From NCBI RefSeq assembly GCF_020360975.1, contig NW_025408671.1, positions 3,596,001 through 3,660,000 of the forward strand: DNA of 64,000 bases. Direction: 5' to 3'. This document shows, piece after piece, positions 1 to 64,000 of this stretch (its first letter is position 1; the number at the start of each line of letters is the position of its first letter). The position numbers and the translations under genes are program-made. The DNA comes from Hirsutella rhossiliensis (Eukaryota; Ascomycota; Sordariomycetes; Hypocreales; Ophiocordycipitaceae). The notes beneath the pieces were generated by a model. The model saw only the letters and a list, made by a program, of their open reading frames with translations. It searched no databases and had not been told where the DNA came from.

Positions 1-1480
1 ATAGTTAACTATATTAAATACGCCCTTAATATCTAGCTATAGGAATAATACGATGCCCCTTTAGGCCTAGGTCGCGTATACTAGTTTTATTACTAGTAGG
101 ATCGCCGCCTCTATAGAGCGCTCCCTCTTATTCTCTATTTATTTATTTAGTAGGATATCGTTCGCCTCTACTACTCCTACGATCCTTTAGGCTAGTATCT
201 ATTTAAGTACTTTCCCTACTATAGGTAGGAGGGAAATTAGTCTTTATCCCCTTACTATATAGTAGGCTTCTAGCCTCTTACCTAGCTTTTAGATTACTAC
301 TATATTCGCGCTATAAAACTATTCCGGGAAATATAAGAGTTAAGTATAAGTATTAAAAATTATAGCTAGTCGCTAGACTAAGGCTAGTTCGTACTTCTTA
401 ATAAACCTTAAGGGGATACTATCTAGGCCCGCTACTTTCTAGCTTACTATCTTACTTAGCGCCGCTATAATATTAGCTAGCCGGATCTATTAGTTAACTA
501 TAAGGGTCGCCTTAGCTATAGGCCGAGGTAGTCCTTAGGTCGTGCTTGCCTTTAATAAGAAGAACTTAGCGGCTAATATCTAAGCCTTCCCTTTAAAGGT
601 TTCTATTAGTCGGTCCTCGCCCTCCTTAACTAGCGGCGGGATATAGGTTAGTTTTAGTAGTAGCTTACTATAGAGTCTAGCTTACCTTTCTACGTTTTAA
701 AGCTTAGTATTATTAGCGCTAAATTCCTTTAAGAACTTATACTAGTAGGCCCTCTTTACCTTATAGACGGTCTACTTTTAAGCTATAAACGCCTTATATA
801 GGTCTACTTAGTTTACCTTACTTCTTTCCCGCCTATACTTCCTCCTCGCCCTCTTAGCCTTTCTTATCGCCCTCCTTACCTCTAGGGTAAACTATATATT
901 GCCCCTAGGTAATACTCGCCCTTAGCGCGGAACTATAGCTATCGCGATATATACTAAAGTAGTAAAGATATAGTTTAGGTCCTAGTCGATATCCTTAAGC
1001 GTCTAGAGCGTTAGCTAGTATAGTCCTAGCTTAAATATAGTCTTAGCTTTAACTAACTTTACCTTTACTTCTTTTTACCTTAGGGCCGGTTTAGGTACCT
1101 AGGCCTAGGTATCGACTTATAATATAATAGTCTAAGGGATATAGTTTAACTTAGTTAGGTCTAGGTCGGGCTTAGTATACTATATCTTAGTCTCTAGCGT
1201 TACCTAAGCTAGGTTAATAGTACTATCTCTTTAGCTATAGAAAAATCTTATATACTTCCCTCTTAAGGTAGTAAGTTTAAGTTATAATCTTATCGCCTCC
1301 TATATAAGTTATATCGCGCTATCTAAGGTTCTATTATATCTATCCTAGAGTAGGTAATAAATACTCTTAGCGTAGCTTTTACTTTTTATAATACTATTAA
1401 GTTAAAGCTAGCTTAGTAGTAAAGCGCTAGCTAAGCTAACTTATATCTCTTTTATATATTCTAAAATAGTACTTTTAGTT
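1..1480 (-). pseudogene. LINE-T ORF2 (endonuclease/reverse transcriptase), copy A, partial
   Basis: This is the N-terminal part of ORF2, holding the APE-type endonuclease remains and the linker into the reverse transcriptase. It stops at the window edge just as the RT palm begins: the DIKG-FDTVN block of copy B (22190-22222) aligns with bases 1-40 here. Many in-frame TAA/TAG codons stand where copy C has Gln or Trp. A deletion near 1363 removed the first part of the endonuclease, including the GDFN motif present in copies B and C, so this copy was crippled apart from RIP. It is not functional. Confidence 0.75.
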
Positions 1481-2940
1481 ATATATAAGTAAGGTCGAGG
1501 TAAAAGGGGTCGTCTATATAAGAAAGGAGGCGCTTTATCTCTTAGCGCTTCTTTATTTACTATACTTATAAATATCGTTTATAGTTAGTTCGGCCTCCCT
1601 AGCCCTACTAGCCGGCGGGTGTTTTAAGCTCGACCTTATATCTCGGCGCGGTCTACTTAGTCCTTACTTTTAGACCGCGGTCGATTTAAGAACGCCCTAG
1701 GTTTCGACGGTAAGGAGCACCTATTACTTAGCGTACGTTTAGGTATTTATAAACTATTAGGGTTATTATAAGTAGTTTTCCCTTACCTTTTCCTAGGCTT
1801 TATTCGCTATAGGGTAAGTCTAGGTCTATAATAAGTAGTCCCTTTAATATAAAACGTAGTTATAAAGGATTTCGCCCTTCTTAGCTTTATATTTATCCTC
1901 GCCTCTATTATATACTATACTCTTATATTAGCTATAGAGTTATATCGATATATACTATCTAGTAATATAGCTATACCTATAATAATTATAGTACCTCTAT
2001 AGTTAGACCGACTTATTATAGGGTTTATATTAAAAGATTTATACTTTAAGGACTAAGCTTAGGTTATAGAGCTTATTAGCCTCTTTTAAGCTACTAACCT
2101 TAATAAGTATAGTTATCGCCGTTAATATCTTAGATTAAGGGCATAGCGCTTAAGCCTAGAGGACCTTAACTTTATTTACTTCTATAATCTTATAAAGTAA
2201 TCGCTCCTTATTTATTATCGCTACCCTTAAATAGATATTCTTAGTAACTACTATATATATATAGCGGGTAATTATAGCCTTTAGTCTAAATACGGCCTTA
2301 ACCTAGCCTTAGTCCCTTTAGTAGGCTCTTACTATAGTATTAAATATAACCGCGATATCTTTACTTTAAAGGCGCCTCGCCGCTATAGCGCTTATAGCTT
2401 TTAGGGCTATATTTACCGCCTTTATTATATCCTTTAGTTTATAGCTTAGGATTTTAGGCGGCGCCTTAGTAGGGACTACGATAATCTCGCGTTTATAGTA
2501 TAATAGGACCTATTTTACCGTAGCTTTATATTAAGTCGGTCCTTTAGTCTTAGCTACGACCGCGGCTTAGGTTCGCTTAAGGCCCCCTAGGCCTAAAGCG
2601 ATACTTAGGCGGAGTTTTTCCTTAACTACCTCCTTAATTACTTTTTAGATTATTATCTTAAAGCTTTTATTTACGCGGAGTATTACCGATAACGTACTAC
2701 TAGCGCGGCTCTTTGCCCTAAAAAGCTATTCGACTACTACCTATACCTTACTAAACTATACGCTTAGGATAAAGCCCGTAAGTTTATTATATACCGCTTT
2801 TTTTATAGGGTCGCTTAGCGCTTAGGCCGGTATCGTATCGCTACTTTAGGTTTATTAACTCGCTTTATTAAGGTATATAAATTCGGGTAGTATCTCTTCG
2901 CGCTATACGCTTTAATTAAGCTTAGTATATCGATAGCCGC
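1481..2940 (-). pseudogene. LINE-T ORF1 (gag-like, zinc knuckle), copy A
   Basis: By colinearity with copy B (about 19000-20470) this is the Gag-like ORF1, which in such elements binds RNA. It is read on the minus strand and broken throughout by RIP stop codons. The RRM-like block and zinc-knuckle region seen in copy B are present in degraded form between about 1900 and 2500. No intact start or stop can be assigned. Confidence 0.65.
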
Positions 2941-3079
2941 TACTACGTTTACCTACCCCTTAGCTTCGGCGTAGTATTATTACTAAAGGTAATTGATACT
3001 ATTAAATTAATTCCTAGTATTAGTTAGTATTTTAGTCGCGATATATACCTACCGCGGGCGTATATTAATTTTATAAGAA

Positions 3080-6000
3080 ATTTCTTTTTTAAAACGTTAG
3101 TATTATTTTATCCTTAAGATAAATTTTATAGTCTTATTAACTATATTTAAGTAGCCTTATATTAAGTTCTTCCTTAAAGAGTTTATTATATTTCTAGTAT
3201 TTCTAAGGGATATTCTTTATTTTATCTTATAAGCTTTATTCTTTCTTTTAAAAGCTAGTTTCTCTTAACTTAAGCTCTTTATTAACTTATTTAAGGTCTT
3301 TCCTTAAAGTAATAATAACGTTTTAGATCTTTATATTATATCCTTTATTTTATTTATATTAAATACTAAGTTATATAGCTATATTAGTTAGTATATAAGT
3401 CTTATTAGTCGATTTTATTATATCTATTAGTTCGGTTATTATTTTCGTTTATATCGCTAAAGCCTATAATAATTTACTTAAACGGTTATCTCTTTTATCT
3501 TATTTAATAGCTAAATTATCGTAAAATTTTACTTTCTTTTAAATATATTAGTCTTAGAAACTTATATCTTCGTTTTAATATAGCTAGCTAGTTTTCTAGT
3601 TAATTAATAGGTTACTCTCTTATAGCTATAAAAGCCTTAGTATAAGGTTATATTTTTTAATATCTATAATATTAAAGTTAACTTACTTATTATAGCCCTA
3701 GATATTAATATTAAGGTAATTAATCTCTATATTAATAATTTTATTATTATAGTTAAAGGCTTCTCCTTTAATATTTATAAGTTTATATAGATCTTTCTTA
3801 TATCTTTATATAAGTTAGTAATAACTAATAACTCTAAGTAAAATATAATTACTTATTACGCTATAATCTAAAAGTATATATATATAATATCCCGCGATTT
3901 AAATATTTAATACTATTTAGTTATTATAGCTTACTATTACTATATATAGGGTCCTTAGATCTTATTTTATTATACTAGTCTATAGCCCTTTTATAAATAG
4001 TATACCTTGTTTTTTACCTAGTCCTTATTTATTTTATTTAAGTATTCTTTTTTAATCTATTACTAGTATTATTTCTTTATTCTTTCGTTACGTTAAGTTA
4101 TTATTTAACTTAAGAGGCTAATTTCTTATAACTAGTTAAAGATTTCTTATTTCTTAACGCTATATCGTTTATACTAAGTTACTTTATAGTTAATTATATA
4201 GTTTATATTATAATTTTATTTATTTATATACTAATAATTAAGTTTTTATTTTATATCCTTTTATTTTACGCGTAGTTTATTTATATTAATTTTTCCTTAG
4301 TTAAATATAGCTTATAGCCTTTATATATACTATTAGTAATCTTTTAATATACTATTATATTATTTATATTATACTTATACTTTTTTATATTTATAAACCT
4401 TATAGTTTAAGTATATATATTTATTATAATCTTCTTTATTATATTTAATTTATTATATAAGTCTTTAAAAGATTAATAGTTTAGATACCTTAAAGTAAGT
4501 AGCGCTATACTATTCCTTTATTTTAGCGTATTTATAGATTTTATATATCTTTAAAAGATATCTTATTAATAAACTATAATTATTATAGTATTTAAGTAGT
4601 ATACTATAAATAGGTTTTAATAATATAACTTAGTTATTTAAGTAGTATTAATTAACTTTCTAGTAGTTTAGTTCTATATTTAAGTAGGGTTTTAAAAGTA
4701 CTTATTATAAGAAGGTATAAGTAATAAGCATAGAATCAGGTAATTAATAACGTAAGCGGAAAGATCGGTCGAAGGAGTATAGGGTAGGATTTCGTCCGGA
4801 ATTTATAACGAGTATATAAGGAGCTAAATAATATATTAAAAGAATAGCGTTATAAAGGATACTTATAAACTTACTTATTCTATTTACTACTCCTAGGGAA
4901 ATCCTTTGTCTTTTATAGACTATTGCTCGCTTACTAGTAGACTAATTAGTTAGCTTTTTAGTACATTCTATAGTACTTAAAAAGCTCTATCTATAGTATA
5001 TCTTCCTAACTTAGTAGGCGGTCTAATTATAGCGTGATAGTTAACGTAAGACTATAGGTTCTAGCTTAAGTAGTGGATTTAACTAGAATGTTCTATGCCC
5101 TACCTATTCTCGTATCGCGGATATCTTCGGAACCACTAGGCCAAAATAGGCAATAGGGTATCCGTTCTACTCGTAATTAACTTATATATAAAATGCATAT
5201 TTTTGTTTATAAGGATAGGCTTATCCTAACCCGCTTTTCCTAAAGGAAGGTATAGATGTCTAGTAAAGGTCTTTGTCTTTAAGGGTTATTCCCTTAGACT
5301 ATATTATAGAACCTCTTTTTACTAGCTTATTTTATAGAGCCTCCCTATGCCTATTATTTCTTTATAATAGTAAAATAGGAATATAAGGGTATATTCTTAT
5401 ACTTATCCCTTAAACCTAACTAAGAAAGTATTATATTATACCTTTATCTAAAAGTATATTATATAGTTTAAATAGATATATAATATCTATAAAATATACT
5501 TATAGTACTTATAAGTAAGTAGTATTTATAAATCGTCTTTAAATTCTCTTTTTAGTTATTATTCTTATTATAAAGTAATAAAAGTATTAATTATAGTAAT
5601 AGCTATAATATAGTCTCTTTTATATAGTACTAGTTAATATAGAATTAGTATAGCTTATTAGTTTTCTATAAGAATCTAAGGTATTTACTATATTTTAATT
5701 TTAAGTATTTCTTTAAATTCTTTAAAGTATAAAGTATATTCTTTAATCGTAGTATTTTCCTTTAATAATAAGGGTAGTAGTATAAGTTCGTTCTTATCTT
5801 TTATTTCTCTAAGTATTTCTTATTTTTTAAAGCTTATATTATTAATACTTTATTATTCCTTTTTAAGTTATTATCTAAGTCTTATAAGTATAAGGGCTAT
5901 ATCTTTATCTTCTTTATTATATTATTAGTAGACTACCTATTACTCCTATTAATTTTTATTTTATATATCTTCCTAAAATTATTTACCGTTCTTCTTAATT

Positions 6001-6240
6001 TAGTCTTATAAGACTCCTTTAAGATAAGGGTATTTTAGTTCTATAAATTTAACTTATTTTTATATTTTAAGATCCTTTTATTATATTATTATAAGGGTTT
6101 TCCTTAGTAGTTTTAAGAACTATTTAGTATTATTCTTATTACTTAAGTATACTATATATTTATTATTATAGTATATAGTCTAACTAAGGAGTTTATACTT
6201 TAGTTCTTATTTATTAATAGCGTTTAAGTATCTCTTATAT
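3080..6240 (-). pseudogene. G1 pol N-terminal part (protease, start of RT), copy c
   Basis: This is the minus-strand pol remnant of a Ty3/gypsy element, identified by near-identity to 27600-30000, where RT and zinc-knuckle blocks can be read. It is interrupted at 4706-5401 by a short insertion and cut at its C-terminal side near 3076. Copy c has more TA-rich substitutions than copy a, so no domain residues can be scored here independently. Confidence 0.7.
4706..5401. mobile_element. Solo-LTR-like insertion with 5-bp TSD, weakly RIPped
   Basis: G1 copy a runs straight through this point (29195-29215), whereas copy c is split by 696 bp. The insert starts TATAAG and ends CTTATA, a 6-bp inverted repeat that would be TGTAAG...CTTACA before RIP, and is flanked by the direct repeat cttat (4701-4705 and 5402-5406). 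This is LTR form with a 5-bp duplication, so a solo LTR is likely; a small non-autonomous element is the alternative. It has no coding capacity I can see. It keeps clearly more TG and CA than its surroundings (for example near 4727, 5088, 5148, 5192), as expected if it is single-copy or arrived late. No partner LTR is visible in the window. Confidence 0.75.
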
Positions 6241-7200
6241 TTTAAAGCTAAGGCCTAATAGACTTTCTTTTTTTAAGGTTATTTATATTCTATAAAGTAA
6301 TATCTAAGTCTCTTATAGTTAAAATACTTTCCTTTACCTTTTTATATTATACTATAGTTTATTTATCTTAGATTAGTTATATATACTTACGTAATAAGTT
6401 CTTCTCGCTTTTATTCTTAGTTAGTATAATTTATTTTTTAAGAGAAGCGATTAATTTATTTCGTTTTCTTATTTTCTTTTTCTATATATTATTTATACTA
6501 TCTATTATAGATTTTAACCGCTATTTCTATATATTTAATAAGTTATATTAATCGGTCTTCTTTAATAAGGTCGTTTTTTACTAGCTCCTTAAGTCCTTTA
6601 TAGAATTATACTATAAGTATATCTTTACTTTATAAGGTTCTAAAGGTAAATTATTAAAATTCGGTAGTATATATTATAGTTAATCCTTTTTAAGTAAGTT
6701 ATAAGAGTTATTTTTCGCTTACTTATTATTTATTTAGATCTCTAAAAGCTACTTTAAATGCCTTTTTAAAGTTATTAATACTTATAAATACTATCTTTAT
6801 TTCTTCCTTTTAAGTTACTAAGGTATTATTAATAAAGTCGTATAGGTAGGGTTTAAACTATATAAGTATATCTCTCTTTATAAAGGATCTAGTATTTAAA
6901 ACTCGATCTTTAAAGTATAGAAATAATCTATAGTAGTATTATTAATATACCTTAACCTATATTATAAAAGGTTAAAGGTATCTTAGTATACTATTAAAGG
7001 ATATTAGTATAACGATTTTTATTTTCTCCTTTATAGTATCTCCTTTAAGTTAAGTAAGGGCTTAATTAAGTTTATTATTTTTAATATAAAGGGCTTAGAA
7101 TATCCTTAAAAGTCCCTTTATACTAGTTAGTAAATAAGTATTACTTTTAAGTACTATAATTATAATAGCGAACTAATATTACTTAGCTTAATATAGTATT
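6241..7200 (-). pseudogene. G1 gag remnant, copy c
   Basis: This is a gag remnant between the LTR and pol on the minus strand. Around 6290-6345 it contains the equivalent of the copy a zinc knuckle (Y-F-N-Y...Y-F-K-E-Y, Cys turned to Tyr). It is colinear with 30080-30980. No intact frame remains. Confidence 0.65.
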
Positions 7201-7223
7201 AATCTAAATAAGAGCTTTTAATA

Positions 7224-7274
7224 TATAATAACTAGTATTATTTTTAAGAGATAAACTTATTAAGGGGTTTATAT
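7224..7274 (-). repeat. Partial LTR of G1 (copy c)
   Basis: The first about 50 bases match the left end of the 450-bp G1 LTRs at 16260, 31037 and 54414, then break off where the ATT-rich tail of a LINE-T fragment begins. Confidence 0.8.
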
Positions 7275-8442
7275 TATTATTAAGATTATACTAAGGACCT
7301 AGCTAGAAGTATCTAGAACTTTAATATTAAATAAAAAGGAAAAACTAAAGTACTTAAGGGAAAACCCTCCCCTCTTTTAATATAGGTCCGCCTTAAATAA
7401 GGTTATAGTAATAGTATATAGGAAATTTACGCCGGCTACTATAGGCTCCTCTTACGCTATAATATCTCGGTATAGGCCCTCTTAGGCTATAGCTACTACT
7501 ATCTTAAGCGGCCGCGGCCTAAGCTCGCTAGCCTAGGCCTAGGGTTATAGGTAGTAGTCTCTCTCTAGGGGCCCGACTCGCGGGCGCCTCTATTTACTAT
7601 AGCTCCCGTATCGTAGCCGCGTAGCCGCGGTCGCGTTAGCTTATCGGTCTATTAATTAATAGGGTAGGTAATATCCGGTTACCGGGCCGGGCGCTAGTAT
7701 AGGTCGCTCCTAGGTAGGGCCGGCTAATTAAAATTCGGTTAGCTAGCTCTACTAATTATAAATCGGTTCCTATCTAGCTATATAACTTCTTAATTAAGGG
7801 CGCGGCGGCTTATATTTACCTTCTATCTTATAATTACTAATTACGCGCGCCCGGCTTATATATATATATACCTACCCTCCTTCCTTAGTTTTATTTATAC
7901 CTTATCCTATCTCTTTATTATCTATCTCTTTTATAGGCCTAATTACTACCTTGCCCGCCTTATTTCTATAACTCTAGGTCTCCTTAGCACTATATTTAGT
8001 TCGCTCGTTACTATATTATAATATTTAACTAAAAAGCTAACTTAAGTAATAATAGTTTACTTCCTTTAAAACCCCCTCCTTATAAAAAAGTCGCTATTAT
8101 AGTAAGGTTAGAGCGCTCTATTTTATATTTTATATATATTAAGCGTCTTACTAGTAAGCTTACCTATAAGCCCTTTACTAGCTATTAAAACTAGTCTTAT
8201 AAGTATTAATCCCGGTTTTATCTTAGGTTAGTCTTACTTTTAGTATTTTTAGCTAACTTTAATAGCTATAAAAGCTAAAGCGTATATCGCTTACGCTAAC
8301 TCTAATTAGTCTTATTACTAAGTAAGTAACCCCTTCTTATTATAATACTATCTAACTTTAGTGCTAATCTATATTTTAGATTACCTTTAAAAGTAAGGAG
8401 GCTACTTATACCCTTTACTAAGTATAGTCTAAGGTCGATAGC
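7275..8442 (-). mobile_element. LINE-T copy D, 5'-truncated 3' end
   Basis: This is colinear with 57310-58482 of copy C and with the reverse complement of 25065-26220 of copy B. It starts (LINE 3' end, minus strand) with a short ATT run equal to an AAT tail, and homology stops abruptly after 8442. A 3' end with a simple tail and missing 5' sequence is typical of a truncated LINE insertion. Inserted into the G1 LTR at 7274, but the rest of that LTR does not resume on the far side, so the locus was rearranged later. Confidence 0.8.
8021..8442 (+). pseudogene. Fragment of LINE-T antisense passenger gene, copy D
   Basis: This is the first exon, intron and start of exon 2 of the gene described at 58065-59715. 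The presumed ATG is ATA at 8021. The 58-nt intron lies at 8322-8379 (GTAAGT, branch-like TGCTAAT, TTTTAG). A 1-nt insertion relative to copies B and C (near 8250) and RIP stops break exon 1. The gene is cut off at 8442. Confidence 0.55.
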
Positions 8443-9094
8443 TATAAGGGCTTTTGCCCTATATAGGCCTAGACTAAGGTCTAGGCTAAGTTTATATATA
8501 AGCGGCCTCTATACCTATATAGGCTAGGCCTATACTTCTCTTTCTTTTCCCTCTTATAGATTATTAACCTTCTTTTAACGGACTATACCTAAGCCTATAC
8601 CTTTATAGGCTTTATCGGCGTCCCCTCGCGTATAGTAGTAGCTACTATATAGATAGGACGTAGACCTATAGCGACCGAAAGGGCAGCTAAGATATAGGAA
8701 GGCCGCTAATATAATATAACTATAGTAAAAGGGAGTACCTATATAGCCCTATATAAGAGGGAGCAGAGCCTTATATACTAGAGTACTATCCCTTATATTA
8801 TAGTACTAAGAGCTACTACTATACGCCGATATAGAGGGGGCGGGATACTATAAGCTTACCGAAGCTAGCTATACGCCGTTCTATATACCTTTACTCCTTA
8901 GCTAAAAGTACTAAAGCCCGACTATTAAGGCGCGGCCCTTACTAATAATATAGTTTATCTAAGAAGCTCGCTTAAGAGGGTATTATACGTTATTTACTAA
9001 CTTTTTTCTATAACTAAGCGTATATAGTCTATATAAGGGTTCTATCCCCCTAAGCGTAGTATTAAGTATTATTTAAAGGCGCGCCTCTTTAAAA
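8443..9094. other. Orphan segment between LINE-T copy D and inverted copia
   Basis: These about 650 bp match no other part of the window. Around 8640-9094 the plus strand can be read for roughly 150 codons with only TAA/TAG interruptions, giving a basic, Tyr/Arg-rich product with no motif I recognise. It may be a piece of yet another transposon. It sits where the remainder of the G1 LTR would be expected, so at least one breakpoint lies inside or beside it. Confidence 0.35.
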
Positions 9095-9109
9095 GCTATT
9101 ATCGTTTAA

Positions 9110-10130
9110 ATCGGACTCTAGCTCTATAATTTAAGCCTTCTTTCTTTTATTAGTAGTAGAAATACTACTAGAAGGGGATTTCTTCCTAAAAGAAGAAGGA
9201 GAAAAAGAAGAAGATTTTCTCTTCTTAGAAATTCGAGTTTTATTATCCTTTTTTCCTTTATTTAAAACCTAATAAGTAGGAGCCTTATTTAGGTATAATT
9301 TATAGTAATTTACTATAAAATGCCTTAGTTTTTTATATTCCTTATAATAAGGAGTATCTATAGAATTTCTAAGGCTTCCTTTATATTAATAAGGCTTTCT
9401 CTAAAGATTTATCTTTATCCTTTATTCTTCTAGCTTTATTTAAAAGACTAGCTATTAGGGATTTAAGGGTAAACGCTATAGAATTATACTTAAGGCTCTA
9501 CGTAATATTTATAATATAGCTTTTAAATTGCTTATTAAGGTAATTAAGAATCTATACTATAAGAATAACTTCCGGAATTTTTATATTATAGGATTTTAAA
9601 TCCTTATATATTTCCTTTACCTTATAAAAGTATTTCTTTAAATTAGAGTCTAAGGGACTAAGATTAAAGAGCTGCTTAATAAGTAGATAATTTAAAGAAA
9701 GTTCGACGGATTATATTGCTTTTTAAGCTTATCCTACGCTTCTTTAGTATTTTTTAGATACCGAATTTATATTAAGGGACTATCTTCGATTTAAAGGAAT
9801 ATTATAAATAAAGCCTCTATAGTCTATATATAATTTACTTACTCTAGAGCAGTAATAAGCTTTTCTTTTATAAGGATAGCTTCTATCCTTATAGTCTATA
9901 AGGTATAGTTTAAATTTCCCTTAAGTTTAGTAAATTTATATTCTTTTTATCTACTTATTTTATATAAACTTAGTATTATTTCGTTCGTAGGGATCGAGAA
10001 ATCTAGACGGGAGTTTAAGAGCGTAGGAAGGTAAAAGAAATCGAGGGGAATTTTAAAAGGAATTTTAATTAGGTATTTCGATAAGGAATTTTAAAGGTAT
10101 AAGTTAATTTACCGGCTTAAAAGGAGTAAG
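9110..10130 (-). pseudogene. copia gag remnant (inverted copy)
   Basis: This is the minus-strand equivalent of the forward copia gag at 12262-13300, including the Lys/Ser-rich tail near 9170-9240 and the zinc-knuckle stretch around 9290-9345. Several RIP stop codons interrupt it. Confidence 0.7.
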
Positions 10131-10144
10131 CTAAGCTTATAACC

Positions 10145-10713
10145 TCTTAAGGTATATAAGTAAAAGCGGAATTTTAGGAAATTAAGGAGTTATATAAGAC
10201 TATATAATAGAGGGGAAGAAGGAGTATAAGGTTGGATTTTTAATAAAATTTATTTAGTAATATATTAGTATATAAAAGAGGTGTTAAAGTTAATAATATT
10301 TTCTCTATTTACTAGAGGATATACTATCTTATATAGATAATTATAGCTAAATAGAAGAACCTTTTAGGACTAGATTTAGGCTGCTATATAGCCCTAAGAC
10401 TAAGGAATTTAGTAATACCTCGAGTATATTAAGAAGTGTCTTAGTTCTACTAATATTTATATTTAAAGGAGGTTAGTCATGCCGGTATTCTTAAGAGGTC
10501 TTAGCTAGTATTCTAAGCTAGCTTTATTTCTTTAATTCCCGATTATACGATAACTAGCAACCTATTTAATATATAATAATATATAAAATAACGAGCGATT
10601 CTTACTCTATAATATAGGGTTTTATCTATAATTAATATACTACTTATTAGCTTATATAATTAAGAGAGTATATTATAGCTGCTTTATTTATAGTAAGAAC
10701 ACCGCTCCTTATA
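10145..10713 (-). repeat. copia LTR (5' LTR of the inverted fragment)
   Basis: This is about 569 bp, the reverse complement of the LTRs at 11686 and 39337. Inside the element it is followed by the same agaggttataag sequence, the likely primer-binding region. Confidence 0.8.
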
Positions 10714-10894
10714 ATATATAGGGCCTTTATTATTATAACTATATTACCTTTATTTAAAGTTAATAGAGCTAATATAGCTAGTTCCCTTATAGCTTTATTA
10801 AGCTTATTATAAAGAGTAATAGGGTTAATTATTAGTATTAGCGATTCCTTCTTTAGCTTTAAGATAAGTTAAAAGTCTTCTTTTATATTCCTCT

Positions 10895-10985
10895 TAGCTA
10901 GGGCCTTAGTTAGGGCTTTTACTAAGGCTTCCACTAAAGCCTTAGCTAGGGCCTTAGCTAAAGCCTTAGCTAAGGCCTTAGGCGC
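10895..10985 (-). repeat. Short tandem repeat coding Lys-Ala-Leu-Ala
   Basis: The 12-mer gccttagctaag and close variants are repeated about seven times. On the minus strand it encodes Lys-Ala-Leu-Ala/Val/Thr repeats, inside the LINE ORF1 fragment. Confidence 0.7.
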
Positions 10986-11562
10986 TTTCTTTATATTAAC
11001 CTTAGCCTATAAGCTAGCTTTAAGGTTTCCTTAGGTAGCTTTAAGCTATTAAGCGGCCTTAGGCTAGTATAGGGGCTATTATAAGGGCTGTTAGCGGTCT
11101 AGGGTCCTTATAGCTGCCTTTTCTAGCCCTTTTATAAGGGTCTTTAAAAGGGTTTAATTTTTTAGGCTTCCTTAAGGGCCTAAAGGGCTTATTAAAGGAA
11201 GCCCTAAGCTCGGTCTCTAAGGAAGGGGTACTAAGGCTAGGGCTAGGTTTACTATAAGTATTAAAATATAAGTCGGATAGGAATAAAGCTAATAAGGCTA
11301 TTAAGAGTAGCTCTCTTTTACCTTTTTACTTACTTTAAAGGCTAGTTAAGCTAGAAGTAGCTAGCCTAAGGTAGGGCTAGGCTAGGCTTAAAAAGGCTAG
11401 TCTTTAATATAGGCTAGGTATTATCTTCTATCTTAATATCCTCTAGGTCCTAGTCTTAGGTCCTAGGCCTTCCTTCTAAGGTCCTTAGATAGCGTTAGCC
11501 TTTTAGAGCTTCTTTTAAGTAGGCCCTAGCCTCTAAGGTACTTATTTTAACCCTTAGGTTAA

Positions 11563-11576
11563 GGGGGGGGGGGGGG
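11563..11576 (+). repeat. Homopolymer run of 14 G
   Basis: This is an uninterrupted G14 tract in otherwise TA-rich DNA, just upstream of the copia LTR. It could be a slippage or assembly-error site. Confidence 0.9.
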
Positions 11577-11685
11577 TTAAAGGGGCCCTCCTTAGGTCTA
11601 GTCTAGGTCCCGTTAGCGGGGGGTATATACCCTTAGTTAGTAAGGGTAAGGAAGAGTTTTCTACTTATATAAGGGAGAACCTTAC

Positions 11686-12253
11686 TATAAGGAACGGTGT
11701 TCCTACTATAAATAAAGCAGCTATAATATACTCTCCTAATTATATAAGCTAATAAGTAGTATATTAATTATAGATAAAATCTTATCCTATAGAGCAAGAA
11801 TCGCTTATTATTTTATATATTATTATATATTAAACGGGTTACCGGTTATTATATAATCGGGAATCGAAGGAATAGAGCTAGCTTAGAATATTAGCTAAGA
11901 CCTCTTAAGAATACCGGCATAACTAACCTCCTTTAAACACGAATATTAGTAGAACTAAGACACTTCCTAGATTTACTTAAGGTATTACGGAATTCCCTAG
12001 TCTTAGGGCTATACGGCAGCCTAAATCTAGTCCTAAAAGGTTCTTCTATTTAGCTATAATTATCTATATAAGATAGTATGTCCGCTAGTAGATAGATATA
12101 GAATTATTAACTTTAATACCTCTTCTATATACTAATATACTACTAATAAATTCCGTTGAAAATCCTACCTTATACTCCTTCTTCCCCTTTATTACGTAGT
12201 CTTACATAATTCCTTAATTTCCTAAAATTCCGCTTTTGCTATATACCTTAAGA
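11686..12253 (+). repeat. copia 5' LTR
   Basis: This 568-bp direct repeat pairs with 39337-39904 and starts tataagg (TGTAAGG before RIP). The right edge is set by the flanking cttac duplication and could be off by a few bases. Just inside the element the sequence ggttataagtgc follows, a candidate tRNA primer-binding site. Confidence 0.85.
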
Positions 12254-12261
12254 GGTTATAA

Positions 12262-13300
12262 GTGCTTACTTCTTTTAAGCTAGGAAATTAACTACTTATA
12301 CCTTTAAAATTCCTCGTCGAAATATTTAATTAAAATTCCTTTCGAAATTCCCCCTAACTTCTTTTACCTTCCTACGCTCTTAAACTCCCGTCTAGACTTC
12401 TCGATCCCTACGAACGAAATAATACCGAATTTATATAAAATAGGTAGATAGAAAGAATACGAATTTACTAGACTTAAGGGAAATTTAAATTATACCTTAT
12501 AGACTATAAGGATAGAAGCTATCCTTATAAAAGAAAAGCTTATTACTGCTCTAGAGTAAGTAAATTATATATAGACTACGGAGGCTTTATCTATAATATT
12601 CCTTTAAGTTAAAGATAGTCCCTTAATATAAACTTAGTATCTAAAAAATGCTAAAGAAGCGTAGGATAAGCTTAAAAAGCTATATAATCCGTCGAACTTT
12701 TCGTCGAATTATCTACTTATTAAGCAGCTCTTTAATCCTAGTCCCTTAGACTTTAATTTAAAGAAATACCTTTATAAGGTAAAGGAAATCTATAAGGATT
12801 TAAAATCCTATAATATAGAAATTCTAGAAGTTATTCTTATAGTATAGATTCTTAATTGCCTTAATAAGGAATTTAGAAGCTATATTATAAATATTACGTA
12901 GAGCCTTAGGTATAATTCTACGGCGTTTACCCTCGAAACCCTTATAGCTAGTCTTTTAGACGAAGCTAGAAGAATAAAGGATATAAATAAATCTTCGGAG
13001 AAAGCCTTCCTAATATAAAGGAAGCCTTAGAAATCCTATAGAAATTCTATGGATACTCCTTATTATAAGGAATATAAAAAACCAGGGCATTTTATAGTAA
13101 ATTACTATAAATTATACCTAAATAAGGCTCCGGCTTATTAGGTTTTAAATAAAGGAAAAAAGGATAATAGGACTTAAATTTCTAAGAAGAGAAAATCTTC
13201 TTCTTTATCTTCTTCTTTTAAGAAGAAATCCTCTTTTAGTAGTGTTTCTACTACTAATAAAAGAAGGAAGGCTTAAATTATAAAGCTAGAGTCCGATTCG
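12262..13300 (+). pseudogene. copia gag remnant
   Basis: This is the Gag-like region directly after the 5' LTR. Near 13059-13112 it reads YYKEYKKPGHFIVNYY, a CX2CX4HX4C zinc knuckle whose Cys codons became Tyr by TGY-to-TAY change while Gly-His is kept. A Lys/Ser-rich tail follows at about 13180-13270. Frames are interrupted by TAA/TAG at former Gln/Trp codons. Confidence 0.75.
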
Positions 13301-13309
13301 GACGATAGT

Positions 13310-15445
13310 AATAAGGTCTTAAATATAGCTTCGTAAGAAAATATAGACCTAGATATCGACCTTATAAACCTTTCTAAGGCTCCGACCCCTATATAAACGT
13401 CTAAGGATTTAGAGGTAATTTTAACCTCTATAAATACCCCTATAGTAGAAGCTAATAAAGACTCTCTTTTAGGACCTTTAAAAGCCTTGATTCCTAGAAT
13501 AAAGGAATTAGTCTTAAAGGTAAGAGAAGGAGGATTTCCTAGTTATAAGAATAAAAGGATCTTTAATTTTATATATAATACCGGAGCTACTAGGTATATA
13601 GTATCTAATAAGAATTTCCTTATTAACTATAAAGAAATTAAGTCTAAAGTTTACTAGGGAAAAGCTTCCTTTATATTAGTAAAAGGAAAGGGGGACTTAG
13701 TATTTAAGTTCCTATATAGTAGAAAAAGGTATATCCTTCGAGACTGCTTTTATATACCTAAATTAGGGGTAAATATACTATCCTAATCTTATTTTAATAA
13801 TACCTATGCCTTAATAGGAGGAAATAAAGTCCTTTTATTAGATAATAAGGCTAAGGTCCTTACTAAAGGATTTCTTAGAAATAAATTATATTATATTCTT
13901 ATAAAACCTTTATTAAAAAGCTAATCGATCCTTATTACGTTTTTAAAAGTAAAGGATATAGATTTTTATACTTAGTACTTACGCTTAGGGCATATAAATA
14001 GTAGGGCTATTTTAGAAATATTAAAAAGATATAATAAGGATATAAAAATGCCTTTAAAAGAGGAAAATAAAATAAGGTAATATAAAATATATATTAGAGT
14101 TAAAGCAACGAATAAGGTTAATAAATAACCTTTATATAAGTCTTATTCTTATTTAAAAAAAATAGTATTAGATATTTAAGGGCTAATTAAAGTGCTTACT
14201 TATAATAAATATTACTATTATATTTCTTTCCTAGACGTAGGAACCTAATATCTAGAAATATACCTTCTTCGAAAAAAGGGAGAAGCTCTAGATAGGTTCC
14301 TAGAATTTAAAAATAGGGTAGAAAATAACCCTAAAAATACTAGGATTAGAGAAGTATTTTCTAATAATACTTAAGAATTTATATATAAAATAAAGCTCTA
14401 TTATAAAAAAGAAGGAATTACCTTTAATACTAGTCTTCCTAGGACGCCGGAATCTAATAGTAGAATAAAAAGAATAAATCGTACGATATTAGAAAAAGTA
14501 CGAGCTCTTTTATTTACTACTAGGCTTCCTAAATATCTATAGGGAGAAGCTATTTTAATAGCTACCTATTTATATAATAGATTACTATATTCTACGATAG
14601 GATTTAAAAGTCCTATAAAAAAAAGGGATAATATAATACTACCCTTCGAGACCTTAAATAAAATTAAGACCTTTAGAAGCCTTATATATTATAAGAATAA
14701 AGACCTTAAAGATAAGCTAGATAATAGAGCTTTTAAGGGAATAATAGTAAGCTATTTAGAAAATGCATATAAAATCTAGGATTTTTCTAAGAGAAAGATT
14801 ACTATCTTTAGAGATATTACTATACTAGAGAATAAATTTATAAAAGATCTAGAAATCTCTAGTAGTAATAATACCTTTAATTTTAATTTTATTCTAAATA
14901 AAGATAAGCTAGAAAGCTATATCCTTATAAAGGAAGCTATTAGAGAACCTAGAGATAAAAGTCCCTTATCCTTTATAGAAGAAGAGTCTTTAAATAATAA
15001 TCCTATTCCTACTACTAGTAAAATAATAGTAGAATTACCTAAGAAGCTAGAAGGGTTCGATTCTAATTATATCGAATACCCTAACGTTAATTTATTTCTA
15101 AACTATGATTTTATAGAGTTAATTCTAGCTAGTATAGAAAATTAGGATCTAAAAATTCTAAAGACCTATAAATAAGTAATAAATAGCCCTAAAGTAGTAT
15201 TTTAAAAAGAAGCTATAATTAAGGAAATTAGCTAGCTAATTAAATATAAAACTTAGGAATTTTCCTACCTTCTTAGGGATAGGGAGGCTATAAGAGGCCG
15301 CTAGGTCTATACTATTAAGAAGGATAGTTAAAATAATATAATAAAATATAAAGCCCGTTTCGTAATATAGGGATTTAAGTAGATCTATAGCTTAGATTTC
15401 CTAGATACTTTCTCGACTATAGCTAGACCCGAATCTATTAGAATT
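13310..15445 (+). pseudogene. copia pol, protease and integrase part
   Basis: The protease block reads NTGATRYIVSNKNF at about 13575-13615 (D-S/T-GA expected, Asp turned to Asn). The integrase follows: an H-x-N zinc-binding stretch at about 13985-14010 (LRLGHINSRAIL) and a core with VLDIQG at 14166, later TPESNS-RI at about 14450. The linker to RT contains FIQGFKQ near 15360 and ends PESIRI at 15445. There it is broken by G2; the next codons are found at 37620. It is relatively lightly mutated and not functional. Confidence 0.85.
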
Positions 15446-15631
15446 TATCACGGAGTAAGTAGAGGTATAAGCGTAGGTACCGTCTATAAAATAATATTAA
15501 TAAGCTATATAGAGCTCTTTTATACGCGGCTATCCTAAATATATATATATAGGATCCGGCCCTCTATATATAACTATATAGCTTAGGCTATAGCTTAAGC
15601 CTATAACCTATAATAGTTAAAGACTCTTATA
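15446..15631 (-). repeat. G2 3' LTR
   Basis: This 186-bp LTR pairs with 37429-37614. Edges are set by the gaatt/aaatt duplication and by TATC/CTTATA ends (TG...CA before RIP). Confidence 0.88.
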
Positions 15632-16259
15632 TAATGCCCTCCCTTAAGCGTAGCGCGGCGTTACTTAATTAATAGCTTTTATACTATTAGGCCTATACCG
15701 CTAGCTTTACCTTACCCTTTCCTATTAATCGTATAGGCCCTACTAGCCCTATTATCCCCGCGCCCGTTAGCCTAGGTAGCCGGAACCGGGCTCTATACTT
15801 ATCGGCCGGCTAGCTGTTTAAATAGGGGCGCGACCTATTATATACGCCCCTAGGTAGCTAGCGGCCGGCCCGGACCTACGTAAGCCTTAGGTTGCCCGTC
15901 CCCTCGGCCTTAGGTAGCCTCCTTTACCTAGGGGTATATAAGGCGGCATCCCCCCCTTCCTTTATCCTTTCCTTCTCCTCCTTCTTTAACTATAGTAGTA
16001 GTAGTAATAAGTAAGTTCCGCTTTACCTAGGGTATTAGTTTATTCCTAGCTATATAGGCCGCTTTATTAACGTATACATATAGTAGTAGCCGTAGTAGTA
16101 ATAATAGCCCTAATAATAATAACTTTAGCTAGTAAGTTCTCCGCCCTATAGAGCGGGAGGCTATAATCTATAATACTAACTTCTACGATAGATATACCTA
16201 CCTCCCCCTCCCTTACTTCCTCCTTCTTAGAGCGTATAAAGTCGTTCGTCGACGCTATA
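15632..16259 (+). pseudogene. G2 antisense passenger ORF, N-terminal part
   Basis: The region between the G2 3' LTR and the G1 insertion. The first about 300 bp look like leader, with a pyrimidine-rich stretch at 15948-15990. From about 16080 the plus strand is rich in Gln codons (now TAG/TAA), and from about 16190 it reads SLTSSFLERIKSFVDA up to the G1 insertion. Skipping G1 and one copy of its target duplication, the frame goes on as VLGTADD at 31489. It is opposite in strand to G2 gag-pol. No known domain is recognised. The exact start is not determined. Confidence 0.6.
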
Positions 16260-16709
16260 TATAACGACCGGTATTATTCCTAAGGGATAAACCTATTAAG
16301 GGGTTTATATTAATAGATATAATAGGGCGTGGTCTAAGTAATAATAAGTATATTACGTTAGTAATAAGTTAGAGGTTATAGACTATAGACTATAACTAGG
16401 TAATTAGAATTAAAGATAGAATCGTAATAAAGATCTATATTAAAAGCTAGAGAGCTATCTATTTAAAGGAGTAAAAGTAGGTAGCTATATATACCTATAG
16501 AGACTATCCTTAGATTATAGGCCTAGCTATAATCCTTAATATTAAATTATATAGAGCGTAGTAATCTCGTTAATCCTAGATTACTTAGATCTCTATAATC
16601 CTCTCGATCCTATATTTATTAGATAGTTATGCCGACTATTTATCTATTAGGCCGTATTACGTACTTAACGCAGTCGCCTATTAGCGGCCTAGTAGCCGTA
16701 GTTATAATA
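16260..16709 (-). repeat. G1 copy a 3' LTR
   Basis: This 450-bp LTR is nearly identical in layout to 31037-31486 and 54414-54863. It begins tataacgac and ends gttataata, imperfect inverted ends compatible with TGT...ACA. Confidence 0.88.
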
Positions 16710-16711
16710 TA

Positions 16712-17578
16712 ATATCTCCCCTCCTTTTAGTTTTATCTATAAGACCTACTATAGCTACCTTAGCCGCTATATATAGATATACCCTTATTGCGTTATATAT
16801 AAGTATATCGTTCCTTATCTCTTTATCCTTTTAGGATATACTACTAATAGTATATTTAGTCGTATACTAAAAAATCGTTCTTAAAAAGCCTTTAAGCGCG
16901 CTACTCTTACTAAATATATCGACTTAAGTAGAGATCCTACTAATATACCGTATACTTAATACTTTAAAGTAAAGAAGATAAATTATTAGATAGCCGAAAA
17001 CTCTTCGCGCTATAATAATTATATTGCTAGTAGTCGTCCTTATTATAATAGTATTTTAGTAGCCTCTTCTTATAGGTATCTTTTAATTCTTTCTATACGT
17101 AGTAGCTAACGTATTTCTTTTAGTAACTAAATTATTAGCGGAGTAGTATAAGCTATATTCTAAAGAGAAGGAAGCTAGGGAAGCCTTATTAAAGCTTTAG
17201 GCATAGCTTATAAATCTTTAGTAGTAAATATCTATTGCTATTAATCGTTTAGCTTATATCTAGAAGATTCGGAATTATATAAAGGAAAAGAGTTCTAAGT
17301 TATTTCGTTATAGTATCTAAGAAGTAGATACTAAGGATAGCGTTTTACCTACGCTCGATATATATAAGTATTAGGTAGTAAATAACTTATAATCGTTAGG
17401 CGTTCTTAACGAGGCGAATTAGTCCTTATTTAGTATTAGCGAGGAGTTTATAGGTCTTAGTCCTTTAATCCCTCTTAAACCTTTTAGTAAAATTATTAAA
17501 GTAGAGAGCTATAGTAGGTTAAGTGCTTAAGTAGTTCCTAGGTATTTTCCTCTAGTTTATATCCCTTCTACTTAATAA
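16712..17578 (+). pseudogene. G1 antisense passenger ORF: predicted membrane and coiled-coil protein (copy a)
   Basis: The plus strand, opposite to G1 pol, reads through 289 codons in one frame with only TAA/TAG interruptions. The presumed start is ATA-TCT at 16712, which would be ATG before RIP, overlapping the polypurine tract. The first about 145 residues are very hydrophobic (several likely membrane segments). A charged, Gln-rich coiled coil follows (LLAEQ...EKEAREALLKL, roughly residues 145-200), then an acidic tail with DSVLPTLDI and FSISEEFIGL. Two TAA codons at 17573-17578 may be the true end. The coiled coil plus acidic tail resembles uncharacterised proteins I recall as common in ascomycete genomes; that is from memory, not a search. 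Pol ends just to its right, tail-to-tail. Confidence 0.6.
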
Positions 17579-17639
17579 GGTATTCTTATTACTAACCTTA
17601 TTTTCTTATATCTAGTATTTATTCTACTTTATATTCTTA

Positions 17640-18861
17640 ATTATTATCGACTTTAATTTTTTCCTATAGTTTAGCGTTTTATAGCGCTAGTTCTAATAAT
17701 AAGATATAAAATATTAGGTATATCTATATTATTATTAGTAGCGAAAGTTCGTAGTTAACTTTTAAAATAGGTTTCTTAACCTTAAACGGTCTAAGTTTTT
17801 TAAAATCTAATTTATTACTTAGTCGTTTTATTTTAATATTTCGTTAGATAAGGTAGACTATATCTCCCTCTTAAAAGATTAGTCCTTATAATCTTTTCCG
17901 ATTATAGTAAGTAGATATTCGTTTTCTAATAAATTAAAGTTCTTATTATATTTCTTTATATAATTTTTATAGCTAATCTACTTATAGTATCGCTTATTCT
18001 ACTTATAGTCCTTATTAAGTAACCTTAAATACTTTTAGGTTATATTTATAATTAGCGTATATTAGTAAGAGCTTAGTTATTTCCGTAACTAAGCTATTAT
18101 AAGCTAGTTACGCTATTAGTAGCTATTTAACTTAATCGTTTTATTTATAGCTAATATAGTATCGTAAATATTATTTAAGTATTTAGTTAAGTCGTTCTAT
18201 TTATCTATTTATTTATAAGTAATAAGCTATACTAAGCTTATATTTTATCCTTAATTATACTATAAGAGCTTACTAAAACTTAGCTATAAATATACTTCCT
18301 TTATTAAAGATAATCTTATTTAGTAGTCTATAATTACTAATAATAGTTTATAGGAATATATATACTAGCTCTTTTATATTACTTACTTCCTTATATAGTA
18401 AGAAGTACTTATACTTTATTAGTCTATCGGTAATAACGAATATACTATTATATTTAACGTTAATTATAGGTTCTTTTAATAGTAGTAGCTTTATAATATA
18501 ATTAAAAGCTATTAAATCCTATAGTTTCTCTAGTACTAGTAGTAGTTATAATTCTCTATATAGTTTATATCGTTTAGCTTTACTTTATATATAAAGTTTA
18601 TATTCTTTAATAACTTATCGTACTACTTCCTTAAGCTATAAGAAGTTATATTATCGTTTAATCTATTTTATTATTCTTTAGATTCCTTAGTATCTATATA
18701 TTAGATATTTATATATATCTTATATAACTTTATCTTATAATTTTAGTAGTATCTAGATTTTATTCTTATATATTAAAACTTCCGAATATTCTATATTATA
18801 TCCCTTTAGTACTTTATATTCTTTTATTTATTTTAAGATCTTTTAGTATATTAAGTTATTA
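17640..18861 (-). pseudogene. G1 pol C-terminal part (integrase), copy a
   Basis: This is the minus-strand integrase end. At about 17660-17870 it reads GDIVYLI-RNIKIKRLSNKL followed by DFKKLRPFKVK, the integrase C-terminal GPY/F-type domain of Ty3/gypsy elements, with RIP stops at former Gln/Trp. The integrase core lies to the right, up to the LINE-T insertion at 18862; pol continues at 26241. Confidence 0.8.
18848..18861. repeat. Target-site duplication of LINE-T copy B, left copy
   Basis: The 14-bp sequence atattaagttatta occurs here and at 26227-26240. The empty site is seen in G1 copy b around 57000. Confidence 0.85.
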
Positions 18862-18999
18862 TATTTATATTATATAGAAAAAAAAAACTTCTCGCGAAAC
18901 CGATATACGCTTATAGCGGGTACGTATCGCGACTAAAATACTAACTAATACTAGGAATTAATTTAGTAGTATTAATTACCCTTAGTAATAATACTACGC

Positions 19000-20470
19000 T
19001 AAGGTAGAGGGGTAGGTAGACGTAGTAGCGGCCCTCGACGTACTAAGCTTAATTAGAGCGCGTAGCGCGAAGAGACGCTACCTAAATTTATATACCCTAA
19101 TAAAGCGAGTTAATAAACCTAAAGTAGCGATATAATACCGGCCTAAGCGCCGAGCGACCCTATAGAAAAAGTAGTATACAACGAACTCGCGGGCTTTATC
19201 CTAAGCGTATAGTTCGGTAAGGTATAGGTAGTAGTCGAACGGCTCTTTAAGGCAAAGAGCTATACTAGTAATACGTCGTCGGCGGTACTCTACGCGGACG
19301 AGAGCTTTAAGACGATAATCTAGGATATAATTAAGGAGGCAGTTAAGGAAGAACTCCGCCTAGGTATTACTTTAGGCCCTAGGGGCCCTAAGCGAACCTA
19401 GGCCGTGGTTATAGCTAAGACTAAGAGACCGACCTAATATAAAGCTATAGTAAAATAGGTCCTACCGCGCTATAAACGCGAGATAATTATAGTCCCTACT
19501 AGGGCACCGCCTAAAATCCTAAGCCGCGAACCGAAGGATATAGTAAAGGCGGTAAATATAGCCCTAAAAGCTATAAGCGCTATAGCGGTAAGGCGCCTCT
19601 AAAGTAGAGATATCGCGGTTATATTTAATACCGCGGCGAGAGCTTATTAAAGGGACTAAGGCTAGGGTAAAGCTATATTCGGACTAGAGGCTATAATCTC
19701 CCGCCGCGCGTATATAGTAGTCGTAAAGAACGTCCCCTTAAGGGTAGCGACGGTAGATAGGGAGCAATTGCTCTATAAGATTATAGAGGCGAATAAAGTC
19801 GAGGTCCTCTAGGCCTAAGCGCTACGCCCTTAATCTAAGATATCGACGGCGATAACTATACTTATTAAGGTCGGTAGCCTAGAGGAGGCTAATAGGCTTT
19901 ATAACCTAGGCCTAGTCCTCGAAGTATAGATCTTTTAATATAAACCCTATAATAAGTCGGTCTAACTATAGAGGTACTATAATTACTATAGATATAGCTA
20001 TATCGCTAGGCAATATATATTAATATAACTCTATAGCTAATATAAGAGTATAGTATATAATAGAGGCAAGGATAAATATAGGGCTAAGAAGGGCGAAATC
20101 CCTTATAATTATATCTTATATTAAGGAGACTACTTATTATAGACCTAGACCTACCCTATAGCGAATAAAGCCTAGGAAAAGGTAAGGGAAAACTACCCGC
20201 GACGACCTTAATAGTTCGCGAATACTTAGATATATACTAAGTAATAGGTGCTCCCTACTATCGAAACCTAGGGCGTTCTTAAATCGACCGTAGTCCGGAA
20301 GCGGGGACTAAGTAGACCGCGCTAGGATAAGAGGTCGAGCTTAAAACACCCGCCGGCTAATAGGGCTAGGGAGGCTAAACCGAGTATAAATAATATTTAT
20401 AGGTATAGTAGATAGAGAAGCGCTAAGAGATAGAGCGCCTCCCTCCTTATATAGACGACCCCTTTTACCC
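19000..20470 (+). pseudogene. LINE-T ORF1 (gag-like RNA-binding protein), copy B
   Basis: This is the Gag-like ORF1. A coherent frame is readable from about 19270. The RNA-binding half contains AIAVRRLQSRDIAVIF (about 19580-19630, former Gln codon now stop) and NVPLRVATVDREQL near 19725. The zinc knuckle at about 19960-20021 reads RYYNYYRYSYIARQY, where Tyr stands for Cys or His. Stops are all TAA/TAG. The start could not be fixed. Confidence 0.75.
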
Positions 20471-20607
20471 CGACCCTACCTATATATAACTAAAAGTACT
20501 ATTTTAGAATATATAAAAGAGATATAAGCTAGCTTAGTTAGCGCTTTACTACTAAGCTAGCTTTAACTTAATAGTACTATAGGAAGTAGAAGCTATACTA
20601 GGAGGCG

Positions 20608-20618
20608 CCCCCCCCCCC
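20608..20618 (+). repeat. Homopolymer run of 11 C
   Basis: A C11 tract lies between ORF1 and ORF2 of LINE-T copy B. The matching place in copy C (about 62932) is a shorter G run on the plus strand. Confidence 0.85.
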
Positions 20619-20649
20619 TTAGAGCAGCGCCCTATAGCCTAGTCTATAA

Positions 20650-23600
20650 GAAGGGGAGGTACGCGCTATATATATATAAAAGGCTTAGGCTAGGGACTTA
20701 GTCGCCTTAGTTTAGACTAGACTAGAGCGAGGTAATTTTCGGGGATAGTACTAGACTATAGGCAATTTACTTACTACTAGGGGCCGCGAGGGTAAGAGCA
20801 CTACGCGACCTAAGCGTAATCGAACTAGAGCACCTTATAGTAATAGTAAGGGACTTTAATATCTATTACTTACTCTAGGATAGATATAATAAAACCTTAG
20901 ATAGCGCGATATAACTTATATAGGAGGTAATAAGGCTATAGCTTAAACTCGCTACCTTAAGAGGGGAGTATATAAGATTCTTTTATAACTAAAGGGATAG
21001 TACTATCGACCTAGCTTAGGTAACGCTAGAGACTAGAATATAGTATACCGGGCTTAATCTAGACCTAACTAGGTTAGACTATATCCCTTAAACTATTATA
21101 CTATAGGTCGATACCTAGGCCTAGGTACCTAAACCGGCCCTAAGGTAGAAAGAAGTAAAAGTAAAGCTTATCGAAGCTAAGACTATATCTTAGCTAGGAC
21201 TATACTAGCTAATACTCTAGACGCCTAAGGATATCGATAAGGACCTAGACTATATCTTCGCTACTTTAGCGTAGATCGTAATAGCTATAGTTCCGCGCTA
21301 AGGGCGAGTATTACCTAAGGGCAATATATAGTTTACCCTAGAAGTAAGGAGGGCAATAAGGGAGGCTAAGAGGGTAAGGAGGAAGTATAAGTAGGAAAGG
21401 AATAAGGCGAACTAAGAAGACTTATATAAGGCGTCTATAGCTTAGAAGCAGACTATCCGCGAGGTAAGGAGGGCCTATTAGCGTAAGTTCTTAGAGGAAT
21501 TTAGCGCCGATAATACTAAGCTCTAGAACGTAGAAAGGTAGGTAAGACTCTATAGTAGGCTACTACCGGAACCGACCTATATCCTACCGCTAGTTAAGGA
21601 AGGTAAGGACTAACTAACGGAAACCTTTAAAGGGAAGGCCTAGCTACTAGCCGCTAAGTTCTTCCTATTAAAGGCCGGCACGACCTAAGGGCTACCCTAG
21701 CCTATAGCTAAGGCGACCCTTATAGTTAACTAATAGATCTAGCTAGCTAACGTCGTAGGGGCGCTAGGTAAGATAGTAAGCTAGAAAGCAGCGGGTTTAA
21801 ATAGCGTCCCCTTAGGGTTTATTAAGAAGTACGGCCTAGCCTTAGTTTAGCGACTAGCTATAATTTTTAACGCCTATACCTAACTCTTATATTTCCTAGG
21901 TTAGTTTTATAGCGCGAATATAGTAGTTATTCGGAAGCTAGGTAAGAGGCCGGACGCTTACTATATAGTAAGGGGTTAGAGACTAATCTCCCTCTTACCT
22001 ATAGTAGGAAAAGTACTTAAGTAAATACTAGCCTAGAGGATCGCGGGAGTAGCGGAGGCGAACGGCATCCTATTAAATAGATAAATAGGGAATAGGAGGG
22101 AACGCTCTATAAAGGCGGCGATCCTACTAGTAATAGAACTAGTGCGCGTAATATAGGCCTAGAAGGGTATCGTATTATTCCTATAGCTAGATATTAAGGG
22201 CGTATTCGATACGGTTAACTATAATAAGCTTATAAGGGAACTAAAGCTTAAGGGATACCTTAGGTAGCTTACGAGCCTAATATAGAGCTTCGTAAGTAAT
22301 AGGAGATCGACCCTTTACTTTAATAAGAAGACCTTAGAGCTAACTTAAGTGCTAACGGGAGTCCCTTAGGGCTCCCCCCTATCCCCGATCCTATTTTTAT
22401 ACTATATAACCCCCTTATATAAAAGGCTTAGTATAATATATAGTATTTATACTATCGGCTTTACTAATAATATAAATATAGTTAGTATCGGACCTAATAA
22501 GGCTACTATAGTAGTACGCCTAGAGGAAGCCTAGAGGGTATACGCGGAATAGGCAACTAAGTTTACGGTTACTTTTAAACTATTAAAGAGCGAATTAATA
22601 TACTTTATATAAAGGAGATAAGCGATAACGACGCCGGTACGCCTTAGGGCTAACGTAGTAACCCCGGTCTAAGAGGCCCGCTTACTAAGGGTTTAGGTAT
22701 ACCGGAAACTACGCTAAAAGGTATACTTAAAATAACTCTAAGCGAAGTTAAAGCGCTAGACTATAGCCCTAACTAGGCTCGCGGCGTCTACGTAGGGCTA
22801 TACCTTACTACGCGCTAAGGAAGTCTATAGTAAGGTAATCCGGTCCCTAATCTCCTACGCTATAGTTATATTTTATAAGATAACGCCCGTAGAGGGGAAA
22901 CTACGTAGAATCGCGCGGGACCTTACCTAGGACTAGTTAGCCTACCTCTAGGTAGTAATAGGTACCTACTACGCGACCCTAGTCTACTAAGTCGAAGCGG
23001 AGGTATAGGTGCCCTTAATCGACCTTTACTTAAACTAAAGAATAATAAATACCCTTTAGAGGCTAAAAGACTTAGGGCTCTTAGGCTAAATCTAACGCGC
23101 GTTTAACGCGGTCGCGGGTATACTTAAAAGGAGGCGATGCTAGAGAGAGGGTAAACCCCTAGCGGTACTACCTCTAGGTAGAACCCCCCTTATAGAAGAG
23201 ATAAGGGGGATCTAAAGCTAGATAGAAATAAACGACCTCCTAGATAAAGCTAAGTCGCTTAAAAGGCTAAATAAGGAATAGGCTGCCTAATAGAATGCTA
23301 GGGAAGACGCGATCCGATAATACTAAACTACCCTCTACCCTACCGACTTCCTACCTTAGTTCGATAAGGCGATAACGCTAGACTATTATAAGGGCCTCCC
23401 TAAGTATATTAGTATAGTAATTACCTAGATATATATAAGAAAGATTAGGCTTAATAACTTCCTTTTTAACCGATAGGCCTTTAATATAGTTTCGCTAATA
23501 TATACTTATAGATAAAGATAGGATACTATCTACTATATAATAATCGACTATCTATTAATAGTAGAGGTAAGGGAGTCCCTCTTAATATAGGCCTAGGATA

Positions 23601-23850
23601 TAAGTAATATAAGAGCGGGCCTTTAAGGGAAAAGGACTATAGCGCCGCTAGCGTAATAGTTCCTTTACTTAGGTAGGCTCCGTTAGTTTAACCTAGCTTA
23701 GAGGCTATATATAGATATACTAGATAATAAAACTAAGGTCGCGCTAGGGATAGAGCGGCCTTAACTAAAACTACCTTAGCTAACTACCTCCCTTACTAAG
23801 GCAACCTAGAAAAGGAGAGGACTTACGATTATAGGACTATAGCTTTAACC
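20650..23850 (+). pseudogene. LINE-T ORF2 (APE endonuclease, reverse transcriptase), copy B
   Basis: The endonuclease motif reads RDFNIYYLL at about 20847-20872 (GDFN expected). The reverse transcriptase has LDIKGVFDTVNYNKL at about 22190-22230, TGVPQGSPLSPILF at 22355-22395, and GFTNNINIV at about 22456-22480 in place of the catalytic FADD. The C-terminal part has KGLPKYIS and RKIRLNNFLFNR (about 23390-23470), a block I know from the end of Tad-type ORF2 proteins. I could not identify an RNase H domain. Many TAA/TAG codons make it inactive. Confidence 0.88.
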
Positions 23851-23859
23851 GAACTAGAC

Positions 23860-25481
23860 CTAAACTAAGCGTAAACCTCGCCGATTAAACTATAGACTAA
23901 ATAGAACTAATATAACCTAATTAAACTGACCTTAATAGCTATAGAATAAGACCTATTACTAAAAGACTATAACTAAATAAGACCTAACCTAGAACCGAAC
24001 TAAGATAGAGCTAATAACTAGCCCCCCTTAAACTACGACCCTAGCCTAGCTTATTAATAGTAACGTCCGCCTCGTTATTACGGCGGGAATAATAAGACCC
24101 CCTTAAGGTAGCACGTAGAGTATAGGAGGGAGTAACTTAAGGCTTACGAGGAGTATAGGGACTACTACTACTATAAGAACCCTAACGACGACCGAATAGA
24201 CTTAACCTTAAACCCGAACTAGAGCTAGCTTAGACGGCTAGCTTATAAGATAGAGTAATAACTAGGGTCTCTACTAGGGTAAGACCTATACCGGCGGTGG
24301 TATAAAGGCGTTCGCTATAGCCTATACTATAACTATAGATCTAATCGAGGTTAAGACTAATAATAATCTTAGCTAGGACCGAACCGCGATAGCTATAAAG
24401 ATACTACTAAATAAAGTTAAGAGCGTTAGTAGGATTAGTAGGTAACGTAAGATAGGGACGCTTTAGGGCGGGCTCGGCGCTAGGAGAACTACCGGGCTAT
24501 AGCTTAGCGTTAAAGGGAGACGCGGTTAGCTCCTAAGCTAGCTCCGCGACGGCCGCGGGCATAGACACCTTAGCCTTAGCCTTAAATAGGGCCTTAAACG
24601 CGGCTACCGCCTTACCCTTACCTTTACCCTTCCCCTTATTAATAGGAATTAAGGCTAGAATAGGCCTAGTAAGACTAGTAAGATTAAAGCCGCTATCCTC
24701 TATATTAAGGCCGTCGCTAGTAATAGGATAGAAATAGTTAGCGAGATCGTTAACCGCCGTAAGAGTCTTCTAGGCGACTAAGAGTAACTTAGGCCCGACC
24801 TAGGCTAGGGTCTTAATAGCGTCGCTAAACTTACCTAGGTACTTCTTTAGGGACTTATATATATAGCGGGTATTATCTATAAAACGGGTAAAGGCTAACG
24901 TAAGCGTTTTTATATTCTTAGCAACTATAGCCGGACTAAGGGCAAACTCGCTTAATATACCCTTACCCTTAGCGGCGGGGGCCTTCCGACTAACGTAAAT
25001 ATAAGTTTCTAGAGTAGTACGATAAAGGCGCTCTTATACTAAACCCTTAATAAGGGAAGGGCTATCGACCTTAGACTATACTTAGTAGAGGGTACTAGCG
25101 GCCTCCTTACCTTTAAAGGTAATCTAGAACTTAGATTAGTACCGAACTTAGATAGTACTATAGTAGGAAGGGGTTACTTACTCGGTAATAAGACTAGTTA
25201 GAGTCGGCGTAAGCGATATACGCTTTAGCTTTTATAGCTATTAAAGTTAGTAAAAATACTAAAGGTAGGACTAACCTAAGATAAAGCCGGGATTAATATA
25301 TATAAGACTAGTTTTAATAGCTAGCGAAGGACTTATAAGTAAGCTTACTAATAAGACGCTTAATATATATAAAATATAGGATAGAGCGCTCTAATCCCGC
25401 TATTATAGCGACTTTCTTATAAGGAGGGGGTTTTAAAGAAAGCGAGCCGTTACTACCTAAGTCGGCTTCCTAGTTAAATAT
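23860..25481 (-). pseudogene. LINE-T antisense passenger gene with intron, copy B
   Basis: This is the copy B version of the gene at 58065-59715, on the strand opposite to ORF1/ORF2 and ending next to the ORF2 end. The intron at 25124-25181 is 58 nt with GTAAGT, a near-consensus branch site TACTAAT and CTAG. Exon 2 has the same Lys/Gly/Ala basic tract (about 24590-24640). RIP stops are frequent. Product unknown. Confidence 0.55.
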
Positions 25482-26226
25482 TATAACGCGACGATAAGCG
25501 AACTAGATATAGTATTAAGGAGACCTAGAGTTATAGAAATAAGGTAAGCGAGGTAGTAGTTAGGCCTACGAAAGAGATAGATAATAGAAAGATAGGAGGA
25601 GGCACGTATAAAACTAAAGGGGAAGGGTAGGTATATATAAGCGCGAGCTAGGCGCGCGTAATTAGTAACTACGAGATAAAGGGTAAATATAGGCCGCCGC
25701 GCCCTTAATCGGGAAGTTACGTAGCTAGATAGGAACCGATTTACGATTAGTAGAGCTAGCTAACCGAATTTTAATTAGCCGGCCCTACCTAGGAGCGACC
25801 TATATTAGCGCCTAGCCTAGTAACCGGATATTACCTGCCTTACTAACTAACGGACCGATAAGCCGACGTAACCGCGGCTACGCGGCTACGACGCGGGAGC
25901 TAGGGTAAATAAAGGCGCCCGCGAGTCGGGCCCTTAGAGAGAGACTACTGCCTATAACCCTAGGCCCGGGCTAGCGAGCCCGGGCCGCGGCCGCTTAGGA
26001 TAGTAGCGGCTATAGCCTAAGAGGGCCCGCGCCGAGACGCGATTTCGCGGGAGGAGCCCGCGGTAGCCGGCGTAAATTTCCTACGTACTACTACTACGAC
26101 CTTATTTAAGGCGAACCTATACTAAAAGAGGGGAGGGTTTTCCCCTAAGCACTTTAGTTTTTCCCTCTTATTTAATATTAAAATTCTAGATACCTCTAGC
26201 TAGGTCCTTAGTATAATCTTAATAAT
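25482..26226. other. LINE-T 3' terminal region, copy B (leader of antisense gene)
   Basis: This GC- and CpG-rich stretch of about 750 bp is shared with 7275-8020 and 57308-58064. It contains several palindrome-like GGGCCC and CGGGC blocks but no frame I trust. It may serve as LINE 3' UTR on one strand and promoter/5' leader of the antisense gene on the other. It ends in an AAT-like tail. Confidence 0.5.
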
Positions 26227-26240
26227 ATATTAAGTTATTA
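26227..26240. repeat. Target-site duplication of LINE-T copy B, right copy
   Basis: This equals 18848-18861 exactly over 14 bases. Confidence 0.85.
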
Positions 26241-29200
26241 AGTTATACTTTAAATATTATATTTAGCTATTATTACTAGTAGTTCTTATTTTTATTAATT
26301 TTTAGGAGCTATCCTTTTACTATAAGTGCTCTTATATTATAGTTACTTCGTCGACTAAGTATATTAGCTTAACCGTTTTCTATTCCTTTTTTATAAATTA
26401 TTTTATAGTTAAATTCTAATAAGTATTCGGCCTATTAGATCTATTATCCGTTTAACTATTATATTATTATAAAGTATAAGATATTCTTATAATCTATATA
26501 AACCTTAACTTTATATTTACTTTTAAGAAAGTAGTATCGAAATTCCTTAAAAGCTTAAATAATTATAAGGAATTCTTTATCGTAGATAGGGTAATTAAGT
26601 TCTACGCTATATAGCTTCTTTAAATAGAATATAATTAGTTATAGTTTTCCTTTATTATCTTTTTATCCGATTTATACTCCTAGAGTAAAGTTTAATATAT
26701 TAGTTTTAAGTTCGATTTATCGTTTTAAATTAAAGGTAGTTAAGACTAATTCTTATATAATTATAGTCTTAATATATTTAAAAGCTTCGTTAGCTTTATC
26801 GTCCTATATAAATTCTTTTTCCTTCTTTATTAAGTTATATAGTAATACTACGATCTTTCTAAAATCTTTAATAAATCGTTAGTAGTAATTTATAAATCCT
26901 AGGAAACTTTATATATCCTTAACGTTCTTTAGCTTTAGCTATTCTTTAACTAAGTTAATTTTATCTTATTATATTTATATCTCTCTTAGTAAGATCGTAT
27001 ATCTAAGGAAGTTTACTTCCTATATATAGAACTTACTTTTCTTTAGTTTAACTAGTAACTTTATATTTTAAAGTACGCGGAGTACCTTATAGATATATTC
27101 TTTATATTCTTTTAAGGTATCTAAGAAAATTAAGATATTATCTAGGTATACTACTATAAAGATATCTAAGTATTTGCATAGGATATTATTAATTATCTAT
27201 TAAAAGGTAGCTAGTATATTTATAAGTTTAAATAGTATTACTAGATATTTAAATAGTCCGAATTTTATTTTAAAGGCTATTATTTATTTATATCCCTTTT
27301 TTATATATATTAAGTTATAAGCGCTTTTAAGGTTAAGGGCTATAAACTACTTTTTACTATATAGTCGATCTTATAGTTCCGATATAAGCGGTAATAGTAT
27401 TTATTCTTTTATTATAATATCGTTTAAGCGTTTATAGCTAATAACTAGTTATAGCTTACTATTTTTCTTTAAAATAAATATAACTAGGTAGCTTACTTTA
27501 GATATTAACGTTTATATATATCCCTTTTATAGATTCTCGTCGAGGTAGTCGCGTAGCGTTTATAGTTACTTTTCGTTTAAGTTATAGATTTTATAGAACG
27601 TCGGCGTTATTCTATCCTTAAGATAAATTTCGTAGTCTTATTAGCTATATTTAAGTAACCTTATCTTAAGTTCTTCCTTAAAGAGTTTATTATATTTCTA
27701 GTATTCCTAGGGGATATTCTTTATTCTATCTTATAAGCTTTATTCTTTCTTTTAAGAGCTAGTTTCTCTTAATTTAAGCTCTTTATTAATTTATTTAAGG
27801 TCTTTCCTTAAAGTAGTAATAACTCTTTAAATCTTTATATTATATCCTTTATTCTATTTATATCGGATACTAGGTTATATAGCTATATTAGTTAGTACGT
27901 AGGTCTTATTAATCGATTTTATATCCGCTAGTTCGGTTATTATTTTTATTTATATCGCTAAAGCCTATAATAATTTACTTAAATAGTTACCCCTTTTATC
28001 CTATTTAGTAGCTAAATCATTATAAAATTTTACTTTCTCTTAAATCTATTAGTCCTAGAAACTTATATCTTTGTTTTAATATAGCTAGCTAGTTTTCTAG
28101 TTAATTAGTAGATTACTCTCCTATAGCTATAAAAGCCTTAATATAAGGTTATATTCTTTAATATTTATAATATCGAAGTTAACTTATTTATTATAGCCTT
28201 AGATATTAATATTAAGGTAATTAATCTCTATATTAATAATTCCGTTATTATAGTTAAAGGCCTTTCCTTTAATATTTATAAGTTTATATAGATCTTTCTT
28301 ATATCTTTATATAAGTTAATAACGATTAATAACTTTAAGTAAAACGTTATTACCTATCGCGCTATAGTTTAAAAGTATATATATATAATATCCTACGATT
28401 TAGATATTTAATACTATTTAGTCGCTATAGCTTACTATTACTATATATAGGGTCCTTAGATCTTATTATATTATACTAGTCTATAGCCCTTTTATAGATA
28501 GTATACCTTATTTTTTACTTAGTCCTTATTCGTTTTATTTAGGTATTCTTCTTTAATTTATTATTAATATCGTTTCTTTACGTTTTTATCGTATAGTATT
28601 ATATTAAGGCTTAAGAGACTAATTTCTTATAGCTAATTAAAGATTTCTTATTTCTTAACGCTATATTATTTATATTATACTACTTTATAGTTAATTATAT
28701 ACTATACTTTATAATTCTATTTATTTTTATACTAAAGGTTAAGTTTTCGTTTAGCGTCTTTCTATTTTTTATATAGTATTTCTATATCGATTTTTCCTTA
28801 GTCGAATATAGCTTATAGCCTTTATATATATTACTAATAATCTTTTAGTATACCGTTATATCGTTTATACTATACTTATACTTTTTCGTATTTATAAACT
28901 CTATAGTTTAGGTATATATATTTATTATAATCTTCTTTATTATATTTAATTTATTATATAAGTCTTTAAAAGATTAATAGTTTAGATACCTTAAAGTAAG
29001 TAGCGTTATACTATTCCTTTATTTTAGCGTATTTATAGATTTTATATATCTTTAAAAGATATCTTATTAATAAACTATAATTATCGCGGTATTTAAGTAG
29101 CGTACTATAATTAGGTTTTAATAATATAACTTAGTCGTTTAGGTAGCGTTAATCGATTTTCTAATAGTTTAGTTCTATACTTAGGTAGGGTTTTAAAAGT

Positions 29201-30030
29201 ACTTATCCCTTAAACCTAACTAAGAAGGCGTTATATTATACCTTTATCTAAAAGTATATTATATAATTTAGGTAGACGTATAATATCTATAAAATATACT
29301 TATAGTACTTATAAGTAAGTAGTATTTATAGATTATCTTTAAATTCTCCTTATAGTTACTATTCTTATTATAGAGCTATAAAGGTATTAACTATAGCGAT
29401 AGCTATAGTATAGTCTCTTTTACGTAGTACTAGTTAATATTAAATTAGTATAGCTTATTAGTTTTCTATAAGAATTTAAGGTATTTATTAGGTTTTAATT
29501 TTAAGTATTTCTTTAAATTCTTTAAAGTATAGAGCGTATTCTCTAATTATAGTATTTTCCTTTAATAGTAAGGGTAGTAATATAAGTTTATTTTTATCTT
29601 TTATTTTTCTAAGTATTTCTTATTCTTTAAAGCTTATATTATCGATACTTTATTATTCCTTTTTAGGTTACTATCTAAGTTTCGTAAGTATAAGGGCTAT
29701 ATCTATATCTTCTTTATTATATTATTTATAGACTACCTATTGTTATTACTAATTTTTATTTTATATATCTTCCTAGAATCGTTTACCGTTCTTCTTAATT
29801 TAGTCTTAAGAGACTCCTTTAAGTTAAGGGTATTCTAGTTCTACGAATTTAACTTATTTCTATATTTTAGGATCCCTTTATTATATTATTATAAAGGTTT
29901 TCTTTAGTAGCTTTAAGAACTATCTAATACTGTTTTTATCGCTGAAGTATACTATATATTCATCGTTATAGTATATAGTCTAACTAAGGAGTTTATACTT
30001 TAGTTCTTATCTATTAGTAGCGTTTAGGTA
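26241..30030 (-). pseudogene. G1 pol (protease, reverse transcriptase, RNase H), copy a
   Basis: This is the minus-strand Ty3/gypsy pol. The RT active-site block at about 27125-27175 reads VVYLDNILIFLD (YLDDILIF expected, one Asp turned to Asn). RNase H lies to its left up to the LINE-T insertion, and protease to its right. G1 copy c at 3080-6240 is colinear from about 27600. Stops are frequent and all TAA/TAG. Confidence 0.82.
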
Positions 30031-31000
30031 TTTCTTACCTTTTAGGGCTAATACTTAGTAGGTTTTCTTCTCCTTATAAGGTTATTTATATTCTTTAAAG
30101 TAATATCTAAGTTTCCTATAGTTAAAATACTTTCCTTTACCTTTTTATATTATACTTAAATCTATTAGTCTAGGATTTATTATATATACCTAGGCTATTT
30201 ATATTTTATGCTTTTTCTTATAGTTAGCGCGTTAGCTAAAGTTATTTTTATAAGAAGGGTTCTAGTTTCCTTTTCTTTATTTCTTTTCTTAGCGTCGCGT
30301 ATACTATCTATCGTTAATTCGTACTACTATAGTAATATAGTCTAAGAGGTTATTAGGTCGATTTTCCTTATAGAGCTTATCCTTAACTTCTTTTTTAAGC
30401 TTATTATAGAATCGTAATATAAGAGGTTCGTCGTCTTAATTAAGCTTTAAGGTAACTTAATAGAACTTCGTAGTATAATCTAATACTAAGATCTTTTATT
30501 AAAGTTCTTAAAGTTTCTATTTAGCTTCTTATTCTTTATCGGTCGTTTTAAATACCTTTATAATAGCTTCTTTAAATCCTTAGAAACTAGTAAAGACTTT
30601 ATTTATCTCGTTATCTTATCGCGCTAGTTAGTTATTAAGAAAATCCCTTATAATAGGTCTAAACTAAGTAAGTACTATTTTAGATAAATAATTTCCTATA
30701 TAAAGTACTTTTTTAACTAGGTCTAAGAGTTTCGTAGGGTAAAACCGGTAGTAGGCCTTAAGTTAGGTAAGAAAGTCTTAAAGCGTACTATAAGTACCGT
30801 TAAATAGTCCTAGCTATTTTAGTTTAACTACTTCTTTAAGGTCCTTAACTTATCTATTACCTCCTTTATTCTTAAGTAACTATACCTTATATCGAAAGGC
30901 GATAATTTCGCGTATTATATCCTAAGGCAATATAATAGCTTTAAAGTTAGTTAATCTAGCTTACTATATAAGTATATTAATAGTTATAATATTACTTAAA
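30031..31000 (-). pseudogene. G1 gag remnant, copy a
   Basis: This minus-strand gag region lies between the 5' LTR and pol. A zinc knuckle at about 30090-30146 reads KYFNYRKLRYYFKEYK, fitting CX2CX4HX4C with Cys/His turned to Tyr. Upstream is a helical, charged capsid-like stretch without recognisable motif. RIP stops are present throughout. Confidence 0.72.
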
Positions 31001-31036
31001 GTAACGCGGTATTATACTAAATAAGAGCTTTTAACG

Positions 31037-31486
31037 TATAACGACTAGTATTATTCCTAAGGGATAAACCTATTAATAGGTTTATATTAGTAAATATAAT
31101 AGGGCGTAGTCTAAGTAATAATAAGTATATTACGTTAGTAATAAGTCGGAGGTCGTAGACTATAGACTATAACTAAGTAATTAGAATTAAAGATAGAATT
31201 ATAATAAAGATCTATATTAAAAGCTAGAGAGCTATCTATTTAAAAGAGTAAAAGTAGGTAGCTATATATACCTATAAAGACTATCTTTAGATTATAGGCC
31301 TAGCTATAATCCCTAACGTTAGATTATATAGAGTATAGTAATCTTATTAATCTTAGATTACTTAGATCTTTATAATCCTCTTAATCTTATATTTATTAAA
31401 TAGTTATACCGACTATTTATCTATTAGGCCGTGTTACGTGCTTAACGCGGTCGCCCGTTAGCGGCCTAGTAGCTATGGTCGTAATA
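31037..31486 (-). repeat. G1 copy a 5' LTR
   Basis: This 450-bp LTR pairs with 16260-16709. Right of it the composition changes sharply to CpG-rich G2 sequence. Confidence 0.88.
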
Positions 31487-32395
31487 CCGTGCTAGGCACG
31501 GCCGACGACGGCTCCGCCGCTGCCGCTGCTCCTGCCCGCGCCCCCGCGACCGCGCCTACCGCCGCCGCCTCTACCTCTACTACGCTAGCTGCCCTTACGT
31601 CGCCCTTCTATATAACGACGCCGTCCCCGCCGCCGGCTATAACGCCCGGCCCCTCTACCCCCGCCTCCGCCTTTACTACCCCTATAAGTCCGCTACCTAG
31701 CGAGCGTAGTAGCTATTTTCCGCTAACTTCTTAAAGTATAAACGCTAAGTATAAGCCGGAGCCGCCTACGCGGCCCCTTATATATAGTGCGCGTTATAGG
31801 AGCTCCCCTACGCCGACTAAGTTAGGCGCTGCCTTATTACTAGTGCGCGCGTGCCGGCCGCGCCTATAAGGCGGCGCCTCCTATCTTACTCGCTATAGCG
31901 TCGGCTTAGAAGGCCGGTACGTATAAGCAGGCACGGGGGGCTACTAAGAAGCGCCTTACCGCCGCCGCCGCCGCCTACCGTAATCTCCGCGCCCTTAAGC
32001 GCTAGGGCCTTATCCCTAAGTAAGTTCCTCTCCTCTAGCTCTTTACTTCGCTACTAACTCTCTTAGTACTAGAAATACTGCCTCCGTCGCCCTATCGGCG
32101 GTCCCTATATGCCCGCCGCCCCCGCCGCTATTACTAGCTAGGCCCCCCCCCGCTCCTAGAGCCCCCGGAGCCGCCGCTACCGCCGACTAGCTCGTAGGCT
32201 TAGAGGGCCGCCTAAGCGCTCTAAAGAGCGCCGCCGCCGCTAATAAGGTAGAGGAGGATAACGAGGATAAAGATAAGAACGACGATAAGGATAAAACGTA
32301 GGTCTAGGTAGTTTAAGGGCTCTACCTTAAAATAAACGCTATTTTTATCTCTACTTATATTATTACGCTCGCGTTATTATAACTACCTACTCCGC
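31487..32395 (+). pseudogene. G2 antisense passenger ORF, main part
   Basis: This is one plus-strand frame across about 300 codons, opposite to G2 gag-pol. The 31489-31734 part is free of stops and begins GTG, which is an internal codon, not a start: the frame comes from 16259 across the G1 insertion. Residues are Ala/Thr/Pro/Ser-rich at first (likely disordered), then basic (RRRRRLP), then a helix-like DQLVGLEGRLSALKS (about 32180-32235) and an acidic Lys/Asp/Glu tail (32245-32300). After 31734 the frame continues through TAA/TAG only. It ends near 32395, where the G2 chromodomain begins on the other strand. CpG is well kept. No known family recognised. Confidence 0.6.
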
Positions 32396-32439
32396 TTTAC
32401 TTACTTTATAGTCTTAGCTTAAGCTACTATTAGTAGTTT

Positions 32440-35400
32440 ACTAGTTTATTATTCTTATTTACTATTCTAAATAAGGCTTTAAACTTATTAAGGGCTATAG
32501 TTCTTATAAACTTATATATAGGTTCCTATAAAGGGTTAAGATACCTATACTACTTAATAAGGACCTCTTAGCGTTTCCCCTTACCGACCTTTTTCTAGCG
32601 CGCGGCCTATATCTCTTTAACCTTAAACTCGTCCTCTCCCTCTACCTTAATTATAGGCGGTTAAGCGTCCGCTACTTCTTATTTAAGTAGCGGGTTAAAG
32701 GAGGCTCTATAAAGGAGGTCTACGTTAATCTTATTATAGACCCTTATTAAGAGACTATTAAGCTCTATAACCTATAAGCTAATAACCCTTTATACTATAA
32801 ACTTTATATATAGCTAGTTAAGCTTTTTCTTTAGCTATACTAACCTATAGTTACGGAGGTCTAGCTATACTTTATCTCTTACTATAAACCTATCTATTAA
32901 GGCCTTAGTCTTATTAGCGTGCCGCTCTTAATTTTATACTATAGCGGCTATCGCGGATTAATAATAATCTATAGTCTCTTATAGCTTTTATATAAATATA
33001 AAGGCGCGGCCCTCTAGTAATGAATTACTATACTACTCCGCTACTATATTTATAGTAAAAGGAACTAGTAAGGGTAGTTTAAAACTATATATTATAAAGA
33101 AAGGGGCTATCTTAATAGAGGTATATAGTTTACTATTTAATATAAGTTAGGCCGTAAGGAGCTAACGGTCTTAGTTTACTTAGTTATAGGCTATAATAGT
33201 CTATAGGTAAGCCTACGCCTCCTAGTTAACCCTCTTAGGCCCTTTATTAGTTTATAGGTAATATACCGTGCTAAGTAGCTATATAATCTAAAGTAGCTAG
33301 TATAAGTACTATTAAAAGTAGCTAGTTTAATTCGATCCCTTATCGCTTATAATAAAAGCTAGCTAGCTATATAAGCGGGCCTAGTACTATAAGAAGCGCT
33401 CTATATAAGACTCTATATCTATAAATAGTATTAGCTTTAATATTATAGACTTACTAAGTCGGTCCTTAATTACCTATATATAGTAGTTACCGCCCTTTAT
33501 AAGTAAGAGGTCTATTATAAAGTCTATTTATATATATATATAAAACTAGTTAAGTACTAAAAGCTACTTAAGTAGCCCCTTAAGCTACGCCCTCTAAATC
33601 TTAGTATAGCTATAGATATTATAGTTATAGAGGAAGCGGCGAATATAGTACTATAGGAAGGGCTAGTAGAAATCCCTTATAAGGCCTACTACTATGCCCT
33701 ACCTACCTAGGTAGCCTATAATACTAGAGTTATAGACGAGCTAAACTAGCTTCCCTTAGAGCTCGTTCTATTTATCTAGCTCTAGCGGTCTATCTTTCTC
33801 CTTAGCTTCTATAGTATACGGCGCGCCTAGTACCTATAGTCTCCCCCGCTAACGTAGATGCCTTTATAGGTCGATATAATAGTTAGCTACTTATACCTTT
33901 AGCTTTAGCTTTAGATTAAGGCGTCGAGCGCTAGACTTAATAGCACGGCGTATACTCTTATAGGTATAGTCTAGAGATAATATCCTATCCTATAAGCGCT
34001 AGAGGACCTTATCTTAGAATACCTACGCTATATACGCCCTTAGGCCGGTCTATCCCTCCTCGCTAGGCCGAGGTAAAGGTATAAGGGAAGGCTTATTTAT
34101 TAGCGCCGCGCCTTCCTCTACTAAGGAAGCTCTTATATAAGTCTATAGCGCTTCTTATAGGATAAGCTATAGATCTTAGGCCTTAATATCCGCTCTTATT
34201 AGCTGGTCTTAATCCCTTTAAGAAAGCGTATCTAGGACTATAAAGTCTCGCCTTAGTTAGTACTTGATTAAGAAGTTAAAGCGTAAGAGATACTCTACTT
34301 AGCGGGCTTACCGTTCTAAGAGGTATTAGCGGGTTATAAAGTACTTAAGATTCCTATAGTCTATAAGAACCTTAAAGCTCTTATAGCTCTAGAGCTCCGC
34401 TTACTATTACTTAAGGTAGCTAATAATCGCTAGTATCTCTTTATCGTAAATAGCATAATTCCGCTTTACTAGGGTTAGCTTATAAGAGTAGAACGCTATT
34501 AGTTACTTTTACCCGTCTACCTCCTAAGAGAGCGTTCCTTTAAGTGCCTAGCTACTATAGTCCGCTTCGACTAACGTAGACCGGTCGAAGTCCTACTAAA
34601 GTAGTACTAAGGCCCGCGAGAATAGGTCCTTAAGCGTATAGAACGCTCCTTCTTATATAGGCCCTTAATAAAAAGCGGTCTATTTCCTAGTAATCTTATT
34701 TAAGGGACTTATAATATAAGAGAAGCCCTTAATAAATATCTTATAATAGTTCGCGAACCTAAGGAAGCTCTATATACCTATCTATATAGTTAGGGCCGCC
34801 TAGTCCTAGATCGCCTAGATCTTTATAAGATCCGCTTATATACCTACGCTTATATAGATAATAAAGCCTAGGTACTTAACCCTCTTAACCTTAATTTTAT
34901 ACTTATTTAAGTTAAGGTAGAGCTTATAAAGTTAGAGGCGCTTTAGGATCCTCTATACTTTCTATATATAGTCTTTATAGGAGCCGCTTATATAAATAAG
35001 GATATTATCTATATATATAGAGGCGAACTTATTAAGGAAGTCCTATAGTATATTATTAATATAACGCTAGAAGGTAGCTAGCGCTTTTAAGAGGCTAAAG
35101 GGCGTTATAAGCTACTTAAATAAGCTATAGTATATATAAAACGCTGTCTTTTACTTATTACCCTTTAAGATCTATACCTTATAGAACGCTTATTTTATAT
35201 TTAGCTTTATAAACTACTTTACCTTTAAAAGGTTATAAAGCGTATCTAAGATTAAGGGTAAGGGGTAGCGGTCTAGCCTTATAATTACGTTTAGAGCCCT
35301 ATAGTTATAATAGAACTATATCCCGCCCCTTAGTTTATATATAAATAAGACTAGCGCTCTTACTTTAGAGCTACTTACTTAAATAAAACCCTTATCTAGG

Positions 35401-36370
35401 AGGTCCCTTAGCGTCTTCTTTAATATTAATAGCTCCGCGTATAATATACTATATAGTGGTTTAAACGGTATAAGTAGTTCCTACCCCTTCTTATTAGTAT
35501 AAAGTACGATCTTATAGTCTACCCTTAGCTTATATAGGTTAAGCTTATCCGCTTCCTAGGACTTAAATAGTAGTAGGAGGTCGTAAAAGCGCTTTAGTAT
35601 TTACTACTATAGCTTAAAGGGCGACTTTAGCTTCTTTATCTAGAGGGCCTTATCGATATCCGCTAGGCTAACTATATAGACCGCTACGTTAGCCGCTACC
35701 TAGCCTTGCCCTTACTTTACCTATTATATAGTTCTTACGAAGATAGAGGCAAGGACTTCTTATACTAAGTATAAAGCTCGCACGCTTAGTCTTACGCCTA
35801 TAGAACTATCGTCGTAGTAGACCTACTATTATATAGGCCTAAACTATAGCTTCCTTTAATATAGAACTAAGTATAACTTTATATATAATAACTAAGGTTT
35901 CTTAAGGATTAAAGGAAATTCTAGTTAAGGGATTATATAGGCTATAATAAGCTTATAATAACCGTCGACCTTTATAGCTAGCTATATAATACCCTTAATT
36001 ACTATACCCTTTATCGCGCTTAAGGCGCCCTTTACTTACCTTAGGGCGATCTTTTCTACTAGTACTTATATCTCTTATATAAGCGCCTTATTAACTATAG
36101 CGTAGTACTAGTAGCCCTTATCTATAAGGGCAGTAATAAGTAAGGAGTTATTAATTATAACTTATATTAAAGTAGGCTCCTCTTTTATATAGGTAGATAA
36201 TTCCTCCTTCTCCCTTACTAGTACTAGTAATTAAGGCTCTAGAGCCTATCTTTACTCTAGAGCTACTTTTTTTTCTTTAGGCCTAAGGGGGTAGAGTCCT
36301 CCTTATTATCTAAGGTAAGGAGCGGTTCTATCTTCGCTACTTAAACCGCTATAGGCCGCTTAGCTAAAAA
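32440..36370 (-). pseudogene. G2 pol with chromodomain
   Basis: This is the minus-strand Ty3/gypsy pol. RT active site at about 34985-35020 reads YIDNILIYIS (YIDDILIY expected). The RT thumb/RNase H junction SFLRFANYYKIFIKGFS lies at about 34690-34765. The integrase C-terminus has LDLRNYRLV and KKKL at about 32790-32900. It ends with a chromodomain at about 32450-32640 (EFKVKEI...RQEVLIKQY), where a Trp-rich WKGY-type motif lost its Trp codon. These place G2 with the chromoviruses. It is inactive from RIP stops. Confidence 0.85.
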
Positions 36371-36379
36371 GAAGGGGCA

Positions 36380-37420
36380 GTTTAATATAAAGTACGTAGA
36401 TACTCCGTAATATAGGTAGCGGCCGTTAGCCTTCTTCTTCTCGATTTCCTTACTCGTTACCTACTTCGCCCGCTACTTAAAGTATAGGGCGGTATAGGGG
36501 GTAGTTAACGGCGTCTTCTTACCGCGTCTAGCCTAGTCTATATAGGTAGCCGATATTAAGGTATCCCTATCTATATCGATAGCTAGTTATTTATCTTATA
36601 AAGGGGTAGTAATCCTATCGCCGCTATACGGCGTGCGCTTATAGAGCTTTTAAAAACGCGGCGTCTATTTATAGCCCTAAGCTACCTTTATTAACTAGCT
36701 TATATACTCGCTATAGTTAGTAGGTATAATTATAAGGATAAGTAGCTCTTATAGGGCTAATATAATCGAATTTTATAGCTATATAAGCTTCGCGCTATCT
36801 TCCTATATTATAGTCCCTACTACCTATAAGAGCGTCTCTTTAAAATTAAGAAGGAATTTACTAAAGGTTTATCTATCTCTTTATTTAAGGGTCTATAGCT
36901 TATCTTACGCCTTCTCTTACTCTTATACGTTGCTAAACGTATATATAAGGTATTAAAAGAAGTCTTATAGGTCGCGTCTACCCTTAGGGCCGCCCTTATC
37001 TTAGAATCTAGAGATCCGCCGTATTTAGGGCTCTAGTAGTATATAAAGGAGCGAATACTACGCTATATAGCAATAGCTATTTAGGCCCTATTTCTCGTTA
37101 GTTATAAACTTCGTTTATAGCTAGCTAAGGAAGAAGTAGAAGGACTCTAGCTTACTATCCTAAGTCGGCTAAGGGAGCGGCTTCTGCGTTAGTAGTATCG
37201 CCGCTATAACCGGCGTTATAAAGGCCGTAAGGGTTAGAGCTAGTCTCGTAGACGGCTCCCTTAGTATAGCGAGAACCTCGTCTTTCTCGCTAGCCGTTGC
37301 GCTTTTAATCGCTTCTAGGATAGCTACGATACTTCCTATCCGTCTAGGGAGGGGCGGAGTACTTCCTTAAGAGGGAGGCGCCCTCTCCGGAGAGATATCT
37401 ATTAGATCTATTAGTTAATA
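36380..37420 (-). pseudogene. G2 gag
   Basis: This minus-strand gag follows the 5' LTR. Its N-terminal part is helical and charged (about 37270-37340). The C-terminal part has a zinc knuckle near 36385-36470: KKKANGRYLYYGVSTYFILN, close to the KxNGRCLRCG form common in fungal gypsy Gag, with Cys and His turned to Tyr. The presumed primer-binding site is the first bases inside the LTR (gtataagctattaac on the minus strand). Confidence 0.78.
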
Positions 37421-37428
37421 GCTTATAC

Positions 37429-37614
37429 TATTACGGAGTAAGTAGAGGTATAAGTATAGGTACTATCTATAGAATAATATTAATAAGCTATATAGAGCTC
37501 TCTTATACGCGGCTAGCCTATATATATATATATAGGATCCGGCCCTTTATATATAACTATATAGCTTAAGCTATAGCCTAAGCCTATAACTTATAATAGT
37601 TAAAGACTCTTATA
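37429..37614 (-). repeat. G2 5' LTR
   Basis: This 186-bp LTR pairs with 15446-15631. It is followed by the target duplication aaatt and then by copia RT codons. Confidence 0.88.
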
Positions 37615-37619
37615 AAATT

Positions 37620-38990
37620 CTACTTATTTTAGCTATTATCTATAAATTTAAAGCTTTATAGATAGATATAATAAATGCCTTTATATATACCGATATAGAT
37701 AGCGAAGTATATATTAATCTTCCTATAAGCTATAAAGAATACGCTCTTAAAGAATATTATTTAAAATATAGATTAGCTTATAAAGCTAAAGGAATTAAAT
37801 TAACTAAATTCCTAGACTTATATAAAACTAGTTAAATTAAAGTAAAGCTAAAGAAAGCATTATATAGCTTAAAATAAAGTCCTAAGCTCTAGTATAATTA
37901 TTTAAAAAATATACTAAATAATCTCGGATTTCTTCCTCTTTTAATAGATAAAGGAGTATTTATAAATAAGGACTATAGTATAGCCTTAGTAATTTATATC
38001 GACGACTTTCTTATAGTAGGGCCCTCTAAATCTATAATAAAAGAAAGATTATTTAAAGAATTATCTAAATTCCTAGATTTTACTATCTTAGGAGATATAA
38101 AAGACTTCTTAGGTCTAAATATTATAATAAACCGAGAAAATAAAGAGCTATATATATCCTAAAAAATTATACCTTAAATAAATTAAAGGAATTTAATAAA
38201 GAAGGTTTAGGAACTTGAATTTACCGCTATAGTAAGCTTTAAGCTTATAAAAGCAAAGGAATTACCTTCTAAGGAAGATATATTATAATTTTAGAAAGAA
38301 ATAGGATCTCTATTATACTTAGCCTTATTTACTAGGCTAGATATCTTATATTCTATAATTTCCTATACTAGATTCGCGGCTAAGCCCGACTAAACGTATT
38401 TTAAGGCTTTAAATATAATTTAGAAATATTTAAATAAATTCCCTAGCCTAAAGATTAAATATAATTATAATATCCCTTTTACCTATCTATATATAAAGGG
38501 TTTTACTAACTCTAGCTAGGCGTTAAATTTAACGGACGGAAAATCCTTTTCTAGTTACTATTTTTATATATATAATAATATAATAAGCTAGGCTTGCTCT
38601 AAGTAGAAAGCTATTGCCCTTTCTACCTACGAAGTAAAGTATATTAGCCTTAGAGAGGTAAATAAAGAAGCTATTTATTTAAATATACTTTTTAAAAATA
38701 TTTCTAAGGATCTATCTATTAAGATTCCTAATACTATACCTCTTATTTTAACGGATAATACTACTACTATTAAATTAGTAGAAAATCCGGAATTTTATAA
38801 AAGGTCTAAGTATATAAGATTAGCTTATTACTATACTAAAACTAGTATAAGAGAAGGGGAAATTAGAGTTTTTTATATTAAATTAGAAGATAATATAGCT
38901 AATATTTGTATAAAGGAATTAAGACCTAGATTACTTTATAAATTTAGAGACGGTCTATCCTTAATATAAGTTCCTAAGTAATTAAAAGGG
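37620..38990 (+). pseudogene. copia pol, reverse transcriptase and RNase H part
   Basis: This continues in frame from 15445 (PESIRI then LLILAIIYKF). RT motifs: QIDIINAFIYTDI at about 37665-37705 (DVKTAFL-type), SLKQSPKLW-like block near 37870, and YIDDFLIVG at about 37998-38025 with both Asp intact. RNase H follows, with the copia-type block KAIALSTYEVKYI at about 38610-38645 and TDNTTTIKL at 38752-38780. TAA/TAG codons remain at former Gln positions. Confidence 0.88.
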
Positions 38991-39336
38991 GTTTTTAGAT
39001 ATTTCTTATACTTTCTATATCTTTCCTTTACTAGGTTTTTCCTTTTTAGGTTTCCTAGAGAAATATTTACTAGGTTTTTATCTATTAAGATTTTCCTAGT
39101 AATAATAGGTTTTACCTTATATAAGGTTATCCTATAAATAATTATTATAACTATAGATTTTTCCTACTATAGGTTTTCTATTAGTATATACCTAAGGATT
39201 TCTTTTCTAAGAAAGAATAGGTTTTATATATCCTATTAAGGTATAAGAATAGTTTTCCTAAATTAGGTTTTTACCTATATATATACTACTATAAATAAAT
39301 TAGTAAAGAGTATATAAATCTACTCTTTAAGGAGGC
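38991..39336. other. copia 3' non-coding region
   Basis: About 350 bp lie between pol and the 3' LTR. It has repeated aggttttt/cctattaagg-like words and no reading frame. Unlike the gypsy elements here, no antisense gene fits. Confidence 0.5.
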
Positions 39337-39904
39337 TATAAGGAACGGTGTTCCTACTATAAATAAAGTAGCTATAATATACTCTCCTAATTATATAAGC
39401 TAATAAGTAGTATATTAATTATAGATAAAATCTTATCCTATAGAGTAAGAATCGCTCGTTATTTTATATATTATTATGCATTAAACGGGTTGCCGGTTAT
39501 CGTATAATCGGGAATCGAAGGAATAGAGCTAGCTTAGAATATTAGCTAAGACCTCTTAAGAACACCGGCACGACTAACCTCCTTTAAACATAAATATTAG
39601 TAGAACTAAGACACTTCTAGATTTACTCGAGGTATCACGGAACTTCCTAGTCTTAGGGCTATATAGCAGCCTAAATCTAGTCCTAAAAGGTTCTTCCGTT
39701 TAGCTATAATTATCTATAAAAGATAGTATATCTACTAGTAAATAGATATAGAATTATTAACTTTAATACCTCTTCTATATACTAATATACTACTAATAAA
39801 TTCCGTTGAAAATCCTACCTTATACTCCTTCTTCCCCTTTATTACGTAGTCTTACGTAATTCCTTAATTTCCTAAAATTCCGCTTTTACTTATATACCTT
39901 AAGA
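39337..39904 (+). repeat. copia 3' LTR
   Basis: This 568-bp LTR pairs with 11686-12253. The target duplication cttac follows at 39905-39909. Confidence 0.88.
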
Positions 39905-39909
39905 CTTAC

Positions 39910-41080
39910 TTAATTCGCTATCTTTAGTAATATATTATATACCTATTAGTAGCTATATAAAGCTATACTTAAGGGGGCGTAATACGCTATTTATAGCGGT
40001 TTTAGGTATATACCTTTTTTATATTTTAAGCTTAGTTTTAAAAAGTTAGCTAAGAAGATATATTTAAGATTATTATATTTTATAAACTCTATTATTATAA
40101 TACTTAAGAAAGCTAAGGAGCTATAGTAGGTAATTAATATACTTCTTACTAGTAATACTTAGCTTAGCTTACTTTTATTTATTAAAAATTAAAAGTAAAT
40201 TAACTACCTTATTAATATTAAAAAGATATTTTTATAGCTTATAAATAATATTAGCTAAGGGAAAGATATAATACTCTTAAAATCTTAAAACTCGCTAAAG
40301 ATAATTTATAAGTATCTTTTTTACTCTTATATTAAAATTATTAATATTTATAATATTAATAATAATTAATAAAGTAAATTAATAATAGTAATTAATAAAA
40401 TAAAATAAAAGCTTACTAAGTATATTAACTACTTTTAAAAGGAAAAAGAAATATATATAATTACTACCTTACTTATACTCTTATTAAGTATTAGTAAGCT
40501 TAATATTTATTAAGTAAGATTACTTATTTTATTAAAAAAAGAGACTAAAGCTAATTTACTTAGTTTTAAGTAAGTATAAAAGACTTATAAAGATATATTT
40601 ATTTCTTATTATTAATAATAATTCTTATAATTAGTAGTATAATCTTTTAATATTAATATTACTTTAAACTCCTATAAAAACTAGCTTACTTAATTTCTTA
40701 GTTTAATAAAGGTAAATAGTATTATAATTTATAGTAGTTATTTATACTAATTATATATTAAAGGACTTTATAAGGTAGTAAAGGTATTTTAGTTTATAAA
40801 GCCTTTTTTAAAGAAAGTAAGTTTTTATTTAATTATATTAATATATAAGTAATATACTAATCTTAGCTAAGGAGGTTACTATCTAAGGATATATATAGCT
40901 TTTCTTATAAAGAGAGATATAAGAAGTATATATAAAATATATAAAGGTAAAATTAAAAGTAAGAGGTTAAATAAGTAAGGTAGAGATATTTAATTCTTAT
41001 AAAGGTAGTAATTATAGTAAGAGAGTAATTATTATATTATATTAATTATCCTTCTTTCCTTTATTTAACGCCTCTTTTTA
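39910..41080. other. Very AT-rich stretch without recognisable feature
   Basis: This flanks the copia element on the right. Even CpG is almost gone, unlike the retroelements on either side, and only short A/T words and aagtaagt-like runs recur. No reading frame or terminal repeat could be supported. It is probably an old, fully RIPped repeat. Confidence 0.5.
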
Positions 41081-41689
41081 TACCTATTTAATATCTTAAT
41101 TAATAAAGAAGATCTTACTTAAAGAAGCTATTAATACTATTATAGGATACCTTATAGTCGATAATCTAAGTACCTATAACGATATCGGCCTCCTTTAAGG
41201 AAGTTACCTTTAACTCCTTAAAGCTCCTTATAGAAGAAAGAACCTAAAAGCTACTAAGTAAACTCTAGGAAATTACCTAGAAATCCTAGAAATAATAATT
41301 AAGCGGATTATATAAATATTTTATAGAGATTTCCCCTAGGGATATATTATATAGGGAATATACTAAGATTTCCTAAGTAATAATAGCTCCTTAAGGATTA
41401 TACCGATATTTCCTTAAGAAGTTACTATAAGAATATAGTAGGGAAATTATAAAGAAATACCTATACTTACTTAAGGAAAATACTAGGAAATATCGCTAAT
41501 ATACTATACTATTATTATATAATTATAAGGTTAAGATATTACTTAGTTAAAGCTCTAAGTAAGGTCTTACGCTTACTATAGTATATATAGAAGATAGAGA
41601 ACTTATTAGATCTTAAGTAAGTAGAGAAGAATATAAATAGTTATTACTACTCTTACTTTAACTTATAAGACTAATAGCTAGTTTATATT

Positions 41690-41762
41690 TAATACGCGTA
41701 ATAATATATAGTAGCTAGTTTATATAATATATTTAATTATATATAGTAGCTAGTTTATTTAA
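41690..41762 (+). repeat. Short direct repeats (tagctagtttat units)
   Basis: Three units of about 12 bp (tagctagtttat) recur within about 75 bp, upstream of G4 gag, perhaps in its LTR or leader. Confidence 0.5.
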
Positions 41763-41939
41763 TTACCTATTAAACCTATACTAGATTTAAGTAAACGGTA
41801 AGGTTAATATACTAGCTTAATACTAAGGGACTAGTATATAATAAATAGTAGTAATTCTTATTCCCTTAACTATTTATTATCCTAAGGTCTATATTTAGTA
41901 GAATAAAAGATAAAAAATAAGGAAAAGGATAAGTTAACC

Positions 41940-43540
41940 TTAACCTATAAACCCCGATATCTTCTTAAGAAGAAAGCTCTTACTCGCGTATTAATAAATA
42001 CTAGCTTCTTAATTGCTTTTTATAGAAGAAATACTTAGGGAACTTTAGATAGAGGTAGAACTTTAATATATTAAAGCTTAAGTAATATAGAGCTTTTATT
42101 AGTAGATAGAAAGATACCTATTTCTAGGATATTTCCTATTAAGTTCCTATAGAAATAAAAGATAGCTAGATCGCCTACCTTAGTAGTAGGAACGACGCTT
42201 AAAAGAATTAAGAGCGGAACTTCTATAATATAACTTACTAGCCTACTTAGCCGACCGTTAAGGCCTATAGGAATAAATTAATAACTTAAAATACGTTCTA
42301 GTAATAAGGTAATATTAGCTATAAATAATAAAGCTATATAAAAATCGGTATAATATAGCTTCCCTTACCCTACCTTAGCTACCTTTATTAAAAGGATAAA
42401 GCCCTAGAAGTTTACTAAACTATAATAATTAAAATAAAGAAGAACCTTTAAATAATACTACCCTTAGTAGTACGTTCGTAATAATAACCTTAGTAAACTA
42501 GCTAGTAAGCCTAATTATAAAAGAAGCTCTTATAAAACTACTAGTAAAAGCTATAGTAAGAGAAACTAAGGATAATACTACTATAAACCCTCCTTAAGCA
42601 CCCTTAGTATATATTAAACTAAAAGATATAAGGAAGTTTAACCTTACTAGCCCTTTCGATATAATATTTAACGTTCTCGAAGAAACTAAGAAAATAATTA
42701 TATATAGAAGCGTTAATTAATTTATTAATTCCTTAAAGTAGGTAGCTATTTATAGACTAGAATATATTAATAAACTAGCGATATTAATCCTTAGCTTACT
42801 CCGCGGAACCGCTATTAAATAGTATTCTAGTAATCTTAGTAAATCTAACTAAGCTATACTTTATACCCCGGACTAAGGATATACCCCTTAATATACTAAA
42901 CTATAAAAACGCTTTACTATCTAGCTAAAAGTAGCGTTAAGATCTTTATAAATAAAACGATTTACTACCTTAGATATTATAAATAAAGCTAACTTCTATA
43001 GATAGATATTAAAGCTCTACTAAAAAGTAAAAGTAGTGCTATACTTAAAAGAGTACCTTACTATACTATTCTATTAATAACTAAACGTATTACTATAAGA
43101 ATTATTCCGCCGACCTACTAGTTTAGAATTATTTAATACCTAGATTAATAACTATAAGTAACTTATCTTATAGTTAGAAACTAAGCTAATAGTTAGGTTA
43201 TAGGGAAAGATAAGTAACGTAGTAAAAGGACGTATATAAAGTAGATTACGCGAAACTAAGAATAAGACTATAGTAAACTCTACCCTATCTATAGCTAAAC
43301 TAACTAGTTAGAAACCCTAGGAATAAAGATAATTCTAATAGAAAGGAAATATAACGACCGCGTTAAGATAGAATAATCTACGCTAGGTAAATATAAGCCT
43401 AGTACTTAACTAATTAACTAGCCCTTAAGCTAGACTACGGCCTTAGGATTTAAAACTAAAGGAGGGCTCTTAGGAAAACCTAATCGTTATTAGCCTCGCT
43501 CGTTAGCTTTAAGCGGTACTAACTAACGACTAAGGCAGGA
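41940..43540 (+). pseudogene. G4 gag remnant
   Basis: This reads as one long plus-strand frame with TAA/TAG interruptions. The capsid-like region spans about 42640-43260, with a stretch LSLLRGTAIK at about 42790-42820 that fits the usual gypsy Gag layout, and ends with a degraded C-terminal segment. I could not identify a clear zinc knuckle. Confidence 0.6.
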
Positions 43541-43599
43541 TATATCTTTCCTAGGAAATATAAAACTAGATCCTATTTACCTAAGATAATAAGCTAGAA

Positions 43600-45277
43600 G
43601 AAGAGGATACTACCGCTAATATAAGAGAAGATACTAAAGAAATAAAAGATAAGATCCTATTTATTCCTAATATAATAAAAGCGGAACTTATAAGACTAAG
43701 TAGTTCGCTTAAAATACTAAGAAACAAGCTAACTATAAGAGTAGCGCTATAAACCGAAATATTAGATCTAATAAAGCCGTCCTAGTTTATATACGCTTAG
43801 ATATTTATTTTTAGAACTAAAGGCCTAGACTAACTATTAAATATATATATAAACTTTAGTATAGCCCGCTATATAATTAAGGAAGACTAGCTTAACTACT
43901 TTAATAATATAATCCTTAATATAACTTAGTAAGTCTTATTATTTAGTATAAGGAAAAGCTAAACTAAGGCTTAGGCGACCTTAATAATTAATATCTTAAG
44001 GAAATAAGGAACGGGATTTAAAGTTAGGTAATTTACTATCGGCGTTTAGGTAGTTTAGACCCTATCTATAAGATTATTACTTAGATAAGATTTCTTAGTA
44101 CTAAATAAAGTTAATATCTTAAACTCTAAGGGAATAATATCTATTAGCTTATATAGTAACCTAATAGTTATAGCTCGCTTAACTTAATAGGGCTATATAA
44201 TCTATTATTAAGTTATATACTAAGCTAACGTCGATATCCTTATATATAAGATAGAACGCTTACTAGTATAGATTAAAGATATACTAAGGGATTATAACTT
44301 AGAATTTTTTCTAAGAGACTTATTATTATTATAATTTAATCTAAGGTATAACTTTAGTTATAGCGGTTAATACTACTACTCGCTATATCCGATTTAAGAA
44401 AGGATAGTACTTAGGTATACTAGTAGACCTTAGTAACGAAATATAGTTTTTATAGATTAACCTACCTAAGGAAACCTTAGCTAGGGTAACTCTAACTAAA
44501 GAGCTAGCTATATAAAAAACTACAGAATATAGTAAACTATACTAAGATACTAACTTATTAAAAGAAACCTTAGAGGAAGGGAGCCCTAAGTCTACTAAAG
44601 GGAAACTCCCTTTATAGATATATAAATAGACTCCGAACTATAAGATTAGGATTTTATAAGACTATAGCCTTTTAGAGATAACTACTTTAAAGGACGTTAA
44701 AATCTATAATTAAGACCCTATATTTATAGAAAAGATTTAACGTATAGTTGCCTCCTTTTTAACCTTATAGAAGGACTAAGGTACTATTAAGGTCTACTTA
44801 AACTACTATATATATATTCCGCTAATAGAAAATTAGCACCTATAAAAACTAGCTTTTAAGGCTTACCTACTTAGCTAAAAGAATAAGGCGCTAATCGACT
44901 AGACCTATAAGAACTTATATTAAAAGGGGTATATAAAATAAGCTATAAAGGTAACCTTATTCGCTTACCTTATATTTATAGTTTAAAGAACTATATATAG
45001 TAACGAAAAGGGCCGAATAATAATAAACCTATACGTTCTTAATAGTATAGCTATCCTAGACGCTTACTTAATACCGCTTTAAGGAGATATAATTTAAAAG
45101 CTATAAAGGAAACGCTTTGTTTCTACTATAGACGCTCGGTCCTTCTTTTATTAGTTCCTTATCTATAAAGAGTATTAAGAAAGGTTTATAGTAATTAGCT
45201 ATAAAGGCTTAGAACGACTAATAATAGCCCTAATAAAATATAAGAACTTACTTATATATATCTAATAATTTATAGAC
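43600..45277 (+). pseudogene. G4 pol, protease and N-terminal reverse transcriptase
   Basis: A protease-like segment lies around 43780-44110. The RT fingers and palm are clear from about 45005: GRIIINLYVLNSIAI, then STIDARSFFYQFLI at about 45120-45165 (catalytic Asp of motif A present) and KGLERLIIALIKYKN near 45205-45250. The frame is broken by G3 after FID at 45277 and continues at 53002. Confidence 0.8.
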
Positions 45278-45534
45278 TATAAGAGCGCTACTAAGAGGTA
45301 TAAGTTAATAAAGTACTTAGGTATATAGTACTAATATATTAGTAGGGTATTAATAGGGAATCGTACTTACCCTACTTATATATTATAGACCTCTCGCTAC
45401 TTTAACTAAAGAGGAAAAATCCTTCTTCTTATAAGCTTTAGTCTTATAATAAGGAGAATATAATATATATAGCGTAGTACCTCTAGCTATCTCTACTACC
45501 TAACTAATTATACTATAATACGTATTCCCTTATA
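45278..45534 (+). repeat. G3 5' LTR
   Basis: This 257-bp LTR pairs with 52740-52996. It begins tataagagcgc (TGTAAG... before RIP) and ends cccttata. Confidence 0.9.
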
Positions 45535-45699
45535 ATTTTTAAAGCTTCCCTTTTTAGTTACTTAGTAGAGATAGCTACTTAAAGAAGACTACGTAACGCT
45601 CCTATAACGCGATATAGTAGTTAACTAGTCGAGGCCTCTTTATTACGTATATTAAGTATCTACTTAAGAGATAAAGAACCGGAAGATATATCCTTAAAA

Positions 45700-46450
45700 T
45701 AAACCCCTATTATAAATGATATTCTAACTATATCGAAGATATTATTACCTATAGGCGTAAGACTATCGACTTATAAAGAAAAGCTTATAGTACTATAAGC
45801 GCGTATTAAGGAGCTAGAAGAGATAAAACGCCTATAAGACCGCGTTATATAATTAGAGGAGGAAATTACTAAATATATTAGCGCTATCGCTATCTATTTA
45901 GGAAAGCGTTAATAGTCTTACTCCCTTAAATTAAACGGTAGTCGCGGTAGCGAGGTTAAGATTAAAAACATCGCTTAATTATCTTAACCTATTAATATAT
46001 AGAAACGTTTAAACTAGACTTACGATCTAAAGGACGCTTTTAAGGTAGCGCTTAAACGCTTTTATTACGACGAAATAAAGATCCTTTACGTAGTAGATTA
46101 TATATATAGCGACTATAAAGTAAGATAGCGCCGATACCTTAAAGAATAAACGCTAATTAACCGAACTAAATATAGTATAGATTAGGTATACTTTAAGGAA
46201 TAGATACTTATCTTAATTAAGGATACTATAAATAAGGAGATACTATTAGCGATATAATTAAAGGAGGCTCGCTAACGAGAAGGCTAGTCCCCCTTAAAGT
46301 TTAGCTTATACCTTAACTCCTTAGAGAGGTATTTTAAACGCCTATTAGAAAAGGCGTATACTCTTACGTTTTTTGCTAAGCTAGAGCTATAACTTTAAGA
46401 CTAAATTAACTTTTATTTAATACTTATTTATACTTATTAATAAGAAGAGC
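45700..46450 (+). pseudogene. G3 gag remnant
   Basis: This starts with a predicted coiled coil at about 45785-45890 (ELEEIKRLQDRVIQLEEEI), followed by a capsid-like domain with DAFKVALKRFYYDEIK at about 46035-46085 and SLERYFKRLLEKAY near 46318-46362. This is the layout of Ty3/gypsy Gag. The frame degrades after 46390. Gln and Trp codons are stops. Confidence 0.75.
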
Positions 46451-49400
46451 TTATATAAGTCGCTTAACGATATTAAGATACTACTACTAATAAGACGCGA
46501 CGTATTAATACTACTTTTACCTTTAAAGGAACTAGGAATAAAAGTAGTACTATACCTTAAGGCGGTATATATAAGGGAAGGAATTAAAGAGGCCGATAAG
46601 CTAAGCTAAATCGTTAAGGAAATACTATTAATTCGACTAATAACTAGTAAGCTAGCGATATACCTACTAAGGGCCGAACTAAGAGACGTTATTAAGGAAG
46701 AGGATCTTTTACTTAATTAGGAATTATATATTTTTAATATAATAAGCTAGGATACCTATTTATAGAATATACTAATTCTCTAAAGGTAGAAACCCTAGCA
46801 AAGACTCTTAGACTTAATACTATAAAATAGGGAAAAGGTAAGATATTAAGGTAAACGCCTCTCCCTTAGTAAACTTAATACTTATAGGATAGTTACTTAA
46901 AACTCCTATAATAATATTAAGGCGAAACCTTATTAAAGTCCCTATATACTTAAATACTTATAGTACCGTTAACCTTATAAATATATACTTTACTTAATAG
47001 TAAGGATTACTATAAGTAGCGCTATTATACCCTAAGTTATTAAGGCTTAATAATAGTAAGGTAAGGGAGTATAAAGTATAGTTAGTGCCGCTTTAAATAA
47101 TAAATATAAGAGGCACTAAAAAGATAATTACTTATTTCTATATTAGTATTAATAAGTTAACGCTAAACAATTAAGTACTAATCCTTTTATTAGTTACTAC
47201 CTTAGAGGATAAATATATTTATATTATCTTATAGAAACGATAGTAGTAGTTTAAGTATTAACTAGGTAGCGAAACCCTATAAAATCCCTATAAATTCCTT
47301 TAAGAATATAGGAATAAGGTAAGGGTATATATAATAGCGCTTAATTCTAAGCTAATCTTACTACTAAATAAAGATAAAGATAAAGGGATTTTATAGGAAG
47401 AATAAGCTAAAATCCTACTAAATCTTTATTAGTTTAAAGATACTTTCTTAGCTAATAAATCCGATTTATTACTAGCTAGAAAGGGAACGGATTACTTAAT
47501 TAATTTAATCCTTAATATAAAACCTCCTTATAGACTAATTTACCTTTTATCGTAAAAGGAACTCTAAGTATTATATAACTAAATCTAAGACGCGATAAAA
47601 AGGAAAATAATCTAGGAGTTAAAAAGCTTAGCTAAGGCGCTTATCCTTTTTATTCTAAAAAAGGATAGTACCTTATAGCTATATATAGACTACTAAGGAC
47701 TTAACTAGGTTATATAAAAGAATTGGTACCCTTTACCCTTTATTTTAGAGATTATTAACCGTTATTAAGGAGCTAAGTATTTTTCTAAGATTAATATATA
47801 GAATACGTATTAACGCATTTAAATTTAAAAAGGAGATAAATAAAAGACCGCTTTTTAAACGCGTTATAGATATTTTAAATACCTAGTAATACCCTTTAAA
47901 CTTACTAACGTACTAGCTATATTTTAGAGCTATATCTATTAAGCGCTTAAGGAGCTTATAGATATAATCTATATAGTCTACCTCGATAATATCCTTATAT
48001 ACTTTAAGATAAGAAAAGAATATACTAAATACTTAGGATAAGTAATAGAAAGGCTAAGGGCTATAGAGCTCTATATAAAACTATCGAAGTATATCTTTTA
48101 TTAATAGTTAATTAAGTTCCTTAAGTTTATATTATCTATTAATAGGGTATTAATAGACCCTTAATAGGTAAAGGTAATAGCCTAATAGCTTAAACCTATA
48201 ACCTACTATAATATTTAGGTTTTCCTTAGGTTCTATAATTTTTACCAACGATTTATATATAGGTACTTAAGAGTTATAGCGCCCCTAACTATATTACTAA
48301 AAGGGAGTAAGAATAAAAAGAAGCTAGGGAGTATAGAGCTAAACCTTACCGAAAGGGTAGCGTTTTAAGCTCTTAAGGATACTTTTTAAAGAGCCTTACT
48401 CCTTTAATATTATAATCTAGAAAGACGTATTTATATTAAAATAGATATATTATAATTCGTAATAGTAGGGATTATCTCTTAACCTAATAATAAAGAGCGT
48501 TATTATCCGATCGTATTTTAGTTAAGGAAGTTTACTAGAGCCGAACTTAATTATAGTATTTTAAACTAAGAACTCTTTACTATCGTTAAGTTATTTAAAT
48601 ACTAGTAATATTATATTAAAGGGGTAGTATATAAAGTAAAGGTATTATTAAACTACTATAACCTCTAAACGTTTATACGCTAAACCTCCTTAAATAAGAG
48701 GTAAGTAAGATAGTATATATATTTAGTACTATTTAACTTTACGATTAAGCATCGTATAGGTAAATCTAACCTAGCGGACGCGCTATCGAGAATACTTAGA
48801 TATAAAGGTAAGAAGCCCTTATTTATAGAACTATTACTAAAGCTATAAGCGAAACTAGCTACTATTAATACTATATTTATATAAAGAAATAATAATGCGT
48901 TTTTATAAGTAAAGAAACGCTTAACCTTAAGTTAATATAAGTATAGTAAAGTGCCTTTATATAAGGAAAATATATAAGCTTATCTATAGCGAAACTATAA
49001 TAATTTAAGCGCGAGACCTAAATAATTAGCTGATTAAGCTAAAGAGAGAGCTAGTTATAAATAGTTACTCTTAAAGAAGACCGCTAAAAAAGCGGCCTAC
49101 TATATAAAGGTTTATATAGTAGAAGTTCTAGAACCGTTACTAGAGTTACTAAAACGCACTTAGTCGGTTAATATAGCGATTAGTAGGCTAAAAGAGACTA
49201 AAGACTTCTTAAAAGGGAAGGGTTTTTAGTTAGTATACCTAAATAGACTACTATTATAAAAGGGTTATATTATAGTGCCTTTAAAGGTAGCCTTATAATA
49301 AGAGCTAATATAGCTTTTTTATAACGATCTATTAGTAAGATACTTTAGCTCTTAATGTACTAGCGAACTACTAGTAAGGAACTTCTACTAGGATAGAATA

Positions 49401-50760
49401 AGGAAAGATATAAATAAATACGTCTAGTTATACTTAGTATATTAAGGTATAGTATCTAAGAGGCATTGCCCTTATAGTACTATATAATTATTACTATATC
49501 TTATACGACTATAGGAAGAATTATTAAGCCTTTTCTTTCTTATCTCTAAGATAATAATAGCTTTAAAGCTAGTAGAATTATTTTATTACTAAGTTAAATT
49601 AATATATAGACCTCCGAAAGGCATTATCTTAGATAAAGGGTCCCTATTTATAAGTAAGTTTTAGTTAGATCTTTATTTTATCTTATAAGTAAAACATAGG
49701 CTATTAATAGTATTTTACCTATAAACTAATAGGTAAATAGAACGAATAAACTAAGCTATATAGTACTACTTAAGATACTTTACTAACTTAAAATAAACTA
49801 ACTAAGTATTACTCCTATATATTACTTAATTTATATATAATAATATAAAGAACGCGATAACTAGGTTATTACTTAATAAAGCGTTAATAGGTTATTAACT
49901 AAACTTCTATATTAATATTAAGGACGATATTATTTAAAGGGGGGTACCTAAAGTAAGAGTAAGAGTTACTAGGCTATAAAAGCTATGAAAGAGGCTTAAG
50001 GAATACTAGAGAAAGGCTATTAAATCGTAAGCGAAATACTATAATTTAAGGTACTAACCGCTTATACTAAAAGTAAGAGACCTTATAGTATTATTAATAA
50101 AGAATTTACGCCTTAAGGATAAAAAAAGAAAACTCTTACCTAAGTATATTAGACCGTTTTAGGTCCTATAAGCTATTAGAAAGTAAGTATATCGTCTTAT
50201 ACTTCCTAAGAAGTACTTACGCCTTTATAACGTTTTCTATATTAGTCTCTTAGAGCTATAAAAAGAGCGAAAAGGCACTTATAAAGATAGCGAAACCCTC
50301 TTAATACTAAACTTAGAGGATAATAAAGGTAAATAAGAAGTCTAAGAGATTAAAAACTAAAAGAGATCTAAGGGCGATACCTTTTTCCTTATTAAATAAA
50401 AAGGATAGCTAGCTAAGTATAACTAATAGGTCGATACTAAAGATATAGTAAATAGCTAAGACCTTATTAAAGAATATACTACTCGCTTAACTAAGAAAAA
50501 GAAGCGTAAGACTAAGTAAGGTAGGGAAACTTACTAGTATAGGGAGACGCTACCGAATTAGTAATAAGTCCCTATTAAATCGCTACTAACTTATTAATAT
50601 ATTAATACGCCCGAATATCCTATAACTATATATAAAATAGTAAAATAGGAGAATAAGGGAAAAATATTTATACTACTTATTAAATATTATTAAGGAAAAT
50701 AAAACTAAACTATAACTCTACTAAGGCCTTAATAATAAAGGAGAGAAGGATAGTTATAGC
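46451..50760 (+). pseudogene. G3 pol with chromodomain
   Basis: RT motifs: DYQGLNQV and NWYPLPFILEII at about 47685-47760, GAKYFSKINIQN at about 47780-47815 (motif A Asp turned to Asn), and VYLDNILIYF at about 47972-48005 (YLDDILIY expected). Protease lies upstream (about 47000-47300), RNase H and integrase downstream (48300-49950). A chromodomain follows at about 50320-50480: EVEEIKN, GDTFFLIK-KG, where Trp codons of the WKGW-type motif became stops. The C-terminus runs towards 50760, where the opposite-strand ORF ends. Confidence 0.85.
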
Positions 50761-52358
50761 TAAATAAAAGAAAGATAAGACCTATCTATTACTTCTAACT
50801 ACCTTTCTTCTTCGCTAGTATAGTAGGAACTAACTAAGGCGCCCCCTTTACTATACTAAATACCTCTAGAAATACTAGAACTACCCTATCCTTTACTCCT
50901 TCCTTATCTTTTACGTTAAGACCTATCTTTATTAGCATAGCACTTACCTTAGCCTTAGTAAATAGTAAGGCGTATTACTATAAAGTATAGCTTATATCGC
51001 TATTAATAAGGCGGAGTTTTAACTAGGATTCTTAGGCTTAGTACTCTAGGCTTATATAGGCGATATTAAATAAGGGCGCGGGGTTAAGGTAAATAATAAG
51101 CTCGCGGCGCTTATTAATTAGCGTATAGTAGTTAGTATACTCGACCTAGTATATCGTTAGGCGGTCGCTAATAAAAGGGTTAGATAAAACTTACGATAGT
51201 AGACTTTAATATACTTATAGTCCTAAAGGACTTACGATAGGCCGTCTTAGCGGCGTCGAAAGCCTTAGCTAAATACTATACTATAATAGTAAGATAGCGC
51301 TAATTAGCCTCCTTAAAAATAAGCACGCCTACGTCTAAGCTATTATCCTTAGTATCCTCGTTACTAGTCTTTAGCTTATTAAGCTTATATAGGTACTTAA
51401 TAATAGCGACTATATCGGCCCGGTTATTAGATATAAGAGTAGTAGCCTTAAGAAGGATTAGCTTATTAATTATAATATTTAAAGGTAAAGGGAAACTTAC
51501 TTAGTTATAGGTCGCGGTATATTTATAGTACTATTTATAGCGCGTCGAGGAAACCCCTAAGAAAATATAGCTAAACGAGAGTACCTTAATAAGCTTAGGC
51601 TTAGTCGTATTATACTCCTTAATAACTATCCTAAAATAATATATATACTAAAGCTTATAATTAACGACCTTATAAGCCCTAACTAAGCGGGCTTTAGCCT
51701 TAGATTAAGTATACTTTTTTATAGGAGCGCGACTACCTTATACCGCTACCTAGGTACCCTTATCTTTAATACCGCTATTCTTAGGTTCGTCGGTAAGAGG
51801 AGTTAGATCGCGGCTATCTCTATTATTACCGTTATTATTATCTTAGCCCTCGTTCGGCTAGGTATTAAGATAGTCTTAGCCCTTATTTAGCTAAGCCTTA
51901 TTATTAATATTGGCCTACTTATTTTAAGGAGCGGCCTAAGCGATAATCTCCTATTAGCTAGAGCCGCCCTATCGAAATAGAGTAGCTAGGTTATCGGTAC
52001 TTACTTAAGAGCGCCTAAGCACGATCTCTTTACTAGTATTAGTATCGCTAATAGGGGTAATAAACTTATAAGTTTCCTAGCCTATAGAGGTAGGCTTATT
52101 AATAGCCGGAGTTAAGGTATTTAGCGGGGTAATAAAAGTATAACCTTCGTTAATATTAGGTCCTAGACTAAAAGTCTCTTAGGACTAGGATTCCCTTATA
52201 CCTTTCTTAGCTTTCTTTATTAAAGGGGAACTAGCGTTATTATAAGACTTTTAGGCCGATCGCTTATACTTTAAGGGCGAACCTACCGCTACCTACTCCT
52301 ATATATAGCGTAAGAAATTAGCGTTATAGTTCTTTATCTTCTTTAGCGTAAAAGGCAT
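50761..52358 (-). pseudogene. G3 antisense passenger ORF
   Basis: The minus strand, opposite to G3 gag-pol, reads in one frame from an intact ATG (52358-52356) for about 530 codons, interrupted only by TAA/TAG. It begins MPFTLKKIKNYNANFLRY. Residues about 110-215 are Asn/Gln/Asp-rich and look disordered; residues about 230-420 form a helical, Lys/Tyr/Leu-rich domain (VVNYKLQYIYYFRIVIKEYN, later YLAKAFDAAKTAYRKSF). The last about 60 residues include YTSEEERQLEVIDRSYLSF near 50765-50830. I do not recognise the family. It begins about 380 bp inside the 3' LTR and ends where pol ends. Confidence 0.6.
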
Positions 52359-52725
52359 TATTATTAATAAATTATTAATAAAAAGTAATATAAAAAAGTA
52401 TAAGGGATTAATAAAAAAAGATATAAAACTTTATAGTAATTATAAGTAGAAGAGTTAAAGAAGAAAATAAAATAAAAGAAATAGGAGATATATATATACG
52501 CTCTTTATATTATAGTTACGCGGCTAATATATAGGCGATACTATAATAGTTACTTAGCGGTAACCGCTAGTATAATAACTATTAACGTTATAGAGTATAA
52601 ACTAATATATACTTATATAAGCGTATACGCGCGATATATAACTAAAACTACTTTTCTTTTTAACTAAATATATATAGTATAGCGAAAGTAATATATATTA
52701 AAGATATAGCTAAGACGTCTATATA
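52359..52725. other. G3 non-coding region between antisense ORF and polypurine tract
   Basis: About 370 bp upstream of the antisense ATG and before the 3' LTR. It is TA-rich with short inverted words near 52540-52570 (actataatag/ctattatagt-like). No frame. It could hold promoter elements for the antisense ORF, but none can be shown. Confidence 0.4.
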
Positions 52726-52739
52726 AGAGGGGAGATAAT
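52726..52739 (+). promoter_or_regulatory. G3 polypurine tract
   Basis: The purine run agaggggagata lies immediately before the 3' LTR at 52740, the usual plus-strand priming site of LTR retrotransposons, and it fixes the plus orientation of G3. Confidence 0.75.
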
Positions 52740-52996
52740 TATAAGAGCGCTACTAAGAGGTATAGGCTAATAAAGTACTTAGGTACGTAGTACTAATATA
52801 TTAGTAGGGTATTAGTAGGGAATTATACCTACCCTGCTTATATATTATAGACCTCTTACTACTTTAACTAAAAAGAAAAAATCCTTCTTCTTATAAGCTT
52901 TAGTTTTACGATAAGGAGAATATAATATATATAGCGTAGTACCTCTAGCTATCTTTACTACCTAACTAATCGTACTATAATATATATTCCCTTATA
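52740..52996 (+). repeat. G3 3' LTR
   Basis: This 257-bp LTR pairs with 45278-45534; the two differ mainly by transitions. Confidence 0.9.
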
Positions 52997-54413
52997 TAAA
53001 CTAAATCCGCTAAGAATATATAAAGTATTCTTCTAAGTATATTAATAATATTATAATATACTTAAATATAAAAGATAACTATATTTATTACTTCTAGGCT
53101 ATCTTTTAACTCTTTATAGACTATAACCTAGCCTTAGCTAGATCGAATTATTCTTAGGCTACCTATCTATAAAACTATTAGGATTTTAAGTTAATAGTAT
53201 TAGTTTAATAAATACTAAAGAATAAGTATAAGTATTATAAGATATAGAGTTTTTAAATACCTTATAGGTATTAGAAAAGTAGCTCGGCTTAGTTAACTAG
53301 CTATAGTACTTAGTAACTTATTTCTTTTAAAGGGTAGAGGCGCTCTAAGTTTAAAAAATAAAAATACTTAAGAAAGCGTAAGATAGTTAAGCGCTACTTA
53401 AGGGATTAGTAAGGAATAGATATACCTTTAAGGTAATATATAAACCGTCCTTAGTAAAGGAATAGGCCTTCTAAGATATTATAAACGCTCTTATAAAACT
53501 AATATAGCTATACTATTTTAACTTATAATAGCTATTATTCCTATAAATCGACGCTAGCTATAAGCTAGGCTTTATAGTAGTAGCTTTCTACTTAGTACTA
53601 AGGGTAAACTAGAACCTAGGAAGAACCTTACTTTAAATAAGTATCTAGCTAATCCTTTACCTTAGTAAACGCTTAACTAGTAAAGAGCTTAAATACTAGC
53701 TTACTAAACTTAAAGTTACTTATCTTTCCTAGGCTTATTAAAAGCTCTAGTTATATATTATCTCTACCTTACTACTAAAGGTCGTTATACTAACTAACTA
53801 TACCGCTATAAGTATAATCTTAAAGTAAATATCGCTATTTACTATTAATATAAAAACAAATAATTAGCTTATACTTACTTTATAATACCTTAGCTAGTTT
53901 CCCTTAAAGGTCTACTATATTCCTAGAATTATAAATATCCTTATTAATATATTATCTTAACTACTATCTATAATACCTAGGAAATATAAACCTAGGGAAT
54001 TAGACTATATCTAAGAAGATAAAGCGCTAGTTAAATATATATATATAGTTATAGAATCCTTTATTTAACTTAACCTACGCTAAAGGATCTAAGAAGTATA
54101 TATAAAAGAACCTAGGTAGGCCGGTATACTAAAGTAGCTTAAAAGTAATAAGTCTTAGGTCGGTCTCTTATTTATTTAGTAGAATAGGTTACTTTACTTA
54201 GTTAAGTTTAAAAGTTATTACTAGCTCTATATCCTTACTACTTATACTAAGGAAATTATCGCCGACGACTATATATATAAATTCTACCTTAGATAGCGAA
54301 GGATATAAGAGGTATTATTCTCTACGTTTATTATTACTAGCCTTAAGAAACTTATTAATAGATTTATTAATAAGTATAACGCTTACTATAGGAACTAAAC
54401 CGATTAGTTAAAG
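52997..54413 (+). pseudogene. G4 pol, C-terminal reverse transcriptase, RNase H and integrase start
   Basis: This continues G4 pol in frame after G3. It begins with the RT active-site region KYINNIIIYLN at about 53035-53070 (Asp turned to Asn), then the connection, RNase H (about 53500-53880) and the integrase N-terminus, with FIQRILNAY-type and INRFINKYNAYYRNQTD near 54355-54402, a degraded zinc-binding H-H-C-C end where CxxC reads as Tyr. It is cut by G1 copy b at 54414. Confidence 0.75.
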
Positions 54414-54863
54414 TATAACGACTAGTTTTATTCTTAAGGGATAAACCTATCGAGGGGTTTATATTAGTAGATATAATAAAGCGTAGTCTAAGTAATAATA
54501 TATATATTACGTTAGTAATAAGTCGGAGGTTATAGACTATAGACTATAACTAAGTAATTAAAATTAAAGATAGAATTATAATAAAGATCTATATTAAAAG
54601 CTATTAAGCTATCTATTTAAAGGAGTAAAAGTAAGTAGCTATATATACCTATAGAGACTATCCTTAGATTATAGGCCTAGCTATAATCCCTAATATTAAA
54701 TCGTATAAAGCGTAGTAATCTCGTTAATCTTAGATTACTTAGATTTCTACGATCCCCTTAATCCTATATCTATTAGATAGTCGTACTAACTATTTATCCG
54801 TTAGACTATATTACGTACTTAACGCGGTCGACCGTTAGCGGCCTAGTAGCTATAGTTATAATA
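54414..54863 (-). repeat. G1 copy b 3' LTR
   Basis: This 450-bp LTR matches 16260-16709 and 31037-31486. It was inserted into G4 integrase. Confidence 0.88.
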
Positions 54864-54865
54864 CG

Positions 54866-55729
54866 ATATCTCCCCTCCTTTTAGTCTTATCTATAAGACC
54901 TACTATAGCTACCTTAGCTACTATATATAAATATACCCTTATTACGTCGTACGTAAGTATATCGTTCCTTATCTTTTTATCCTTTTAAGATATACTACTA
55001 ATAGTATATTTAGTTATATACTAAAAAATCGTTCCTAAAAAGCCTTTAAGCGCGCTACTCTTACTAAATATATTAACTTAAGTAGAGATCCTACTAATAT
55101 ACTATATACTTAATACTTTAAGGTAAAGAAGATAAATTATTAAATAGCCGAAAATTCTTCGCGCTATAATAATTATATTACTAGTAGTCGTCCCTATTAT
55201 AATAGTATTTTAGTAGCCTCTTTTTATAGGTGTCTTTTAATTCTTTCTATATATAGTAGCTAATATATTTTTAGTAACTAAATTATTAGTAGAGTAGTAT
55301 AAGCTATATTCTAAAGAGGAGGAAGCTAGGAAAGCCTTATTAAAGCTTTAGGTATAGCTTACGAATCTTTAGTTATAAATATCTATCGCTATTAATCGTT
55401 TAGCTTATATTTAAAAGATTCGGAATTATATAAAGGAAAAGAGTTCTAAGTTATTTCGTCGTAGTATCTAAGAAGTAGATACTAAAGATAGCGTTTTGCC
55501 TACGCTTAATATATATAAGTATTAAGTAGTAAATAACTTATAATCGTTAGGCGTTCTTAACGAGGCGAATTAGTCCTTATTTAGTATTAGTAAGGAGTTT
55601 ATAGATCTTAGTCCTTTAATCCCTCTTAAACCTTTTAGTAAAATTATTAAAGTAGAGAGCTATAGTAGGTTAAGTGCTTAAGTAGTTCCTAGGTATTTTC
55701 CTTTAGTTTATATCCCTTCTACTTAATAA
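54866..55729 (+). pseudogene. G1 antisense passenger ORF (copy b)
   Basis: This has the same plus-strand frame as 16712-17578, again with ATA in place of the presumed ATG next to the polypurine tract and two TAA codons at the same end. It differs by an in-frame 3-bp deletion (near 55265), so frame was kept between copies. Hydrophobic N-terminal half and coiled-coil C-terminal half as in copy a. RIP stops are present. Confidence 0.6.
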
Positions 55730-55734
55730 GGTAT

Positions 55735-57307
55735 TCTTATTACTAACCTTATTTTCTTATATCTAGTATTTATTCTACTTTATATTCTTAATTATTATTA
55801 ACTTCGATTTTTTCCTATAGTTTAGCGTTTTATAGCGCTAGTTTTAATAATAAGATATAAAATATTAGGTATATCTATATTATTATTAATAGCGAAAGTT
55901 TATAGTTAACTTTTAAAATAGTTTCCCTAACCTTAAACGGTCTAAGTTTCTTAAAATCTAATTTATTACTTAGTCGTTTTATTTTAATATTTCGTTATAT
56001 AAGGTAGACTATATCTCCCTCTTAAAAGATTAGTCCTTATAATCTTTTCCGATTATAGTAAGTAGATATTTATTCTTTAATAAATTAAAGTTCTTATTAT
56101 ATTTCTTTATATAATTTTTATAGCTAATCTACTTATAGTATTGCTTATTCTACTTATAGTCCTTATTAAGTAACCTTAAATACTTTTAGGTTATATCTAT
56201 AATTAGCGTATATTAGTAAGAGCTTAGTTATTTCTATAACTAAGCTATTATAAGCTAGTTACGCTATTAATAGCTATTTAACCTAATTATTTTATTCGTA
56301 GCTAATATAGTATTATAAATATTATTTAAGCGTTTAGTTAAGTCGTTCTATTTATCTATCTATTTATAGGTAATAAGCTATACTAAGCTTATATTTTATC
56401 CCTAATTATACTATAAGAGCTTACTAAAATTTAGCTATAAATATACTTCTTTTATTAAAGATAATCTCGTTTAGTAGTTTATAATTACTAATAATTATTT
56501 ATAGGAATATATATACTAGCTCTTCTATATTACTTACTTCTTTATATAGTAAAAAGTATCTATACTTTATTAATCTATCGGTAATAATAAATATACTATC
56601 GCACTTAACGTTAGTTATAAGTTTTTTTAATAGTAATAGCTTTATAATATAGTTAAAAGCTATTAAATCCTATAGTTTTTCTAGTACTAATAGCGGTTAT
56701 AATTCTCTATATAGTTTATATCGTTTAGCTTTACTTTATATATAAAGTTTATATTCTTTAATAACTTATTATATTACTTCTTTAAGCTATAAGAAGTTAT
56801 ATTATCGTTTAATCCGTTTTATTATTCTTTAGATTCCTTAGTATCTATATATTAAATATTTATATATATCTTATATAACTTTATCTCGTAATTTTAGTAG
56901 TATCTAGATTTTATTCTTATATATTAAAACTTTTAAATATTCTATATTATATCCGTTTAGTACTTTATATTCTTTTATCTATTTTAGGATCTTTTAATAT
57001 ATTAAGTCGTTAGGTTATACTTTAAATATTATATTTAGCTATTATTATTAGTAGTTTCTATTTTCGTTAATTTCTAGGAGCTATCCTTTTACTATAAGTG
57101 CTCCTATATCGTAGTTACTTCGTTAACTAAGGGTATTAGCTCGACCGTTTTCTATTCCTTTTCTATAGATTATTTCGTAGTTAAATTCTAATAAATATTC
57201 GGCCTATTAGATCTATCGTCCGTTTAACTATTACGTTATTATAAAATATAAAATATTCTTATAATCTATATAAACCTTAACTTTATATTTACTTCTAAGA
57301 AGGTAGT
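55735..57307 (-). pseudogene. G1 pol C-terminal part (integrase, RNase H), copy b
   Basis: This minus-strand pol end is colinear with 17640-18861 and 26241-26530. The integrase C-terminal GDIVYLI-type block is at about 55820-56030. Unlike copy a it is not split by LINE-T copy B. It is inactive from RIP stops. Confidence 0.78.
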
Positions 57308-57326
57308 ATTATTATTATTATTATTA
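57308..57326 (-). repeat. AAT-repeat 3' tail of LINE-T copy C
   Basis: About six ATT units lie at the junction between G1 and LINE-T. Shorter forms are present at the same end of copies B and D, so it belongs to the element, not to the target. Confidence 0.75.
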
Positions 57327-58064
57327 AGATTACGCTAAGGACCTAGCTAGAGGTATCTAGAACTTTAATATTAAATAGGAGGGAAAAACTAGAGTGCTTA
57401 AGGGAAAACCCTCCCCTCTTTTAGTATAGGTCCGCCTCGAACGAGGTCGTAGTAGTAGTACATAGGAAATTTACGCCGGCTACCGCGGGCTCCTCCCGCG
57501 AAATCGCATCTCGGCGCGGGCCCTCTTAGGCCATAGCCGCTACTATCCCGAGCGGCCGCGGCCCGGGCTCGCTAGCCCGGGCCTAGGGTTATAGGCAGTA
57601 GTCTCTCTTTAAGGGCCCGACTCGCGGGCGCCTCTATTTACCTTAGCTCCCGCGTCGTAGCCGCGTAGCCGCGGTTACGTCGGCTTATCGGTCTATTAAT
57701 TAGTAAGGCAGGTAATATCCGGTTGCCGGGCCGGGCGCTAGTATAGGTCGCTCCTAGGTAGGGCCGGCTAATCGAAATTCGGTCGGCCGGCTCCGCTAAT
57801 CGTAAATCGGTTCCTATCTAGCTACGCGACTTCCCGATTAGGGGCGCGGCGGCCTATATTTACCCTCTATCTTATAGTTACTAATTACGCGCGCCTAGCT
57901 CGCGCCTATATATACCTGCCCTCCCCCCCTAGTTCTATACGTGCCTCCTTCTATCCCTCTATTATCTATCTCTTTCGTAGGCCTAACTACTACCTTACTT
58001 ACCTCGTTTCTATAACTCTAGGTCTCCTTAATACCGTATCTAGTTCGCTTATCGTCGCGTCGTA
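57327..58064. other. CpG-rich LINE-T 3' region and leader of antisense gene
   Basis: About 740 bp with high G+C and many CpG but few CpA/TpG, including gggcccgactcgcgggcgcc near 57612 and other palindrome-like blocks. No trusted frame. Its place just before the antisense ATG suggests promoter and 5' leader; that is inference. Confidence 0.5.
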
Positions 58065-59715
58065 ATATCTAACTAAGAAGCCGACTTAGGTAGTAGCGGC
58101 TCGCCTCCTCTAAAACCCCCTCCTTATAAGAAAGTCGCTATAGTAGCGGGATCGGAGCGCTCTATCTTATATTTTACGTATATCGGGCGTCTTACTAGTA
58201 AGCTTACCTATAAGTCCTTCGCTAGCTATTAGAACTAGTCTTATATATATTAATCCCGGCTTTATCTTAGGTTGGTCTTACCTCTAGTATTTTTACTAAC
58301 TTTAATAGCTATAAAGGCTAAAGCGTATATCGCTTACGCTAACTCTAACTAGTCTTATTACTAAGTAAGTAACCCCTTCCCGCTATAGTGCTATTTAAGT
58401 TCGGTATTAATCCGAGTTCTAGATTACCTCTAAAGGTAAGGAGGCCGCTAGTGCCCTCTACTAGGTATAGTCCGAGGTCGATAGCCCTTCCCTTATTAAA
58501 GGTTCGGTATAAGAGCGCTTTTATCGTACTACTCTAGAAACTTATATTCGCGCTAGTCGGAAGGCCCTTACCGCTAAGGGCAAGGGCGCGTTAGGTAAGT
58601 CCGCCCCCGGTTTAGCTATAGTCGCTAAGAATATAGAGACGCTTACGTTAGCCTTTACCTATTTTATAGACGATACCTACTATATATATAAGTTCCTAGA
58701 GAAGCACCTAGGTAAGTTTAGCGACGCTATTAAGACCCTAGCTTAAGTCGGGCCTAAGTCGCTCTTAGTCGCCTAGAAGACTCTTATAGCGGTTAACGAT
58801 CTCGCTAACTATTTCTATCCTATTACTAGCGACGGCCTTAATACGGAGGATAGCGGCTTTAATCTTACTAGTCTTACTAAGCCTATTCCGGCCTTAATCC
58901 CCGTCGATAAAAGGAAGGGCAAAGGTAAGGGTAAGGCGGTAGCCGCGTCTAAGGCCCTATCTAAGGCTAAGGCTAAGGTGTCTATGCCCGCGGCCGTCGC
59001 GGAGCTAGCTTAGGAGCTAACCGCGTCTCCCTCTAACGCTAAGCCGTAGCCCGGTAGTTCTCCTAGCACCGAGCCCGCCCTAAAGCGTCCTTATCTTACG
59101 CCGCCTACCGATCCTACTAACGCTCCTAACTTTATCTAGTAGCGTCTTTATAGCTATCGCGGTTTAGTCCTAGCCGAGATTATTACTAGTCTTAACCTCG
59201 ATTAGATCTATAGTTATAGTATAGGCCGTAGCGAACGCCTCTATACCGCCGCTAGTATAGGTCCTGCCTTAGTAGAGACCTTAGTCGTTACTCTATCTTA
59301 TAAGCTAGCCGTCTAGGCTAGCTCCGGTTTAGGTTCGGGGTCGGGTCCGTTCGGTCGTCGTTAGGGTTCTCGTAGTAGTAGTAGTCCCTATACTCCTCGT
59401 AAGCCTTAGGTTACTCCCTCCTATACTCCGCGTACTACCTTAGGGGGGTCTTATCGTTCCCGCTATAATAATAAGGCGGACGTTACTGCTAACGAGCTAG
59501 GCTAAGGTCGTAGTTTAGGGGGGGGCTAGTTATTAGCTCCGTCTTAGTTCGGTTCTAGGTTAGGTCTTATTTAGTTATAGTCTTTTAGTAATAGGTCTTA
59601 TTCTATAGCTATTAAGGTCGGTTCGGTTAGGTTATATTAGTTTTATTTAGTCTATAGTTTAATTAGTAAGGTTTACGCTTAGTCTAAGTCCGGTTTAGTT
59701 AAAGCTATAGTCCTA
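58065..59715 (+). pseudogene. LINE-T antisense passenger gene with a 58-nt intron (copy C)
   Basis: This plus-strand gene is opposite to LINE-T ORF1/ORF2. Exon 1 (58065-58364, 100 codons) starts at ATA, ATG before RIP, and reads ISNQEADLGSSGSPPLKPPP and on. The intron 58365-58422 has GTAAGT, branch-like gtattaat (TACTAAT in copy B) and TAG; both sides are phase 0 and the 58-nt length explains the frame change. Exon 2 runs from 58423 to about 59715: a helical part (AFTYFIDDTYYIYKFLEKHL), a basic tract near residue 260 (KRKGKGKGKAVAA), then Ser/Pro/Gly-rich sequence. Only TAA/TAG interrupt it. The end is uncertain, near the ORF2 end. No known domain recognised, and nothing in it looks like a retroelement enzyme. 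Confidence 0.6.
58365..58422 (+). other. Predicted spliceosomal intron in the LINE-T antisense gene
   Basis: GTAAGT...CTAG, 58 nt, joining two phase-0 exons. The same length and ends occur at 8322-8379 (copy D, plus) and 25124-25181 (copy B, minus). Branch-like sites are gtattaat here, TGCTAAT in D and TACTAAT in B. A length not divisible by three fits the switch of frame. Confidence 0.6.
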
Positions 59716-59729
59716 TAATTATAAGTCCT

Positions 59730-62700
59730 CTCCCTTTCTAGGTCGCCTTAGTAGGGGAGGTAGTTAGCTAGGGTAGTCCTAGTTAGGGCCGCTCCGTCCT
59801 TAGCGCGACCCCGGTTCTATTATTCGGTATATCCGCGTATAGCCTCCGAGCTAGGTCGAACTAGTAGAGCCTACCTAAGCGGAGGAACTATTGCGCTAGC
59901 GGCGCCGTAGTCCTTTTCCCTTAGAGGCCCGCTCTTATATTACCTACGTCCTAGGCCCGTATTAAGAGGGACTCCCTCGCCCCTACCGTTAGTAGATAGT
60001 CGATTATTATATAGTAGATAGTATCCCGTCTTTATCCGTAGGTATATATTAGCGAAACTACGCTAGGGACCTATCGGTTAAAGAGGAAGTCGTTAAGCCC
60101 GATCTTTCCTATACGTATCTAGGTAATTACCGTGCTAATATACTTAGGGAGGCCCTCGTAACGGTCTAGTATTATCGCCTTATCGAACCGAGGTAAGAAG
60201 TCGGCGGGGTAAAGGGTAGTCCGGTATTATTAGATCGCGTCTTCCTTAGCGTTCTATTAGGCGGCCTATTCCTCGTTTAGCCTTTCGAGCGACTTAGCTT
60301 TATCCGGGAGGTCGTCCGTTCCTATCTAGCTCTAGACCCCCCTTATCTCCTCCGCAAGGGGGGGTCTACCCGGAGGTAGTACCGCTAAGGGTCTGCCCTC
60401 TCTCTAGCGTCGCCTCCTTTTAAGTATACCCGCGACCGCGTTAAACGCGCGTCGGATTTAGCCTAGGAGCCCTAAGTCTTTTAGCCTCTAGAGGGTATCC
60501 GTTATTCTTTAGTTTAGGTAGAGGTCGATTAGGGGCACCTACGCCTCCGCTTTAACTTAGTAGACTAGGGTCGCGCGGTAGGCACCTATTACTACCCGGA
60601 GGTAGGCTAACTAATCCCGGGTAAGGTCCCGCGCGATTTTATATAGTTTCCCCCCCGCGGGCGTTATCTTATAGAATATAACTATAGTATAAGAGATTAA
60701 GGACCGGATTACCTTATTATAGACTTCCCTAGCGCATAGTAGGGTATAGCCCTACGTAGACGCCGCGAGCCTAGTTAGGGCTATAGTCTAGCGCTTTAAC
60801 TTCGCTCGGAGTTATTTTAAGTACGCCTTCTAGTATAGTTTCCGGTATACCTAAACCCCTAGTAGGCGGGCCTCTTAGACCGGGGTTACTACGTCGGCCC
60901 TAAGGCGTACCGGCGTCGTTATCGCTTATCTCTTTCGTATAAAGTATATTAATTTACTCTTCGACGGTTTAAAAGTAACCGCGAACTTAGTCGCCTATTC
61001 CGCGTATACCCTCTAGGCTTCCTTTAAGCGTGCTACTATAGTAGCCTCGTTAGGTCTAATACTAACTATATTTATATTATCGGCAAAGCTAATAGTATAA
61101 ATACTATATATCGTGCTAAGCCTTTCGTATAGGGGGGTTATATAGTATAGAAATAGGATCGGGGATAGGGGGGAGCCTTAGGGGACTCCCGTCGGTACTT
61201 AAGTTAGCTCTAAGGTCCTCTTATTAAAGTAAAAGGTCGATCTCCTATCGCTTACGAAGCTCTATATTAGGCTCGTAAGCTACCTAGGGTATCCCTTAAG
61301 CTCTAGTTCCCTTATAAGCTTATTATAGTTAACCGTGTTGAATACGCCCTTAATATCTAGCTATAGGAATAATGCGATACCCTTCTAGGCCTACGTTGCG
61401 CGTACTAGTTCTATTATTAGTAGGATCGCCGCCTCCGTAGAGCGTTCCCTCCTATTCCCTATTTATCCGTCTAGTAGGATGCTATTCGCCTCCGCTACTC
61501 CCGCGATCTTTTAGGCTAGTATCTACTTAAGTACTTTTCCTACTATAGGTAGGAGGGAGATTAGTCTCTAACCCCCTACTATACGGTAGGCGTCCGGCCT
61601 CTTACCTAGCTTTTAGATAACTACTATATTCGCGCTATAGAACCGACCTAGGAAATATAAGAGTCGGGTATAGGCGTTAAAGATCGTAGCTAGTCGCTAG
61701 ACTAAGGCTAGGCTATACTTCTTAATAAACCTTAAGGGGACGCTATCTAGACCCGCTGCTTTCTAGCTTACTATCTTACTTAGCGCCCCTATAATATCGG
61801 CTAGCCGGATCTATTAGTTAACTATAAAGGTCGCCTCGGCTATAGGCCGGGGTAGCCCTTAGGTCGTACCGGCCTTTAGTAGGAAGAACTTAGCGGCTAG
61901 TAGCTAGGCCTTCCCTTTAAAGGTTTCCGTTAGTTAGTCCTCGCCTTCCTTAACTAGCGGTAGGATATAGGTCGGTTCCGGTAGTAGCCTACTACGGAGT
62001 CTTACCTACCTCTCTATATTCTAGAGCTTAGTATTATTAGCGCTAAATTCCTCTAAGAACTCGCGCTAGTAGGCCCTCCTCGCCTCGCGAACGGTCTACT
62101 TCTAAGCTATAGACGCCTTATATAGGTCTTCCTAGTTTACCTCGTTCCTTTCCCGCCTATACTTCCTCCTCGCCCTCTTAGCCTCCCTCGTTGCCCTCCC
62201 TACCTCTAGGGTAAACTATACGTTGCCCTTAGGTAATACTCGCCTTTAGCGCGGAACTATAGCTATCGCGATCTACGCTAAAGTAGCGAAGATATAGTCT
62301 AGGTCCTTATTAATATCCTTAGGCGTCTAGAGCATTAGCTAGTATAGTCTTAGCCGGGACGTAGTCTTAGCTTCGACTAGCTTTACTTCCGCTTCTTTCT
62401 ACCTTAGGGCCGGTTTAAGTACCTAGGCCTAGGTATCGACCTATAGTATAATAGTTTAAGGGATATAGTTTAACCTAGTTAGGTCTAGGTCGGGCCTAGT
62501 ATACTATATTCCGGTCTCTAGCGTTGCCTAAGCTAGGTCGATAGTACTATCCTTTTAGCTATAGAAGAATCTTATATACTCCCCTCTTAGGGTAGCGAGT
62601 TTAAGTTATAGCCTTATCGCCTCCTATATAAGTTATATCGCGCTATCTAAGGTTCTATTATATCCGTCCTAGAGCGGGTAATAGATATTAAAGTCCCTTA

Positions 62701-62880
62701 CTATTACTATAGGGTGCTCCGGTTCGATTACGCTTAGGTCGCGTAGCGCTCCTACCCTCGCGGCCCTTAGTAGTAAGTAAATCGCCTATAGTCTAGTACT
62801 ATCCCCGAAAATCACCTTACTTTAGTCTAGTCTAAACTAGGGCGACTAAGTCCCTAGCCTAAGCCTTTTATATATATATA
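59730..62880 (-). pseudogene. LINE-T ORF2 (endonuclease, reverse transcriptase), copy C
   Basis: Minus-strand ORF2. Endonuclease motif GDFN lies at about 62690-62705. RT: TGVPQGSPLS at about 61160-61190 with Gln now a stop, and ISFADNINIV at about 61060-61090, closer to the catalytic FADD than copy B. The DIKG-FDTVN block is at about 61330-61365. The ORF2 end, with the Tad-type C-terminal block, lies at about 60000-60300. Fewer stops than copies A and B. Confidence 0.85.
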
Positions 62881-62959
62881 GCGCGTACCTCCCCTCCCTA
62901 TAGACTAAGCTATAGGGCGCTACTCTAGGGAGGGGGGGGCCGCCTCTTAGTATAGCTTT

Positions 62960-64000
62960 TACTTCCTATAGTGCTATTAGGTCGAAGCCGGCCTAGAAGT
63001 AAAGCGCTAACTAAGCTAGCTCGTATCTCTTCTATATATTCTAGAATAGTACTTTTAGTTATATATAGGTAGGGTCGGGGTAAAAGGGGTCGTCTATATA
63101 AGGAGGGAGGCGCTCTATCTCCTAGCGCTTCTCTATCTACCGTACCTATAAATATCGTTCGTACTTAGTTCGGCCTCCCTAGCCCTACTAGCCGGCGGGT
63201 GTCTTAAGCTCGACCTCTTATCCCGGCGCGGTCTACCTAGTCCCCGCTTCCGGACTACGGTCGATTTAGGAACGCCCTAGGTTTCGACGGTAGGGAGCAC
63301 CCGTTGCTCGGCGTACGTCTAGGTATTCGCGAACCGTTAAGGTCGTCGCGGGTAGTTTTCCCTCGCCTTTTCCTAGGCTTTATTCGCTATAGGGTAGGTC
63401 TAGGTCTATAATAGGTAGTCCCCTTAGTATAAGATATAGTTATAGGGGATTTCGCCCTTCTTAGCCCTATATTTATCCTCGCCTCTATTATATACTATGC
63501 TCCTATATCGGCTATAGAGTTATATTAATATATATTGCCTAGTAATATAGCCGTATCTATAATAGTTATAGCACCTCTATAGTTAGACCGACTCGTCGTA
63601 GGGTTTATATTAGAAGATTTATACTTCGAGGACTAGGCCTAGGTTATAGAGCCTATTAGCCTCTTTTAGGCTACCGACCCTAATAAGTATAGTCGTCGCC
63701 GTCGATATCTTAGATCGAGGGCGTAGCGCCTAGGCCTAGAGGACCTTAACTTTATTCGCCTTTATAATCTCGTAGAGTAATCGCTCCCTATCTACTATCG
63801 CTACCCCTAAGGGGACGTTCTTTACGACTACTATATACGCGCGGCGGGAGATCGTAGCCTCCGGTCTAAACATGGCCTTAACCTAGCCTTAGTCCCTTTA
63901 ATAGGCTCTCGCCGCGGTATTAAATATAACCGCGATATCTTTACTTTAAAGGCGCCTCGCCGCTATAGCGCTCGTAGCTTTTAGGGCCGTATTTACCGCT
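62960..64000 (-). pseudogene. LINE-T ORF1 (gag-like), copy C, partial
   Basis: Minus-strand ORF1, colinear with 19500-20500 of copy B and 1400-2430 of copy A. The zinc-knuckle region is at about 63510-63560 and the RNA-binding block near 63900-63970. It runs out of the window on its N-terminal side. RIP damage is moderate. Confidence 0.75.

Follow-up and report, generated by a model that had tools for sequence, protein, structure and literature searches.

In the Boty element of Botrytis, the gene brtn opposes gag-pol in direction and is placed after pol, ahead of the 3' LTR, as published in 2011 (Virology 417:248) and as recounted in the available parts of three later papers (PMC7264820, PMC8365987, PMC4227169), and the accessible text of the last of these describes a chromodomain in the gag-pol of a Boty-like element. 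Plant Retand elements carry antisense TRP28 ORFs, the product of which is thought to bind DNA according to the excerpt available (PMC11963269). Similarly, excerpts of PMC7264820 describe antisense aORFs in Grande (gene23), RIRE2 and PvRetro13 of plants, with a position and orientation like those of the gene reported here for family A, and state that the Grande gene has its own promoter. An antisense promoter and antisense genes of HTLV are mentioned in the parts available of two papers (PMC7264820, PMC11963269). As far as these excerpts go, the function of the antisense genes after pol in plants and in Boty is called unknown in the literature. In the deltaretrovirus HTLV-1, the antisense gene HBZ near the 3' LTR encodes a regulatory bZIP protein, and in human LINE-1 the antisense ORF0 is located at the 5' end.

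Family A, a Gypsy family of Hirsutella rhossiliensis, resembles Boty in that both are Gypsy elements of filamentous ascomycetes with an antisense gene in the interval from pol to the 3' LTR, a likeness to brtn, as described in the excerpts, of position and orientation. The likeness to Grande, RIRE2 and PvRetro13, which are plant elements, is equally one of layout, and Retand belongs to a non-chromovirus plant lineage with a region of 2.9-6.6 kb in the text available (PMC11963269).

Four retroelements of the window and their RIP damage

The window, the whole stretch of 64,000 nt that was analysed, contains a LINE (LINE-T) and three Gypsy elements (G1, G2 and G3), the 3' ends of which lie 0.8-2.4 kb past pol. 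The earlier note had claimed that each of these four families carries, in an extra 3' stretch, a long frame opposing the pol strand. The positions of RVT_1, RT, RNase H and SH3 domains confirm the opposed orientation of the named frames, and the extra stretch is confirmed by the LTRs of the Gypsy elements and by the 3' end of LINE-T.

LINE-T copy 1 occupies 57308..64000 with ORF2 on the minus strand, its 5' part lying beyond the window, and its reverse transcriptase (RVT_1, 60853..61579, minus) was recognised by Pfam with an E-value of 1.6e-21 when stops were read as X. It qualifies as a non-LTR retrotransposon by this reverse transcriptase and by a common 3' end near 57307 shared by copies some of which are 5'-truncated. 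Codon and RY scans track one minus-strand frame for ORF2 from 63400 to about 60400-59800, and the candidate antisense frame, originally 58065-59715, was narrowed to 58451..59500 on the plus strand in the register of 58066.

On the minus strand, G1 is bounded by a 450-bp repeat forming its 3' LTR (16260..16709) and 5' LTR (31037..31486), and the 5-bp target duplication CTATA/CCGTG agrees if RIP transitions are allowed, which confirms that G1 is nested in G2. Its RT and RNase H (26411..27469, minus) match PF00078 (E 3.9e-9), PF17919 (E 4.8e-16) and PF17917 (E 5.6e-13), and at the expected pol end (17514..17867, minus) an integrase SH3 (PF24626, E 1.5e-5) and a chromodomain (PF00385, E 2e-4; 21.7 bits in a RIP-mutated frame, the cut-off being 25.1) were found, both under their curated cut-offs. 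The antisense frame runs over 16712..17530 on the plus strand to a TAA stop at 17528-17530, a position as in the family A gene. G2, also on the minus strand, has its 3' LTR at 15446..15635 and its 5' LTR at 37429..37618 (92.6% identity), with an RNase H at 34278..34592 (PF17917, E 1.6e-15), and no target duplication was recognised at its ends; the frame claimed for it starts at 31489..32395 on the plus strand and resumes at 15636-16259 past the nested G1. The plus-strand element G3 lies between LTRs at 45278..45534 (5') and 52740..52996 (3'), a 257-bp repeat with a target duplication TAGAC/TAAAC that agrees when RIP transitions are allowed, and its RT, RNase H and integrase SH3 (PF00078, PF17919, PF17917, PF24626) are found within 47685..50255, ahead of a claimed antisense gene at 50761..52358 on the minus strand. 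That these frames adjoin pol without lying over it is nearly right, except that the frames of G1 and family A overlap pol tail-to-tail by tens of bases.

The frames are not long open ones. All four cross many stops (LINE-T 33/550, G1 23/289, G2 12/302 and G3 41/532 codons), the RIP mutation of the four elements is so heavy that no ORF of at least 200 aa exists in the window, and in G1 and G3 the named frame is surpassed in openness by another of the six. The LINE-T sequence is saturated by RIP, with observed/expected ratios of 0.07 for CpA and 0.05 for TpG and a single TGA in 6.7 kb. When the count took in, besides stops, the codons that a single RIP step turns into stops (CAA, CAG, TGG), the frame known to encode pol was lowest in only 7/36, 1/16 and 3/10 windows of 100, 200 and 300 codons, respectively. 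The stop-density check suggested beforehand therefore fails on single RIP-saturated copies, where this measure cannot separate a coding frame from the other frames, and it was rejected as coding evidence; by stops in single copies, the named frames are not beyond chance. These counts are what would be expected if DNA depleted of CpA and TpG lets any frame read as a protein, so that the four frames of the window would prove nothing. We consider this somewhat unlikely, given the strong triplet periodicity in the RIP-blind RY code at LINE-T 59500-58600 and G3 51235-52434, the exceptional LINE-T frame among 23 aligned rows (below), and a real gene at the corresponding place in the sister family of G1. 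"Hidden ORFs" read through RIP stops require an un-mutated relative or many copies.

An antisense gene in the sister family of G1

Such a relative is family A, found elsewhere in the genome, outside the window; at the 12 loci compared, its pol shares about 75% nucleotide identity with that of G1 in alignments of up to 1087 bp, and at 10 of these loci the G1 LTR is matched as well, with 70-76% identity, beyond the antisense gene. In L041 the antisense frame is uninterrupted and encodes a product of 168 aa, and six cysteines in the arrangement C-x2-C-x6-C-x9-C-x2-C-x6-C are read in both L041 and L035. These two copies represent two subfamilies with 68% identity across the region, and their comparison gave, for the antisense frame, 0 stops in 185 codons and a dN/dS of 0.267, the lowest of the six frames. 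For the gene only (157 codons) dN/dS amounted to 0.244 (bootstrap 0.115-0.399), a value as low being reached by none of 1000 shuffles, 7 of which were stop-free.

A genome search with the 168-aa product yielded 76 matches, which merged into 35 loci. At 26 of these the gene lies tail-to-tail with a listed pol SH3 match at a spacing of 196-237 bp, with 150 of 1259 candidates scored, and the gene was present at all 18 SH3 matches sharing the top score of 70.6 bits. Seven of the nine unpaired loci are RIP-damaged relatives with 34-64% amino acid identity. These data show that the antisense gene after pol in family A is real, with fixed spacing and purifying selection between two subfamilies. As in brtn-type genes, it is located between pol and the 3' LTR, coded on the opposite strand and present in most copies of the family. 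The antisense gene after pol is thus demonstrated in a family that lies outside the window.

The same data bear on two other explanations. An antisense RNA that pairs with genomic RNA and regulates it, the ORF being incidental, was raised as possible for plant elements in the available part of PMC7264820; this is very improbable, and in family A the dN/dS of the gene and its freedom from stops show the encoded protein to be conserved. Alternatively, unrelated 3' sequences (captured host genes or nested insertions) might have been trapped once per master copy and have travelled with it as functionless cargo, which would fit the outcome of a Pfam profile search of the named frames, with nothing above cut-offs, and the pieces resembling a copia RNase H and a hAT-like element that we noticed by eye in the stretches following families C and E. 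The purifying selection on the family A gene and its constant distance from pol speak against such passengers, which we regard as improbable.

AlphaFold, run on the single sequence, predicted for the conserved protein a helix over residues 43-113 with pLDDT values of 97-98 in blocks 51-110, a long helix of coiled-coil type that follows the cysteine cluster; over residues 1-40, the cysteine part, pLDDT was about 49-57. The cysteine spacing follows the Zn2Cys6 (Gal4-type) pattern of fungal regulators, and the following coiled-coil helix is likewise similar, whereas Pfam Zn_clus is absent among the matches listed up to E 10 for the L041 product. A sequence search of the PDB yielded 11 weak matches, the best of them to a peroxisomal receptor (E 0.0067); we ascribe them to helix-driven chance.

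Antisense frames of G1, G2, G3 and LINE-T

In G1, the TAA stop aligns with the TGA of the L035 antisense gene, and upstream of it RY similarity exceeds that of all 500 shuffles when the final 15-60 codons are taken, a segment that lies in part within the overlap with pol. Because its sisterhood with family A is expressed in a common layout and this aligned stop codon, G1 probably carries a diverged, RIP-destroyed counterpart of the family A gene. A Pfam match to CMV_UL34 in the G1 plus frame (E 4e-4, under cut-off) is probably noise from low complexity and was not counted. That the six-cysteine protein is encoded by all three Gypsy elements of the window, as first supposed, is not supported: no frame significantly matches the family A product, and some tyrosines in G2 (L012) and G1 (L010) that could have been RIPped cysteines are arginine in another copy.

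Composition models, which are useful for periodicity, were calibrated on known genes. The RY test called the strand correctly in 18/18 pol windows and in 2/2 antisense pieces of family A, and the frame in 11/18 and 1/2, respectively, while a scan of codon usage and RY triplets found the correct pol frame in 34/36 windows. A same-strand codon contrast identified the strand in only 45/69 pol windows and miscalls the known antisense gene of family A, and the RY scan is blind to strand once corrected for composition. For these reasons no strand is assigned to LINE-T, G2 or G1.

For G3, one or another antisense frame has the top score in 8 of the 10 windows with starts at 50707-52057, and the RY test places coding on the antisense strand, though outside the named frame. 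No single frame runs through 50761-52358, the best frame changing along its length. The composition tests suggest for G3 an antisense gene of its own that is not confined to a single frame. The frame claimed for G2 has the fewest stops of the six and a low-complexity, Ala/Pro-rich start, and the RY strand test favours the sense strand; an antisense gene of G2 is not supported.

Across 23 aligned rows, the LINE-T antisense frame at 59500-58600 has 4.3% any-copy stops, the lowest of 84 half-overlapping frame-windows. Of 706 candidate genome copies 79 were scored, and each of these contains at least 19 stops. The dN/dS check proposed in the earlier note was rejected for the LINE-T copies, as they stem from a single star-like burst, with only 9 purine/pyrimidine columns that are informative and transversions of 0-0.19% per row, one diverged row having 0.86%. 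In this stretch, too, the RY test comes down on the side of the sense strand, so that LINE-T and G2 could instead have an additional sense-strand ORF past ORF2 or pol, with the open antisense frame as its shadow. The calibration of that test favours this reading; on the other hand, it is probably in part a test of purine content, biased against proteins rich in Pro, Ser and Leu, the codon contrast makes the strand errors given above, and the sense frames +1 and +2 of LINE-T have 10-11% any-copy stops in the same stretch. A sense-strand gene appears rather unlikely to us. The candidate antisense frame of LINE-T is striking by its stops, and its strand is ambiguous between the stop and RY tests.

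A proposed role and its range

We favour, with reasonable though limited confidence, the reading that in the A/G1 lineage of Gypsy elements a short brtn-type coding gene follows pol ahead of the 3' LTR, on the opposite strand and tail-to-tail with pol. Its transcription would run inward and start at a promoter within or next to the 3' LTR, distinct from the promoter of the genomic RNA. The product would be dimeric, would probably bind nucleic acids and might act in trans on transcription of the element or on silencing. Since every genomic RNA contains the gene, the element would keep it. This putative role is modelled on what the available text suggests for the antisense proteins of plant Retand, the principle being known from retroviral antisense genes. 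HBZ and the family A gene are both antisense near a 3' LTR with a coiled-coil-type product, and no homology between them is expected.

The conclusion of the earlier note, that fungal retroelements have here a general way to carry passenger genes, is too strong, because four other Gypsy families lack a match to the antisense gene (none within 1.5 kb past the open pol end, in one copy of each) and because the Boty arrangement has been in print since 2011. The Gypsy gene is a fresh case of an arrangement already described, and the LINE case is new if confirmed. To our knowledge, LINE-T would be the first non-LTR element with a 3' antisense gene; LINE-1 ORF0, in an element that is also non-LTR, lies at the 5' end and not tail-to-tail past ORF2. 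That LTR and non-LTR retrotransposons of one fungus independently gained tail-to-tail 3' antisense genes for nuclear regulators seems unlikely at present; on this reading the G3 gene, with its shifting best frame, may contain introns that persist since in the genomic RNA they have the wrong strand for splicing.

In summary, family A provides a fungal antisense gene with measured purifying selection, present at 35 loci in one genome as young, near-identical copies and mutated older relatives. Its compact product, composed of a cysteine cluster and a coiled coil, together with these young copies makes transcription and DNA-binding directly testable.

Element layout and stop codons in RIP-mutated copies

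The window lies on contig C5 (positions 3596001-3660000) of the 81.8-Mb genome (40 contigs) and is made up of retroelements nested in one another; no ORF of at least 200 aa was found across its whole length. The LINE element LINE-T (minus strand; RVT_1 domain match at 61579-60853) has a 3' end near 57307 that is common to its copies, several of which are 5'-truncated. It is saturated by repeat-induced point mutation (RIP), since nearly no CpA or TpG is left (observed/expected 0.07 and 0.05, respectively) and transitions (5.5-8.6%) far exceed transversions (0-0.19%) in 22 of 23 aligned rows. The remaining row, a third copy (1-3090 and 7272-8442) with 0.86% transversions, probably represents an older subfamily and is of use for dating. 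LINE-T copy 2 lies inside the Gypsy element G1, and G1 inside the Gypsy element G2, with target duplications that match if RIP transitions are allowed. On the minus strand, G1 has 450-bp LTRs (16260-16709 and 31037-31486), RT/RNase H (27469-26411) and, at 17867-17514, matches to SH3 and a chromodomain that fall below their thresholds, and G2 has LTRs at 15446-15635 and 37429-37618 and RNase H at 34592-34278. The Gypsy element G3, on the plus strand, has LTRs at 45278-45534 and 52740-52996 and its pol domains, RT to SH3, at 47685-50255. Just beyond the G2 5' LTR, at 37842-38135 (plus), lies a reverse transcriptase of the copia type (RVT_2, E 1.3e-14), and a 1.6-kb inverted repeat (about 90%) with a 1-kb spacer occupies 9097-10716 and 11683-13310, its inner part recurring at 39336-39904.

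As the earlier note had described, all four elements carry an extra stretch from the end of pol to the 3' end. The opposite-strand frames read there as genes contain stops at 33/550 (LINE-T), 23/289 (G1), 12/302 (G2) and 41/532 (G3). When the stop test, counting stops plus CAA, CAG and TGG, was calibrated on pol, whose frame in these elements is proven, the true frame was lowest in 7 of 36 100-codon, 1 of 16 200-codon and 3 of 10 300-codon windows, which is barely or not above one-in-six chance. A low stop count in single copies was therefore rejected as a sign of coding, and the frames seen in single copies are no evidence of it; the stop-density check proposed earlier is uninformative on such copies.

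An antisense gene in a sister family of G1

When the genome was searched for the integrase SH3 domain (150 of 1,259 candidates scored), the pol end proved to be open in several Gypsy families. Family A, an un-mutated sister of G1, scored highest; 12 of its loci (L035-L046) match the pol of G1 at about 75%, and 10 of the 12 also match its LTR at 70-76%. Locus L041 holds an unbroken 168-codon gene on the opposite strand after pol (locus positions 1883-2386), and with gaps left out the gene region is 98-100% identical in 11 of the 12 copies. Differences among these 11 (L036-L046) are mainly one-base gaps that sit in base runs, as with uncorrected long-read assembly, and that look like assembly errors; any frameshift in a young copy here calls for caution. 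L035 represents a diverged subfamily and shares 68% identity with L041 in the gene region. When both were compared over ungapped blocks only, so that one-base gaps of L035 are without effect on dN/dS, the antisense frame was the only one without a stop (0/185 codons) and had the lowest dN/dS of the six (0.267). The gene alone gave 0.244 (bootstrap 0.115-0.399); no shuffle in 1,000 was as low, and 7 in 1,000 were stop-free. The second-lowest value, 0.41, belonged to a sense frame with 6 stop codons. The pol tail (49 codons) gave 0.092, and with a dN of 0.29 versus 0.035 the gene evolves far faster than the pol tail. Family A settles one case of an antisense gene after pol.

The products of L041 and L035 share a C-x2-C-x6-C-x9-C-x2-C-x6-C motif, which has Gal4-type spacing, ahead of a long predicted helix. 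AlphaFold places the helix at residues 43-113 (pLDDT 97-98 in blocks 51-110) and gives the cysteine part a pLDDT of about 49-57; Zn_clus is absent among the Pfam matches listed for the L041 product. Fungi are rich in unannotated proteins of cysteine-cluster plus helix make-up.

Searching the genome with the 168-aa product gave 76 matches, merged into 35 loci (all 69 first-look candidates scored). At 26 of these the match lies tail-to-tail with an SH3 domain among those listed, 196-237 bp apart, and all 18 SH3 matches at the joint top score (70.6 bits) fall among these 26. Seven of the nine unpaired loci hold 8-16 TAG/TAA stops at 34-64% identity and are RIP-damaged relatives. In one copy each of four other Gypsy families with open pol ends (B, C, F and E; L047-L050), the product had no match in the 1.5 kb past SH3, where the longest antisense open frames span 73, 156, 96 and 125 codons, respectively. 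By eye, the frame in family C lies opposite a copia-like RNase H sense frame (reverse strand) and that in family E resembles hAT transposase; an unrelated short antisense gene in these stretches is possible. As far as sampled, the antisense gene is a feature of one lineage, not of Gypsy elements at large. In the family B copy (reverse strand), a 301-codon open sense frame begins about 140 bp past pol and may be gag from a second, tandem element with a short LTR in common.

The 3' stretches of LINE-T, G3 and G2

In LINE-T, the antisense frame at 59500-58600 had the lowest fraction of codons with a stop in any of the 23 rows (0.043) among 84 half-overlapping frame-windows, compared to 0.077-0.127 for the own frame of ORF2 (63100-59500), and triplet periodicity is strong there. 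The 3' stretch is thus likely to code on one strand or the other. On the strand the tests disagree: against the low stop fraction of the antisense frame, purine/pyrimidine (RY) composition, which is blind to RIP, favours sense, and antisense was best in just 2 of 15 codon-model windows. None of 79 copies scored (of 706 candidates in the genome) was intact.

The codon model, which identified the correct frame in 34 of 36 withheld pol windows, preferred antisense for G3 in 8 of 10 windows starting at 50707-52057 and in 8 of the 15 that cover the 3' stretch as a whole. The RY test also chose the antisense strand in all three pieces tried, but in another frame than that proposed, and a same-strand codon contrast, right on strand in 45 of 69 pol windows, gives no strand decision. 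Since the best frame shifts along the stretch while all 2,141 window bases are paired in a second genomic locus, L014 (90% identical, counted from the window side), one may speculate about introns or about a series of short ORFs. For G2, an antisense gene is unsupported: the frame has the fewest stops, yet it is an Ala/Pro-rich stretch, antisense was best in 2 of 11 codon-model windows (the first windows still within pol) and RY favours sense.

Known antisense genes in retroelements

According to PMC7264820, Grande, RIRE2, Retand and PvRetro13 carry antisense additional ORFs between pol and the 3' LTR, as does Boty, an element of Botrytis cinerea and Sclerotinia sclerotiorum; the paper on brtn, the antisense gene of Boty, appears among citations in PMC8365987 and PMC4227169. 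For Retand, PMC11963269 reports antisense potential coding regions in all clusters studied and proposes a regulatory, DNA-binding role for the product. PMC3248453, which surveys LTR elements across fungi, uses neither 'antisense' nor 'additional ORF' in its main text. Among the titles and abstract openings covered, none pointed to an antisense gene at the 3' end of a non-LTR retroelement. The antisense ORF0 of human L1 lies at the 5' end. An antisense gene after pol is real in one Gypsy lineage, and genes of this kind have been named before. That four families carry one is not established, and of these claims it is the LINE case that would be novel.
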